A stretch of 64,000 bases of DNA, from assembly GCA_001972305.1 (NCBI GenBank), contig BDDD01001821.1, positions 132,715-196,714 of the forward strand. The letters are read 5' to 3'. Below, one piece after another: positions 1 through 64,000 of the stretch (within the stretch, counting starts at the first letter, position 1; the number at the start of each line of letters is the position of its first letter). The position numbers and the translations under genes are program-made. The notes under the pieces are model-generated. The model made no database searches, was not told the origin of the DNA, and worked only from the letters and a program-made list of their open reading frames with translations. The DNA comes from Cephalotus follicularis. Taxonomy: Eukaryota; Streptophyta; Magnoliopsida; Oxalidales; Cephalotaceae.

Positions 1-189
1 CGGTATATATAACAGTATATACATATATGTATCTATATATGCATATACACAGTACAGGTGCAACCCGTTAGGGCTACATCAACACAATCACGGTCATGTC
101 CTCAGCGGACCAGTCACATACATGTCCTCAAAGGACCGAGCAAACCATCAGTTATGCCTCAACGGGCCAACAACCAGTCCGAGTCCGAT

Positions 190-605
190 ATCTACCACCC
201 GAAGGTTGGTAGTATCACATATCGATGCTAACCGGCACGTAGGCGGGGAAAGCTCGATCAAACAATCAATCAAACACGTCCAAAGGACCAACCACTACGA
301 AGCGACGCTAACCGTCCCGGACCAGAAAAGCTCGCGGCTATCTGGCCCCAAGCTGGGAAAGCTCGCCCCATGTCGATACTAACCGTCCAGGGCTAGGAAA
401 GCTCACAGGCTAACCGGCACATGGCTAGGAATAGCTCGACCATCAGTCAATGATGCTAACCGGCCCCGAGCTAGGAAAGCGCACAGCTAACCGTCTCGTG
501 GTGCTAGGAAAGCTCAACAATCCAAAGATGCTAACCGGCCCCGAGCTAGGAAAGCGCGTAGCTAACCGTCCCGTGGTGCTAGGAAAGCTCACAATCAATC
601 AATAA
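190..605. repeat. Tandem repeat, 75-bp unit, in LTR
   Basis: Two near-identical 75-bp units start at 452 and 527 (gatgctaaccggcc, then ctaggaaagcgc, then ctaggaaagctc). More diverged copies of the same phrases run back to about 190. The same phrases recur without clear tandem order at 17510-17690 in the homologous solo LTR. Confidence 0.8.
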
Positions 606-1140
606 CATCCACGTTACTAGCACGGCGGCTAAGTAACAACAATCAATACACGGTAAACGATACTAGCACGGTGGCTAAGTACCAACACTATTCACAATCA
701 CGATAACAGTGCAATCACAGCACACAAAACCACTCAAGTAGTTTATAAAATAAATACTTGGTCAAAACATCTCGTTCAAAACATTGCAGTTCGTTTCCAA
801 AACGTTTAAAAGTAAAAATACTTACAACATATAAATATTTGTCAAAATATATATATAACTCTCCATTTCCCAAGTAAATTATGCTTCATAAAATACTTGC
901 AACAATACATTTCCCTTCAAACACTTCAAGTAATTTATAGATATAAATACTTGAAACATATATATTTGTCAATATATATAACAATCCTTTTGGAAAACAT
1001 ACTTTTCCATATAACAATGATTTAATAAACCATTTATACACTTCTAAAATGAAGAACATTTTAGAAAACAGGTGATAGCTCAATCAACAATCGTATGCAA
1101 TGCGAACATTTGCTCAATAATGCAAACGGGCTCTATTCGC

Positions 1141-1388
1141 GTCAACATACACCATATAGGCGTTAATGTTCAACCCAATCACTTAAGCGTCGCCGCTTAA
1201 CTCTTAGTGTCAACGCGTTCAACCATAAACTTTACGCGTCAACATCTCATCCCTTTGGCGTCGATGCTCTGAGGTAGGAACCTCAGGCGTCAACGGCACA
1301 CATGTCCATTCTCACATACAACAAATCATGACGTCGACGTTTTCCGTAAGCGTCGACATTTTTCGCGAATTCTTTCCTAAGCGTCGAT
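1141..1388 (-). promoter_or_regulatory. GTCGAC-type motif array (GCGTCGACGC dialect), ten sites
   Basis: Cores, exact or one to two bases off GTCGAC, start at 1141, 1162, 1189, 1209, 1238, 1260, 1289, 1333, 1352 and 1383. Spacings are 21, 27, 20, 29, 22, 29, 44, 19 and 31 bp. Exact cores are at 1333 and 1352; most others are GTCAAC or GTCGAT, as expected from CpG decay. The 44-bp gap follows a small palindrome, gaggtaggaacctc (1271-1284), which sits beside the same gap in the arrays near 18340 and 61560. Function is unknown; a protein-binding array is inferred. Confidence 0.75.
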
Positions 1389-2432
1389 GGTTAAGCGAAC
1401 CAAAACACGGTTCCTTCAACACGTCTCAAAACCAAAAGAGTTCAAAACACAGAACACGTCATTCAATTCGCAATCATCGCAAAACACAATATGCAGACAC
1501 GTTAACTATTTATAGCAACCCTAACACAGTCACACAATCCACATTCCGCAAACCATGCATTTCATCAATGGCATTACAATATTATTAAACTCAAACTTGC
1601 ATGTATAGCTTCCCTTACCTGTTACAGCAACACAGTCGAGCCGCAGGTTCAATTGCCGAACCTTTTCGATAATCGTTGAACCGAAGCCGGTTCTCGCCAA
1701 TTGATCAATTCCTCGATGCCAAATCCAATTGCCGCTTACACACTGCACATACAACACATTTCCGTTATGTTCGACACACAAAACATTTCCGTCGTCGAAA
1801 CGCCGGCCGGATTCCGACCGACACAACCAGGCGACAAAACACCCATCAACGGGTTCCACATTGAACGGTCTACTCAAAACTGGTCAAGACTCGCCGGGAA
1901 TCGGCGCCGAACGCCGTGCCACAGCCGACAGTGAGTTGCGACTCACTGAGTCAACTCGCCGGACCTCCACAAGTCCGATCACCACCCAAAAATGCCACAC
2001 ATTCACCAGTCCTACACGTCACTGCCCGTGACTCGCCAAGACTCGGCGCCAAACGCCGTGTCTCAGGCGGCCGTGAGTCGACTCGCTGAGTCGACTCAGC
2101 CTAGTGATTCTGGCCGATTCCGGCCGAATCACGTCTCAACGGTGGTCAAAATGGGTAGAGCTAGTCCTCTACACCAAAACCCACACCACCCGCGACGCTA
2201 ACGGCGCCGGGAAACGCCGGGAAAGAGGCGCGACAGTGGCAGCAAGGAGAAGAAAAAAGAAGAAAAAGAGAAGAAGGGGGAGGAGGTTACCGTCGGTTGG
2301 AGGCCCTGAGTTGACCGACGTGCTCTCCCGGTCCGGTAGCTGGCTCTGGCATCCTCTCTCTCCCTCTGCTCTGGTCTCTCTCCCAATCTCTCTCGCACTC
2401 TCTCCCAATCTCTCTCGTACTCTCTCCCAGAT

Positions 2433-2551
2433 GCAGGCGCTTTGTGCGCCTGCGTTCTATTCATGCACGGGCGCGTGATGCGCCCGTGTGTGTGTTTCTC
2501 CCCCCTTTATTCTTTGCTTCCTCCTTAGTATTTTCTGGTAAAATACTAAGG
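2433..2551 (-). promoter_or_regulatory. Three adjacent hairpins in LTR, near the CT-rich leader
   Basis: Three inverted repeats lie close together. 2433-2453 has an 8-bp GC-rich stem (GCAGGCGC). 2466-2488 has a perfect 9-bp stem (CACGGGCGC). 2523-2551 has a perfect 12-bp stem (CCTTAGTATTTT) around CTGGT. The third recurs about 263 bp from the LTR start in the copies at 12677-12706 and 50850-50876. Roles in RNA folding, packaging or termination are possible but unproven. Confidence 0.65.
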
Positions 2552-3160
2552 TACGGGTCCCGATTTTTTCGCAAATCGCGACATAAGTTATCCAAACAAC
2601 CACCAAAATAATCGCAATAATATTGCGAACATTTGGGCTTTATTGTCGCGCATTAAAAATAGGTTTTATTATCAGTCTTAGCTAACACGATTACGACTTA
2701 AATACGTAATGCCTTTTTATTTCTCCGGGCTCTATCGATTTTATCACAACTGTACACGCACCAATTTCATAATAAATATTTATAAAATTCGGGGCGTTAC
2801 AGACCTATTCTCTTTCTCTTTTTGTCTGACGTTCCTCTGACGTTTCCGTTCCTCGGACACTAATGCTCCTCTGATAGGCTCTAAATAATACTCAACTGCT
2901 GGTAGAGAACTTCTCGGCCATTCTTGCCAGGGATGCAAAGCTGAGGGTAGATATGGTAGTGTTGGACAAAGTTGTAACGGCTTTCAAGTCCTTAGACGAG
3001 TTCCAAATGTAATAACTGTAATTTTGATTAATGTATATTGTAACCTTTGATGAATAAAATATGCATTTTCTTGAGTTATGTGTTGAGTCTGCTTGAGTAG
3101 AATGAAATTTGGAATAAATTCTTAGATGCAAATTAAAGAAGTAAATTCTGGTGCTAAACC

Positions 3161-3275
3161 GCCGACGCCTAACGCCGTACCGTCGACGCTTTGAGCCCAG
3201 ACACGTGTACAAACGCGCAGTTGAAGGCTAAGTTATGACGCACAAACCGTCGACGCCAGAGAGAAAACCGTCGAC
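3161..3275 (+). promoter_or_regulatory. GTCGAC array upstream of the LTR TATA box
   Basis: Exact cores start at 3182, 3249 and 3270, with relatives at 3161 (GCCGAC) and 3220 (GTTGAA) and a CACGTG palindrome at 3202. The flanks are GC-type (CCGTCGACGC). The array ends about 280 bp before the TATA-like sequence at 3556. The equivalent position in the homologous LTR (22212-22306) carries CA/TG-type sites. Confidence 0.7.
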
Positions 3276-3555
3276 TCTTTGCGCAGTGTCAGGATTATGA
3301 TACACGCCTGTTAGAACAGAGCAGTGGTGCCCAATGGTTTCCATGCGAGCTAAGTGTCTAGAGACGTGGCAGACATGCAAGGAAAGCCAGACTAAGTGCC
3401 TTGCATGTGCTCTCCATCCCTGCAAGTCTGCATACCTGCAATCACAGCAGAAACCATAAAGAAAGAAACAAGAGAAAAGAATGCATGCATGAAGGAGAGA
3501 GAAAGGTACAATGAAAGTTAATCTAGCTGAGGAAATTAAAGGCACGAAATTGAGC

Positions 3556-3706
3556 CTTTATATCCGCTGATCCATGAGCTGATTGAGTGTTAGAAAACAC
3601 TGAGAAATAGAGAGACAATTTGGACAATTGCTGGGGGATTGCTAGAGGTTGAAGGAGCCTAAAGTTCAAGAGGGGAAACTTGGAGCATCACCTGGAATTG
3701 GTAAGT
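3556..3706 (+). promoter_or_regulatory. TATA-like box and LTR-borne 5' splice site
   Basis: CTTTATATCCGCTG at 3557 has counterparts at 22573 (CTCTATATCAGCTG) and 26775 (TTTTATAGCCGCTG), so TATA followed by GCTG is conserved. About 145 bp downstream, GGTAAGTAATCCG at 3700 is a near-perfect plant 5' splice site, matched at 22704-22710 in the homologous LTR. Transcription from this TATA would put the donor in the leader RNA. Confidence 0.55.
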
Positions 3707-4197
3707 AATCCGAAATTTTTTGATGTTGTTAAAGTCGTTAGTAATGTGACACCCTGATGTTAGCACCACACATCCACTGTTAACATGATTATGAAAGATA
3801 AAGCATGGAAGTGGAGATTGAATGTTGTATTAGTTAGAAATTAGAAAGTTGAACTTAGAAGTTAGTTACAAGCTTTTGATTCGATTCTTGATGTTATCAT
3901 GGTCAGATAATGAATAAACTTACTGGTATTAATGTATAAACCTGTAAACATGCAATTGTTAGGCTAATCTCTGCAAATTGGAAGATTAAGTTGGAGGTTG
4001 AAGAACTTGGACATAAAGAGAGAAATAAAGTCGATTTGATTTTGGGATTGCTTTTAAGGTAGGGGTTTTGACATGTTTTTGAACATATAACATGTATAAT
4101 GTGTAGTGATGGTTAAGATTTGATTGCATGTTGAATTGGACTGAGATTGAATTGATTTTGTGCATGCCCTGTTTTGTTATTGCTCCTGGAAATTGTT

Positions 4198-4355
4198 AAG
4201 AACGCTAGAAGCGCAGACGCTTAGGTTTAGACAGTCGACGCTTTGGTGCAAAAATGGCATGTTAAGGCTTAGAATGTCGACGCTTACTCTTTGATCGTGC
4301 ATCCAGTGTCAACGCTTAGTCCACAACCGTCGACGCTTAAATAGAAACTGTCGAC
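4198..4355 (+). promoter_or_regulatory. Second GTCGAC array of the LTR, downstream of TATA
   Basis: Exact cores start at 4234, 4276, 4329 and 4350, with decayed ones at 4198, 4213 (GCAGAC) and 4308 (GTCAAC). Spacings include 21 (4213 to 4234), 42 (4234 to 4276), 21 and 21 bp. All carry a GC right flank (GTCGACGCTT). The same place in the LTR at 22059-24777 holds CAGTCGACTG sites at 20-21 bp. Confidence 0.75.
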
Positions 4356-5948
4356 GCTTTAGGACAGTAAGTGTTGAAATGTTTAAATTGATTGATTGAA
4401 TTGATTGTGATTGTAAATATCCTTAAACTACTATATTGTAGCTGTCATTACTCTTTATTAATGAAATTACTACTGTTATGTACAAAAATCAAGGGTTTTA
4501 CCAACTTAATGCTTTGAGCATAAATAAATTTTAACAACGGATTTCATACAGAAATCTTATTGTATACAATTGCTATATTCCTCTACAAGAGGTACTGTAT
4601 CGTTTTGTTCTCCAAGAGAACCACTGACTGAATTGTTATGTTTTCTAAAAATCAAAACTACCGTTATATTGCATGTTATAGATATGTGTAATATTGTCAC
4701 TGAATTGATTGTCTACGTATTGCCGTTAGTCGAGTGATAGGAGACATCACTTGCTACGGAGGTGGTCCTATGTGCCAGGAGTTGGCTAGAGTCTCCACCC
4801 AAACTGTCTGCAATGCAGATCTTGATTGTTAAACTGCCCGCTAATGCCGGTAGTAACTGACCTGATCTATCATCTTCGGAGTGAAGGGTGATAGATAGGT
4901 GGTGCACAGTTGGTGCTAGGAGTTAGCGACATGTGACACCCAAACCACTGTATTGATTGATTGTACCCTTGTGTGGTATTCTTGCATTGTATTGTCTATG
5001 GCCACTTGGCATGATTTCTTATATATTGAAATACTTATATATATGTTATTTCAAATAAACTATCATGCATGTTTACAAGTATATATTCAATTATCATGCA
5101 TTATTTCCTACTTAGCCAAGTGAGGACAACGACTAACCCCCTACAATTTCAGATTAAGTGAAGGCGTTCGGGCAAGAGCTGCTGAAGCTTATTGGAGAGC
5201 TTTTATCTGCTTAAGGTTGTTATTTTATGTTGTATTGTATTTGAAATGAACGTTCACACTCCGTAGTTTTACTTTCCAGTATGTAAAAGGATAATTGTGG
5301 GTAGTGTATAAGCACGTAGTATGGGCTGCGTGCGGATGACTTTTATTTTATAATCCGGCAAATGGAATGCTTTCGCTATGGTTTTATGAATGTTGAATGT
5401 TAATTATAAATGCTAGATTATTATTTTATATCTGATATCACTTTATATGATTGTCTCTAATGGAATTGAAAGACGGGGTGTGACACCAAATGCTGATGAA
5501 ATCCTCCGTGGAGGAGTTCAAGGCTTCAGCTGAATTTGAGGAGGCAGTGTTTGAGGAAGCCGCCGAGTACTTTCGTCGCGTCTTCTACTCTTGCAGGAAC
5601 TGGGTTTCCTCTATTCACCCTGAGGTTCCTCTGGAAGGGGTGGTGTATGGTCTGGCTACCGAAGCCTTTGACTTCCATCCTGAAGGGGTCGATGAGGAGG
5701 AGGAGAAGTTTAGGCTTGCTCAGGAGAAGGGAGCTTCTTCTTCTCAGGAGGACGAGGAAACGAGAGCCGTGACACCATACTTGGTAATCTTACCCTCGGA
5801 CCCTGCCTTGGACTCCTCTTCGGGGCTCGTGGTTCCTCGGCCTCCAACCACTGATCCTTTCAACGCTTGCCTGCCTGTGGATGATCCGAGCTCCTCCTCA
5901 ACCACCTTGCCCGAGGATGATCAAGAAGCTCCTCCCCAAAGGGCTTAG

Positions 5949-7091
5949 TTTTAGACTTGTAATTTTTTTGCTTTTACTTGTATTTTTCTTTCACATAACC
6001 TATACCTTTGCTTGATTATAAATGAAACCTTTTGATACCTCTAATTTTCTTTACTTTTCTGCATCTTGTGTCTTGACTTTATTATGATACTTCCAACTCC
6101 CTTAGGATAATTAAAGGTGAGTAACAAAATTTGTGTTTCCTCTGCGCACTTCGTAGCTTCATTGGAGCTTAGGTATTTCCCTTAAGAAATTTTCATTTAG
6201 CCTATTTCGTAGACTTCTCACATGATGGCCCTACAATTTTCAGACATGACCACCTAAGCTTGAGTCCCCCTAGGACACTTTGTATAAAAAGCGCTTAGGC
6301 AACGATACTTAATCTTTACGAGTTCAGATGTGTTTGTAGATTAAGTTTTAGGTCTGCTCGGGCAAGTTCCCATGGGTTTGTCGAGCAGGATCTCGTCTGG
6401 TCCATTATTTTCTAGACCAGGTCATTTGAGCTTGCAGTCCACGTAGGGACACTTTGTTCAAAGTGCTCAGTCCAACGAATTTGTCCATTGCGAGTTCCTA
6501 TGGATTCGCCTTTCAAGACACGATATTTGTTTGGTCTGACACCTGGATGCCGACCTGCATTGCTCCCTTGGGAGTCTTTTAGTGCTCCTCGGAAGGAGTC
6601 TTTGTGGTGATCCTCGGAAGGAGTGTTTTATTTGCTCCTCGAAAGGAGGCTTTTGTGTGCTCCTCTAAAGGGGGCTTCTTTGTGTGCTCCTCAGAAGGAG
6701 GCTTTTGTAATTGAGGGAGTTGATCGGCGGCTGTTCAGAGGTTTGAGGACATGAACTCTGGGCCTTTGGTCCCTTACTAACTTGAAACTCGTAGACTTTG
6801 AACAATGTTCTTTAATTCAAAAACTGTACTTTATTGAATTTTTGGAATTTGTACAACTTACAAACAATGGTTGATAGCATATGTGTTCTCGGCTATTAGT
6901 CAGAGGAAGTATCCTCGGCTTCTAGTCATAGGATCTCCTGCCCCGCAGAGTTCCAAGTTTTGAATGTTCTCTGACAGGAGATAACTTTTTTCTACCTTGT
7001 AGTCTGGTCATGGCATCATGGCATCTAGTTTTCAAAACTTTCCCCACAATTAGTGGATTACTCCTCTGGACTGCTGCTGATCTTCGACTTG
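5949..7091. other. Non-coding stretch between the antisense ORF and gag
   Basis: No pol, promoter or LTR was recognised. At about 6560-6715 a short phrase (gctcctcggaaggagtctttt) recurs about five times as an irregular tandem repeat with a small inverted component. The lack of any protease, RT or integrase between gag and the antisense ORF suggests a non-autonomous or internally deleted element. Confidence 0.5.
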
Positions 7092-8347
7092 TTAAGGTGC
7101 TTCTTCTCTATGCTCCCTTCTTTCCTGTGGAGCGTCTCTATCCACATACTTCCTGAGGTGACCTCTGCGAATCAGGTCCTCAATCTGATTCTTTAAGTGC
7201 CTGCACTGCTCTGTATCGTGGTCATGGTTATGATGGTACCGAAAAAATTTGTCCACGTCCCTCTTCTCTGCAGAGGACCTCAATGGCGCAGGCCACTGGA
7301 TGGGGACCTTGTCCTTCTCCACAGCTAGTATCCTAGTACATGTCTCCAGAAGAGGGGCGAAGCTGTTGTAGTCAGGGATGGGCGTTCCACGCCTCGGTGA
7401 TTCCTCCCTCCTGGAGAGCTTGTGTCTGAGGTCATCCCTGTGGAGCTCGGATCTCTTCTTCCTCTTCTCTTCCTTCGCCGGAGCATTTCATGAATGCTCC
7501 CCTTTTTTCACCTGATGGCCCAACCAGGATGTTTTTTGTTTCCTAGCGGTCATCCCTTCCTCGGAGTTGACATACCTGTCTGCCCTTCTCAACAGGTCTT
7601 CCATATCCACTGCAGGCTTCTTCAATAGAGAGAAAATGAAGGGGGAGTCGCTCCTTAGCCCACTATTCAGAGCTGCCAGGGCAAAGGACGACTCCAGTTC
7701 TTTCACTGTGAGAGAATCTCTGTTGAATATGGTAAGGTAATTTCTCAGTGACTCATCTCTCCACTGCACCACATTGATTAAATGGGTAGAGCTCCTCCTC
7801 TGAGTGGTGCTGTTGAGGAACTTGATTATGAACAGTTCCATAAACTGGTCGAAATTCTCCATCAATCCTTTTGCTAGGGTTGAATACCAAGTCTGGGCTG
7901 CTCCAGTCAGTGTTACCGGGAATCCTCGGCAAAGGGTCGCATCTGAAGCTTGGCGCACCAGCATGGTTTGATTGTAGGTGCGTACATGTTGGATGGGATC
8001 CATGGTCCCATCATACTTGACGAGGCTCGGGAGTCAGAATCCTCTGGGGATACGCTCCTTCACGATTGCTGACGTGAAAGGGTGGACGCTAATGTTGCGC
8101 ACCTCTGCAGATATCCCTTTGGCTGATTGGCTCCTCCGAGCCTTCTTTCCATGTCCGCGAGCCTTCTACTTATCGCTCGCTCTACGTCCTCAATGTTCCT
8201 AGCTCTGCTAGAAAGTCGTGACTCCCCAGCAAGGGTAGCCTGGTTGTCCAACCTGCTCCCGCGAACTGTCCCTGTCCTGCGTGAGGCATTGGAGCGCACT
8301 CGTGCCTCCTCTGTACCCCTGCCATCTCCTTGGGGATCCACTTCCAT
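7092..8347 (-). pseudogene. gag: Tat-lineage-like Ty3/gypsy gag, broken
   Basis: Three minus-strand pieces make one gag. 8347-8060 is an N-terminal arginine-rich region (EDVERAISRRLADMERRLGG). 8003-7488 is the retrotransposon Gag core (MDPIQHVRTYNQTM, then GAAQTWYSTLAKG and FIIKFLN). 7322-7092 resembles the Tat-type knuckle region (FRYHHNHDHDTEQCRHLKNQIEDLI). Between the last two pieces translation still gives family-like sequence (LHRDDLRHKLSRREE), so the break is a small lesion. The knuckle has lost its first cysteine. This structural protein would form the particle and bind RNA. No pol follows. Lineage is judged from the HDTEQC...LKNQIEDLI pattern. Confidence 0.8.
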
Positions 8348-8371
8348 TGCTTGATGCTCGGAATGCTCTGG

Positions 8372-9068
8372 TCAGTCAGGCTCAGGCACAAGTGATGTAC
8401 TGCAGTGAGGTAAGCTTAGAAGGACGGGTTTCCTATAACTAATTTTGTTAGCTAGTTTTATATGGAGTTGCTTGTATTTGGATTTGCTTATATGAGTTGA
8501 ATATAAGAGTTGTATTAAAAAAAGGGCCTTATGTTTATGATTAAAATGTTTTGAGATATAAGGCTTGTTATGTATAAGGATTGTGAAAAGGAAACCTATG
8601 TATTTGAGACAAATCTAAAGATGAGTTAGAGTTTATGTTTTATTCAGCTATCGACCTGCCGATATGTGGCAGTGCTTATTATATGTGTATTGATGTATTA
8701 AACAAGGACAGGCCCATCATTTGAGGCATTAGAATGATATGATACTGGTTTAGTTGTGATTGCTGAGGGCTGAGCCCGTATATATACATAAACTGCTGAT
8801 TCCTCCTTCGGGAGTGTTAAGATATGAAATGTGTTTTCCTTTACAGGGGATTTAGTCTGATAAACGAATACTTAATGCCGAAAATTTGGGAGATTTCAAG
8901 AGTTAGTTTTTATTTGGATTGATTAATTCCGCTGTTGTAATACGATTGTTTAAAGTTTTAAATTTAAAGCACTTTTTGGAGTATGAACTAAATGACTAAA
9001 TGGACTGAAGGGAATGAATATCACGCGTCGGATCATGGGGGTTTACCCTCGTGGTTCGGGGCGCGACA
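8372..9068 (+). mobile_element. Truncated 5' LTR of the first gypsy element
   Basis: About 697 bp match the last 700 bp of the LTR at 12428-16031 (compare 8372-9068 with 15330-16031). Both end in tggttcggggcgcgaca. The upstream 2.9 kb of the LTR is missing: at about 8370 the sequence passes into the Tat-like gag element. A third copy in reverse orientation is at 37605-38267. Confidence 0.88.
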
Positions 9069-9071
9069 GCT

Positions 9072-9083
9072 TGGTATCAGAGT
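9072..9083 (+). other. Primer-binding site, initiator tRNA-Met type
   Basis: TGGTATCAGAGT begins three bases after the LTR end. It matches the standard TGGTATCAGAGC site except for the last base. It fixes the element's plus orientation and the LTR boundary at 9068. Confidence 0.85.
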
Positions 9084-9704
9084 CGGTTCTATGCTAGATA
9101 CGCCAGGATAGGGTCCTTGGCTATGGGAATTGAGAATGATTGATGGAAATAAAGTGCTATTTGGAGTTACTTGGACCAGCAGAATGATAAGTGTTACATG
9201 GAGTTTCTTGGAATTATGGGTAGGAGAAGTCGATACCTGAATCTTTGTCTCTTAAACAAGTAGATATGGAACGGAAAAGGAAAGGAATTACCATACCACA
9301 TTTAGACTAGTCCCACGGTCGGGAATTACCGAGGACATACAATTTGACCTAGTCTCACAGTTTTATGGTATGGGTTGGTTATACAGTTATGGATCGTACG
9401 GTTGTGGACTGCACAACCATGAACCGTATGGCTAGGGATCGTGCGGTTATGGTTAAGGGATAAGGTATGGATACGGATATGATATGTTTACGGATCGTAT
9501 CATCACGGATCATAATGGTCCGGATTGTGATGGTATAGTTGGAAGACAGTCCGTGTGTTTAGTTAACCCTCCTAAGGATATATGATGGATTGGTTAACAA
9601 CACATTGTACCCATGTGAATGGTTACAAGGAGGTCGTAATCTCCAATATATCAAGATAGTCTCAATTCCAGTTTATTGGGACATTGGATCATCAACCAGT
9701 TTAG
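9084..9704 (+). other. Leader and eroded gag region of the first gypsy
   Basis: No coding sequence can be recognised. The start (gttctatgctagatacgcc) resembles the segment just after the PBS at 20906, so it is normal leader. Around 9390-9540 short phrases built on ggatcgta and ccgtatgg recur irregularly. The gag and protease expected here appear deleted or decayed. Confidence 0.4.
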
Positions 9705-9902
9705 ATGATATTAGCCGTTCATGCTGATAGACTTATGGAACAAGGTTATAGTGGATATCTGGCATATGTGACCGATAACAGGAGACTGGTACCGAGGTTT
9801 GAGGATGCTCTGGTTGTTTGTGAATACCCGGACGTGGTTCTGGGTGAGTTAACATCCTTACCTCTAGAGAAGGGTTCAGAGTATCTGATTGATTGTTTCT
9901 AG
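9705..9902 (+). pseudogene. pol: Gypsy protease-RT linker fragment
   Basis: Translation gives YSGYLAYVTDNRRLVPRFED followed by VVCEYPDVVLGELTSLPLEK. This is the conserved linker between protease and reverse transcriptase of chromovirus-type gypsy elements (family form: AYLAYV, then the EFPDVF-type block). It stops at 9900 and is followed by a motif array rather than by the expected N-terminal RT. It is a remnant, not functional. Confidence 0.7.
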
Positions 9903-9929
9903 GGGTTTGGCAGGAATTCTCCTTTGTTT

Positions 9930-10094
9930 GTCGACCCCTCTGTCGATCAACACGTCGACGCATTGGCTCATAGCGTTGACGCCTATAAGTGAAGAGTTGA
10001 CGCGATGACCATTCTTTCACGTTTCTGTGCATTAACCAGTGTTACATGTTGACGCCTACAGTGATGACGTCGACGCCTAGAGGATAGTGTTGAA
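9930..10094 (+). promoter_or_regulatory. GTCGAC array inside the internal region of a gypsy
   Basis: Exact cores start at 9930, 9954 and 10069. Relatives are at 9942 (GTCGAT), 9975, 9996 and 10048 (GTTGAC) and 10089 (GTTGAA). Spacings from 9954 are 21, 21, 52, 21 and 20 bp. Flanks are GC-type (GTTGACGCCT, GTCGACGCCT). Unlike the other arrays it lies between pol fragments, not in a recognisable LTR, so an LTR scrap may have landed here. Confidence 0.7.
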
Positions 10095-10099
10095 GCCCA

Positions 10100-10639
10100 A
10101 ATGTCTTGTTTCATATGAAGCTTCTGGTTTTGCTTTAGTTCTATCCTTAAAGGATTCCCTAGTCAGGCTAGCACCTAAGGCTACCGAGTAGGCCATTTTT
10201 GAGGCTGCCAAGTAGTCTAGACTTGCTAGGGAGGCCGACTTTGAAAAGGAAACCCCTCCGAAACCCCATGAGATATACCAATGGTGTGACAGTGAGGGCC
10301 ATGACATGTGAGGCGAACAGGTCACCGACTGAGATGACCGTGGTAGATCTGTGTGGCACCAAGAGGAAGGGTCGATGAGCCCTAACTACAGGACGTATAT
10401 TTTACAATTTATGGTATATACGGTTATGGATCTGGATTCGCTCAGTTCATGTATTGCCTTGTGACTCATATGTCATGCTAATGTGAAACCAGAACCCTTA
10501 TGGAATGTTATGTAAGTTAACACCATAATGGCAGAATCTATTCATCCTGAAAGAGTGTGTGAGTCGTGCGCTAGGAAGATAGCCAACCCTATATGACGAC
10601 AAACCTCCTAGTGTTGCCGATGGATGAGTTAGAAAGTGA
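10100..10639 (+). other. Eroded stretch between array and RT remnant
   Basis: No coding or repeat feature is recognised with confidence. The N-terminal half of RT is expected at this position but cannot be read in any frame; the stretch may be foreign or heavily mutated. Confidence 0.35.
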
Positions 10640-12360
10640 TTACTGAGATGGATCCATTTGGATATGTGTTATCATCGACTGTCTCCAAGTCACGATATGG
10701 ACCTTATGGGTGGATCGTAGTGTCGTTAAAGGGGATGATCAATTCCTTACTACATTCGCAAACTTTATGGAAGGGGTGTGTAATCCATATCTTGACCATA
10801 TCATCGTAGTCTCCTCCGATGATGTGTTAGTGCATTCCAAGCTTACGGAATGCGATGGGAAGTGGTTGTACTAAACATGGTAGGTCTTGCGAGATCGCCA
10901 GTGGTATGCCAATTCAGCAAGTATGGAGTTTTGTTATTGGAGGTAGTTTCCTTGTTCACGTTGACCACAGTGCTAGTTCGTCTGTGGACCTAACAAGTAT
11001 AGAATCAGTGAAGGATTGGGAATGGCCGATGAACGTAACAATAGTCCGTGGTTTCTTAGGCTTAGCGGGTTACTATCGCTGCTTTGTCAAGAAATTTTTA
11101 CGAATGACCACACCTTTGACCCGATTGACGCAGAAAGACGGGATGTAAAAGATGACAGTGGTAAAGAGAGCTTCCAGGAGTTAAAACATCGTCTAATATC
11201 TGCGCTGATCATGGTTTTACCTAAGAGCAATGATGGTTTCGTGGTGTATAGTGATGCCTCAGGGAACGGTGCGAATTGTGTTTTGAGATTGTTTGGGGAA
11301 CGAGCCCATATGTCTTACTGAAAGTTGGAGCCTCAGGAGTGAGTTATTCTACTCATGACCTAGAATTTTCCACGTTAGCCGTGCGCTACGCCAATGGAGA
11401 ACCTGTCTACGCGGCACAAAGTTAGAGGTTTTCACAGATCACAAGGGTCCGAAACCTCCTTTCTCTTAGAAGGATCTAAGTATGAAACAAAGAAGGTGGA
11501 TGGAGCTACTCAATGGTTACATTTGTGAGATCCAATGTCAACCAGGCGATGCTAATATTCTTATAGACGCCTTAGGTCACCGATTAGCTTGCTTGACGAT
11601 CTCCTAAGTTCAAGCACGACCATGGTTGATGGATAGAATTGAGAGGCTCAAGGAATGGGTGGTGAATTGCTTAAGGCTGCATTACACGATCAAGACGGAT
11701 TCAAACCAGAATTCTCGATTCGTGGTGATGAGTTGATAAAATCCCAAGGCAGAGTTTGTGCCCTTTACAATGAAAAGCCGACGGAGGAACTATAGTTACA
11801 AGCTTATCGCTCCAGTTTTTCAGTACATCCGGCGATTAGCAAGAGGTATCGAGATCTGCAAGTCAATTTGGTGGAATGACATGAAGAGAGAGTGGGCACA
11901 GTATCCTATAGGCTTGCCTTACCCCTCAGCCTATGGGATCGGAACCTACCATGTATGGTATAGTATATGCCTAGATCAGGGTGGCATCACAGAAGCGTGA
12001 TAGATAGAGATAACAGTTGTAATGGACTTCTGCCATTAGCAGAATTCACACGGGAAGATCACGTATTTCATAAGGTGTTGATATCTCAATACTCAGAATG
12101 TATTATCCAAATCTTTCTCACGTGCTACCATATGAGCCGTTAGAGCTAAGGACGGATACAAGCTTGAGGAGAACTCATATATATATCTATATAAATATAT
12201 GTTCAGAGATGGTTGTCGAATGATATGGACGCCGAAGGATGATGAAATGGGTTATAAGGTTGTGGACCAAATGGTTAAAGGATGAGGACGTTTCATGGGT
12301 GAAGAGTGATGATAATGATATGAGCTTGAGAAAGTTGTGTGAGACGCAAGAAAGAAACGA
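10640..12360 (+). pseudogene. pol: Degenerate gypsy RT - RNase H - integrase
   Basis: Remnants occur in the normal order. Near 10790 the RT palm reads YLDHIIVVSSDDVLVHSK, with the catalytic DD retained but the preceding residues altered. 10990-11148 gives ESVKDWEWPMNVT and [15 protein letters not shown] (RT C-terminus and RNase H linker). About 11160-11290 gives SFQELKHRLISALIMVLPKS and [15 protein letters not shown] (RNase H start). About 11400-11600 is frame-broken RNase H. Near 11740-11900 are GRVCVPYNEKP and, in another frame, WWNDMKREWAQY, from the integrase zinc-binding region. Many stops and frameshifts make it inactive. Confidence 0.8.
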
Positions 12361-12415
12361 AGACATTCTACCCCCACATGTTTTAACTTAGGAAATCTCA
12401 GGACGAGATTTTTCT

Positions 12416-12427
12416 AAGGAGGAAGGA
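12416..12427 (+). other. Polypurine tract of the first gypsy
   Basis: The purine run AAGGAGGAAGGA directly precedes the LTR start at 12428. It follows a decayed version of the usual gypsy terminus (aggacgagatttttct). It primes plus-strand DNA synthesis in intact elements and fixes the start of the 3' LTR. Confidence 0.9.
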
Positions 12428-12676
12428 TGTAACACCTGAAATTTTATAAATAGTTATTTCAATATTGGCACAGTGTATGGACGTATTAAGCCGATGGAGC
12501 CCGAATTGATAAAAAACATCGCGTATTGGAGCCGCAAATCATAAGGCCCAAAATGACTAATAAAGCCCATTTTTAATGCGCGACAATAAGGCCCTATGTT
12601 CGCATTTTTATTGCGATTATTTTTGTACCTGTTCGAATGATTAATATCACCGTTTGCGGATTAAACGGGACCCAGG

Positions 12677-12772
12677 CCTTAGTATTTTGACTGGTAAATA
12701 CTAAAGAAGAGACAAAAGACTAAAAGAAAAGAAAAAAAAGGGGGACACACGGGCGCATAAGGCACCCGTGTG
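12677..12772 (+). promoter_or_regulatory. Conserved LTR hairpins
   Basis: 12677-12706 is an imperfect inverted repeat (CCTTAGTATTT / AAATACTAAAG around CTGG), equivalent to 2523-2551 and 50850-50876. 12746-12772 has an 8-bp stem (CACACGGG / CCCGTGTG), equivalent in place to 2466-2488 and 50791-50819. The stems persist while the loops and the GC-rich stem sequences differ. Confidence 0.65.
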
Positions 12773-13844
12773 TGAAGAAGAGACAGACGCGTTAGAGAGA
12801 GAGAGAGAGACATCGGGAGAGACAGTGGGAGACAAAGGGAGAGAGGGCGCCAGAGACGACGCCGGAGCCAGCCACCTGACCGTGAGAGCACGGCGGTCAG
12901 CCCAGGACCTCCACCGGACGGTAACTCCTCCTTCCTCTTCCTCTTTTTCCTTCTTTTTCCCTTCTGTTTCCCCGACATTTTCGCCTCTGCCGTGCGTTTC
13001 GCCGCTGGTTAGCGTCACGGATGGTGCTGGTTTTCATCTAGAAGGCTAGCTCTGCCGTTTTGACCATTGTTGAGCCGTATCTCGACCGGATTTGAGCTGA
13101 CGAGTTGACTCAATGAACCAACTCGCTGCCGCCTTTGACCGAGCGTTTGCCGCCGAGTCTCGACGAGTTAAGAGCATGGATGTGTTGATATGATGATTGT
13201 GATGCGTTTTATGGTGGTAACCGGAGTTGTGGACGACCTATGAGTCAACTCAGTGAGTTGAACTCACTGGCCGGCCGTGACAGCGCGTTTCATGGTGAGT
13301 CACGGTGAGCCTCCGATGGTTTTGAATATATCGTCCAATGTGGAACCTGTTTTTGGGTTTCGACGGAGCTAAATGAGTTGGCTGGAAAATGGCCAAAACT
13401 CTGATGGCGACTGTGCTTGGTTTCTGTGCGTAGAGTGTAACGGAAATGTGTTGTGCATGTAGGATAAAGGAAAGGATAAAGGATAAAGGAAACGATCAAG
13501 GATAGAGGATTTTCGAGCTTTACGAGCTCAGTTGCTACGAGGTAGGTTATACTATTGCTTGCATTACGATCATGCATTCTAAATGATTATTTGGATTGAT
13601 ATGTGTACGAATTGTACTTATGGATGCATGATTGTATATATATATATATGAGTGTATGGATGGATATGTATATTGCATATGGCATATGATATAAAGGTTC
13701 GATATTGAATTTAGAGGAGATGAGTTCTTGCCTTCTCTTAATTCACGGGCTATGGGATGAATCTTAAAAAAGGCTTTGAACTGTTTTGGACATAGTTCCA
13801 TTGATTTATGAACTCTTTCACAAACTACATTTTCTATCGAAACC

Positions 13845-14051
13845 GTCGACGCTTTATGCTTTCAAAACAAAACCCGTTGACACTTTCATATCTTAAACTG
13901 TGTAGTCGATGTTTTATATTTATGCTTTCTAAAACTGTCGACGCTTTTATGAGTTAAACCAAACAGTCGACGCCTTATGCTTTAAAACAAACCGCTGACG
14001 CTTTATACTTGTGCTTTTTAAAACTGTTGACGCCCGGGGCTAAGCATCGAT
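13845..14051 (+). promoter_or_regulatory. GTCGAC array with about 30-bp spacing
   Basis: Cores start at 13845, 13937 and 13966 (exact), and at 13876 (GTTGAC), 13905 (GTCGAT), 13994 (GCTGAC), 14026 (GTTGAC) and 14046 (ATCGAT). Spacings are 31, 29, 32, 29, 28, 32 and 20 bp, about three helical turns rather than the two seen elsewhere. Flanks are GC-type (CCGTCGACGCTT). Confidence 0.78.
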
Positions 14052-16031
14052 GCTTAATGCCCTATTCAGCCCAAACACACTGTTTTACATGGTTTTCCAT
14101 CCAAAATGGTTTTATCTTCAACCGGATTCCATAGAAAGCCTCCCTAAGGCTTTGTAACCTATGGAAATCCTTATGTATCACTTTTGATTTCTAAATCGAT
14201 GTTCAAAGTGAAGTTTTAAGGAAGGTTCTCAATAAAAGAGTTTGACGCAAATGGTTTCTAAATGGTTTTCAAAATGGTCAGTATAGTTCCATTGGGATAT
14301 CGAGACGCGGATATCTTATTTGGACTTCCTCTCCATTGTTTTATGGATTTCAAATGGTCAGGCTAGTTCCATTGGAACATCTGGGTGCAGATACTTCTAT
14401 TTGGACTTCCTTTCCATTCATTATAACCTCGGTAGGGACCAACCAAATGATATATGAAAATTGATTACAAAGTGGATTATGGAAATGAAAATGGCCATTG
14501 AATATGAAAAATGATTTATGACTACGAAATTGATCTTATATGATTTGACGGATGTGGATCCATGAGATCCTTTACAAAATGGTCCCTATTATTTTAAAAG
14601 CATACTTGATTTTGGGTCACAACTACGGGATGGATTATTGATTGTATTGTATGAGACATTCCTGACTTTCATTTCCGTCGTGAATGTCATGAATGTTAGA
14701 CCACAGTTTATACCACATTGTGATCGCGGACCATACAAAAGAGCTTACCTCACTTTGTGGTTGACTATTCTGTACCCGGGTTACCTCACATTGTGATTGC
14801 AGACCATACAAAAGAGTTTACCTCACATTGTGCTTGCGGACCATTAGGTACAGGACTTATCTTACATCATGGTATGGGCCATACAAAAGAGCTTACCCCA
14901 CATTGTTAGAGGACCAATATGAATTATGATTCGATGTTGTGGTCAGTGTTATCTCATTCCTCACACCTCCACGACACCAAAAGTGCGTCGAGGGTGGGAT
15001 GGACCCTATGGACTGGTTTTCCCTATGATTGATATGGATTGTTATATGGACTGTCTGCTAGCCTATGGCCTTTTATGTGATTAGGACCAGCCCAGTATAC
15101 CACTGCTTAGGGACAGTTGGTATATTGACACAGTCCGCAATTGTCATTTATGCACACGACATGCCATACATATATATTATACTGTTGCACGCATATCACC
15201 ATTATGCTGATGCACTACATGACATACATTGATATACTGTTACATGCATATCACTATTATATTGTTGCATGCATAGCAGAGTATACCTACACGACATTAT
15301 GTCGCTAACCCATTTCCCCTGTATGCGGAATGGGTCAGGCTCAGGCAGAGGTGATGGACTGCAGTGAGCTAAACCGAGAAGGACGGGTTTTCTACAATAG
15401 ATTTTGTTAGCCAGTTTTATATGGAGTTTCTTGTATTTGGATTTGCTTATATGAGTTGAATATAAGAGTTGTATAAAAAAAAAAGGGGGCCTCATGTTTA
15501 CGATTAAAATGTTTTGAGATATAAGGCTTGTTATGTCTAAGGATTTTGAAAAGGAACCCTATGTATTTGAGACAAATCTAAAGATGAGTTAGAGTTTATG
15601 TTTTATTCAGCTATCGACCTGCCGACATGTGGCAGTGCTTATGATATGTGTATTGGTGTATTAAACAGGGACAAGCCCATCATTTGAGGCATTAGAATGA
15701 TATGATACTGGTTTAGTTGTGATTACTGAGGGCTGAGCCCGTATATATACATAAACTGTTGATTCCTCCTTCGGGAGTGTTGAGATATGAAATGTGTTTT
15801 CCTTTACAGGGGGTTTAGTCCGATAAACGAATACTTTGTGCCGCAATTTTGAGAGATTTCAAGAGTTAGTTTTTATTTGGATTGATTAATTCTGATGTTG
15901 TAATACGATTGTTTAAAGTTTTAAATTTAAAGCACTTTTTGGAGTATGAACTAAATGACTAAATGGACTGAAGGGAATGAATATCACGCGTCGGATCATG
16001 GGGGTTTATCCTCGTGGTTCGGGGCGCGACA

Positions 16032-16798
16032 GGTAGGTTCTAGATATATGATATGAATCTATGCATATTGATTGAATGGTTTGTTTATATGGTTATAGAT
16101 GGATGGATATAGGAAATATGGATGAGTTAGGATGATTCCTGTGATTGATTTTGTCTGAAAACGGGAATCATAGAGAGATAGAGAGTTTTAGGTTTATAAG
16201 CCTAATCCCTTCTCTCTTTAGATTCAGGGGTTAAGGGTACGAATCTGAAGGTTTGAAGTTGTTTTCAACGTATTATCAACCACTGGAACTTACAGCTTCC
16301 TCTGGATAAGATTTTAAATTGATTTCAATGGTTTTGAATTAAACTGCAACTTGTTAGCAAAAGTTTTCGATCTTATGCAAAGGCCGCAAACCGTCAACGC
16401 CTCTGATAAGAGCGTTGGCGCTTTGCTCTTGAGATAACAGTTGACGCCTAGAGCTCAGAAGCCAAGGCAGAGCTCGAACAATTGAAGGAAGAGCTCAGAA
16501 GGCAAAGCAGAGCTCAGACCTTAGAAGTAGAGGTCAGAGCTTAAAGCTCGAAGTCAGACCTCGGTGCTTGAAGGCAGACCTTAGAGGCAGAGGTTAGAGC
16601 TCAAAGCTCGAAGTCAGACCTCGGTGCTTGAAGGCAGACCTCGGATGCAAAGGTCAGAGGTAGAGGTCAGAGCTCAAAGCTCGAAGTCAGACCTCGGCGC
16701 TTGAAGGTAGACCTCATAGGTAAAGGTCAGACCTTGGAGCAAAGAAGCTAAGGAAGAGCTCGGGAAGCTAAGGTAGACCTCAGAGGTAGAGTTTAGAC
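16032..16798 (+). mobile_element. Second gypsy, 5' LTR, left piece
   Basis: The LTR of the second plus-strand gypsy begins here in mid-sequence, homologous to 13541 onward of the first gypsy's LTR (ggtaggtt). It holds three decayed array sites (16393, 16414, 16440) and then a purine-rich tandem array. At 16799 it is interrupted by a solo LTR and resumes at 19514. Its true start is missing. Confidence 0.7.
16440..16795 (+). repeat. Purine-rich tandem array
   Basis: Phrases such as aggtcagagctcaaagctcg and aagtcagacctcggtgcttg alternate in units of roughly 60 bp, with several near-identical copies between 16510 and 16740. In one frame the start (near 16450) reads AKAELEQLKEELRRQ, coiled-coil-like, which might betray a coding origin, but the rest has stops. 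The same phrases continue at 19514-19570 beyond the inserted solo LTR. Confidence 0.75.
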
Positions 16799-18117
16799 TG
16801 TCACACCCCATTTCCATACATATCAACCTGAAGGTTGTGGCAATCAACATATATTCAGCTTATATCAAAATACGGAAAATTTAAAACTTTCAAAACGTGT
16901 ATAAACATTGCGGAAGCATATAAATCATAAGCTGAAATTAAAACATGTAACATGCATCCCATACTACTTGCTACAATAATATAACATCATCATTGTTAAC
17001 CGCCCTGAAACGGAGCATGAACTAATTCAGTCAAATACATTAATCCATTCTTAACAATTCCAACAATACATAATCTGTTACACAATATCCAAATTAACAT
17101 CTCCTTAAAGAAATACAACTCAAACTCTTCACTTTGTTTCCCCATGCTCACAGATATCGATCCACTGCATCATTCTGAAATTGATAGGGTTAGCCAAATT
17201 CACTGGTTAAGTAGAGAAAATATATATACATTTCGGCGTCAACGATAATGAATGTCATGTAATTAATGCATTCATGATGCAATACATGATATATATATAT
17301 ATATATCCACCAGCAAGTATCACCCGAGGGTCACAATAGCACAAATACGAGACTATCCCCAAAGGGGCCAGATACAACGATCAGGTCACTAAGGACCCAT
17401 ATACACTTTGGGGTCAACGATAATGAATGTCATGAAATGAATGCATTCATGATGCAATACATAATATATATATACCAATAGGTAAGCAACCACATAATCC
17501 ATCAATCACGTCCAAAGGACCAACCCCTACAAAGCGACTCTAACCGTCCCGGGTGAGGAAGGCTCGCAGTCTATCCGACACACGGGCAGGGAAAGCTTGC
17601 CCCATGTCGATGCTAACTGTCCAAGGCTAGGAAAGCTCATAGGCTAATCGGCACGTAGGCTGAGAAAGCTCGACCATCAATCAATCATGTTCCAAGTAGT
17701 CTATATATTTATAAACGCTTGAATTCATGCATACATTAGGATATATATAAAATAAATCCTTTCCAAATGAGTCAATTATGTTTCAAGTAGTCTATATATT
17801 TATAAACGCTTGAAATCATACGTATACATGTACATGTATACAAAATAAATCCTTTCCAAAATCACCATCAAGCAATTTATGCGCAATAAAATACTTGTCA
17901 AAACATGTTTATTGAAAATATGTAACCATATTTTGAATCCTCGTTTCAATATTTGAAAGATAATATTTCATTCAAAGTATTGGTTGTAACAACCATAAAT
18001 ATAGTTATCTAAAATGTTAAAACACTTTAGAAATCATATACATTTCAATCCATAATCCAGTCTATAGCAATATGCAATGCAAACATACGCTCAAAATGTG
18101 AAACAGACTCTATTAGC

Positions 18118-18427
18118 GTCGACGCATACCATCTAAGTGTGAACGTCCAAAACAGTCTCTTAAGCGTCAAAGTTTACCCTTAGCGTCGATGCTTATGTCC
18201 TCTAAGCGTCGGTGCTTAACTCTTAGCGTCAGAGTTTAGTTTAGAAGCTCTACGCGTCAATATCCAACCTCTTTGGCGTCGACGCTCAAGGCATGGACCC
18301 TTATGCGTCGGCGCTTCAATCCTTGGCATCCACCCTTTGAGGTAGGAACCTCATTTGTCAATGCTCTAGTCGTTCATTTCCTCATCCAACAATTCAAGGC
18401 GTTGACCCTTTTACCTTAAGCATCGAT
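18118..18427 (-). promoter_or_regulatory. GTCGAC array, thirteen sites (GCGTCGACGC dialect)
   Basis: Cores start at 18118, 18139, 18166, 18185, 18208, 18228, 18256, 18278, 18307, 18328, 18357, 18401 and 18422. Spacings are 21, 27, 19, 23, 20, 28, 22, 29, 21, 29, 44 and 21. 18118 and 18278 are exact; the others are mostly GTCGAT, GTCGGT or GTCAA. The 29-44-21 end matches 29-44-19 in the arrays at 1141-1388 and 61479-61646, including the palindrome gaggtaggaacctc. Confidence 0.8.
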
Positions 18428-19190
18428 GGTTAAAGAAGACCATATCGTCTTCTTCCCCAACACATAATAAAACCAGTAGAAATCCAAGCATAGTAATACA
18501 TGCATCTCAATCCATCATCAATCCAAACAACATGCATGGCAGGTTAACTAATCATAGCAACCATATCATCAATTAAACAATCCATAAACCACAATGGTCA
18601 TGCAAATCATCAATGATCATCCACCATTTTAAACTCAAAATTGCATGTATATAATCCCTACCTTAGATTCCAAGTTAGGAATCGAAGTTCACCTCTTTAA
18701 GTCCCTGACTAGTGTCGTCTTGAGCTCCCAGTAGCTCCTAGACTAGTTTCAACCTCCAAAACTCAAGCTTTCAAGCTCCTCACTGGTTCAACAATGGAGG
18801 ATATGATTTCCTCTCTTCCTCTCCTATTTTTTTCCGATTTTCCACTGTTGTTTCTCTCTATTTCTTCCTTTTTTTCTTTTCTTCTTAGTCCTGGTCAAAG
18901 AGATTGAGGGTGTTACATTTTAATGGCATTTCCTCCCTCTCTTTCTCTCACTCGCACATGCATGGTGCCAGGCATGCGCCATGCCTTTCTCTCTCTCATT
19001 CACCTACCGCATGCAACCCATGTGCCACACACTCTCTCTCTTCAATTCAGTCACTGGCTGGTCTAGGAATCATGGCTGCATGTCTAACACGCCGTCTCTG
19101 ACTTGATAAGGTGCCGAACAGTGGTCAATACCTACTCCCATAATGTTTTCCTGACAGTGTTTTAAACATGTCTCCTGTTTGTTGTTAAGC

Positions 19191-19336
19191 GGCGACGATT
19201 TCCTCTTAGCGTTGATGCTAAACTCAGTTCATTCAATGGTGTCGACGCTATCACTTGGCGTCGACGCTTTGTGGGCATGCATCTTACGCACGCACTTTGC
19301 TTTCTTACCGTCGATGCTTTACTCTTGGGCGTCTAT
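19191..19336 (-). promoter_or_regulatory. GTCGAC array with conserved spacing
   Basis: Read on minus, cores lie at 19331, 19310, 19260, 19241, 19211 and 19191, giving spacings 21, 50, 19, 30 and 20. 19241 and 19260 are exact. The LTR at 26120-27527 has 21, 48, 19, 30, 20, and the LTR at 56605-63050 has 20, 49, 18, 31, 19. The gap of about 49 bp holds an RY-like ATGCATGC stretch in all three. Confidence 0.8.
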
Positions 19337-19513
19337 GCTTTGTGCAGTTTTCAGTATTCTCAACCAATCTCAACCAATGCAACACTCTTAACAATCTTTT
19401 CTCAAAAATTAACATCATAAGTTGGGAATTCTGTCATTCTCATTGATTCATGATAAAATTACATTCAGAATTTCAACAATGCATTAAATATAATTTTCGG
19501 TCATTACATAGAC

Positions 19514-20899
19514 CTTGGAGCAAAGAATCTAAGGCAGAGCTCGGGAAGCTAGGGCAGACCTTGGAGAAAAGGGTCGGTGCTTAGCGCCCTGTTCTTTGCA
19601 AAACACACTGTTTTCAACCCTTTTCAACCCCAAATGCTTTTAACTTCAAATGGATTCCATAGGAAGCGTCCCTAGGGCCTTGTAACCTATGTGAATCATC
19701 TTTTAATACTTTTAACCTACAAATCAATCTTCGAAATGAACTCTTAAAGAAAATTTTCAATAAAAGAGCTTTGCAAACCTTAAAAGGGATTTTCAATGTG
19801 GTTTTCAAGAAGTGGTTAGGATAGTTCAATTGGGATGTTTGGACGCGAATATCCTAGTTGGGCTTTCTCTCCATTGTTTTTACAAACTTTGATAGGGGCT
19901 AGGAAATGGTTATGGAAAATGGTTTTGAAGGATGGATCCTATGAGATCCTTTATGGTCAGGTCCCTATCATTTAAATGGTCATATGGTTATGGGTTACGG
20001 GCTGTATTTGGTTGCTATGATTGACACTTGACGGGATAACCCATTCATACTCTTCATTTTCGTCATGAAGGTTATGGGTGTTAGGCCACATTGTATAGAT
20101 ATATGTTAATCCTCCCTTCTTGGGTGAACCTACGAGGATCACCACATTATGGATGGATATGGTATGGAACAGATTACAGAGATCTTATTATGGGCTAGAG
20201 CCTTTGGGACTAGCATTATGGTATGGTATGGATTATGTGGCCAGTGTTATCCAATGCTCCACATGGCTATGACATGGATGGTGTATAAATGGTTGGGGTG
20301 CTATCTTGGGCCGCAGAGGCAGATAAGTACTTTGACCATATGGATTGTTGTTCCTTTATATGGTTATGGATTGATTGACAGATTTTCTGTCAACCTAGGG
20401 TGTATGGATGGTAAATTGTATGGTTAGGACATCGTTATGTATGTCACCGCTAAGGACGGTTGGTATACTAACATTGTCCAAAATTAATATTCATGCATTT
20501 CACATGCCATGCATATAACTGTATAAACTGAACACTTCATTACATATAGTATTACCTACATGGCAATGTTTGGCTGACCTATTCTCGAAATGGGCACAAC
20601 AACTAGGGCTGAGTATCGGGGATGCCTCGAAGTGAACGGACGGGACGAATTGGAGAGCAGGAGCTCTAGTTGTAGGTGTAGTTTAGTATTTGTCTATCTA
20701 CCTTATATGAGAGTTGTTATGTATATCGGTGGCATTATCTACATGAATGTTGAATGATGTTTCCGTATGCATGTTTATGGATTAAAAGTTTTAAATTATA
20801 GCGTATTTTTGGATGTATGCTGTAATGGTATGAATGGTTTATACGGACGGCTTGCAATGTGTCGTATTGTGGGGTTTTCCCATGGTTCGGGGCATGACA
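19514..20899 (+). mobile_element. Second gypsy, 5' LTR, right piece
   Basis: Resumes the LTR interrupted at 16798 and ends ggttcggggcatgaca at 20899. 19580-19700 aligns with 14060-14170 of the first gypsy's LTR, including a stretch near 19650 (atggattccatagg). The end resembles, but is clearly diverged from, the 9068 and 16031 ends, so this is a related subfamily. Confidence 0.8.
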
Positions 20900-20905
20900 G
20901 TTTGG

Positions 20906-20917
20906 TGGTATCAGAGC
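20906..20917 (+). other. Primer-binding site of the second gypsy
   Basis: TGGTATCAGAGC at 20906 is a perfect match to the usual initiator tRNA-Met site, six bases after the LTR end. The following bases (ccacgctatgttggctatgcc) resemble those after the PBS at 9072. The internal region is then cut at 20953 by the copia insertion and resumes at 35230. Confidence 0.9.
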
Positions 20918-22211
20918 CCACGCTATGTTGGCTATGCCAGGATATGATCCTTGTGTTAGAGTAGGGGTATCCCTGCATGCCACTAGGTGGCTCTGCATAA
21001 ACATATATGTATGTATGAGATGCACTCCTTAACTGGAGATATCTCTTTAAGCCGCGTGGCGACTGCATGTTGTATATTACACTCTCTATTTATACAATCT
21101 GAATTCCTTTTTGTGTTTTATAGTGCATATTCAATCAACAATGACAACCCGCTATATGTATATCCCAAACCATCTTAAATGGATCGGGTGATCACCTTGT
21201 CATCCGAGTACAAATATAGTGCCCTGTTGTTCGAGGGGTTGGATCTCATGCCTGAGAGGTTATGAGAATGAGATCCTTACACCCTTCTAATAGAACTTCC
21301 AAGTCATAGGTTCACTTTCTTAGGGAAATTGTTGAACCGCAAAGACTTTCCGTATTATACTTGCTCCCGGGTTTACTGGAGGATGGATTATCTCATTACC
21401 ATTTGGATTTATCCTAAAGCATAATGCGGGGTTCGTGCTAAGGAGCATGAGACTGAACAGACCCACCATAGGAAACCTATTTGGAAAGTCATACCTATGT
21501 CAATAGGATTCCTACAGTCTCGGTAGTGTATAGTCTATGGTGACTAGTAGACCATTCATGGAGCTACGTTGTATCGTTAGACCTGAGCGGCTGGCATGCA
21601 TTGTGTTGTGACTGCTTGGCTTTTATTTCTGCCTTCCCCAGCACTAGCCACGTGCTGGCAAAAGGGTTGTCTTTGGGCCTTGTGGGAGCTTCATTGAGAT
21701 GTATGGGCGAGTTTGCAATAAGGTATCATCACACCCGTATGAAGGGTGATCAGCTCTATATTATTTATGTTCGTTGAGACTCATAAAACCCTGATCAGGT
21801 ATAGGCAGACTGGAAACGGGGTTTTCGGGGAGGTCGGCCGAAAGTCTCAATGTGGACGTAAATTTATTGTTATCGCGACTTTACCTAGGGGTGACATTAT
21901 TCTGAACCCTAGGTCGCGGTCGGAGCCAAGTATGACGTAGGATACATGATACATATGGTGATGAGTGGATAAAGTACTAGTTTAACCGGATGTCGACTTA
22001 TAGACGTAGTTAATTCTACGGATCCGGGGGGTGATGGGATTCACAACGGGACTGTTTTTGTAATAACCGCAGTTTCAATTCGTGTATATTGTACCCTTGA
22101 TGAATAAAATATGCACTTACTTGAATTTTACTTTCCAATTGTTATATGAATTGTGACTATTGTCTTATTTGAAGGAATAAACTTGAATAACCAAAAATTT
22201 TTTCACTTACA

Positions 22212-22306
22212 CTCGATTGTCACAGGGAAACATCGACTGCCTAGGTTATGGAGGAACAGCCGACTGTCACAGGGGAACATTCGGCTGCCAAGTGAATACA
22301 GTCGAC
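22212..22306 (+). promoter_or_regulatory. Upstream array, CAGTCGACTG dialect
   Basis: Cores start at 22212 (CTCGAT), 22232 (ATCGAC), 22259 (GCCGAC), 22280 (TTCGGC) and 22301 (GTCGAC, exact). Spacings are 20, 27, 21 and 21 bp. Most keep the CA left and TG right flanks (ACAGCCGACTG, ACAGTCGACTGG). It lies about 270 bp upstream of the TATA-like box at 22573. Confidence 0.72.
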
Positions 22307-23372
22307 TGGTAAGACACAAAACAGGTGTCTGTGCAAATGTGAAACAAAGCAGAGACAGTGATGACAAGTGTTCTAATCGTGGCATGCATGAGGGATGCGT
22401 GTCAGCAGCTGCCTTAACATGCAAGGGTGGTGTCTTGCATGTACTCAATCCCTCCTGCAACCTGCAAACAGAAGATTGGAAGGAGAGAAAGTGAATGGAA
22501 GTAATGAACATGTGTGAGAGAGAAAAGAGATGGCTGAGTTAATGGAATCTGACAATTTCTAAGACTTCTAAGCTCTATATCAGCTGTTAGAATAGAGTGT
22601 GAGTGTTAGAAAACACTGAGGATAGAGGAGATCTTTCTAAAATTCTTGAAGCTTGCATGTTGGAAGTTGGAGTTTCAAAGGGAGTTAAAGCTTGAATCTT
22701 CCTGGTAAGTCACCAATCCGAGTCTGCTGATGTTGATGATGTAACTAGGAGAATGTTAGCTATATATATATATATATCTTCTGTTAACTTGAATAAAGTT
22801 AATAAGTTGGAAATGAGATAGAATTTGTAAAGGGTTCCACGAAGAAGTTGAAACTAGGAACTAATAATGATGAGCTACTAATTGGATATTAGGTTGTTAG
22901 TGGAGTAAATATACTGATGATGGTAATATATAACCACTGATAACATGATTATGAATGATTAAATTACTGGAATTAGAGCTGATGGGTAGGGAGAAGTTGT
23001 AAAAGGGAAAAATTTGAGGCTTGATAAATAATTGATAAGGTACTGTTGGAACTGGTAATTGACTAGGTAATTAGTTAAATGTATTGGTTAAATGTCTGAA
23101 CCTTCGAATATGCAATGGTATAGATCAATTCTGCTGAGATTGGAAGATTAAATTGGTGAAGGATCTTTGGACATTAAAGAGAGAAATCAATCCAAATTGA
23201 TTTCAGGATAGCATTTAAGGTAGGGGTTTTGACATGCTTTAGAAGATATAACATGTATATCATGCCTAGATGTTTTCTGTTTGTTTGTATGTTATGGATG
23301 GGTTGGAATTGGATTGAGAGTATGCATGCCCTGTTTTATTTAGCCACTGCCTGGCGTTTATGGGCAAAAACA

Positions 23373-23480
23373 GTCGACTATTAATCCCAACGGTCGACTA
23401 CTCAATGTAACCAGTCGACTGTTAAGGAAAACAGTCGACTACCTAATTGAAACAACCGGCTATTCTTATGAACAGGCGAC
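23373..23480 (+). promoter_or_regulatory. Regular array, six sites at 20-21 bp, CAGTCGACTG dialect
   Basis: Cores start at 23373, 23393, 23414 and 23434 (all exact GTCGAC), 23455 (ACCGGC) and 23475 (GGCGAC). Spacings are 20, 21, 20, 21 and 20 bp, a mean of 20.4, close to two DNA turns. Sequence between sites is unrelated AT-rich filler, so this is a spaced set of sites rather than a simple tandem duplication. Confidence 0.88.
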
Positions 23481-26119
23481 TGTTAAGTGACAAAATGCTA
23501 AGATTAGCTGCTGTTAAATTATAATGGTATATAATTACCCTGGCCTCCACATGGGATGATTGTAACAGTCAATCCTGGTCTTGTGTAGTTACATTACAAT
23601 AGTAAACCACTTACACACTACTTGTGAGAGTTATGCAAGAATGACCAAGGTATACTAAAATCTGGTTGAACCTTGAATTGTGATTGTTCCGCTGCTGTTG
23701 TTGATGATGTTATAGATACTGTATAGCAATTAAGTGTTCATAAACTTTATTGTTACACTTAATATTAATGATTGAACCAACTAGTGCTATAAGCACAAAT
23801 ATGGGTTTTTCTTCTTATTGTTTCAAAATGAAAACTGATTATCAAATGATTTACTGATTTTTCCTCCCATGTGAGGTACTACTACTGTACTGAATATCAT
23901 TTCCTACAACGAGAGGTATGATTACTGAATTGTTAAATGTTTCTAAAGAAAACAACTATTATATTGCATATTATAGATATATGTAATATGGCAATTAATT
24001 TTTTTGAATTGTTTGTCTATGCTATTGCCGTTAGTCGAGTGATGGAAGATGTCACTGGCAAACGAAGGTGGTCCTAGGTGCCAGGAGTTGGCTAGAGCAT
24101 CCACCACACTTATCTGCAATGCAAATCTTGATTGTTAAACTGCCCGCTAATACCGGTAGTAATTGACCTGATCTATCACCTTCGGAGTGTAGGGTGATAA
24201 TTACGTGGTGCGCAGTTGGTGCTAGGAGTTAGCGACATGGGACACCCAAACCACTGTATTGATTGATTTTACCATTGTGCGGTATTCCTGAATTGTATTG
24301 TCTATGGCCGCTTGGCATGATTGCTTATATATATTGAAATACTTATATATATGTTATTTCAGATAACTAACATGCATGTTACATTTATATATTCTTTATC
24401 ATGCTTTATTCCTACTTAGCCAAGTGAGGACAACGGCTAACCCCCTACAATTTTGGATTAAGTGAAGGCGTTCGGGGAAGTGCTGCTAAAGCTTTTGGAG
24501 AGCTTCTATTTTGTTAAGGTTGTTACTCATTATGTTGTATTGTAATGAACGTTCACACTCCGTTGTTGTTGTTTACTTTTCCTATATGTAAAAGGATAAT
24601 CGCTATGTATTATGTACAAGCATGTAGTATGGGCTGCATGCGGATAACTTTATAATCCGGCTAATGGAATGCTTCCGCTATGATTTAATGAAATTGTTTA
24701 GATGTTGAATGCTGGATTATTATTTAAAACTAATATCACCATATATGCATGTCATGTGGAAAACGGGGGGTGTGACAGTTTTAATAGTCAGGGACTATTG
24801 GGATAGTCGTACCAGAACTCCTGGGATGTTCTAGGAAATTTATAGTCGTACCGGATTCAAATCGGGCTTTCGGGTTCCACCTGATTATTGGAAAAGTGAT
24901 GCATGCTACACACATACTAGCTTCGCAGAAAATCTAGTTTTAACGAATATATTTTAATTTGGCATTAGTGGTTTATTTATCTATTTAAATTTACCATCGT
25001 ATTGTCAAATTGCTATATTAAGAGAAACCACAGTGGGAGTATGTTTAACATGCGTTGTGCGGGGTGCACATAATTTAAAATAAGAGAAAACCACACATGG
25101 AATTTTTTACTTTGGCATTTTGTGTTTGGCGTCCCGAGTACGCCTTGTGCACGCCTGGTACGTGCAAATGGCGAGAGAGACGCGTTTTGAGTCTAGCCAT
25201 GAATTCTGGCCGGAGAAGACGACGCGCGGTGGCGACGGTGGCCGGGGAAGAGGTGCACCTCCATCCACAGTACTCTCCTCTTCTCTCTCTCCCCGTTTTC
25301 TCTTCTCTCTCTCTCTGTTTTGCACGATGCTTTTAGCGCGTCTCCCACTATCGGTCTTCTCTTCCACCGCCGGTGGTCTTGGTAGGTGGAGCCATGCTTG
25401 GCTCTGCCTATTTTGGCCTTAGACTAGGTTTGACCGGCGTTGTTTGGCCGAGTTTGTGCGCACAGAGTCGACCCTGGTGACTCAGTGCGTTGTGCGCCGT
25501 GAATCGGTGTTCCGCACCGATTCACGGCGTGTCTTGCATTGGGTTGTGTTGGCCGTGCTTTGTAGGTGCTAGTTGTGATGGTACGGTGTCGCAGCAATCC
25601 TGTTTTCGTCGGGCGGGTTGACTCGTTGCCATCTTTTTGCCACGTTCCAGGCCGAGTCTCGCCAAGTCTCAACGACCAGTGCCTTTATCGGGTGTTTGTT
25701 GTCCACATATGTCATAGTTAGTCTATGACGCGTTGACCGAGATGCACTGAGTCCTAACTCAGTGAGTCACCACCGATGTTCGTCGTGTTCCGGGGCCCTT
25801 CTCGGAGCGTCTCCGCCATAAATGGGTTGAGCGGATTTTTCGGAGTCCGTTGGTGTCTTGGTTGAAGTTTTCGTGGACTGGTCAGAAACTGGTGGTGGAG
25901 CCGGTAACCGGCAGTTGCTTCGGCAAGGGTGTAGCGGCAAAGTGATGGAGTCGCCAATGTTGGTATGGTTCCTGATCTTATGTTTTTGTTGTTTACCGAA
26001 TTGGTTTCGGTTAAGTGGATGTATGCTTGACTTTTCGTTTTGTTTGATTGAATATTAAACGGAGATCCGAGGCGCATAAATTTTTGTAGTAAGATGTAAT
26101 TGTGAACTTTGATTTGCAG

Positions 26120-27527
26120 TGTAACGCCCGGTATTTTCCTGAATGTAATATTTTGGATTTATGATGTAATCATTAAACTTGAATTTACGAGAATGTTGAG
26201 TTTTGGACTCAAAAGATGCTTGCAAACCCTAGTTATGGACTTAGAAATGGAGTGTGTATGTTAAAGCTTGAAACGACGCTGTTTTGGCCAAAAGACATCG
26301 ACGTCTTTTGTAAAGACGTCGACTCCTTTGTGAGCCAGAGCACACGTGAATGCATGGGCATGCACGTCGACTCGGGAAGGAAGCATCGACACCTTCTTAC
26401 CAACTGGAAAAGACATCGACGTCGAAGGGAAGACGTCGACGTCTTTGTCACGAATGGATAGCATGTTCTTCGTCGACAGAACATCATGCAAGGGGGAATT
26501 GTTTAAAGGCTACCTAACGCCTTTTCTAGTGCATATTGACGTGTTGTGCGTGTCTGTGTATCTCCAGGATGCCCAGAACATGTCCTCACATGGAACATGC
26601 AGAGGAATCCTCACCTGCCCTATGCAACCTGCAAAAGGAAGGAAAAGAAAACAAAAAGAAATGTAGAAAGAGAGAAAGTGGGAGAGATCTCGGGTGTGGT
26701 TGTTAGATGACAGAAGAAATGTGTTAGGTGGGAGGTGTCTGCATAAAAATAACCCTCCCAACCTATCTCTCTCGTTTTATAGCCGCTGTGCTAGTAACCT
26801 GTTGTTGGTTTAGTCGCCATGCTAAACAACTTACGGAGGACTTGCCCCAAAACCGTTCGCAAACGGGGATGGAGTAAGAGTGCGTGAAGTTGGGGCCAGT
26901 AGGTGGCGACGGTCATGACGACTGGACTGTCTGGTTCCTTTTGGGAACATATTTTACTGCTTGTGTTGATATAACTTATGAGTTATACCTGTACTGTGAA
27001 CATGCATATATTTTTATATGTACATACTGGGATATTTTACTGTAAAAATCACATGTCATGACTCATCATTATGCATTCATTCATGATACTCATTGCCTTA
27101 TTACCTGAACTGTATTTTATGGATTTATTCACTTAGCCGAGTGAGGACAAAGGCTAACCCCTACTGTAACAGATTGATGGAGTGGTCTTGACATGGAGCA
27201 TGCACGGAGATTTAAAGAGAAGACTTGTTATGTTCTCTTAATTTTGGGTTGTTGAACATTTATCATGCTATTTGGTTTTTGTAACATTGGATATTTGTTA
27301 TCTTGTATTGTATCTTTATCTCACGCTCCGTTTCGGGCGATCAACTGTTACGTTTGGTTTTGGGCATCACGTTGTATGGGATGCGTGATGTGTTCGGCTT
27401 ATTTTTAATGCTTCCGCAAGTGATTATTGGATACAGAAAGTTTTAAATTTATGGTAAAATTTCATAAGCCGGATTTATTTGTTGATTGCTTTACCACTTT
27501 TATGATGTGGAAAGACGGGGTGTGACA
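26120..27527 (+). mobile_element. Solo LTR, 1408 bp, TSD TGCAG
   Basis: Starts TGTAACGCCCGG, ends GGGGTGTGACA, flanked by TGCAG (26115-26119 and 27528-27532). It is much shorter than its relatives: it has the upstream array and TATA (near 26775) but lacks the downstream array. The U5 block near 27130 (cttagccgagtgaggacaa) is conserved. Confidence 0.96.
26297..26477 (+). promoter_or_regulatory. Upstream array, GACGTCGACGTC dialect
   Basis: Cores start at 26297 (ATCGAC), 26318, 26366, 26385 (ATCGAC), 26415 (ATCGAC), 26435 and 26472; those not labelled are exact GTCGAC. Spacings are 21, 48, 19, 30, 20 and 37. Four sites have the extended palindrome GAC-RTCGAC-GTC or one arm of it. The spacing order matches the LTRs ending at 19508 and 63050. 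Confidence 0.85.
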
Positions 27528-27616
27528 TGCAGTCTTGGTGTTTTTGAAAAATTAAAATAATACACACTTGCATTCAGACCTAAAATTGACCGGGACCCTT
27601 CCTGGGTTCCAACAAG

Positions 27617-27628
27617 TGGTATCAAAGC
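27617..27628 (+). other. Copia primer-binding site
   Basis: TGGTATCAAAGC starts two bases after the 5' LTR end and differs from the usual TGGTATCAGAGC at one position. It marks the start of the copia internal region. Confidence 0.85.
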
Positions 27629-29149
27629 GATCCGTTTTAATATCAATTGGACTTTAATTTCCGTTTTTTTGGTGACTATTTTGGAATGATTAAAGTAGCT
27701 GAGATTCTAATTTAATTCCCTTCCCATTGTTGTTTTATAAAATTAAGTTTTTCTTAAATCGAGGGAAACTAGATTTTAAATAATTTAGTGGGAGTTTTAT
27801 TGGAATATCGGCAATCTTGGGATTATTTCGATTGGTTATCAGAAATTGAAATTACTTGTGTTTATTTATTTCTATTGTGGATATAGATTTAAATGTCTTA
27901 TGCATGATGGTAGGCAATGGGATTGAACGTAGCTTTTGGTTTCTTTTGTGGATGGTTTAAATTGATTTATTAGCATGTACTTTATTTGGTCTGTAATATG
28001 GTTACCTGCGAGCACCATTTTTCCTTTTTTGTGTAATTCTCTCTCTCCCTCCATTTGTATTCTATTCTTTATTTTTAAATGTATTTTGTAAATTTCATTT
28101 TTGTAAATAAAAGAAGAGAAGAATTGCAAAGGAGCTTGAAGAAGAAGATCAAAGAAATTGCAAGACCAAGTGAAGACCATGTTGCGTGGTGCATTTTGTA
28201 ATAAAGTAGTTTTAAATAGTTTGCCTAGGAGACCGAGTGATCACATACGCTCGTGTGATCGCTCATAGATTTAATCCCTAGCCATGCCATTTTTATTTCT
28301 ATGTGGATCATAGGATGCATGAGATGTATGTTTACTTTTTGCAAACAATCCAAACACGTCAAGCATAATAAGCTGTTCCAAATGGATTGGAAGATTAAAA
28401 TTGATTTATAAACGACTTTGGTTATTTAAAATTTGATGAGACCTCAAATTCCTCCAATTTGTAAATAATAAGTCCATAAGCGGTGGGACACAAGGGTGTC
28501 CTGTCGTTGGCCTTCCACGCATTCGTTTATTAGTATGGATATATTGGGGATATCACAGCTCAGTTGAGGCCCCCGTATGACCATTTATACTAAATTTTAG
28601 TGCTAGGGTAGCACTGGGAGGAAATAACTAAGTTTTGGCATTTATAATCAGCCTTTTGATGAATATCAAAACTGGTTAATTTCTTCGAGGGTAGTGGGTC
28701 TGACTTATACCGAGTCCATACTATTATCGCAGCCACAGTTGAGGATTGTATGGGTCGTGACGTCGAACTTGTATCGGATATTGCATTTCAAGGGTGAGGC
28801 CTTAATGCAAACTTGATGCTAAATGCCTACATATTCGGTATTATGGTTTGCATGCCAACAACTGGGATCATAATATGCGGGATATATTCCGATCCCCACT
28901 AGGATGCGGGTGCTTCCCGAGTTCCACATTGGAGGTGTGGGATACGATTAGAATAGTGGGAGGAGCCATAATTAGTAAAGACCAAGAATTATGGTAATAA
29001 CATGAAATTGAATAATCTGCTAAATTACTCTCTTGTTTCTTCTAATAGGTTGTTAGATAACATATTCAATATACTCAAATGGCAGGCAGCATCATTTTTT
29101 GGCATGCTTTATTTTTTCTTAAGCGACATAATCCACGTTTTTTGAATGG
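27629..29149 (+). other. Copia untranslated leader, about 1.5 kb
   Basis: No coding sequence is recognised. The stretch is AT-rich. At 28235-28265 it has a small imperfect dyad (gtgatcacatacgctcgtgtgatc). Long leaders are common in large plant copia elements. Confidence 0.45.
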
Positions 29150-32100
29150 TTGTGCATAGTACTCACGAGCATGAGAGTTGCTCATGTTATGACTGAGATA
29201 CCCCCTACATTAGAGATCAATGCATATGACCATCACAAGGTCGGGGTGACTAAGCGGTGGGACGACGATCATAGACCTCAATACATGGTGAGTGTTGCCT
29301 TGATGCCAAACTGCAAACGCTATGTATTTCTTCATAGACCTTATGTGCCGTGTTGATACAACTTGGGGAGCTCTTTGGCACACAGTCAAGGACTGATAAG
29401 GTAGTTTTGGACCAGTCTGGATTAAAACAATCTGTGATACCTATTCATTCTTCTGGAACAACATCAAGGAGAGGTTGATCAAGAGGATCCAGTTCCAAGG
29501 GGAAGGAGCTCCTAAGGAAGAAAGAAAAGGAACCACTTCACGTGGTTTGGGGATACCATTCATTAGAGGATGAAATACCCTATTAAGGAGATATCTTGCT
29601 TCTGTGTGGGAAGCTAGGATACTGGAAGAGAAATTGTGAACAATTTCTTGCTTTCGTTGCAGATGGTGCCTCGGGGTAGGTACCATCATATTTTTCATAT
29701 TCCACTTAGGTTACAATGTAAGTTCAATTTGGGTTGTGTACGCAAGTTGTAAGACTAACATTTGTAACTCTTTACAGATGCTAAGAGGATCTAGGCAGCT
29801 GGGAGCTAAGGATGCAATGAACCTATGACATGAAGATCGGGGATCTACTTTTATGTTGTAGAATATATTGATTTGTATATATATGTAAAGCAATGTGGCT
29901 TTTGTATATAGACTAAACTCTTGTAAACATTGTAAAGAACTTCTATTCTAAACTTTGATTAGCATATCCAATGTATATTTTGTAAATCTGAGAGCTTTTT
30001 ATTTATTACAAATGGATAGTGGCTATTATTTTCTGGTTATGTATCAGTCGGCACTGATTAACTAGATAATGGGTTTTTAAGTCTGAAATACTAATCAATC
30101 AATAGCACCAGCTATTGAGCAAGGAATTAATAATAAAAGACTATGAGAGATATGATATAAACCCTTCACAAGCTTTTGCATTGTTGATTAGGTCATTCTA
30201 GCGAGGCTAGATAAACACGCTTCGTTAAGGATGGACTTTTGGACATCCAGGACGGGGAGTCCCTTCCAACGTGTACATCATGTTTGATTGGTGTAATGAC
30301 CAAATCTTCTTTTCTCCAAGTGTGGAGAGAAGGTAGTGGACATATTGTAGTATATCCGCACTGACATTTGTGGTATAATGTTAGACAATGCACGTGAAAG
30401 TTTTCACTACTTCATTACCTTCACCTGTGATTCGTCACGGTTTCGGTAAGTGTTTCATGTGAAACACAAATCTGAATCCTTTGAAAGAGTTAAGAGATTT
30501 AGATATGAAGTAGAAATACAAACGGGTAAACCCATTAGAGCATTACGCTCTGATGGGGAAGCGAGTACCTGTCTGCAGAATTCTTGGGTTCTAAAAGATA
30601 ACAGAATTCTCTCTTAATGGATCCTTTCTGGAATACCATACTGTGTTAATGTTTCCAAACGGAGGAAATTGACATTCGTGAATATGTCAAATCCATTATG
30701 TCTTTTATTCATCTTCTTATCTCCTTCTAGGATTATGCGTTGCAATGGCAGTGTAGATCCTAATCCAGATTCCTATGAAATCCGTCCCCTCCATATCTTT
30801 CAAAATATTAAATAGGAGGAAACCCAGCTTAAACCAAGAGGGTTAATGGTTGTCCAGCTTTTATAAGAAGGCAAAAACCTTCTAAGCTGGAGGCGCGAGT
30901 GGATAGTTGTCAGTTTTGTCGGATATCCTAAGAAGTGCTTAGGATTTCATTTCAACCATCCTAGCAAACAAATGATATTTGTTTTGCGTACTGCAAAATT
31001 CCAAGAGGGAATTCCTGTTTATAGGAAGCAGTGGGAGTAAGGTATAACTAAGTGAGTTACTACCTGGTGAAAGCCCACAGGATGATGAGGAATTAGAGAT
31101 AGAACCCTCTAAAGACAAGATTTGGGAAAGGATCCCAACCTGAGAAGGGATCTCAGTTAGGCACTCCTCGTGAAAGGAGATCGGCAAGATTTCAACAGCG
31201 TCTAAGAAATATGGTTTTCTCATAAAAGGCACTAATAAATCTAAAGTAATCGATGATGAAGAGCCTGTCATCTACAAAGGAAACAGTGAAGAGCACTGAT
31301 TTTCTAGGCATGGCTGGGAGTCATGAAATCCGAAATGGACGCCATATACGTCAACCGAGTATGGAACTTTGTTAATGCTCCCATAGGCGGGTTGCCCAAT
31401 GGTTGCATATATATCTTCAAGAGGAAGATAAGAGTTAATGGAAAAGGTTCAAATATTTAAATCATAATGATTAAGTCCATTCGGATATGCTTGTTATTGC
31501 CACTCATTATGGATATAACAAATGGCATAAGGATGTCAAGATAACCTTGAAAAAGGACTATCATGAAGAGGACATCTTAATGTCCCAAACCTGAGGGGTT
31601 TACGTCCAAGGAACATTAGCGCAGAGTGTGTGCAAGCTCCCAAGGTTTGTGTATGACCTTAAGCAAGCATCCGTAGCTGAAACATCTGTTTTTGATTTTA
31701 TCAATAACGATGCTATGCCTTAAGTATACCGGAAATAGGATATCCCAGATATCACTTTCTTGGTACTGTACATGGATAGCATTCTACACATTGGTAATGT
31801 TATAGGTATGTTATAGTATAATTAACCAGGAGCTTCTCCAAAAGGATTTGGGAGAGACTTCCTATGTTTTGAGAATCAAGATCTAAAGGGATAGATCAAG
31901 TAGGTTGTTCGAACTTTCCCAAAGCCAGTACATCAGCAGGGTGCTGATATAGTATGGAGTTCTAAATTCCGCATTTGGCTTACTACCAATTAGCCAAGGA
32001 ATTCATCTTTCCAAGAGGATGTTGAAAGAGACGTCAGAGGAAAGTGTTGCACGAGTAGGCTACCTTATGCTTCGACTAAAGGCTACATCATGCAATATCA

Positions 32101-32740
32101 TACTTTGTATTAGGCATGACATCGTCTAAGCCTAAGGGTCTGGCTAATCGATTATCGGTTCAATCCCTGTGAAAGACACTGGGAATTGTCAAAGAGATCT
32201 GAGAGTGACTCGGGATTTCTTAATGACATATGGAGAAGATAGTGAATTGAATAAGAGTTTTGTTAACTTTGATTTCATCTGTGATCTAGATGATCACGAC
32301 ATCGTATCAGGATATGTGATTGTCCTGAACGAAGGTGCTGTGTGAGTTGGAGGAGTCTACAACAGTGGGATACTATTGACTCAACCATGAATAAGAGTAT
32401 GTTATAACCTATGATACCGAAAAGTTGTTGTTTGGTAGCGGAAGTTCACTGTGGAACTTTATGTAGTTCCATCTATTGTTCATCCAGTTGTGTAGAGTGA
32501 TGACGACGGGGGGCCTTTGCACAGGCTATGGAACCCATGTCTCATTACCACTCTAAACATTAAGCAATGGTATCATTAGTTTATATGATTCATGAGATCG
32601 TATATAGAGGAAACATTATCCTAGAGAGATTTGCAACGGTAGCAAATTTTGGCAGACCCACTGACCAATGCCATGAGTATGAGTAGCACTTAAGCGATAG
32701 CGGAAGTGCGATTGGCTTAGACTAAAGGTCTTCATGGATT
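29150..32740 (+). pseudogene. Degenerate copia gag-pol
   Basis: The frame is broken throughout, but collinear homology with the better copy at 39600-42660 is clear. 29756-29830 matches 39617-39680. 30185-30300 is the GAG-pre-integrase region. 30380-30600 is the integrase core (compare 40230-40410). 31310-31440 is the RT start (MKSEMDAIYVNRVWNF, YIFKRKIRVNG). 31450-31960 is the rest of RT. 32030-32720 is RNase H and the polyprotein end (compare ggcagacccactgacc at 32650). No intact product is possible. Confidence 0.8.
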
Positions 32741-32744
32741 GAGG

Positions 32745-32758
32745 GCCAAGTGGGAGAT
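32745..32758 (+). other. Copia polypurine tract
   Basis: GCCAAGTGGGAGAT directly precedes the 3' LTR at 32759. The same tract is at 42671-42684 before the 3' LTR of the other copia. Confidence 0.9.
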
Positions 32759-35224
32759 TGTTAGAGTAGGGGTGTCTCTGCATGCCACGAGGTGGCTCTG
32801 CATAAATATATATGTATGTATGAGATGCACTCCTTAACTGGAGATATCTCTTTAAGCCACGGGGTGGCTGCATGTTGCATATTACACTCTCTATTTATAC
32901 AATCTGAATTCCTTTTGTGTTTTATTGTGCATATTAAATGGATCGGGTGATCACCATGTCATCCGAGTACAAATATAGTGCCCTATCGTTCGAGGGGTTG
33001 GATCTCATGCCTGAGAGGTTATGAGAATGAGATCCTTACTCCCTTCTGACAGAACGTTCCAAGTCATAGGTTCACTTTCTTAGGGCAATTGTTGAACCGC
33101 AAAGACTTGTCGTATTATGCTTGCTCCCAGGTTTAGTGGAGGATGGATTATCTCATTACCATTTGGATTTATCCTAAAGCATAATGCGGGGTTCGTGCTA
33201 AGGAGTATGAGACTGAACAGATCCACCATAGGAAACCTATTTGGAAAGTCATACCTATGTCAATAGGATTCCTATAGTCTCGGTAGTGTATAGTCTATGG
33301 TGACTAGTAGACCATTTGTGGAGCTACGTTGTATCGTTAGACCTGAGCGGCTGGCATGCATTGTGTTGTGACTGCTTGGCTTTGATTTCCACCTTCCCCA
33401 GCACTAGCCACGTGCTGGCAAAAGGGTTGTCTTTGTGCCTTGTGGGAGCTTCATTGAGATGTATGGACGAGTTCGCAATAAGGGATCGTCACACCCGTAT
33501 GAAGGGTGATCATCTATATATTATTTATGTCCGTTGAGACTTATAAAACCATGATCAGGTATAGGCAGACTGGAAATAGGGTTTCCGGGGAGGTCTGCCG
33601 AAAGTCTCAATGTGTACATAAATTTATAGTTATCGTGACTTTACCTAGGGGTGACATTATCCCGAACCCTAGGTCGCAGTCAGAGCCAAGTATGATGTAG
33701 GATACATGACAGATATGCTGATGACTTGATAAAGTACTACTTTAACCAGATATCGACTTATAGACGTAGTTAATTCTACGGATCCGGGGGGTGATGGGAT
33801 TCACACCGGGGCTGTTTTAATAGTCGGGGACTATTGGGATAGTCACACCAGAACTCCTTGGATGTTCTAGGAAATTTATAGTCGTACCGGATTCAAACCG
33901 GGATTTCGAGTCCCACCTGATTATTGGAAAAGCGATGCATGCTACACACATGCTAGCTTGGCAGAAAATCTAGTTTTAACTAGTATATATTAATTTGGCA
34001 TTAGTGGTTTATTTATTTATTTAAATTTACCACCGTATTGTCAAATTGATATATTAAGAGAAACCACGGTGAGAGTATGTTTAACATACGTTGTGCGGGG
34101 TGCACATAATTTAAAACAAGAGAAAACCACACATGGCATTTTTGACTTTGGCAATTTGTGTTTGAAGTCCTGAGTACGCCTTGGCGCCTGGTACGCGCAA
34201 ATAGCGAGAGAGGCGTTTTGTGCGTCTGGCGACGTGTTCTGGCCGGAGAAGACGACGTGCGGTGGCCGGGGAAGAGCTGCACCTTCATCCACGGTACTCT
34301 CCTCTTCTCTCTCTCTCCCCATTTTCTCTTCTCTCTCTCTGTTTTGAACGATGCGTTTAGCGCGTCTCCCATTGCCGGCATTCTCTTCCGCCGCCGGTGG
34401 TCTTGGTAGGTGGAGCCATGCTTGGCTTTGCCTATTTTTGCCTAAGACTAGGTTGATCGGCGTTGTTTGGCCAGGTTTGTGCACACAGAGTCGACCCTGG
34501 TGACTCAGTGCGTTATGCGCCTTGACTCAGCGTTCCGCACTGATTCACGGCGAGTCTTGCATTGGTATGTGTTGGCCATGCTTGGTAGGTGCTGGTTGTG
34601 GTGGTGCGGTGTCGCGGCGATCCTGTTTTCGCCGGGCGGGTTAACTCGCCGCCGTCTATTCACCCCATTCCAGGCCGAGTCTCGCCAAGACTCGGCCACC
34701 AGTGGCTTTATCGGGTGTTTGTGGTCCACATATGTCATCGCCGGTCTATGACGCATTGATCGAGACGCATTGAGTCCGAACTCAGTGAGTCACCGTCGCT
34801 GTTCGCCGTGTTCTAAGGCGCTTGTCGGCACGTCTCCGCCAGAAATGGGCGAGAGGATTTTTTGGGGTTCGTTGGTGTCTTGGTTGAACTTTTCGTGGAC
34901 TGGCCGGAAACTGGTAGTAGAGCGGGTAACCGGTAGTTGCTTCGGCAAGCGTGTAGCGGCAAAGTGACAGAGCCGCCAACGTTGGTATGGATCCTAATCT
35001 TATGTTTTTGTTGTTTACCGAATTGGTTTCGGTTAAGTGGATGTATGCTTGACTTTTTGTTTTGTTCGATTGGATATTAAACAGAGATCCTAGGTGAATA
35101 GATTTTGGTAGTAAGATGTAATCGTGAACCTTGACTTGCAGTCTTGGTGTTTTTGAAAAATTAAAATAATACACATATGCATCCTATACCCAAAATCGAC
35201 CGGGACCCTTCCCAGGTTCCAACA
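32759..35224 (+). mobile_element. 3' LTR of the copia, uninterrupted
   Basis: 2466 bp from TGTTAGAGTAGGGG to GGTTCCAACA, followed by the duplicated target CCTTG. It serves as the empty-site reference for the two solo LTRs in the 5' copy. It lacks a 45-bp stretch present in the 5' LTR near 21130-21175. There is no GTCGAC array. Confidence 0.95.
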
Positions 35225-35229
35225 CCTTG

Positions 35230-35850
35230 GCTATTGGAATTAAGTGTTAAGGATGATGTTGTTTGTGGTTCAGTTATCTTGGAAGTAAGAGTGTTGGATA
35301 AGGTTGCTTTTTTCCTCAGTTATTTTGGAATTGTGGTTCAGATAAATAAATATCTAACCCTTGTCTCTTATATAAGGTAGATATGGAAGGACGATAGGGA
35401 GGGAATGCTAGAAGAGCAAAAGGCAGACAGTCAACTCGACGGACCAGAGCAAATAGCAGTGTTGAGGAACATGGAGATGGTAATGTGGCACATGAAGGGG
35501 AATTTGTTGCACTAACTCAAGAAGAACCAAGGGATTTTCTAAGGGAGATACAGGCCACTATGGCCCAAATGAACCAACTCTTGCAATAACCGGTAGCTGC
35601 AGCAGAGGCCTCTAGGGCAGGGCTCTCAGCAAAGGAGCCAGGGGACGCAGGGAGGCCGCTCTAGGCTTTCCAGTGTTGGTAGTGAGGCTCCTTCTGATCT
35701 GTGCATGCATTGTCAGTGCACGAATCACACATTTGATGACTATTGGTGGAGAGCTGGTAAGTGTATGGGTTGTGGAGCTATGAATCACATAGCCATAGAG
35801 TGTCCTTGTGGCCGGTATGCTTCAGGGAGTTAGCAAGGGCAGAGCATGGG
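35230..35850 (+). pseudogene. gag: Second gypsy: gag with zinc knuckles, broken
   Basis: Resumes the second gypsy after the copia. From about 35382 the sequence encodes a gag-like N-terminus with stops (EFVALTQEEPRDFLREIQATMAQMNQLLQ). At 35700-35820 is a double knuckle (CMHCQCTNHTFDDYWW, then CMGCGAMNHIAIECP). In the first knuckle the last cysteine is tyrosine; the second is intact. The central capsid domain is missing, probably deleted. Confidence 0.7.
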
Positions 35851-36085
35851 TCAATCTTAGGAAGGTTCTCAGTAGAACCTGAGTTTTGGTTACCAGCAGG
35901 GCCGTGGTTCTGATCAGCAGTATCAGGGCCGTCCTACCAACGGTCCCCATCTGTAGCAGGGAGAGATCGTGGTGAACATCGTATGGGAACTACACCGACG
36001 GTGCAGGGTAGAGTTAATGCTAAGGATCATAGAGCTGAAGCGGGATCGGTTTCAGTGATATGAGGTATTATTTGTATCTCTCATC

Positions 36086-36317
36086 ATGGCATGGACTTTT
36101 ATAGATCCGAGTTCATCTCATTCATACATTGCATATCATTTTCTATGTTATATTGAGGTGGAACTCGAGCCCTTACCTTTTGTAATGGAGGTTAGCACAC
36201 CAGTAGGAGATCTTGTGTTTTTCGAATGGGTGCGTAAGTCTTGTGCTATGGAAATGGAGGTCGTGTCTTAATGGCTGACCTTATAGTGTTACCGATGGAG
36301 GAGTTGGATGTGATCCT
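36086..36317 (+). pseudogene. Second gypsy: protease fragment
   Basis: Reads FIDPSSSHSYIAYHFLCYIEVELEPL and MEVSTPVGDLV, then in a shifted frame MADLIVLPMEELDVIL. This is the aspartic protease of gypsy elements (family form DSGASHSFI). The catalytic DSGA triad region is altered to DPSS. The frame is cut at 36317 by a copia LTR. Confidence 0.7.
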
Positions 36318-37604
36318 TGTTAGATTGGGGTGTCCCTGCATGCCACGAGGTGGATACATTCTTGTATATATACACTCTTGATTTATATATTCTTAGTTTC
36401 ATTCATGTTTTACTATGTGAATTTCTATTAACAATGGCATTTACTATATGTATATCCCAAACCATAACTATGGAATCAAATTAATTAAGATATTAACTTA
36501 ATACACATATAATGCCCTATTGATAAAAGGTTGGATCTCGTGCCTACGAGGTTATGAGAATGAGATCCTTACTCCTTTCTGACAAAACGTTCCAAGTCAT
36601 AAGTTCACTTTCTTAGGGCAATTGATGAACCGAATGGACTTGCTATATTATGCTTGCTCCTGGGTCATGTGGAGTATGGATCATCTCATTGCCATTTGGG
36701 TTTACCCTAAAGCTACTGTGGGGCGCATGGTGGAAAGCATGACCACTAAACTGACCCACCATAGGAAACCTATTTGGATAGTCATACCTATGTCAATAGG
36801 ATTTCTATAGTCCCGGTAGTGTATAGTCAATGGTGTCTAGTAGGCCATAGGTGACCTGCGTTGTTTCCTTATACCTGAGCGGCTGGCATGCATTATGAGG
36901 TAACTCTTAGCTTTGATTTCTGCCTTCCCCAGCACAAGCCATGACCTGGCAAAACGGTTGTCTTTGGGGATTTTGGAAGCTGCATTGAGATGAATGGGCG
37001 AGTGCGCAATAGAGGATCGTCACACCTGTATTGAGGGTGATTGGGTCCATAATATGTTTGTCTTTTGTAAACTTAAAGACCTAGCCAGGCAAAGCAAACT
37101 GGAAACGGGTTTTCCGGGTAGGTCTGCCGATAATCTTAGTGCGAACATGGATTTATAGTTATCGCGGTATTACCGATGGTTGACATTTATCCAAACCCTT
37201 GTCCGCGGTCGGAGCCAAGGATGACGAGGGATACATGACACGAAAACTGATGACAGGATAAAGTACCGGTTAACCGACTAACGATTGATGGACATGGAAC
37301 TTTGGTCCATGGATCTTGGGGATGGTTGGATATCATACCAGAGACATTTTAATAGTCGGGGACTATTAGAATGGTCGTACCAAAACTCCGGGATGTTCTG
37401 AGAAATTTATCATTGTACCGGGAACCAACCGGGCTTTCGGGTTCCACCTAATTTTGGAACAAGTTGACGTGTGTGGGACACATGTCATTTAGTGAGAGTT
37501 TAGCATCTGGGAGATGTTACTTTGCTAGCGAACATTTTGTTTGTTGAACATATATCACTTCTTTGGAAGTGAGTTCAAGCATCATCATAATAGAATGTTC
37601 CATT
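36318..37604 (+). mobile_element. Copia LTR fragment
   Basis: Starts TGTTAGATTGGGGTGTCCCTGCATGC and follows the copia LTRs at 20954, 32759 and 38268 for about 1.3 kb, but is clearly diverged from each. It enters the protease of the second gypsy at 36317. At 37605 it ends abruptly at a minus-strand gypsy LTR. Its downstream half, internal region and target duplication are not found. Confidence 0.75.
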
Positions 37605-38267
37605 TGTCACGCCCCGAACCGTGAGGAAACCCCCACGACTCGACACGTGATATACCTTCCCTTCAATCCAAGCATATCATATAAAACATACTCCAAGAAG
37701 TGCTATAAATTTAAAAGTTTAAACAATCATATTACATCAGCGGAATAATAATCCATATAAAAACTAACTCTTATAATCTTCCGAAAATCGAGCATGAAGT
37801 ATTCTTTTATCGGACCTACGCACCCTGTAAAGAAAACACATTTTATATATCCACACTTCCGAAGGAGGAATCAGCAGATAATAAATGGGCTCAGCCCTCG
37901 GCAATGACAACTTAACACATAACTACATCTTTCTAATCTCAAGTGATGAACCCATGCATATCCAATACATCAACACACATAACTCTTAAGCACTGCCACA
38001 TGTTGGCAGGTCGATATTTGAATAAAACATATCTCTAACTCATCTTTAGATTTGTCTCTCATACATAACAGGTCTTAAACATCCGTACATATCATACATT
38101 AACACAAGGCCCTTTTATAGAAATCATATACAAAACCATATGCACAACCATATACAACATGGCTAACAAATCCTACTATAGAGAACCCATCCATCTAAGC
38201 TTGTCTCATTGCAATCCATCACTTGGGCCTGACCCTTTCAATTACAATGAAATGGGTCAGTGACATA
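37605..38267 (-). mobile_element. Gypsy LTR, minus strand, end piece
   Basis: Begins TGTCACGCCCCGAACC, the reverse complement of the ends at 9068 and 16031. It follows 8372-9068 for about 660 bp in reverse. Interrupted at 38268 by a copia insertion; the rest of the LTR is 45185-46757. Confidence 0.85.
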
Positions 38268-39600
38268 TGTTGGGTTAGGGGTGTCTCTGTATGCCACGAT
38301 AAGGCTCGTTTCTATATAAACACTCTTAATTTAATACAATTATGAATTCCTTTTATATTCTATATGCATCTTTAAATATTGGCAAAGCTATGTGGCTCAT
38401 TCCAACCAACCAAAAGGAATAGACTGATTATACGTAATTGACTGAATGCCAAAATAGCGTCCTGTCACGTCCAAAGGGTTGGATCTCTTGCCGAGAGGGC
38501 TATGAGAATGAGATCCTTATTCCCTATGAAAAATGTTCCAAGTCATAGTTTCACTTTCTTAAGGGTCGATGTTGAACCGTGAAGACTTGTCATATGAAGC
38601 TTGCTCTTGGGTTAGTAGTGGAGGTTGGTTATCTCGTAGCCAATTGTGTTTACCGCTAAAGATGAATGTGAGGTGTATGCTAGAGTGAATGACACTAGAC
38701 TGACCCACCAATAGGAAACCTATTTGTATAGTATAGACCCAATGTCAATAGGATTCCTATGGTCTCGGTAGTGTATAATGTATGGTGACTAGTAGGTCTA
38801 TAGCCTGCGTTGTCTCCTTTGACCTGAGAGGCTGGCATGCATTGTGTGGTAAGTACTTGACTTTCATTTCTGCCTTCCCCTAGTGCTGGCAAAAGGTTTG
38901 TCTTTTGGTCTTGTGGGAGTTGCATTGAGATGTATAGGCGAGTGCACAAGATGGAATTGTCACACCCGGGCAGAGGGTGACCAGCTCTATTTGTCTATGT
39001 ACGTTGCAGACTTAAAAGTCTTGATCAGGCATAGGTGGACTGGAAACAAGAGGTTCCCATGGGAGGTCCACCGATAGTCTCAGTGCGATCATGGATTCAT
39101 AGCTATCAAAGTAATACTAGGGGTGACATTCATCGAAACCCTAGGATGTGATTGGAGCCATGTATGACGAGGGTAACATGACACATATGCCGATGACTGG
39201 AAAAAGCGAATGGCTATTCGGACCATGATTGATATACATGGTAATACACAGATACAGGGGGTGACTGGCACTCACATCGGGGGTGCTCTGATAGTCAGTG
39301 TACTATTACAGTGCTCGTACCAGAAGACGGGGTGCACTGGGAATTTATCATCATACCGGAGAACGACGTGCTTTCGGGTCCTGCCTAACTTTGAACAGGT
39401 TGATATGTGGCGAGACACATATCATTCAGTGAAAGAACAACATCAGGGAAGATGTTGTTTGGCTAGTGAGTATTTCATTTGCATGGATTAAGGTCCGTGC
39501 AATGCCACGATAAAATATTCCATGCGAAGGATTATTTGGAAATGGAAGAGATTGTCATATTCTTTCTCTTGGGCATTGATGCCTTGGTTGTGCGTCGACG
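38268..39600 (+). mobile_element. Truncated 5' LTR of the copia
   Basis: Matches 42685-44010 of the 3' LTR up to and including the second array site (GCGTCGACG at 39593), then diverges. The deletion breakpoint therefore lies within the GTCGAC array. Confidence 0.85.
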
Positions 39601-40130
39601 TTGCGGTACCAAAATTTGTAACTCTTTGTAGGGGCTAAGAGGAGCTAGACATCTGAGAGAGGCTGAAGCATTAGACTTGCGTCGAGTTGATGGATCCAAG
39701 ATTCACACCACGACAATAGGTGTTTTTTAATTTTCTTTTTGTAATGGCCATATAATTAAACTTGATCCTTGTTACTATGCAAAGAAGCTTGTTAGAAACG
39801 TTGTTTTAGTTTCATATTTGTATAAGATGGGCATGGAGCTCAATTTTTCTACATATGGCTGTAGACTTATGCAAAACGATATTTTTTTATGTAAGGGACA
39901 CATTGACAATGGGATCTATGTTTTAAATACTATTGCACAAATGGCTTTAACAATTCAAACTGGATCAAGCACTAAAAGACAACGACCCTTCATACATATG
40001 GCATTGTAGATTAGGTCATCCTAGTCTGGGTAGACTAACACACTTGGTTAAGGATGGTCTTTTAGACATCCAGGACGTGGAGTCCTTTCCATAGTGTGAG
40101 CCATGTCTTATTGGCAAGATGACCAAATCA
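39601..40130 (+). pseudogene. Copia GAG-pre-integrase region
   Basis: Contains MYKMGMELNFSTYGCRL and LCKGHIDNGIYVL. In the next frame the histidine-rich segment before integrase reads WHCRLGHPSLGRLTHLVKDGLLDIQD. A frameshift near 39990 and a stop near 40094 break it. The region corresponds to 29750-30310 of the other copia. Confidence 0.75.
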
Positions 40131-40834
40131 CCATTATCCGGGTAGGAGAAATGGGTATGGACATACTGGCTCTTGTCCATACCAACGTCTGCGGACCTAT
40201 GTTGGTCAATGCTATTAGAGGTTTTCCCTACTTCATAACCTTTACTGATGACTTGTCATGGTATGGTTATGTGTTTATGATGAAACACAAGTCTGAGGCC
40301 TTTCAGAGGTTCAAAGAATTTAGATTAGAATTAGAAAAGCAAATGGGTAAACTCATCAAGGTCCTCCGGTCAGATCGAGGTGGTGAATACCTATCTGCTG
40401 AATTCTTGGGTTATTTGAGGGATTACGGAATTCTCTCTCAATGGACACCTCCTGGAACACCACAGCATAATGGTGTGTCCGAGCGGAGGAATCGGACTTT
40501 GATGAACATGGTCCGGTCCATGATATCTTTCGTGGATCTTCCTATATCATTCTGGGGTTATGCACTTCATGCGGTGGTGTACATCCTAAACCACATTCCT
40601 TCAAAATCCGTCCCCTCCACTCCATATGAGGTGTACATTGGGAGGAAACCTAGTCTAAACCATTTGAGGGTTTGGGGCTGTCCAGCTTATGTTAGAAGGG
40701 CAGAACCTTCTAAGCTGGAGGCGCGAGCGGATCGTTGCCGGTTTGTGGGGTATCCTAAGGATAGCGAAGGACACTTCTTTTACCATCCTAGCGATCAAAA
40801 GGTTTTTGTATCGCTTATTGCCAAATTCCTATAG
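40103..40834 (+). pseudogene. Copia integrase core
   Basis: The open frame covers the catalytic domain: HTNVCGPM, FTDDLSWYGYVF, RSDRGGEYLSAEF, GTPQHNGVSERRNRT, ISFWGYALHAVVYILNHIPSKSVPSTPYE, and the typical VWGCPAYVRR tail. The first catalytic aspartate (HTDVCGP in the family) is asparagine; the second (TDD) and the glutamate (SERR) are kept. The enzyme joins viral-type cDNA to host DNA; this copy should be inactive. Confidence 0.88.
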
Positions 40835-40870
40835 AAGGAATACCTACTTACAGGGAGCAGTAGGAGCAAG

Positions 40871-41874
40871 GTGGAGCTAAGAGAGTTGTCACCTTGTGAA
40901 AGCCCACAAGATGAGGTGGAATTAGAGGTTCAACCCTCTATAGACATAGTTGGGGAAGGTTCCCAACCTGAGAGTGGATCTCAGTTAGGCGCTCCTTTGA
41001 CGAGGAGATCAGGTAGAGTTCCAGTACCTCATGAGAGATATGGCTTTCTCATTGAGGGCACTGAGGAACTCAACGACATCGATGATGACGAGCCTGTTAG
41101 CTACGAGGACGCAGTGAAGAAAACTGAATCCGGGGCATGGCTAGAGGCCATGAAATCCGAGATGGACTCAATGGACGCCAACCAAGTATGGAACTTGGTC
41201 GATGCACGTGAGGGTATTAACCCTATTGGTTGCAAATGGATCTTCAAGAGGAAGATTGGCGCTGATGGTAAGATAGAGACTTACAAGCATGATTGGTCGC
41301 GAAAGGGTATAGGCAAAGACACAGAGTCGACTATACCAAAAATTTCTCACCAGTCGCTATGCTTAAGTCCATCCGGATATTGCTTGCTATTGCCGCTCAA
41401 TACGATTATGAGATATGGCAAATGGATGTGAAGGCAGCGTTCTTGCAGGGCTTTCTTGAAGAGGACATTTACATGTCCCAACCCGATGGATTTGCATCCA
41501 TGGAGCATCCACAAAGAGTGTGTAAGCTCCAAAGGTTTATTTACAGCCTTATGCAAGTGTCCCGTAGCTGGAACATCCGTTTTGACAAGACCGTTAAGAC
41601 TTTCGGTTTCATAAAAAATGTGGATGAGCCTTGTGTCTACCGGAAAGAGGATGACGCGAATATCACGTTCTTGGTACTATACGTGGATGGCATACTAATC
41701 ATAGGGAATGATGTGGGTATGTTGCAGTCCGTTAAAGTATGGTTATCCGAGAACTTCTACATGGAGAATTTGGGAGAGGCATCCTATATTTTGGGTATAA
41801 AGATCTATAGAGATAGATCTAATAGGTTGCTGGGAGTCTCCCAAAGCCAGTACATCAGCAAGGCGCTGAAATGA
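40871..41874 (+). pseudogene. Copia reverse transcriptase
   Basis: After an acidic linker (to about 41060) come WLEAMKSEMDSMDANQVWNLVD and CKWIFKRKIGADG. A frameshift near 41300 moves to the frame with MVAKGYRQRHRVDYTKNFSPVA, DVKAAFLQGFLEEDIYMSQPDGF and FLVLYVDGILIIGND. The YVDD motif is YVDG, losing an essential aspartate. Stop at 41872. Confidence 0.88.
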
Positions 41875-41973
41875 TATGGACTTGAGAATTTCAAGCGGGG
41901 CCTTCTTCCGATTGTCCAGGGAATTCACCTCTCCAAGAGGATGCCTCCATAGACAAATGAGTAGAGGACTCGC

Positions 41974-42660
41974 ATGAGTAGGCAGCCATATGCTTCGGCA
42001 GTTGGCTCTATCATGTATGACATGCTGTGTACTAGACCTGATGTCGCCTATGCCTTAGGAATGGCTAGTCGATTTCTGTCTGATCCCGGTGAGAAACATT
42101 GGGAGGCAGTCAAGGGGGTACTCAAATACCTAAGAAGGACTCAGGATACCCTCTTGATCTATGGAGGAGACAGTGAGTTGAAATTAGAGGGCTTTACAGA
42201 CTCTAGTTTCAATAGTGATCCGGATGATCACAAATCCATGTTAGGATGTGTCTTCATCTTGAACGGAGGTGTTATGAGCTGGAGGAGTTCTAAGCAAGAG
42301 ACTACTGCTAACTCCACGACTGAAGCGGAATATGTTGCAACCTTAGATGTCGCTAAGGAAGATGTTTGGATGCGAAAGTTCATTACTGAAGTTGATGTGG
42401 TTCCAACCATTGCACGTCCTATTGTGATATAATGTGACAACAATGGGGCAGTTGCACAAGCCGAAGAACCACGATCTCATCATTGCTCCAAGCACATACA
42501 GCGACGGTATCACCTGATTAGAGAAATCATCGACAGAGGAGACATTACCCTTGAGAGAGTTGCCACGGAGGCAAACTTAGCAGACCCACTGACCAAAGCT
42601 TTGAGAAGCACAGTTCAAGAGAGACGTCGGAGTGATATGGGATTAGGCTATCGGTCGTCG
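41974..42660 (+). pseudogene. Copia RNase H and polyprotein end
   Basis: Reads YASAVGSIMYDMLCTRPDVAYA, GFTDSSFNSDPDDHKSMLGCVF and KQETTANSTTEAEYVA. A stop at 42430 replaces one residue, after which the frame continues as CDNNGAVAQAEEP, RYHLIREIIDRGDI and ANLADPLTK to about 42660. RNase H removes the RNA strand after cDNA synthesis. The family ADW-type aspartate is preserved as TDSS. Confidence 0.85.
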
Positions 42661-42684
42661 TGGCTATAGGGCCAAGTGGGAGAT

Positions 42685-45179
42685 TGTTAGGTTAGGGGTG
42701 TCCCTGTATGCAATGATATGGCTCGTTTGTATATAAACACTCTTAATTTAATATAATTATGAATTCCTTTTTATATTCTGTGTGCATCTTTATATATTGG
42801 CAAGGTTTTGTGGCTCATCCCAACCAACCAAAAGGAACACATTGATTATACGTAATTGACTGTATGCCACAATAGCGGCCTGTCACGTTCAAAGGGTTGG
42901 ATCTCTTGCTGAGAAGGCTATGAGAATCAGATCCTTATTCCATGTGACAAATGTTCCAACTCATAGGTTCCCTTTCTTAAAGGCCATTGATGAATCGCGA
43001 ACACTTGTCACGTGAAGCTTGCTCCTGGGTTAGCAGTGAAGGTTCGTTATCTCATAGCCAATTGGGTTTAACCCTAAAGCTGAATGTGAGGTGTATGCTA
43101 GAGTGCATGACACTGGACTGACCCACCAACAGGAAACCTATTTGGATAGTCTATACCTAATGTCAACAGGATCCCTATGGTCTCGGTAGTGTATAGTGTA
43201 TGGTGACTAGTAGGTCTATAGCCTGCGTTGTCTCCTTTGACCTGAGCGGCTGACATGCATTGTGTGGTAACTACTTGATTTTGATTTTCGCCTTCCCCTG
43301 CACTAGCCATGTTCGGACAAAATGTGGGAGCTACATTGAGATGTATGGGCGAGTGCACAAGATGGGATCGTCACACCCGAGAGAATGGTGACAGGCTCTA
43401 TTTGTCTATGTACGTTGCAGACTTAAAAGTTCTGATCAGGCATTGATGGACTGGGAACAAGAGGTTCCCATGGGAGGTCCGCCAATAGTATCACTGCAAT
43501 CATAGATTCATAGCTATCACAGCAATACTAGGGGTGACATTCATCCAAACCCTAGGCTGTGATCGGAGCCATGTATGACGAGGGAATCATGACACATATG
43601 CCGATGACTGGATAAAGCGAATGGCTATTCGGACCATGATTGATAGACGTGGTAATACACGGATCCGGGGGGTGACTGGAGCTCACACCGGGGGTGCTCT
43701 GGTAGTCGATGTACTATTAGAGTGCTCATACCAGATGATGGGGTGCACTGGGAATTTATCATCATAACGGAGAACGACGAGCTTTCAGGTCGTCCCTGAC
43801 TTTGAACAGGTTGATATGTGGTGGGACACATATCATTTACTGAAAGGAAAACATCAGGGAAGATGTTGTTTGGTTAGTGAGTATTTCATTTGCATGGATT
43901 AAGGTCCGTGCAATGCCACGATGAAATATTCCATGCGAAGGCTTATTTGGAAATGGAAGAGATTGTCATATTCTTTGTCTTGGGCGTTGACGCCTTGGTT
44001 GTGCGTCGACGCCAATCTCTAATTGAGTTACTGGGCATTGACGTGAAGGGATTGCGTTAACACTGGAAAAACCAGTAGCTTTATACGTCGACGCTATGAG
44101 GGCATCACGCCGACGTCTAAACTAGAAAGTCCGCTCGACATTAACGCTATGGAGAGCATTGTGTTAACACTGGAAAAAACCAGGGGCTTTGCGCGTTGGG
44201 GCCATTGGGTTTTGACGTTGATGCGAAGACCAATGGACTAGGCTCCTATCTCATCTTATCCATGGCGTTGACGCCTAGATGAGATGTACGTGCCAATGCC
44301 TTGCTTGCGCATTGACGCGTTGATGCCTGATGCGCGCTACAGTAGGAGAGAGAAAGTCAGCACTATAAATAGTTTGAGAGAAACTTGCTGAACACACTTG
44401 GACACTTTCTTTCTCTCTCTTCCCTCATGTGCGATCTCTTCTACCTGCTCTAGTACGCGTCAACTCCTATAACCTACACGTCGACGCTTGTGTCACCTGG
44501 TGCATTAAAGCAGCCTTTTTCAAGCCTCCTTTCACCACTCAAACGTCATAATAGGTGGAGATAACTTGCGCATTGCTTCTTATCTTTGCCTAGAGTGATT
44601 TAGACTAGGTTAAACACCTTCCGTTGTCCCATCCATGGCTTGAGGAGGAGCTTGGAGCTTTTGGAGCCTTTTTGGGGACAAAGTGTAGAGGGAGCTATCT
44701 TGAAGGTAGGAGGCTTCACCTCCGGTAAGAATCCGTTTCTTCCCCCCCCCCCCCCTTTATGGATCCATGGTAGCGGGTGTTGATGTGGGTGTGTGAACCC
44801 TTGCCAAACCTCCATGGTTCTTTTTCTATGTTTTGTGTTTCATCCCTAGGCGTTAGGGATGTTGTGGGTGAGGGTTGATTGGGCTATGGCTAGGGTTTTG
44901 TGTGTTATTCCTTGTGATCCATTGTTAGAGTCCACTCGTAGGGTTTATGGCAACCCTAGCTTTATCAACTTGTTATGCCCAATGCTTGGGTTTATGGTTT
45001 CGGTTTTATTGGATGTTGATTAGATGTTCCTTGGCATTTATTGAGACCTTTTGGACTTAGCTTAGGGCATCCCATTGCTTGGGGATTAACCAATTGAGCG
45101 AATTTAAAGTTTATCGGCCTTAAACCCCTAAGTCTGAATTGTAAAGTCTTCCGCTATGCTCGGCCGAGCATTCCCAACA
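42685..45179 (+). mobile_element. 3' LTR of the copia with GTCGAC array
   Basis: 2495 bp, from TGTTAGGTTAGGGG after the tract AAGTGGGAGAT to TTCCCAACA. The first 1.3 kb resembles the LTR at 32759 but the middle differs: it holds a GTCGAC array (43986-44485), a TATA box (44362-44372, actataaatag) and a CT-rich start. A run of about 15 C near 44742-44756 may be an assembly weak point. Confidence 0.93.
43986..44485 (+). promoter_or_regulatory. Copia-borne GTCGAC array flanking the TATA box
   Basis: Cores start at 43986, 44005, 44037, 44056, 44087, 44109, 44140, 44163, 44195 and 44217, with spacings 19, 32, 19, 31, 22, 31, 23, 32 and 22. Two- and three-turn steps alternate, and part of this is a direct repeat of about 107 bp. 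Exact GTCGAC at 44005, 44087 and, downstream of TATA, 44480. Decayed sites include GTTGAC, GTTAAC, ATTGAC and GCCGAC. The flanks are GC-type. Confidence 0.8.
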
Positions 45180-45184
45180 ACATA

Positions 45185-46757
45185 TAGCCGGGTAGGTATA
45201 CTATGTGCTATGCGTACAATAGTATAACAGTGTATGTGTGCAACAGTATAATAGAATGCCATGTAATGCAACAGTATAACCATATATATATGCGTGAATG
45301 CCAAGTGTGGACAGATCCAGTACACCAACTGTCCCTAAGAAGTGGTGTACTTCACTAGTCCTAGTATCACATCAAAGGCCATAGGCCTATAGACACTCCA
45401 TAAAAACCATCCATAACCATTCCAGGGGAACAATCAATCCATAGGTTCAAGTACTTCTCTGCCTCTCTGGCCCGAGATAGTACCTCTACCGTTCATACAC
45501 TCTATGTGCCATATCCAGTGGAGCATAGGATAAAACCGGCCACATATCCATAATTCTACTCCCAAAGTCAATAGCCCCTGAGGGGACCTCTGGGACTCTA
45601 TGCCGAAGGAGCTCAGGACGATCTACCCGATATCCATAATGCTAGTCCTGAAGGTACTAGCCCCTGAGGGGACCTGTTCGACTCTTTGCCTAAGGAGCTC
45701 AGCACGATCTACCCTAAATTCCTAATACTAGCCTTGAAGGTACTAGCCCCTGAGGGGACCTGTGCGACTCTATTATGAAGGAGCTCAGCACGATCTACCC
45801 TAAATCCCTAAAATGTGGCCAACATCCATAATTCTTCATGACGAAAATAAAGATTATGACTGGGTTATCCCGTAAGGTCTCAACCATTATAATCAATAGC
45901 CATAGCCGTACCATACCCATAATCCATAACCATATTCCATTCAAAAGATAGGGACCTACCATAAAGGATCTCATAGGATCCACATCCCTCAAAATCATTT
46001 AAAAACCATTTCCATAGCCATAACCCTTTCCATAACCATAAACCATTTCGTTTTTGTTGGTCCTTATCGGAGTTATAAAACAATGGAGATGAAGTCTAAT
46101 TAGGATATCCGCGTCCATATGTCCTAACTGAGTTATCCTAACCATTTACTAAAAACATTTCAAAATCCATAAAACGATGGAGAGGAAGTCTAATTAGGAT
46201 ATCCGCGTCCAGATGTCCCAATTGAGCTATGTTAACCATTGTGAAAAACCATTTGTATAAAACCCAAGATGAACAATAAAATGCTTTAAAAGAAAGGATG
46301 TCCCACTCATAGCTCTTACTACATCATTGGACGTTAACGTCCCTTCTTCTCTGATACTCTCTCCCTTTGGCTTGTCTGCTTCTTCCACTGCTGCGCTCGA
46401 AAAGCTTCACTGCTACTGGTCCAGGCGCAAGAATGAAGAAGAAGAAGAACAAAAGAAAACTAGACTCTCTCTCTCTAAAACTCTCTAATCTACAAAAGGT
46501 AGAAGAAAGGAAAGGCCACATCTCAAGATATATCTCCACACTAATCCCAGCATAAGCTGTCAAACGTCTTGGAAGTTGGAATCTTCCTCAAGAAGCTTTG
46601 TATAATAGTCCTTCAACTTCCCCAAATCCTACTTAAACCTTGGCTTAACATATCCTTCTTTTATCCATTATTACATATAAGCCCAAAACTCAAAAGAAAG
46701 CATATTTATCAACTTAAAAAGAAATCTTTAAGCTCCAAAACAGTATGGGGCATTACA
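45185..46757 (-). mobile_element. Gypsy LTR, minus strand, start piece
   Basis: Continues 37605-38267 beyond the copia. On minus the LTR starts TGTAATGCCCCATACTG at 46757; total length is about 2236 bp. It contains a CT-rich leader (46340-46470), two copies of a block (atggaga, then tctaattaggatatccgcg) near 46083 and 46177, and an 86-bp tandem repeat. No matching target duplication is seen (ccatt against atttt) and no polypurine tract precedes 46757, so it may be a recombinant end. Confidence 0.75.
45570..45815. repeat. Tandem repeat, 86-bp unit, about three copies
   Basis: The phrase agcccctgaggggacct recurs at 45573, 45659 and 45745, giving an exact 86-bp period. Each unit also contains aaggagctcag and cgatctaccc. 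The unit carries a small palindrome (cccctgagggg). Confidence 0.85.
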
Positions 46758-48078
46758 ATTTTACTTTGAGATTTCTGTTTATTGCATGTGCCCTGTTGTT
46801 TGCTTATTATCATAATTTTGGTTGGGATTTGAATGCCGGTATGTCTTTGGTAACTTATATTTATTGGCTTGATATGATTTTTAGCATGTAAGGCACAGAT
46901 TCTGGGTGATTAGTTCACCTTCTTATATTGTGTTACATTGTGATCTTTGTATGTTGCTTGTATTCAGATGTTGGGTATTATATTGTCTGTGACAGTAAGA
47001 ATGGGCTAGGGTGAGGTGTATGTTTGATGCCCACTCTCCGTAGCATGCCCATTCATCTATGATGGGGTGTTATGTGGGATCTGCCCCCGGGTGTCCATTG
47101 CCTAGATCTGCGGCATACTATTGTCTATGATGGTATGCTGAGTGTGAGTGCAGTCGAGCTCTGTTACTTACTTGACAGACCATATTACTAGTCTAATTGC
47201 CATTAGATATGGCCAGAGCAGTATTGCCATCAGATAAGGCAGAGCAGAGCAGTATTGCCATTGGATATGGCATAGCAGAGCAATATTTACATTAGATATG
47301 ACAGAGACAGGAGATATAGTAATGCTATGAGATATGGAGGTGACGTGAGATATTGCACTGGTGCAGAAGGATGATGATGTATGATGATGAGATGAGATAT
47401 GATGAGCTCATGACATGAGATGAGATGATATTCAGATGTTTTGTACATAGACCCCTCGGGCGAGGGTAGAGGGGTGCATGCAGTATAGTAGACCCCCGGG
47501 CGAGGGTAGGGGGTGAGTACAGTATTGTAGACTCCCGGGCGAGGGTAAGGGGTGAGTGCACCGTAGCAGGCCCCTCGAGCGAGGGTAGAGGGGGTACTAC
47601 GTTGAGGATGACATGAGATCATGAGGTTTTACCATCATCTAGTATCCCAGACAGCATAGTAGTATCAGTATTCCAGACATCATAGTAGTATCATAATTCC
47701 AGTCATCATAATAGTATCAGTATTTCAGGTAGCACAGTAGTAATAGTATCCCAGACAGCACAGAAATTTTAGTATTTCAGTCAGTATCCAGATATCACAG
47801 TTATGTCAGTATCCCAGATAGCATAGCTGTGTCAGCATCCCAAAGAGTATAGATGAGCCAGTCTTCCAGATATTATATGGGCACATTTATTGTTTTCTGA
47901 TTTCTGATCATATTAGAGATTTTGAATATTTGATTTGCACTTTGATTTCATTGTGATCTTCTTATACTTGAAGGGAATAGTCTATAGTTATGTTTTTTCG
48001 TTCAACGAATGACTGGATGTTTACTTTCAGCTGATAGTCCAGTTTTTAGTTATTGTGTGCCAAGAGCCAAGGTGAACG
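46758..48078 (+). other. LTR-like non-coding stretch with three tandem arrays
   Basis: No coding frame. The start (tgcatgtgccctgttgtttgc) resembles 4160-4190 and 23330 of plus-strand LTRs, suggesting an LTR interior, but neither end is defined. Three unrelated arrays follow one another: about 47205-47310, 47445-47595 and 47640-47880. Confidence 0.45.
47205..47880. repeat. Three successive tandem repeat families
   Basis: First, units of about 35 bp around agcagtattgccat and gatatggc. Second, four 40-bp units from 47450 to 47595 around cccgggcgagggtagggggt. Third, about eight units of roughly 28-30 bp with phrases like agtatcccagacagcatagt. They share no sequence with each other. Confidence 0.8.
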
Positions 48079-49672
48079 TGTCCTGCCCCAACTGGGTCAA
48101 AGGACAACCCGTATCCACTGCTCAACAAAACAAGGTAGGGGTGAAAATATACAAGGATATCAATGAAAAAGAAAGCCCGAGGAGACGTCAGAGCTACCAA
48201 CTCAATGACTGACCTTAAGGAAAGAAGATAAACAACAGGTTATATGTCAAAACATGCCAAGGATCCAAGGATCAAAAAAAGATCAACTCTAAGGATCAAT
48301 AATTCTCAAGGCGACTACTAGTACTGTATCAATCACAAGCACATTCCACACACGCACATGCACACATCAAACTCACACACTTCCATAGCCGAAACCACCT
48401 CGGCAGCATAAATAATAACTCCACTGACGTTCTATCAATGCGGTCATGGGCTATAGGACTGAACACATCCCTCATATACTCATATAGATACCCACTTCAA
48501 GAGCACCGCATGAACATCGGTAGAAGGGCTACGCAAGCTCTCCTCCCTCGGCAAATCATACGTTGGCGCACCTTACTACATGAACCTCATTAGACGGGCT
48601 ACGCAAGCCCACCCCCGTTGGCAATCACGAGCTCAGCACTACACCAGGTGAACCTCGATCGAGAAGCTACCTCGTCGGCAATCACATAGTGTTAATATCG
48701 TCCAAGGGGCCCGCAAATCACCACTCAGCTTCACCCTTGACGAGCTGACAGAGGAGAACCTCGGCTCAGAGGTAAGTGTATCGCCACTTACACCATCTCG
48801 TGCCGGCAATCTCATACATAACCGAGTAACCAACACCCAGTAACTAGTATCCAAGGACAACAACACTTGATATCAAATAAAGTATGAATACTTAAACAGG
48901 AAGGGGAAACAACAAGTTCAACCCAAGCATTGAGCCTTCAGCTCGAAAACACAGTATTGACATGCAATATCAACAAGATGACAGGAGAAGAAGTCCTAGT
49001 CAAGATAATATCATGGAAAGGCATATAGACAATAAACTCTCAGTTATCAATTGATATAAAGAAGAACATCCCACTCACTAGTATCATTAGCTTCTTCAGC
49101 TAGCTTCCTTGTTGTGCGGACTTCGTGCCTAGATCTTCCTCTGCAAGACCAACACACAACAACGCTTAGCTACCATGAAAAACATCTCTGAAGCTATGTA
49201 TGAACCACATACAACCATGAAAACCAAGGCGAAGCTCTTCCTCGGCCTCAAGGATCCTGCCTACACCAACCATGCGACGCACCAAAATGTACTGAGGAGA
49301 ACACTCACCTGCTAGACGCGTAGACAGGTGAAAGAAGGTTCCAACCTCAAACAGCGCTCAAAGCTTCAGAAGAAAGATGAAAGATGAAAGCTCACTCTCC
49401 CAAATGCTTCTTCAGACGTGAAAAGATGGATATGATATCTGCCAAAAGTCAACTGTCAAGCTTCCTAAGCAAGCTTTGCACATATCGCAACACCATCTAA
49501 ACATCTCTTATCTCTTAACCACATTCAAACCTTTGGGCCTCCACCAAGCCCAAACCAAAGTAACACTTATCCAAGAAGAGAAACCCAAGCCAACCACAAC
49601 CAAGGAGAAAAGAAAAAAGAATTCCCCTAGGCCCAAACATCAATTTATCCAAAATTAATGCGGGTCGTTACA
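48079..49672 (-). mobile_element. Probable LTR on minus strand
   Basis: On minus it starts TGTAACGACCCGC at 49672, immediately next to the gypsy LTR piece at 49673, and may end at 48079 (TGTCCTGCCCC on plus). At 48500-48680 a unit with ctacgcaagc and ctcggcaa recurs about three times. The flanking bases do not match as a duplication (gaacg against gagaa), so the lower boundary is uncertain. Confidence 0.4.
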
Positions 49673-51126
49673 GAGAAGGCAAGAACTCATCTCCTCTCAA
49701 TTCAACATCTAAACCTTATACCATATGCAATATACACATCCCTCTTTATACTCGTATATATATATATATATATATGTACAATCATGCATTCATTCAATTA
49801 CAATTCGTACACATATCAATCCATATAACCATTTAGAGTGCATGAATGCAATGCAGGTAGTATAACCTACTCTAGTGATCTACCATTTGTATACTACCGT
49901 CCCATACCAGCGTATACGAATGGGATCAAGGCAACAGCCATCTGAGCACGTACCATTGGAGCAAATGTATACCCTACCTATTAAATTCTAAGCTTGTGAG
50001 TCAGAAGGACTTGTAGTAGAATCGACGAACCACTACCTCCTCTAAGCTTCACTCGTCGTTACGAGTACAACTCCATCTTTTGTCAACAGAATTCTCTTTC
50101 TCTTTGTATCACTGCAATAACCATCACATTCTGTTACGATCTACTCATAGGTAGAAAATACACATTGTCGTCACCAGAGTTCAGCCAGCCCATCGAGGCT
50201 CCGACCATGCCATAAACAGGTTCCCATTGAACAGTCTGCACAAAACCGGTCAAGACTCACCGTGAATCGGCACTGAAATTCCCTATCACGGCCGGCAGTG
50301 AGTTCAACTCACTGAGTTGACTCCCCGGTCGTCCACAACTTTGGTCACCACCCGAAAATGCCACACAATCATCATATCAACGCACCACTGCCCGTGAATC
50401 GCCGAGACTCGGCGATAAACGCATGGTCATAGGAGGCAGCAAGTTGGGTTCGCTGAGTTGACTCATTAGCTCAAATCCGGCCGATTCTGACGGAATGGCG
50501 CCTCAACGGTCATCACAATGGAAAGAGCTAGCCTTCTAGACGAAGATCGGCTCCATCTGTGATGCTAACCGATGGTGGAACGCACAGCAGCGGCGACAGT
50601 GACGCAAAGCATCACGGAAAGAAAGAAAAGAAAAAAAAAAGGAAGAGAGGAGGAAGGTTACCGGCCATGGAGGAACCGCAGTGTCGCTCGCTGCTTCGCT
50701 TGCCGGCGTCTCTCTCATTCTTCTCCGGCGCTTGGCTCTCTCTCTCGCTCTCTCTTGCTTTCTCTCTGGTGCGTCACTTTCTTCTTTCTAACGCATGGGT
50801 ACCTTATGGGCCCATGTGTTGTCCCCCTCTTTCTTTCATTTGGTTTCCTCTTAGTATTAACTGGCAAAATACTAAGGTCTGGGACCCGATTATTCCACGT
50901 ATTGTAACATAAATTATCCAAACGGCAACAAAAATAATCGCAATAATAATGCGAACATAGGGTCGCACTGTCGCGCATTAAAAATAGGCTTCATTGGTCA
51001 TTTTGGGTCTTATGATTGCAGGCTCTAATACACGATGCCTTTTATCTATTCAAACTCCATCGGCTCATTACGGCCATACACTGTACCGATATTACAATTA
51101 TTATTCATGAAATTCCGGGCGTTACA
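49673..51126 (-). mobile_element. Partial gypsy LTR, minus strand
   Basis: On minus it starts TGTAACGCCCGGAATTTC at 51126 and follows 12428-13740 for about 1.45 kb, including the hairpin (50850-50876), a second stem (50791-50819), the CT-rich leader and an AT microsatellite near 49757. It is cut at 49672, before the position of the GTCGAC array. Confidence 0.85.
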
Positions 51127-51256
51127 TATGTTATCTTCTCTCTGTTTTTGTTCTCTAAGAAGCAAAAACACAAGACTACACTCTTTATTAAAAAAGTGTC
51201 CAGGTTCTCCTCTTTTTAACCCAGCCTCTCCTCACACGTTTTTAACTTCCCTCTCC
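51127..51256. other. Short unassigned stretch
   Basis: No feature is recognised. On minus it separates the broken Athila-like protease from the start of the LTR at 51126. The purine-rich stretch cagagagaagataac just upstream of 51126 is only a weak polypurine tract. Confidence 0.3.
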
Positions 51257-53430
51257 TTATCCCCAGAGTTTGATCCCACCAACCTTTATCAAAACATCCT
51301 CAATTTTCCTTCTTGGTACTTTTACCAATCTATCAGCTAATTGCAAGGTCGTGGTGGTCGGGAGCAACTCTCCTAAACCTAGTTGCTCAAAAACTTCCGA
51401 AGGTAACAAATTCACACTTGCTCCTAAATCGAGCAAGGCGTGATCGATTTTGGTGTTACCAATTACACAAGAGATTGTCGGGCAGCCAGGATCTTTATAC
51501 TTTCGCATCGTGGGTTGTGAAAATAGTGCACTAATGTTTGCTTCCAAGAAAGCCTTTTTCGGGGTCTGAAGGATCCTCTTTTTCATGCATAAGTCTTTAA
51601 GGACTTTTACGTAAGAGGGCACCTGCTCGATAGCTTTAAGCAATGGGATATTGATTTGAACTTGCTTAAATGTATTGATGATCTTTTCCATTGCGGGGGC
51701 TTTCTTATCTAATCTCTTTGGAAAAGGAACTGGGGGATCAAATGAACACTTTGCTATTTCCATTAATTGTTCATTTTCCTCTTTTTCTTTCTCTTCACTA
51801 ACTTCTTCTTGCACATTCAAATTTGTTGGTTGCGCAAAGGAGTCAACCAACTGTTCTTTTGATTTTTCATGCGCAAATGACTCAACCAACTCCTCGCTCA
51901 AATTTTCTGTTTTATCCGCTGGTTGGTACTCACTTTTACTTCGCAAGGCAAATGCTTGGTCCAATGGTTTAGAAGAAGAGGAGCATTGCGGATTAGGTTG
52001 CGGTTGGATACGATAAGGCTGAATCATATTCGTCCTAGGATTCGGTTCGGGTTGGGAAGGCATCTTCCCTTTTTCTCTTGTATGCACCGCAGATGCTGGC
52101 TGAGAGATTTGCTTTTCTAGGTTATGCTGACTAGTCATCATAGTGCTCATGAGAAGCTCCAAGCTCTTTTCTAAAGAAGAAATCCTAGATGTATCTTCCC
52201 TTTGGTTCAACAATCCAGGTGATTGTTGCTTTTGGAATTGATTTTGTGGGAAGGATGGTTGAACATTGTTTTACGGGAACCTTTGAAATGTTTGCTGTGG
52301 TGCAAACTGGCTAGAAAAGTTTGAAGGTTGTCCCGAAAAGTGTGGAGGTGGGGCACCAACGCTAGAAGGCTGCCCCGAAAAACTTGATTGTCCTCGCATG
52401 TTTTTCCCTTGACTCATGAGAAGTTTGGATGATTTCGCCAACCCGGATTGTAAGTGTTACTATACGGGTTGTACTAGTTCATAGCAGACACATTCTCAGG
52501 AGTATATTGGCTATCAATATAATTTTGGCATTCTTCAAAAACATGGTTTGGGGACTGGCATCAAGAACACATAGGGGTGTTTTGATTGATTTGATTTACT
52601 TGTGTGGAACCCCTAAGCAACGACTCTATTCTCTTGAGGCGGTTGTCTAACTGTGCCTCGAGCGCAACTGCTCCTTCTATAACGTACCCTTTATTTGGTA
52701 ATGCTCTCTCAGAAACTTGAGATGACTCCCACTCTCTAGTTCGCTCACCCAAATCTAAAAGGAAATTCCATGCCTCATTTTCATCAGTGTACAAGGTGAA
52801 CCCGTCGGGACACATAGATTCGACCAATTGCTTGGTCTGGTAGTTGATCCCTTCGTAGATGATTTGGCATAAATGCCATGTGTTCAAGCCATGATGAGGA
52901 CACTCTAAGAGAAGATCCTTAAAACGTTCCATACACCTAGAAAACGATTCATTGGGTTTTTTATGAAACTGGAGAATGTCGTTCCTAAGCTTATTGGTTT
53001 TATGAAGTAGAAAGAATTTCTTTAGGAACGAGACAGTGAACTGATCCCAAGTGGAGATGGAATTAGTTGGGAGACTATAGAGCCATTTCTTAGCTCCGTC
53101 TTTAAGAGCAAAATTTATGAATCGTAACTTAATATCATCATCAGATAGTTGCTGAAGTTTCATAAGGGCACATACCTCCTCGAACTCGCGAAGGAAGAGA
53201 TATGCATCCTCATTGGATACACCATGAAAGTGCGGGAGTATGCTAATGAACTGGGTTTTTAACTCAAAATTGTTCCCGCTAGTTGCAGGCAACAGGATAC
53301 TGGATGGTTGCGCTGTCCTAGCGTGGTAGAATTTATCGCGAAGAGTTTGAAGTGGCCGTGCGTCCGCCATTGGTCTTGGTTGATTAATTCTTTCTAAGCG
53401 TTGATTTAGACCACGCACCCAATCGGTCAT
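51257..53430 (-). pseudogene. gag: Athila-type gag and protease, broken
   Basis: 53430-52561 is an open Gag: the N-terminus has FELKTQFISILPHFHGVSNEDAYLFLREFEEVC, then the core with KKWLYSLPTNSISTWDQFTVSFLKKFF and ECPHHGLNTWHLCQIIYEGI. Near 52540 is a knuckle (SPNHVFEEC) with lesions. After several stops, 52213-51257 is a glutamate- and glutamine-rich linker, then an aspartic protease (LLDLGASVNLLPSEVFEQLGLGEL, TTTTLQLADR). Family features break off near 51285 (IKLWG). RT and integrase are absent. The gag is unusually intact for this window. Confidence 0.88.
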
Positions 53431-53711
53431 AAACTAAAACTAGGTCAGAGAACCTAAGAATTTATCTAAGGTTAGAAAATTGTTAAAGATTATGCAATGA
53501 TGAAGTTAAATGTTTGTTAAAAGTTATGTTGAACCTAATTATCTACGTTAAAATTTGTTAAAGATTATGCAAATGAGATTAGGGTTTGTTAAAGGTTATG
53601 ATGATTCCTAATTAAACTAAATTAGAATTGTTAGAAAAAACACAAAAACAGAAAATTAAAAATAAAAATACTATGAATCAGTCGAATAAATTTAAGCTAA
53701 TTTAAACCGTT

Positions 53712-53729
53712 TCCCCGGCAACGGCGCCA
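53712..53729 (-). other. Athila-type primer-binding site
   Basis: On minus reads TGGCGCCGTTGCCGGGGA, the site used by Athila elements (tRNA-Asp type, from general knowledge). It lies between the LTR end at 53743 and the gag start at 53430 and fixes the orientation. Confidence 0.93.
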
Positions 53730-53742
53730 AAAACTCGTTCAC

Positions 53743-55002
53743 TGTTAAAAAGAATGGTTTCAAATTTATAGCCGCAAGTGCACGGATCATGCAGTAACGG
53801 GTTGAACACAGGGAAACGTAAAGTAGTTGTAATTTATCCAACCTAGGTGAAGTATACCAATTTTTGAGATAAACTAACAAACTAATGAAGAAAAGATAAC
53901 AAAATATAATTAAAAAGCGGTTTAGGGTATAGAAACTCACCGTGGATTGTATTGAACAATTCCATGAAGTTGAACGATCATACCTTGATAAACAACGACA
54001 GCTAGGTCGATACGGAGTGCGGCGGTGATGACAAGACGTGTGAGTAGTCATGCTAGGTTTATACGAAGTGTGGATTTTAATCAGACAAGACGTATGAGTA
54101 GTCATGCTAGGTCTATACGAAGTGTGTTCGTTGCGACAAATCGTATGAGTAGACTCCGTTGAATTAAGCTCCATTTATTCACCAACTTTCAGCTTCACCG
54201 ACAAGATGAGTGTGGATTTTAATCAGACAAACAAAGTGTGTGCGAAGGCAGAAATATTGAAGAACAAATCAAATATTCAAGGATTTTTATTGATGGAATT
54301 GAAACAATAACAATCTAGGCTTTGTTCTAACCCAAAACCTTGAAAAACTAGCTACTAAACATTGTGAAACTAAAACTAATGAGGGAGGTGGCTATGTCCA
54401 CACACTCTCTCTAATCTACCCTACTTACCTACTTACTTCCTTGATTTGGCCGAAATAACATTGTTTATATACTACACAATTGATTAAAAATGGAATAAAA
54501 GCAATCCTAGTTACAAAATCTGGCAAAAATCTAATCTTTCTATTTCTGCTGCAAAGGAAGACGTCGACTTCTTTTGAAAGGCGTCGATGTCTTCTTGTAA
54601 AAGTCGCGATTTTCTAAGATGCGAGTGAAAGGCGTCGACTTATATGGCTAAAGACATCGACTTCATTTGCTCCAAAAGTTAGGGGTCAATTTTGCACAAA
54701 GACGTCGATGTGTAGGTTGAATGACGTCGATCCCTCCTTCATAGCTCTTTGTATTGCCCAGAAAAGACATCGATGCATATGAAAGGCGTCGACGCTTTTG
54801 CCTTGTTTTCTGCCGAATTTGACAATTCTTCAATCTCTACACTTTTAAGCTCCTTTTTGCACACTTTTGGGTAGTATTCTCGCACTTTGGTCATTTTGCA
54901 CTTGTACCTGAAAATCAATATAACACAACCAAAGTAGTCTATTCCAAGGCATAAAAATATCACAAATAACGCATTAAAAACAACACATTTTTATGTTAAA
55001 CA
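53743..55002 (-). mobile_element. 5' LTR of the Athila-type element, 1.26 kb
   Basis: On minus it starts TGTTTAACAT at 55002 and ends CTTTTTAACA at 53743, 13 bp before the PBS. It is unrelated in sequence to the TGTAAC-type LTRs. It contains a GTCGAC array (54563-54793) and a TATA box (54463-54474, TAGTATATAAAC on minus). Near 53990-54140 phrases such as atacgaagtgtg and cgtatgagtagtcatgc repeat irregularly. It sits in the integrase of another gypsy. Confidence 0.85.
54563..54793 (-). promoter_or_regulatory. GTCGAC array upstream of the TATA box in the Athila-type LTR
   Basis: Cores start at 54563, 54583, 54603, 54634, 54656, 54704, 54726, 54769 and 54788, with spacings 20, 20, 31, 22, 48, 22, 43 and 19. 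Exact at 54563, 54634 and 54788; others are GTCGAT, ATCGAC and ATCGAT. Flanks are mostly GAC- or GGC-type (AAGACGTCGACTTC). Read on minus, the array ends about 90 bp before the TATA box. Confidence 0.85.
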
Positions 55003-56604
55003 CGGTCCTTGGCAGTCTTCTCACGAAGTCCATACTAATATTCTCCCACTTCCTTTCTAGTATGGGAAGCGATTGTAAGGTTCCTTTCGACAACTGATGC
55101 TCAGCTTTCACTTGTTAACAAACAAGACATTTTGACACAAAGTCCGCAATTTCCCTTTTCTTATTATTCGACCAATAGAGATCTCGCAAATCTTTATACA
55201 TCTTTGTACTTCGAGGGTGTACTGAGAAATTTAAACTATGTGCTTCCGTCATTAGTTCCTCTTTCAATTATGCCTTAGGTAGAACGCATAATCTTGTATT
55301 GAATCTCAATACGTTGTCGGCTCCCAAGTTGGAGTGCGATACTTTTCTATTCCTCACTCCCTCTGCTATCTCCTTCAATTCCAAGTCCTCAAACTGACTT
55401 TTCTTTATTCTCTCAACTAGAGAAGATTGTGCTATGACTTGAAATAGGGAAGCCCCTTCTCCTTGTCTTATCACTTCCAAGTTCATCCGTTGGAAATCTC
55501 TTATCAACTCTTCCTGTGTAGTGATCATCATAGCCAAGTTCCCCGTACTTTTTTGACTTAGGGCGTCTGCCACAACATTCGCTTTACTCGGATGGTATTG
55601 AATGGTGCAATCTTAATCTTTGATAAGCTCTAACTATCCCCTTTGCCTCATGTTTAACTCTTTTTGGGTGAAAATATACTTGAGGCTTTTGTGGTCGGTG
55701 AAGATTTCACACTTCGCTTCATATAGATAGTGTCTCCAAATCTTTAACGCAAAGATAGCTGCGGCCAATTCCAAATCATGCGTAGGATAGTTCTGTTCAT
55801 GTGCTTTAAGCTGTCTGGAAGCATGGGTGATCACTTTTCCTTTTTGCATTACACGCAACCAAGTCCTTCGTGAGATGCATCACTATACACCACAAAACTT
55901 TTTGATTCTGTCGGTAATGCTAATATCGGGGGATTCATCAGTCTTTCTTTCAACTCCAAGAAACTCTTCTCGCATTGGTCGGACCACTCAAACTTTACAT
56001 TCTTCTGCGTCAACCTTGTGAGTGGGTTCGCAGTATGAGAGAAATTCTCAACAAACCTTCGATAATAGCCTGCTAGTCCCAGAAAACTCTGTATCTCCGC
56101 TACTGAGGTAGGTCTCTGCCATTCTCTTATTGCTTCTATCTTAGCGAGATCCATAGAGATGCCCTCCCGTGAGATCACATGCCCCAAGAAGGATACCTCT
56201 TCCATCTAGAACTGGCATTTGCTGAACTTAGCGTAGAGCTGCTCCTTCCGTAGTATCTGTAATACAAAGGTTAATTGCTCCTCATGCTCCTCTCTACTCT
56301 TTGAGTATACTAGGATGTCATCAATGAAGACTATCACGAACTGATCAAAAAATTCACTGAAGATCTTGTTCATCAAACTCATAAACTCCACTGGAGCATT
56401 CGTTAATCCAAACGACATCACCAAAAACTCATAGTGTCCATATCTTGTCCTGAAGGTAGGCTTTGGTATATCTTCTTTCTTGAGTTTCACTTGATTGTAG
56501 TCTGATCGAAGATCAATCTTCGAGAAGAATTGAGCGTTATCAAACAAGTCGTCAATCCTTGGTAGTGGGTACTTGTTCTTAATGGTGACTTGATTCAGCT
56601 CTCG
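55003..56604 (-). pseudogene. pol: Chromovirus-type gypsy RT - RNase H - integrase
   Basis: Reads on minus from 56604: [50 protein letters not shown] and the intact catalytic [14 protein letters not shown]. At 56205 a tryptophan codon is TAG, then [11 protein letters not shown] and [15 protein letters not shown]. RNase H has [14 protein letters not shown], a one-base deletion near 55850, then [19 protein letters not shown] and [16 protein letters not shown]. After ADALSQKS the integrase zinc region reads KCLVCQQVKAEH and MDFVRRLPR, cut at 55002 by the Athila-type element. The Met at 56652 belongs to the inserted LTR, not to pol. Confidence 0.92.
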
Positions 56605-57339
56605 TGTCACACCCCGTTTTCCAAACGACATATAAGTGGTAGCAATTAACATAAATAATCCGGCTTATCAAATTTGACGATAAATTTAAACCTTTTAAAA
56701 CGGATATATCAGTTGCGGAAGCCTTTAATATAAGCCGAACTAACAACGTAACACGCATCCCATACTACGCGTTGCAACAAAACAACTTCATTGTTAATTG
56801 CTCACAAGCGGAGCGTGAATTAACCTTCATTTTAATCATAAATATCTCCCATAGAGAAGTTCACATATATAAATTAAAACCCAAAACATTGTTCTAAAAC
56901 CCAAATACAGAATTATCCAAATTGAACAAGTACAAGTTAGCATCCTCTCCGACATGAGTAGGATTATCATAATACAAATTAGCTTAAACAACCTTCAAAT
57001 GACAGCTCCCAAAAAATATCCTTCACCGCACTTGTCTGATTGCCTCCGTCAATCTAAAATAGTAGGGGGTTAGTCTTTGTCCTCACTCGGCTAAATATAA
57101 ATACATTTTGGGGTCAAATAATGAATGACATGAAATGAATGCATTCATGATGTAGTACATAAATAACACAATATATACATGAACATATATATATATCCAC
57201 AAGCAGGTATCACCCGAGGGTCACAATAACACAAGCACGAGACTATCCCCAAATGGGCCAAATGAAACGATCAGGTCACTAAGGACCCATCAAGCCAGAT
57301 CAAAGTTGCTGACACCCAGGCTCAACAACCAGTTACTTA

Positions 57340-57655
57340 CACAACAGTGCTTAGTAACCAAAAGGGAGTCCCTAGCTACTTGCCCAACAGAGGTCAGGAA
57401 CCATTGCGTGGAAAACCCCTAGCTACTTACTCAAGAGAGTTTAGTGGCTACCGTATATGGAACTTCCAACTACTTTCCCAACAGAGCTTAGTAGTGGAAT
57501 TCCTGGCTACTTACCCAACAGAGTTTAGTAACCCAAACAAGCCATCACAAGTAATTAACAAATAAAATACTTGGAACCAAAACATCCCAAATGGGCATCA
57601 GTTCTTTTAACACAATTTACCGTTTCAGCTACTCACCCAACAGAGTTTAGCAGTT
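57340..57655. repeat. Irregular tandem repeat in LTR
   Basis: The phrase ctacttacccaacagagtttagtag recurs with variations about six times, at intervals of roughly 45-110 bp. It occupies the same LTR position as the unrelated 75-bp repeat at 190-605. Confidence 0.65.
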
Positions 57656-59369
57656 ATCAAAATTTTACAGTCCTTTTCAAGTAATTTATAAGTATAAAAT
57701 ATTGAACATATATTTATATTTTGCTCAAATATACAAGAGCCCTTTTCAATCCTTTTCAAGTAGTTTTAGTGTATCATAAAATACTTGAAATCAATACATT
57801 AAAAAAAAATGTACTCCGATCCTTCGAAAATACTCATGCCCGAATAACATAATTTATGTGAAACCGTTTCACAATCCTTTTCTTTCTTTTTGGAAAATAT
57901 ACATTTCCGTCACAATCCAATTCCAAGTAAATTATTATGTATAAGTAATTGACAACATTTCATTTATTCAAAATGTATAACTAGTCCTTCTGTACAGTAT
58001 TTAATTCTTTGAGAATACTTACTTTCGTATACATAATTTTAATCATTGAAATCATTTTCACAATCCTTTTTGGAAAAGATGTTTTTCCACACAACATCAT
58101 ATACACATTTCTCAAATCAAATATTATTTAAGAAATCATGCGGTATCACAACAATGCAAAACACAGTAGTATGAAATGCAAACATATGGTCAAACATGCC
58201 TAGAGTCGCTTCTAGAATCGTTACGGAACCAACGGGTCCAAAATGAGCCAAACCATTGAAACCAGGAGGAAAGGCGTCGACGCCTTTCCTCAACGCGTCG
58301 ATGCTTATTGTCCAAAAGCGACGACGTTCATTTCCAGTGTCAGTGTAACACCCCCGATCTGTGGGAGTCGCCACAGTCCATAATACCAAAACTAAACAGA
58401 TCACATCATGTTAAAAAGGTTCATCTTTATTAAAAACGTGATGGTTTAAAGCACATCCATAACATACAAAAACTGATCATAACTGAAATTTATGCAAAAT
58501 CCAAAAGTCATAAACTGAAATAACACATTATTTAATTATCGGGTTCCACTATGACCACATAACATAAAGGATCAGCTACTAGACAATCCTCAGATAAGAT
58601 GGGTGTCACTCTCATCACACATTGCCCCTTTGCTCCCGATAACCTGCCGCATGGAAACAAAAATGCGGCTGAGCAAACCTCAGTACGGATATAGAATATA
58701 AAGCAGTAAATAATATTTTAAAGCAGGAAGATTTCCAAAAAGAGCATTTAAAACTGAAATCTTTAGCAATAAATAATTTAAACCTGTTTTATAAATGCCC
58801 ACGACAAAACGGATAAACAAAGTTCATAGCTTTGAAAACCATAAAGTGTACCTTTTTCCAAAACATAGGATCAATAAACTTTCAAAACGTAAAGCATGTC
58901 TTTTCCAAAACATAGGTTCCATAAACTGAGCACCAAATCAGAAACATATAATAGCAAGGGGTTCGCGACACCCACGTTGCCAAATAGAATTGCTGTGTAC
59001 GGCACAACACATACAATTCCCATATCATAACATATCACAAAACATATAACTAGGATCGATCCATACGCCTCTATCACAAATCTAATCTACGGATATCACA
59101 GAGAGACGCCGTAAACAAATCACACCGTTACGGAAAGTGTCATGCCCCCGTGCCAGGCTCACAGCATGCCTATGGTACCCCCATAGGTGGATATAAAAGC
59201 TCAGTATTTCACCATTTAAAAAACTTAGTATTTCAAAAATAATGATTTATCAAAATCATTTCATATATTGGTTCACCCCAAAACCAATTCAAAACATATA
59301 AATATCATTTCATAAAATCAGCATACTTTCGATAGGGAAAGTCATGCCCATTTAACATACTCTCGATAG

Positions 59370-59887
59370 NNNNNNNNNNNNNNNNNNNNNNNNNNNNNNN
59401 NNNNNNNNNNNNNNNNNNNNNNNNNNNNNNNNNNNNNNNNNNNNNNNNNNNNNNNNNNNNNNNNNNNNNNNNNNNNNNNNNNNNNNNNNNNNNNNNNNNN
59501 NNNNNNNNNNNNNNNNNNNNNNNNNNNNNNNNNNNNNNNNNNNNNNNNNNNNNNNNNNNNNNNNNNNNNNNNNNNNNNNNNNNNNNNNNNNNNNNNNNNN
59601 NNNNNNNNNNNNNNNNNNNNNNNNNNNNNNNNNNNNNNNNNNNNNNNNNNNNNNNNNNNNNNNNNNNNNNNNNNNNNNNNNNNNNNNNNNNNNNNNNNNN
59701 NNNNNNNNNNNNNNNNNNNNNNNNNNNNNNNNNNNNNNNNNNNNNNNNNNNNNNNNNNNNNNNNNNNNNNNNNNNNNNNNNNNNNNNNNNNNNNNNNNNN
59801 NNNNNNNNNNNNNNNNNNNNNNNNNNNNNNNNNNNNNNNNNNNNNNNNNNNNNNNNNNNNNNNNNNNNNNNNNNNNNNNNNNNNNNN
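59370..59887. other. Assembly gap, 518 N
   Basis: Unbroken run of N. Just before it the phrase agcatactttcgatagggaaagtcatgccc is partly repeated (acatactctcgatag), suggesting an unresolved tandem repeat. ORFs called across it are meaningless. Confidence 0.99.
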
Positions 59888-60101
59888 CCTAAAGCAAATT
59901 TTAACAGATAAGCATTCATGAAACGTTCGCGTATACTTGAAATTCAACAATCTATAAACACATTAAAAATCATGTGTATAAGAGTTTAAAACACATTAGA
60001 AGCATTAAACAGACTCACAAAAAAGTTTGGAAAAGATTCGGATCGATTTGGGGGTCAAACGAATCAAAACGGGTGAAAACAGCACATTCCAGGGCATACC
60101 A

Positions 60102-60261
60102 GTCGCCTGGAATAGTGATCCAGTCGACTGGAGGGTCTGGGCAGCCGACTGGATCAGGTGACAGTCGACTACGCAACCTAAAAATGCAGGTAGTCGACTG
60201 TGTTCTTCAGTACAGTCGACTGGCCACCCATTCCAGTCGGCTGTCCACTCAGACAGTCGGC
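60102..60261 (-). promoter_or_regulatory. Regular array, eight sites, CAGTCGACTG dialect
   Basis: Cores start at 60102 (GTCGCC), 60123, 60144 (GCCGAC), 60164, 60193, 60215, 60236 (GTCGGC) and 60256 (GTCGGC); unlabelled ones are exact GTCGAC. Spacings are 21, 21, 20, 29, 22, 21 and 20. Seven of the eight keep a CA or equivalent left flank and most a TG right flank (CCAGTCGACTGG). Filler between sites is not repeated. Confidence 0.9.
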
Positions 60262-61478
60262 TGTTCTGGGCAGCAGAACATTCTGAAATTCGACGATTTG
60301 CTACTGAAAATGATTTAAATGATTTCTACATTAAACCAAAGACATATGGACATAAACATATGATTATATATGACTTGTAGGTGATTTACAAACATCAATT
60401 TGACAAAGAAACGACTTTTCCATGATTTAATTTGAAAAAGGGAGTAAGAAGACATTGCATGAACATGTCTAGATTTTGTTTCTAATTGATAGCAGAAGTT
60501 ATGAACTTAGTTTGTGACAAATTTAGGTGCATAAAACGTGCAGATAACATCACTAATACATTGACAACATGTTTAGGCAAGAATCAAAGACTCAAGACTC
60601 CAAGAGCACAAAAACTCAAAGTAAGCCTTTGAAACAAAACCATAATTGAAGGGAATGAATTTACTGACCTTTAATGATGTTAGATAACCCAGAAATCAGT
60701 AGGGAGAACACAGTACAACACACAATTCAGCTGTGAACAGAAACAAAGAAGGAAGAATACAAAACCATGGTATTTTTAGACATACATAACAAAATAAGAG
60801 AATTCAATCCAAGGAAATAATTAAAGGATTGAGATTACCTCCTGGAATTGGATGAATGCTTCACACAGCAGATTTGTTCACACAAACAAAGCAATTTCGG
60901 ATTTGTTTGCAATAGGGATGGTGGCATCATATAAAAATGACAATGGCACTCAAATATGAAGAAATGGGGGACAAGATTTGACAAAGGGAAATGGAATGAG
61001 ACTTTTATGGATTATGAAATGAAAAAGAGAGATTCTAACATGACTTTTGCAGATGGTGGGAGGAGAAATATGCTGGAAAGAAGAATGGTGGTGGAAGGAA
61101 GTAGGTGAAAGTGGTAGAAAATGATAAAATACGAAAAAGAAAAGAAAAAGAAAAAATAACAAAATGAATTAATAATGAAAAGGAAAAATAAGGAATATTA
61201 AGATAAAAGAATAATAATTTGTTTTTAATAAAATAATTTTGGATTAAAATAAGAATTTATAAAACCCAACATAGCATAACATACCCAAATATCGGACCGG
61301 TATCATACCGCACAATTCACATAAACCCGAATCGTCGGGTAACCGGACTTTTTAAAATTAAACAAAATTAAAAGCCCGAAAACACAAATATAATATCCGT
61401 AAAATATTTACGATTCCGTAAAAATATATTTACGAACGAACCGGGTATTACAGTTAGAGCTTGTGACAGTACAAAAGC

Positions 61479-61930
61479 GTCGATGTTTTTCTATAGGCGT
61501 CGATGCTTATGAGCCAAAACCCTTAGGCGTCGATGTTCATCACAACCCATCGATGTTTAAGGTAGGTACCTTAACACGTCCTCGCGTTATGTGCAAGGCC
61601 TAATGCATAGCAACCAAAGACTTCGATGCCTTCCCTAGATGGCGATGTTTAAGTGGTACCAGGAGGTATCACCTCGACCAGACTCCATTTCAAAGAAGAA
61701 TCCATCCTCCGTCCACGCATGTACTTCCCAGATACACCATTTCTGGCATAACACGCACAACAGGTTATTCATATGTATAACCAAATCATCAACCCATCAA
61801 GAGTCCACAAGTCCAAAAGCAAACATTGCAGTTCTACAAATGTTTGAAATAGACATCGATGCTTAACTAAGACGTCGACGTCTATTGCCTCATCGCATAA
61901 AGACATCGATGCTTACCGCAAAAGCATCGA
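61479..61930 (-). promoter_or_regulatory. Downstream GTCGAC-type array of the third gypsy LTR
   Basis: Cores start at 61479, 61499, 61529, 61549, 61578, 61622, 61641, then 61855, 61874, 61905 and 61925. Spacings are 20, 30, 20, 29, 44, 19, then a gap, then 19, 31 and 20. Only 61874 is exact; most are GTCGAT or ATCGAT. Beyond the nested solo LTR the array continues at 58276 (exact), 58297 and about 58319. Confidence 0.75.
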
Positions 61931-62699
61931 CGTTTAAGAGTCCAGAACACTGTCTCTTCCATACAACACCCAAACGGGAACATAAAATCCAATTATACAT
62001 GCAGTCTAACATGGGATTCACACAGAATTCAACATGCATGCATAATCCACTCAACCAGGTGTTCATATCATCAAACAAACATCCAAATCAACTCCAAAGC
62101 AGGCATGCAATTCATGCATTTTACTCATGGAAAAACATTAGCTTGAACTCAAAAGTGCACATATACTTCCCCTACCTCTGGTTTCAAGTTAGAAACCTTG
62201 AAAGTCAACCTGTTTGTGATCCAAGAGTTGATCACAGCAGCCCCAGGTTCGTCCCTTGCTGCAAGCTATCAGCTCCAAGCTCCCAAGCTCCACTAGTTCA
62301 ACAATCGTGGAACTCCCTCTTCACACTCACTGTTTCTTTCTTTCCTCTCCTTAGGTGTTTTAAACGAGAGAGAGGGGTGGGGATGGGGTTGTTCTTATGC
62401 AGATGGCTCCCTCTCCCTCTTTCTCTCTGCACTAAAAGAACTCTCCTATGTTCTCTCCCTCTTCCCCATCCAAGTCCTGCATTCTAACTTTGTTTCCTTC
62501 TCTTCTTTTGCAGGTTGCATGCATGCTAACACTTGTTACATTCCCCATCCTTCTTCAGTCATACAGGTCAGGGGGGGCTATTATGCATGACTAACACGTC
62601 CCACTTAGTGTCCCAAGGCGCCTGCAACAAGTTCAGAATTGCCCTCCTTTGCACGTTATTCTGTCAGTTCATAACGTGACTGATATCCTTTTTAAAGAC

Positions 62700-62842
62700 G
62701 TCGATGTCTTCTTTAGACGTCGGTGTCTTTTCCTCTTTCGTACACGGGCATCGATGCCTTCATCTGCATCGACGTGCATGTGCATGCATTTACGTGCGCC
62801 CCTTGTTCTCATAGGCGTCGACGTTTTTACAAAGACATCGAT
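62700..62842 (-). promoter_or_regulatory. Upstream GTCGAC-type array with conserved spacing
   Basis: On minus, cores lie at 62837, 62817 (exact), 62768, 62750, 62719 and 62700, spaced 20, 49, 18, 31 and 19. The order equals that of 26297-26435. Flanks are GAC/GTC type (AAGACGTCGATGTC at 62697). The wide gap holds tgcatgtgcatgcatttacg, again RY-like. Confidence 0.82.
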
Positions 62843-63050
62843 GCGTTTCGCCCAAAACTGCACCATTTTGCCACTAATTGCATCTTTTAGAATTTTATTT
62901 AACATCTCCATCATTCCTTCTTCCAAAATCTAACCTTTTAAATTTTGGAAAGCATCATTTAAGTCAAAATTTATGCCATTCTCATTAACTCAATAATAAT
63001 ATGTCAATAAAATTGAAATATTACATCATGCAAAAATCTCGGGCGTTACA

Positions 63051-63064
63051 ATCCACCCTCCTTC
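63051..63064 (-). other. Polypurine tract of the third gypsy
   Basis: On minus reads GAAGGAGGGTGGAT directly before the LTR start at 63050, and follows the typical gypsy end (gaggatgaatttctttg). It shows that 56605-63050 is a 3' LTR. Confidence 0.92.
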
Positions 63065-63418
63065 AAAGAAATTCATCCTCGAATTTCCTTAATATACTCT
63101 GGATGATTAAGGGTATCATCCTTGTCATCTCATAACCTTTTCGTCAACTTCGTGCCACAAGTAACTTCTTCTTAACGATCTTGACTCCCCTCGAAGTTCA
63201 TGCACGAGATTTGACCTAAGCGATGGTCGTTCATTCTCTCGATCGTTCGAACCACCGTTCGATCATTCATTAGACTGTTACGTCAACGTTCATTTATCCT
63301 TATACTTACTAGTTTAGCCTTCGAAGGTTCTAGCTTAACACCCATAACGTTCACTCAATCACGACTTTAGGTCGTCAAGTAAATCAAGTACATTTTCAAT
63401 ATATGATAAAGCAATGCA
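63065..63418 (-). other. Terminal internal region of the third gypsy
   Basis: No protease, RT or integrase coding is present between the gag end (63419) and the polypurine tract. Some 350 bp of frame-broken sequence remain, so pol has been deleted from this copy. Confidence 0.6.
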
Positions 63419-63985
63419 TCATAGATAGCAAAATGTACCTCTCATGATGCCTTTGCCGGTATCTCTCCGCTGTGAAGGTCCAGCTGTAGCACGACCATCA
63501 CCGGCAGGTCCAGGGGGCACTGTCATTTGCTTCATCGGACAATCCCTCCTTAAATGGTCAGGTGCTCCACACCTCATAGATGACCCATTTTTCCACCAGC
63601 AGTCCTCCAGTTGATGGCCCTTGCGGTCACAATGGGGACAGACTCCCGTCCTAGCATTACTCCCCTGACTAGGAGTGCCCTGATCAATAGTTTGCTGAGA
63701 TTCATTCTTTGTTGACTTTGTTGGAGAACCACTACTTTGCCACTTAGATGAAGCTGGCCTAGATTGTTTGGAAGTTTGGTTGCTCTGCTGTGTACGAGCT
63801 CTCTCGGCACGGTCTTCACTTGCTATGCTTTCCAGCAATCTTGCATTTTGGGCAACCTCTACAAAAGCTCCCAACTCCATAGCTCTAATCCTTGACCGAA
63901 GGTCTAGTCGCAGACCCCTCAGGAACCTCCGAATGTTCTTTTCCTCATCCACCACCAGATAGGTGGAGCGTCTATCAAGCTCCAT
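63419..63985 (-). pseudogene. gag: Third gypsy gag, C-terminal part
   Basis: Open for 188 codons; the apparent Met at 63985 is internal, and homology continues upstream beyond it (ggcctgataggtgg region). It reads FLRGLRLDLRSRIRAMELGAFVEVAQNARLLES (capsid C-terminal part), a serine- and glutamine-rich linker, a first knuckle (CPHCDRKGHQLEDC) and a second (SSMRCGAPDHLRRDC) whose first cysteine is lost. It ends GTFCYL near 63419, where protease would normally begin. Confidence 0.82.
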
Positions 63986-64000
63986 AAACCTGGCCTGATA

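What the first reader, a model, noticed from the sequence alone, without database searches (positions are those of the whole stretch)
1141..62842. A family of spaced GTCGAC palindrome arrays in LTRs of unrelated retrotransposon lineages
I count roughly 45 exact GTCGAC in 64 kb; about 16 would be expected for random equal-base DNA, and fewer in CpG-poor plant DNA. Almost all fall in some fifteen arrays within LTRs: chromovirus-like gypsy (3 kb, 13.8 kb, 18-19 kb, 22-23 kb, 26 kb, 58-62 kb), an Athila-type LTR (54.6 kb) and a copia LTR (44 kb). These LTRs are otherwise unalignable between lineages. Arrays sit upstream of TATA boxes and often again downstream. Inference: they bind a dimeric factor that controls LTR transcription or silencing. 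Known parallel: VANC anti-silencing proteins of VANDAL transposons recognise short motifs clustered in their own non-coding regions.
Basis: partly seen in the sequence, partly recalled or inferred. Interest (0 to 1): 0.88.

Follow-up and report, generated by a model that had tools for sequence, protein, structure and literature searches.

The report
Helix-phased palindrome arrays in retrotransposon LTRs
Several different families of jumping genes in this large, unnamed, plant-like genome carry clusters of the same short mirror-image DNA word near their start switches, spaced by whole turns of the DNA helix, which looks like a docking rail for an unidentified protein that controls them.

Summary
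GTCGAC occurs 48 times (6.65 expected); 44 of 48 lie in LTR-assigned DNA. It is the core of a 16-bp palindrome, with a second form CAGTCGACTG.

New: neighbouring palindromes are spaced by whole helical turns (10.2-10.3 bp): in the window (0 of 5000 jittered controls), in 20 unselected 10-kb stretches of the same genome (0 of 3000), and in five hand-assigned element lineages (weakest 43 of 5000). Genome-wide, exact CGTCGACG pairs number 17,526 at 19-22 bp, 396 at 24-27, 3,445 at 29-32, 180 at 34-37 and 1,849 at 39-42.

Palindrome cores are better conserved than spacers in one family. First arrays sit about 120-420 bp into many LTRs, second arrays about 1.1-1.6 kb in.

Best reading: operator arrays for a dimeric protein binding side by side on one DNA face. 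The closest known thing is the 'RM boxes' of Sirevirus LTRs, described as Sirevirus-specific with a CGG-CCG core; here another core is shared by copia and Ty3/gypsy elements. Protein and effect are unknown.

The parts
3008..5485 (+). LTR-1, solo LTR of a Ty3/gypsy chromovirus-like element, TSD CCAAA
   Evidence: TG..CA ends and 5-bp TSD; lineage name by its termini is recalled
3161..3275 (.). LTR-1 upstream array, 4 sites, type A (LTR positions 154-263)
4213..4355 (.). LTR-1 downstream array, 6 sites, type A (LTR positions 1206-1343)
22059..24777 (+). LTR-2, solo LTR inserted in a copia LTR, TSD GTTTT
22232..22306 (.). LTR-2 upstream array, type B (CAGTCGACTG), LTR positions 174-243
23373..23480 (.). 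LTR-2 downstream array, type B, gaps 20, 21, 20, 41
26120..27527 (+). LTR-3, solo LTR, TSD TGCAG
26297..26477 (.). LTR-3 array, LTR positions 178-316 plus exact site 26472; no second array
16799..19508 (-). LTR-4, solo LTR, TSD GTCTA on the minus strand
19191..19336 (.). LTR-4 upstream array (LTR positions 173-313)
18118..18427 (.). LTR-4 downstream array (LTR positions 1082-1386)
1..2801 (-). LTR-5 (start at 2801; other end not determined, may lie outside the window)
   Evidence: TGTAACGCCCCG start; no TSD found
1189..1388 (.). LTR-5 array (LTR positions 1414-1608)
13845..14051 (.). Array in LTR-6 (LTR start 12428, +; end not determined), LTR positions 1418-1619
16393..16445 (.). Short decayed array in the DNA, probably another LTR, that LTR-4 interrupts
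53742..54986 (-). Athila-like LTR (ends approximate, by eye), next to gag ORF 52564-53433 (-)
54563..54793 (.). Array of 8 sites in pairs (gaps 20, 51, 22, 48, 22, 43, 19) upstream of the TATA box near 54471
42687..45200 (+). 3' LTR of a Ty1/copia element (RVT_2 at 41293-41871); right end not determined
43986..44485 (.). Copia LTR array; TATA box near 44364; two sites follow it
58344..61452 (-). LTR-8, nested inside LTR-9 (imperfect TSD CTAAC/CTGAC, by eye)
60123..60261 (.). LTR-8 array, type B, LTR positions 1192-1325; no first array
56605..63050 (-). LTR-9 (61453-63050 plus 56605-58343, split by LTR-8)
62700..62842 (.). LTR-9 upstream array (LTR positions 209-346)
61479..61931 (.). LTR-9 downstream array, first part (LTR positions 1120-1567)
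58276..58325 (.). LTR-9 downstream array, part beyond the nested LTR-8
9954..10074 (.). Array in internal, coding-like DNA (exception to the LTR rule), gaps 21, 21, 52, 21; exact site 9930 beside it

Best explanation
The arrays are cis-regulatory operator arrays. Each 16-bp dyad is the target of a sequence-specific protein that binds as a symmetric dimer. Dimers sit a whole number of helical turns apart, mostly two, so neighbours face the same side of the DNA and can touch and bind cooperatively. The first array lies about 150-420 bp into the LTR, upstream of the presumed promoter, in Tekay-like and Athila-like LTRs (119-649 in a Sirevirus-like one); a second lies about 1.1-1.6 kb in, in several related Ty3 LTRs; in the Sirevirus-like copia one also lies before the env-like ORF. 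The factor most likely controls LTR transcription or chromatin state to the element's benefit, because elements keep the site cores while spacers drift. Shown: sites, symmetry, phasing, position, cross-lineage sharing, core conservation in one family. Inferred: the protein, dimerisation, cooperativity, direction of effect, and that one factor family serves all lineages.
For: 48 against 6.65 expected; 105 matrix sites against 10.25. Symmetry: outward half-site preference G/T, C, T, T, T to five positions on each side of GTCGAC, with 20-30 of 48 sites complementary at each of those positions (about 12 expected). Phasing: window period 10.2 bp, 0 of 5000; 20 unselected stretches, 25 arrays, 174 sites, period 10.3 bp, 0 of 3000; per lineage Athila-like 0, Sirevirus-like 0, Tekay-like 0, second Ty3 family 0, other copia 43 of 5000 each; 192 of 224 neighbour gaps lie within a fifth of a turn of a whole multiple of 10.3 bp. 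Genome-wide CGTCGACG pairs by equal 4-bp spacing bins: 17526 / 396 / 3445 / 180 / 1849; CAGTCGACTG 38192 against 2736. Conservation in six LTRs of one family: core identity .88-.90, spacers .78-.82, rest .80-.83. CATCGA is 3.6-fold over-represented and TGTCGA 1.1-fold, which simple CpG deamination, hitting both strands alike, would not give.
Against: No binding, expression or methylation data, and no known factor matched. With exact GTCGAC sites alone the window phasing is weaker: 31 distances, 6 of 5000 at the best period and 120 of 5000 when any period may win. In one search site columns have as many or more gaps than spacers (core .05-.13, spacer .04-.06), and in the Tekay-like set DNA outside the arrays (.56-.77) overlaps the cores (.64-.74). 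Part of array growth is tandem duplication (same-length spacers within arrays .58 identical, between arrays .415; 15 of 66 against 67 of 1950 pairs at .8 or more), so not every phased pair is independent. Genome-wide counts are dominated by multi-copy families, and 2,736 type-B pairs stand at 24-27 bp, most listed ones at 27 bp. 7 of 25 random-stretch arrays are unassigned; a structural search found candidate LTRs with TSDs around only 5 of 25. One window array (9930-10074) is not in an LTR. TATA boxes are not convincing in LTR-3, -4 and -9.
Confidence: 0.72

Rival explanations
1. RNA-structure or siRNA reading: complementary palindromes form hairpins in LTR transcripts that feed small-RNA silencing, as proposed for maize Sireviruses.
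For: Five of nine array segments folded with z of -2.1 or lower (two near -5), against -2.0, 0.0, -1.1 and 0.2 in four non-array LTR segments. Palindrome clusters are sRNA hotspots in maize Sireviruses (passages of PMC5311732; PMC10760457).
Against: Two arrays of LTR-1 fold no better than shuffles (z -0.6 and +0.5). A hairpin needs no 10.3-bp spacing of dyad centres, and arrays upstream of the promoter are not expected in the main sense transcript from the 5' LTR. It may be a by-product.
Confidence: 0.12
2. [quoted passage not shown]
For: By eye, the predominant subtype agrees between the two separated arrays of one LTR in the six LTRs inspected (LTR-1, -4, -9 GTCGAC with C/G flanks or its CATCGATG-like variants; LTR-2, L024, L011 CAGTCGACTG), as expected if one evolving factor reads both. 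VANC6 also acts on the unrelated AT9TSD1 (passage of PMC5735166). CpG o/e is 1.30 in arrays against .72 in the window, as if arrays escape methylation decay.
Against: No candidate protein was sought or found. The motif differs from YAGTATTAY and AGTTGT[CA]C. The six LTRs are related, so subtype agreement is not six independent events. High CpG may simply reflect motif content.
Confidence: 0.15
3. Neutral origin: tandem duplication of a short unit, or an LTR cassette copied between elements, with no function.
For: Some neighbouring spacers are near-identical (15 of 66 same-length within-array pairs at .8 or more) and Tandem Repeats Finder reports a few arrays.
Against: Duplication of a 21-bp unit alone cannot give the 29-32 bp peak (3445 genome-wide, with 396 and 180 in the sampled bins on either side), nor keep site cores more than spacers. 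No alignment links the copia, Athila-like and Tekay-like LTRs of the window.
Confidence: 0.05
4. A known host stress factor of the CBF/DREB (AP2) type uses GTCGAC (RYCGAC) and GCCGAC sites to drive LTRs in the cold.
For: GTCGAC fits RYCGAC on both strands (recalled); type-B arrays hold CAGCCGACTG variants.
Against: Such factors are recalled as monomeric binders of a 6-bp site; that does not explain 16-bp symmetry or helical phasing, nor the CATCGATG variants. Not testable here.
Confidence: 0.06

Closest known systems
Sirevirus repeated-motif (RM) boxes (Bousios et al. 2010, PMC2829016; abstract, passages and section 9 read)
   Same: Many copies of one palindrome per LTR, upstream of the TATA box, CpG-rich, and also before the env-like gene. 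In this genome the Sirevirus-like element in L008 has that layout. The grape element's RM, CGGTCGACCG, contains GTCGAC; Tnd-1's, ACAATCGATTGT, has the TCGA centre.
   Different: Reported as Sirevirus-specific and absent from classic copia elements, with a CGG-CCG core in all but Tnd-1. Here the core is CGTCGACG, CATCGATG or CAGTCGACTG, it is shared with Ty3/gypsy lineages, a second array occurs further into several Ty3 LTRs, and spacing follows the helix. I saw no mention of helical spacing in the parts I read; I did not read the whole paper or its supplements.
Palindromic cis-regions of maize Sirevirus LTRs (Bousios et al. 2016, PMC4728375; not held, known only through passages of PMC5311732 and PMC10760457)
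   Same: Clusters of complex palindromes in the LTR regulatory region.
   Different: One copia group, motif CACCGGACNNNGTCCGGTG, interpreted through small RNAs.
VANDAL transposons and VANC anti-silencing proteins (PMC5735166, abstract and passages)
   Same: Short motifs accumulate in non-coding parts of a TE and change between related families.
   Different: DNA transposons (MULEs, recalled), different motifs, and a TE-encoded protein, none sought or shown here.

Membership tests
Sirevirus RM boxes | High-copy palindromic motif in the LTR (8 or more copies per element) | tested here: met
   At 8.5 bits: 10 sites in LTR-1, 13 in the L011 LTR, 14 in the L008 LTR, 9 in the Athila-like LTR; LTR-3 (7) and LTR-8 (5) do not reach 8
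Sirevirus RM boxes | Cluster in the upper half of the LTR, upstream of a TATA box | tested here: inconclusive
   Fits L008 (119-649, TATA 756) and the Athila-like LTR (194-419, TATA 516); in the copia LTR the cluster is just before the TATA (1300-1633, 1678). TATA not convincing in LTR-3, -4 and -9; LTR-5, -6, -8 and the second Ty3 family lack the first cluster
Sirevirus RM boxes | Extra copies 5' of the env-like gene | tested here: met
   L008 array 1671-1838 between RVT_2 and the ORF with PF20167; that this ORF is the env-like gene is my inference from its place. Seen in this element type only
Sirevirus RM boxes | CGG-CCG core signature | tested here: not met
   Cores are CGTCGACG, CATCGATG and CAGTCGACTG; Tnd-1 is a published exception
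Sirevirus RM boxes | Confined to Sireviruses | tested here: not met
   Arrays in Ty3/gypsy LTRs (RVP_2, RT_RNaseH and Integrase_H2C2 between the L010 LTRs) and an Athila-like LTR
Sirevirus RM boxes | Clusters form CpG islands | tested here: inconclusive
   CpG o/e 1.30 in 8260 bp of arrays against .72 (window) and .67 (random); no island-calling program was run
VANDAL/VANC system | Known VANC target motif (YAGTATTAY or AGTTGT[CA]C) | tested here: not met
   The motif found is a TCGA-centred palindrome
VANDAL/VANC system | TE encodes a VANC protein that demethylates targets | not tested
   No search for VANC proteins; no methylation data
Satellite / simple tandem repeat | One repeated unit with similar spacers | tested here: not met
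   Same-length spacers within arrays .58 identical on average (.415 between arrays); gaps also near 30, 50 and 70 bp

The most novel reading that the evidence does not exclude
One family of dimeric DNA-binding proteins assembles on helix-phased operator arrays that copia (Sirevirus-like and other) and Ty3/gypsy (Tekay-like, Athila-like and a second family) LTRs have each built up: a shared, genome-wide LTR control code, so pervasive that pieces of its motif are the five most over-represented hexamers in an unselected 200-kb sample of a 1.58-Gb genome, with subtypes tracking paralogous factors.
Probability: 0.45. Interest if true: 0.88.

Novelty: new variant of a known kind. Interest (0 to 1): 0.76.

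Why it matters
LTR retrotransposons make up much of many plant genomes, yet the host proteins that switch most lineages on or off are unknown (general knowledge). A motif kept at similar positions and helical spacing in several unrelated lineages is a direct handle: the array DNA can be used as bait for the protein. It would also change how the RM boxes of Sireviruses are seen, from a quirk of one genus to one case of a broader, phased operator system, and would explain a striking compositional feature of a genome.

Tried and rejected
Single satellite or lone tandem unit: does not fit spacer diversity and the 30/50/70-bp gaps. Pure CpG decay of one ancestral word: rejected as the sole source of variants, since CATCGA is common and TGTCGA is not. 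RNA hairpins as the conserved feature: mixed folding results. The GAGTCGACTC sites at 2077 and 2090 were set apart: they match a repeated GAGTCAACTC-like stretch in LTR-5, -6 and -7 at LTR positions about 665-817; they remain in the 48 and in the phasing test. Naming the binding factor from memory (CBF/DREB, RWP-RK, VOZ) led nowhere; a paper search on RWP-RK motifs listed one paper, not relevant. No relatives were found in viral contigs with the copia reverse transcriptase, nor with an LTR pattern in viral or prokaryote contigs; no other plant genome could be searched, so nothing is known here about other species. Literature: the listings (15 of 280 shown; 8 of 10 shown) showed me no report of GTCGAC arrays shared across LTR lineages or of helical phasing in LTR palindromes; the library holds only open-licence papers, and of the listed ones I opened only PMC2829016, PMC5311732, PMC10760457 and PMC5735166.

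Analysis choices to know: the matrix was trained on the 48 window sites, so window site counts favour it; the random stretches are independent of that training. Cluster limits, thresholds (8 to 10 bits), LTR intervals and lineage labels were set by hand; the names Tekay-like, Athila-like and Sirevirus-like rest partly on recalled termini, primer sites and polypurine tracts. The lineage test used 32 hand-picked regions (15 in the window, 17 in the random stretches, these holding 18 arrays), a fixed period of 10.3 bp taken, and re-used the arrays. Left out of it: window arrays 9954-10074, 16393-16445 and 58276-58325, and the 7 unassigned random-stretch arrays. In 'spacer' means everything between the first and last site, so for LTRs with two arrays it includes the DNA between them.

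Full report
WHAT IS THERE. It holds 48 exact GTCGAC against 6.65 expected by dinucleotide shuffles, none of 100 reaching 48. The five hexamers with the highest observed/expected are all pieces of GCGTCGACGC. Base preferences continue symmetrically for about five positions on each side: outward from GTCGAC they read G or T, C, T, T, T/A. A symmetric 16-bp matrix, trained on those sites, finds 105 sites at 9 bits or more against 10.25 in simulated sequence, and 62 against 1.25 at 12 bits. Subtypes, named by me: A, AAAGCGTCGACGCTTT; B, CAGTCGACTG; C, AAGACATCGATGTCTT; D, AAGGAGTCGACTTCTT-like.

WHERE. Four solo LTRs with 5-bp target-site duplications were delimited: 3008-5485 (+), 22059-24777 (+), 26120-27527 (+) and 16799-19508 (-) (which also lists chance pairs). 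Further LTRs were read by eye: starts at 2801 (-) and 12428 (+); 58344-61452 (-), nested in 56605-63050 (-); an Athila-like LTR at about 53742-54986 (-) beside a gag ORF; and a copia LTR from 42687 (+) after an RVT_2 domain. Array positions counted from the LTR start are alike: first array 154-263, 174-243, 178-316, 173-313 and 209-346 in LTR-1, -2, -3, -4 and -9, and 194-419 in the Athila-like LTR; second array 1206-1343, 1315-1417, 1082-1386 and 1120-1567 in LTR-1, -2, -4 and -9. LTR-8 (1192-1325), LTR-5 and LTR-6 (1414-1619) have only the far array; LTR-3 only the near one; LTR-7 none in the part read. In the copia LTR the array (1300-1633) ends just before a TATA box (1678). One array, 9930-10074, lies in internal, coding-like DNA.

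SPACING. Distances between neighbouring sites are quantised: 38 of 76 neighbour gaps are 18-23 bp (random placement 13.3 +/- 3.2, maximum 26 in 2000 trials), then peaks near 30, 42, 50 and 68. Over 154 pair distances of 16-110 bp the best period is 10.2 bp (mean cosine .494); 0 of 5000 jittered sets reach it. With exact GTCGAC only (31 distances) the period is also 10.2, with 6 of 5000, or 120 of 5000 if any period may win. This is close to the helical repeat of B-DNA.

OUT OF SAMPLE. I took 20 stretches of 10 kb chosen only by contig number (200 kb with 15,145 N). The top five hexamers there are again TCGACG, CGTCGA, CGACGC, GTCGAC (74 against 15.4) and GCGTCG. Arrays of three or more sites occur in 12 of 20 stretches at 10 bits and 13 of 20 at 9 bits. 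The 25 arrays (174 sites, 321 distances) give a period of 10.3 bp, 0 of 3000 controls reaching it even over all periods tried. Pooled over window and sample, 192 of 224 neighbour gaps fall within a fifth of a turn of a whole number of turns.

GENOME-WIDE. Exact pairs of CGTCGACG by centre spacing (reversed-letter control in brackets): 19-22 bp 17,526 (31), 24-27 bp 396 (14), 29-32 bp 3,445 (11), 34-37 bp 180 (0), 39-42 bp 1,849 (4). CAGTCGACTG pairs: 19-22 bp 38,192 (136), 24-27 bp 2,736 (7), most of the listed ones at 27 bp with similar spacers. ACATCGATGT pairs at 19-22 bp: 1,105 (0) (no antiphase count made). The alternation between equal 4-bp bins is the internal control; the counts include multi-copy families.

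LINEAGES. By homology and domains, 18 of the 25 arrays in the random stretches belong to retroelements (my assignment): six in a second Ty3/gypsy family with an LTR pair in L010 (RVP_2, RT_RNaseH, Integrase_H2C2, SH3_Tf2-1), three in Sirevirus-like copia (L008, L011), one in an Athila-like LTR (L011, 81-84% to the window copy), one beside DNA like the window's copia LTR (L017), and seven in or next to Tekay-like LTR DNA, among them a solo LTR at L011 7073-9600 with TSD ATAGC and arrays at LTR positions 167-242 and 1152-1362. Seven are unassigned. The structural search alone gave candidate LTRs with TSDs around 5 of 25 arrays, of which I trust the L011 one. Tested separately, phasing holds in Athila-like (0 of 5000), Sirevirus-like (0), Tekay-like (0), the second Ty3 family (0) and other copia (43 of 5000).

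CONSTRAINT. In six LTRs of the second Ty3 family, with sites defined on one member and identity measured among the others, core positions are .88-.90 identical, spacers .78-.82 and the rest .80-.83; gaps are as frequent or more so in cores (.05-.13) as in spacers (.04-.06). In four Tekay-like LTRs cores are .64-.74 and spacers .48-.63, but DNA outside the arrays is .56-.77 and exceeds the cores with L011 as reference (.77 against .72). CpG deamination of CGTCGA should give CATCGA and TGTCGA alike; in the sample they stand at 3.62 and 1.13 times expectation. Arrays have CpG o/e 1.30 against .67-.72.

HOW IT LIKELY WORKS. Dyad symmetry points to a dimer; one-face spacing points to contacts between dimers; position points to control of the LTR promoter, with a second site set further in. 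Which protein, and whether it activates, insulates or removes silencing, is not shown. RNA folding is mixed: z -0.6, +0.5, -2.0, -2.1, -4.7, -2.3, -2.4, -5.0 and -1.8 in nine array segments against -2.0, 0.0, -1.1 and 0.2 in four others, so hairpins may be a side effect that feeds small RNAs. Some arrays have grown by tandem duplication.

WHAT IS KNOWN. The nearest precedent is the Sirevirus RM box (PMC2829016; abstract, passages and section 9 read): palindromic, high copy, upstream of the TATA box and of env, CpG-rich, described as Sirevirus-specific with a CGG-CCG core; the grape element's box is CGGTCGACCG. The Sirevirus-like element in L008 matches that layout. What appears new here is the sharing of one palindrome family by copia and Ty3/gypsy LTRs, the second array, and the helical phasing. 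The layout is the same kind; the membership test fails on core and on confinement to Sireviruses. VANC (PMC5735166, abstract and passages) is an analogy only.

LIMITS. One genome; no expression, methylation or binding data; lineage labels partly recalled; thresholds chosen by me; pair counts not corrected for family copy number.

Noticed in passing
window 58344-61452 within 56605-63050: A solo LTR (LTR-8, type-B array) has landed inside the downstream palindrome array of another LTR (LTR-9), splitting it; the target duplication CTAAC/CTGAC has one mismatch.
   Followed up: partly
window 9930-10074: A phased array (gaps 21, 21, 52, 21) lies in DNA that reads like a decayed Ty3 gag-pol region rather than an LTR.
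   Followed up: no
window, LTR regions after or within the first array (e.g. 3374-3490, 22381-22444, 26350-26366): RY-type words are also over-represented in the window (CATGCA 52 against 19.0, GCATGC 31 against 11.7); such words are recalled as targets of B3 seed-development factors.
   Followed up: no
window 3053-3058 and 22103-22108: An AATAAA word sits about 45 bp into LTR-1 and LTR-2, upstream of the presumed promoter.
   Followed up: no
window 2077-2095, 13104-13249, 50316-50462: A repeated stretch of GAGTCAACTC/GAGTCGACTC-like words occurs in LTR-5, -6 and -7 at LTR positions about 665-817.
   Followed up: partly
window 16450-16781: A GAGCTC/AGACCTCGG tandem-repeat block lies beside a decayed array and next to the insertion site of LTR-4.
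   Followed up: no
L008 2350-3042: An ORF with PF20167 (Transposase_32, putative plant transposon protein) lies after copia reverse transcriptase, in the env-like position, preceded by a palindrome array.
   Followed up: partly
window 59370-59887: 518 bases read N, an assembly gap or a withheld stretch.
   Followed up: no
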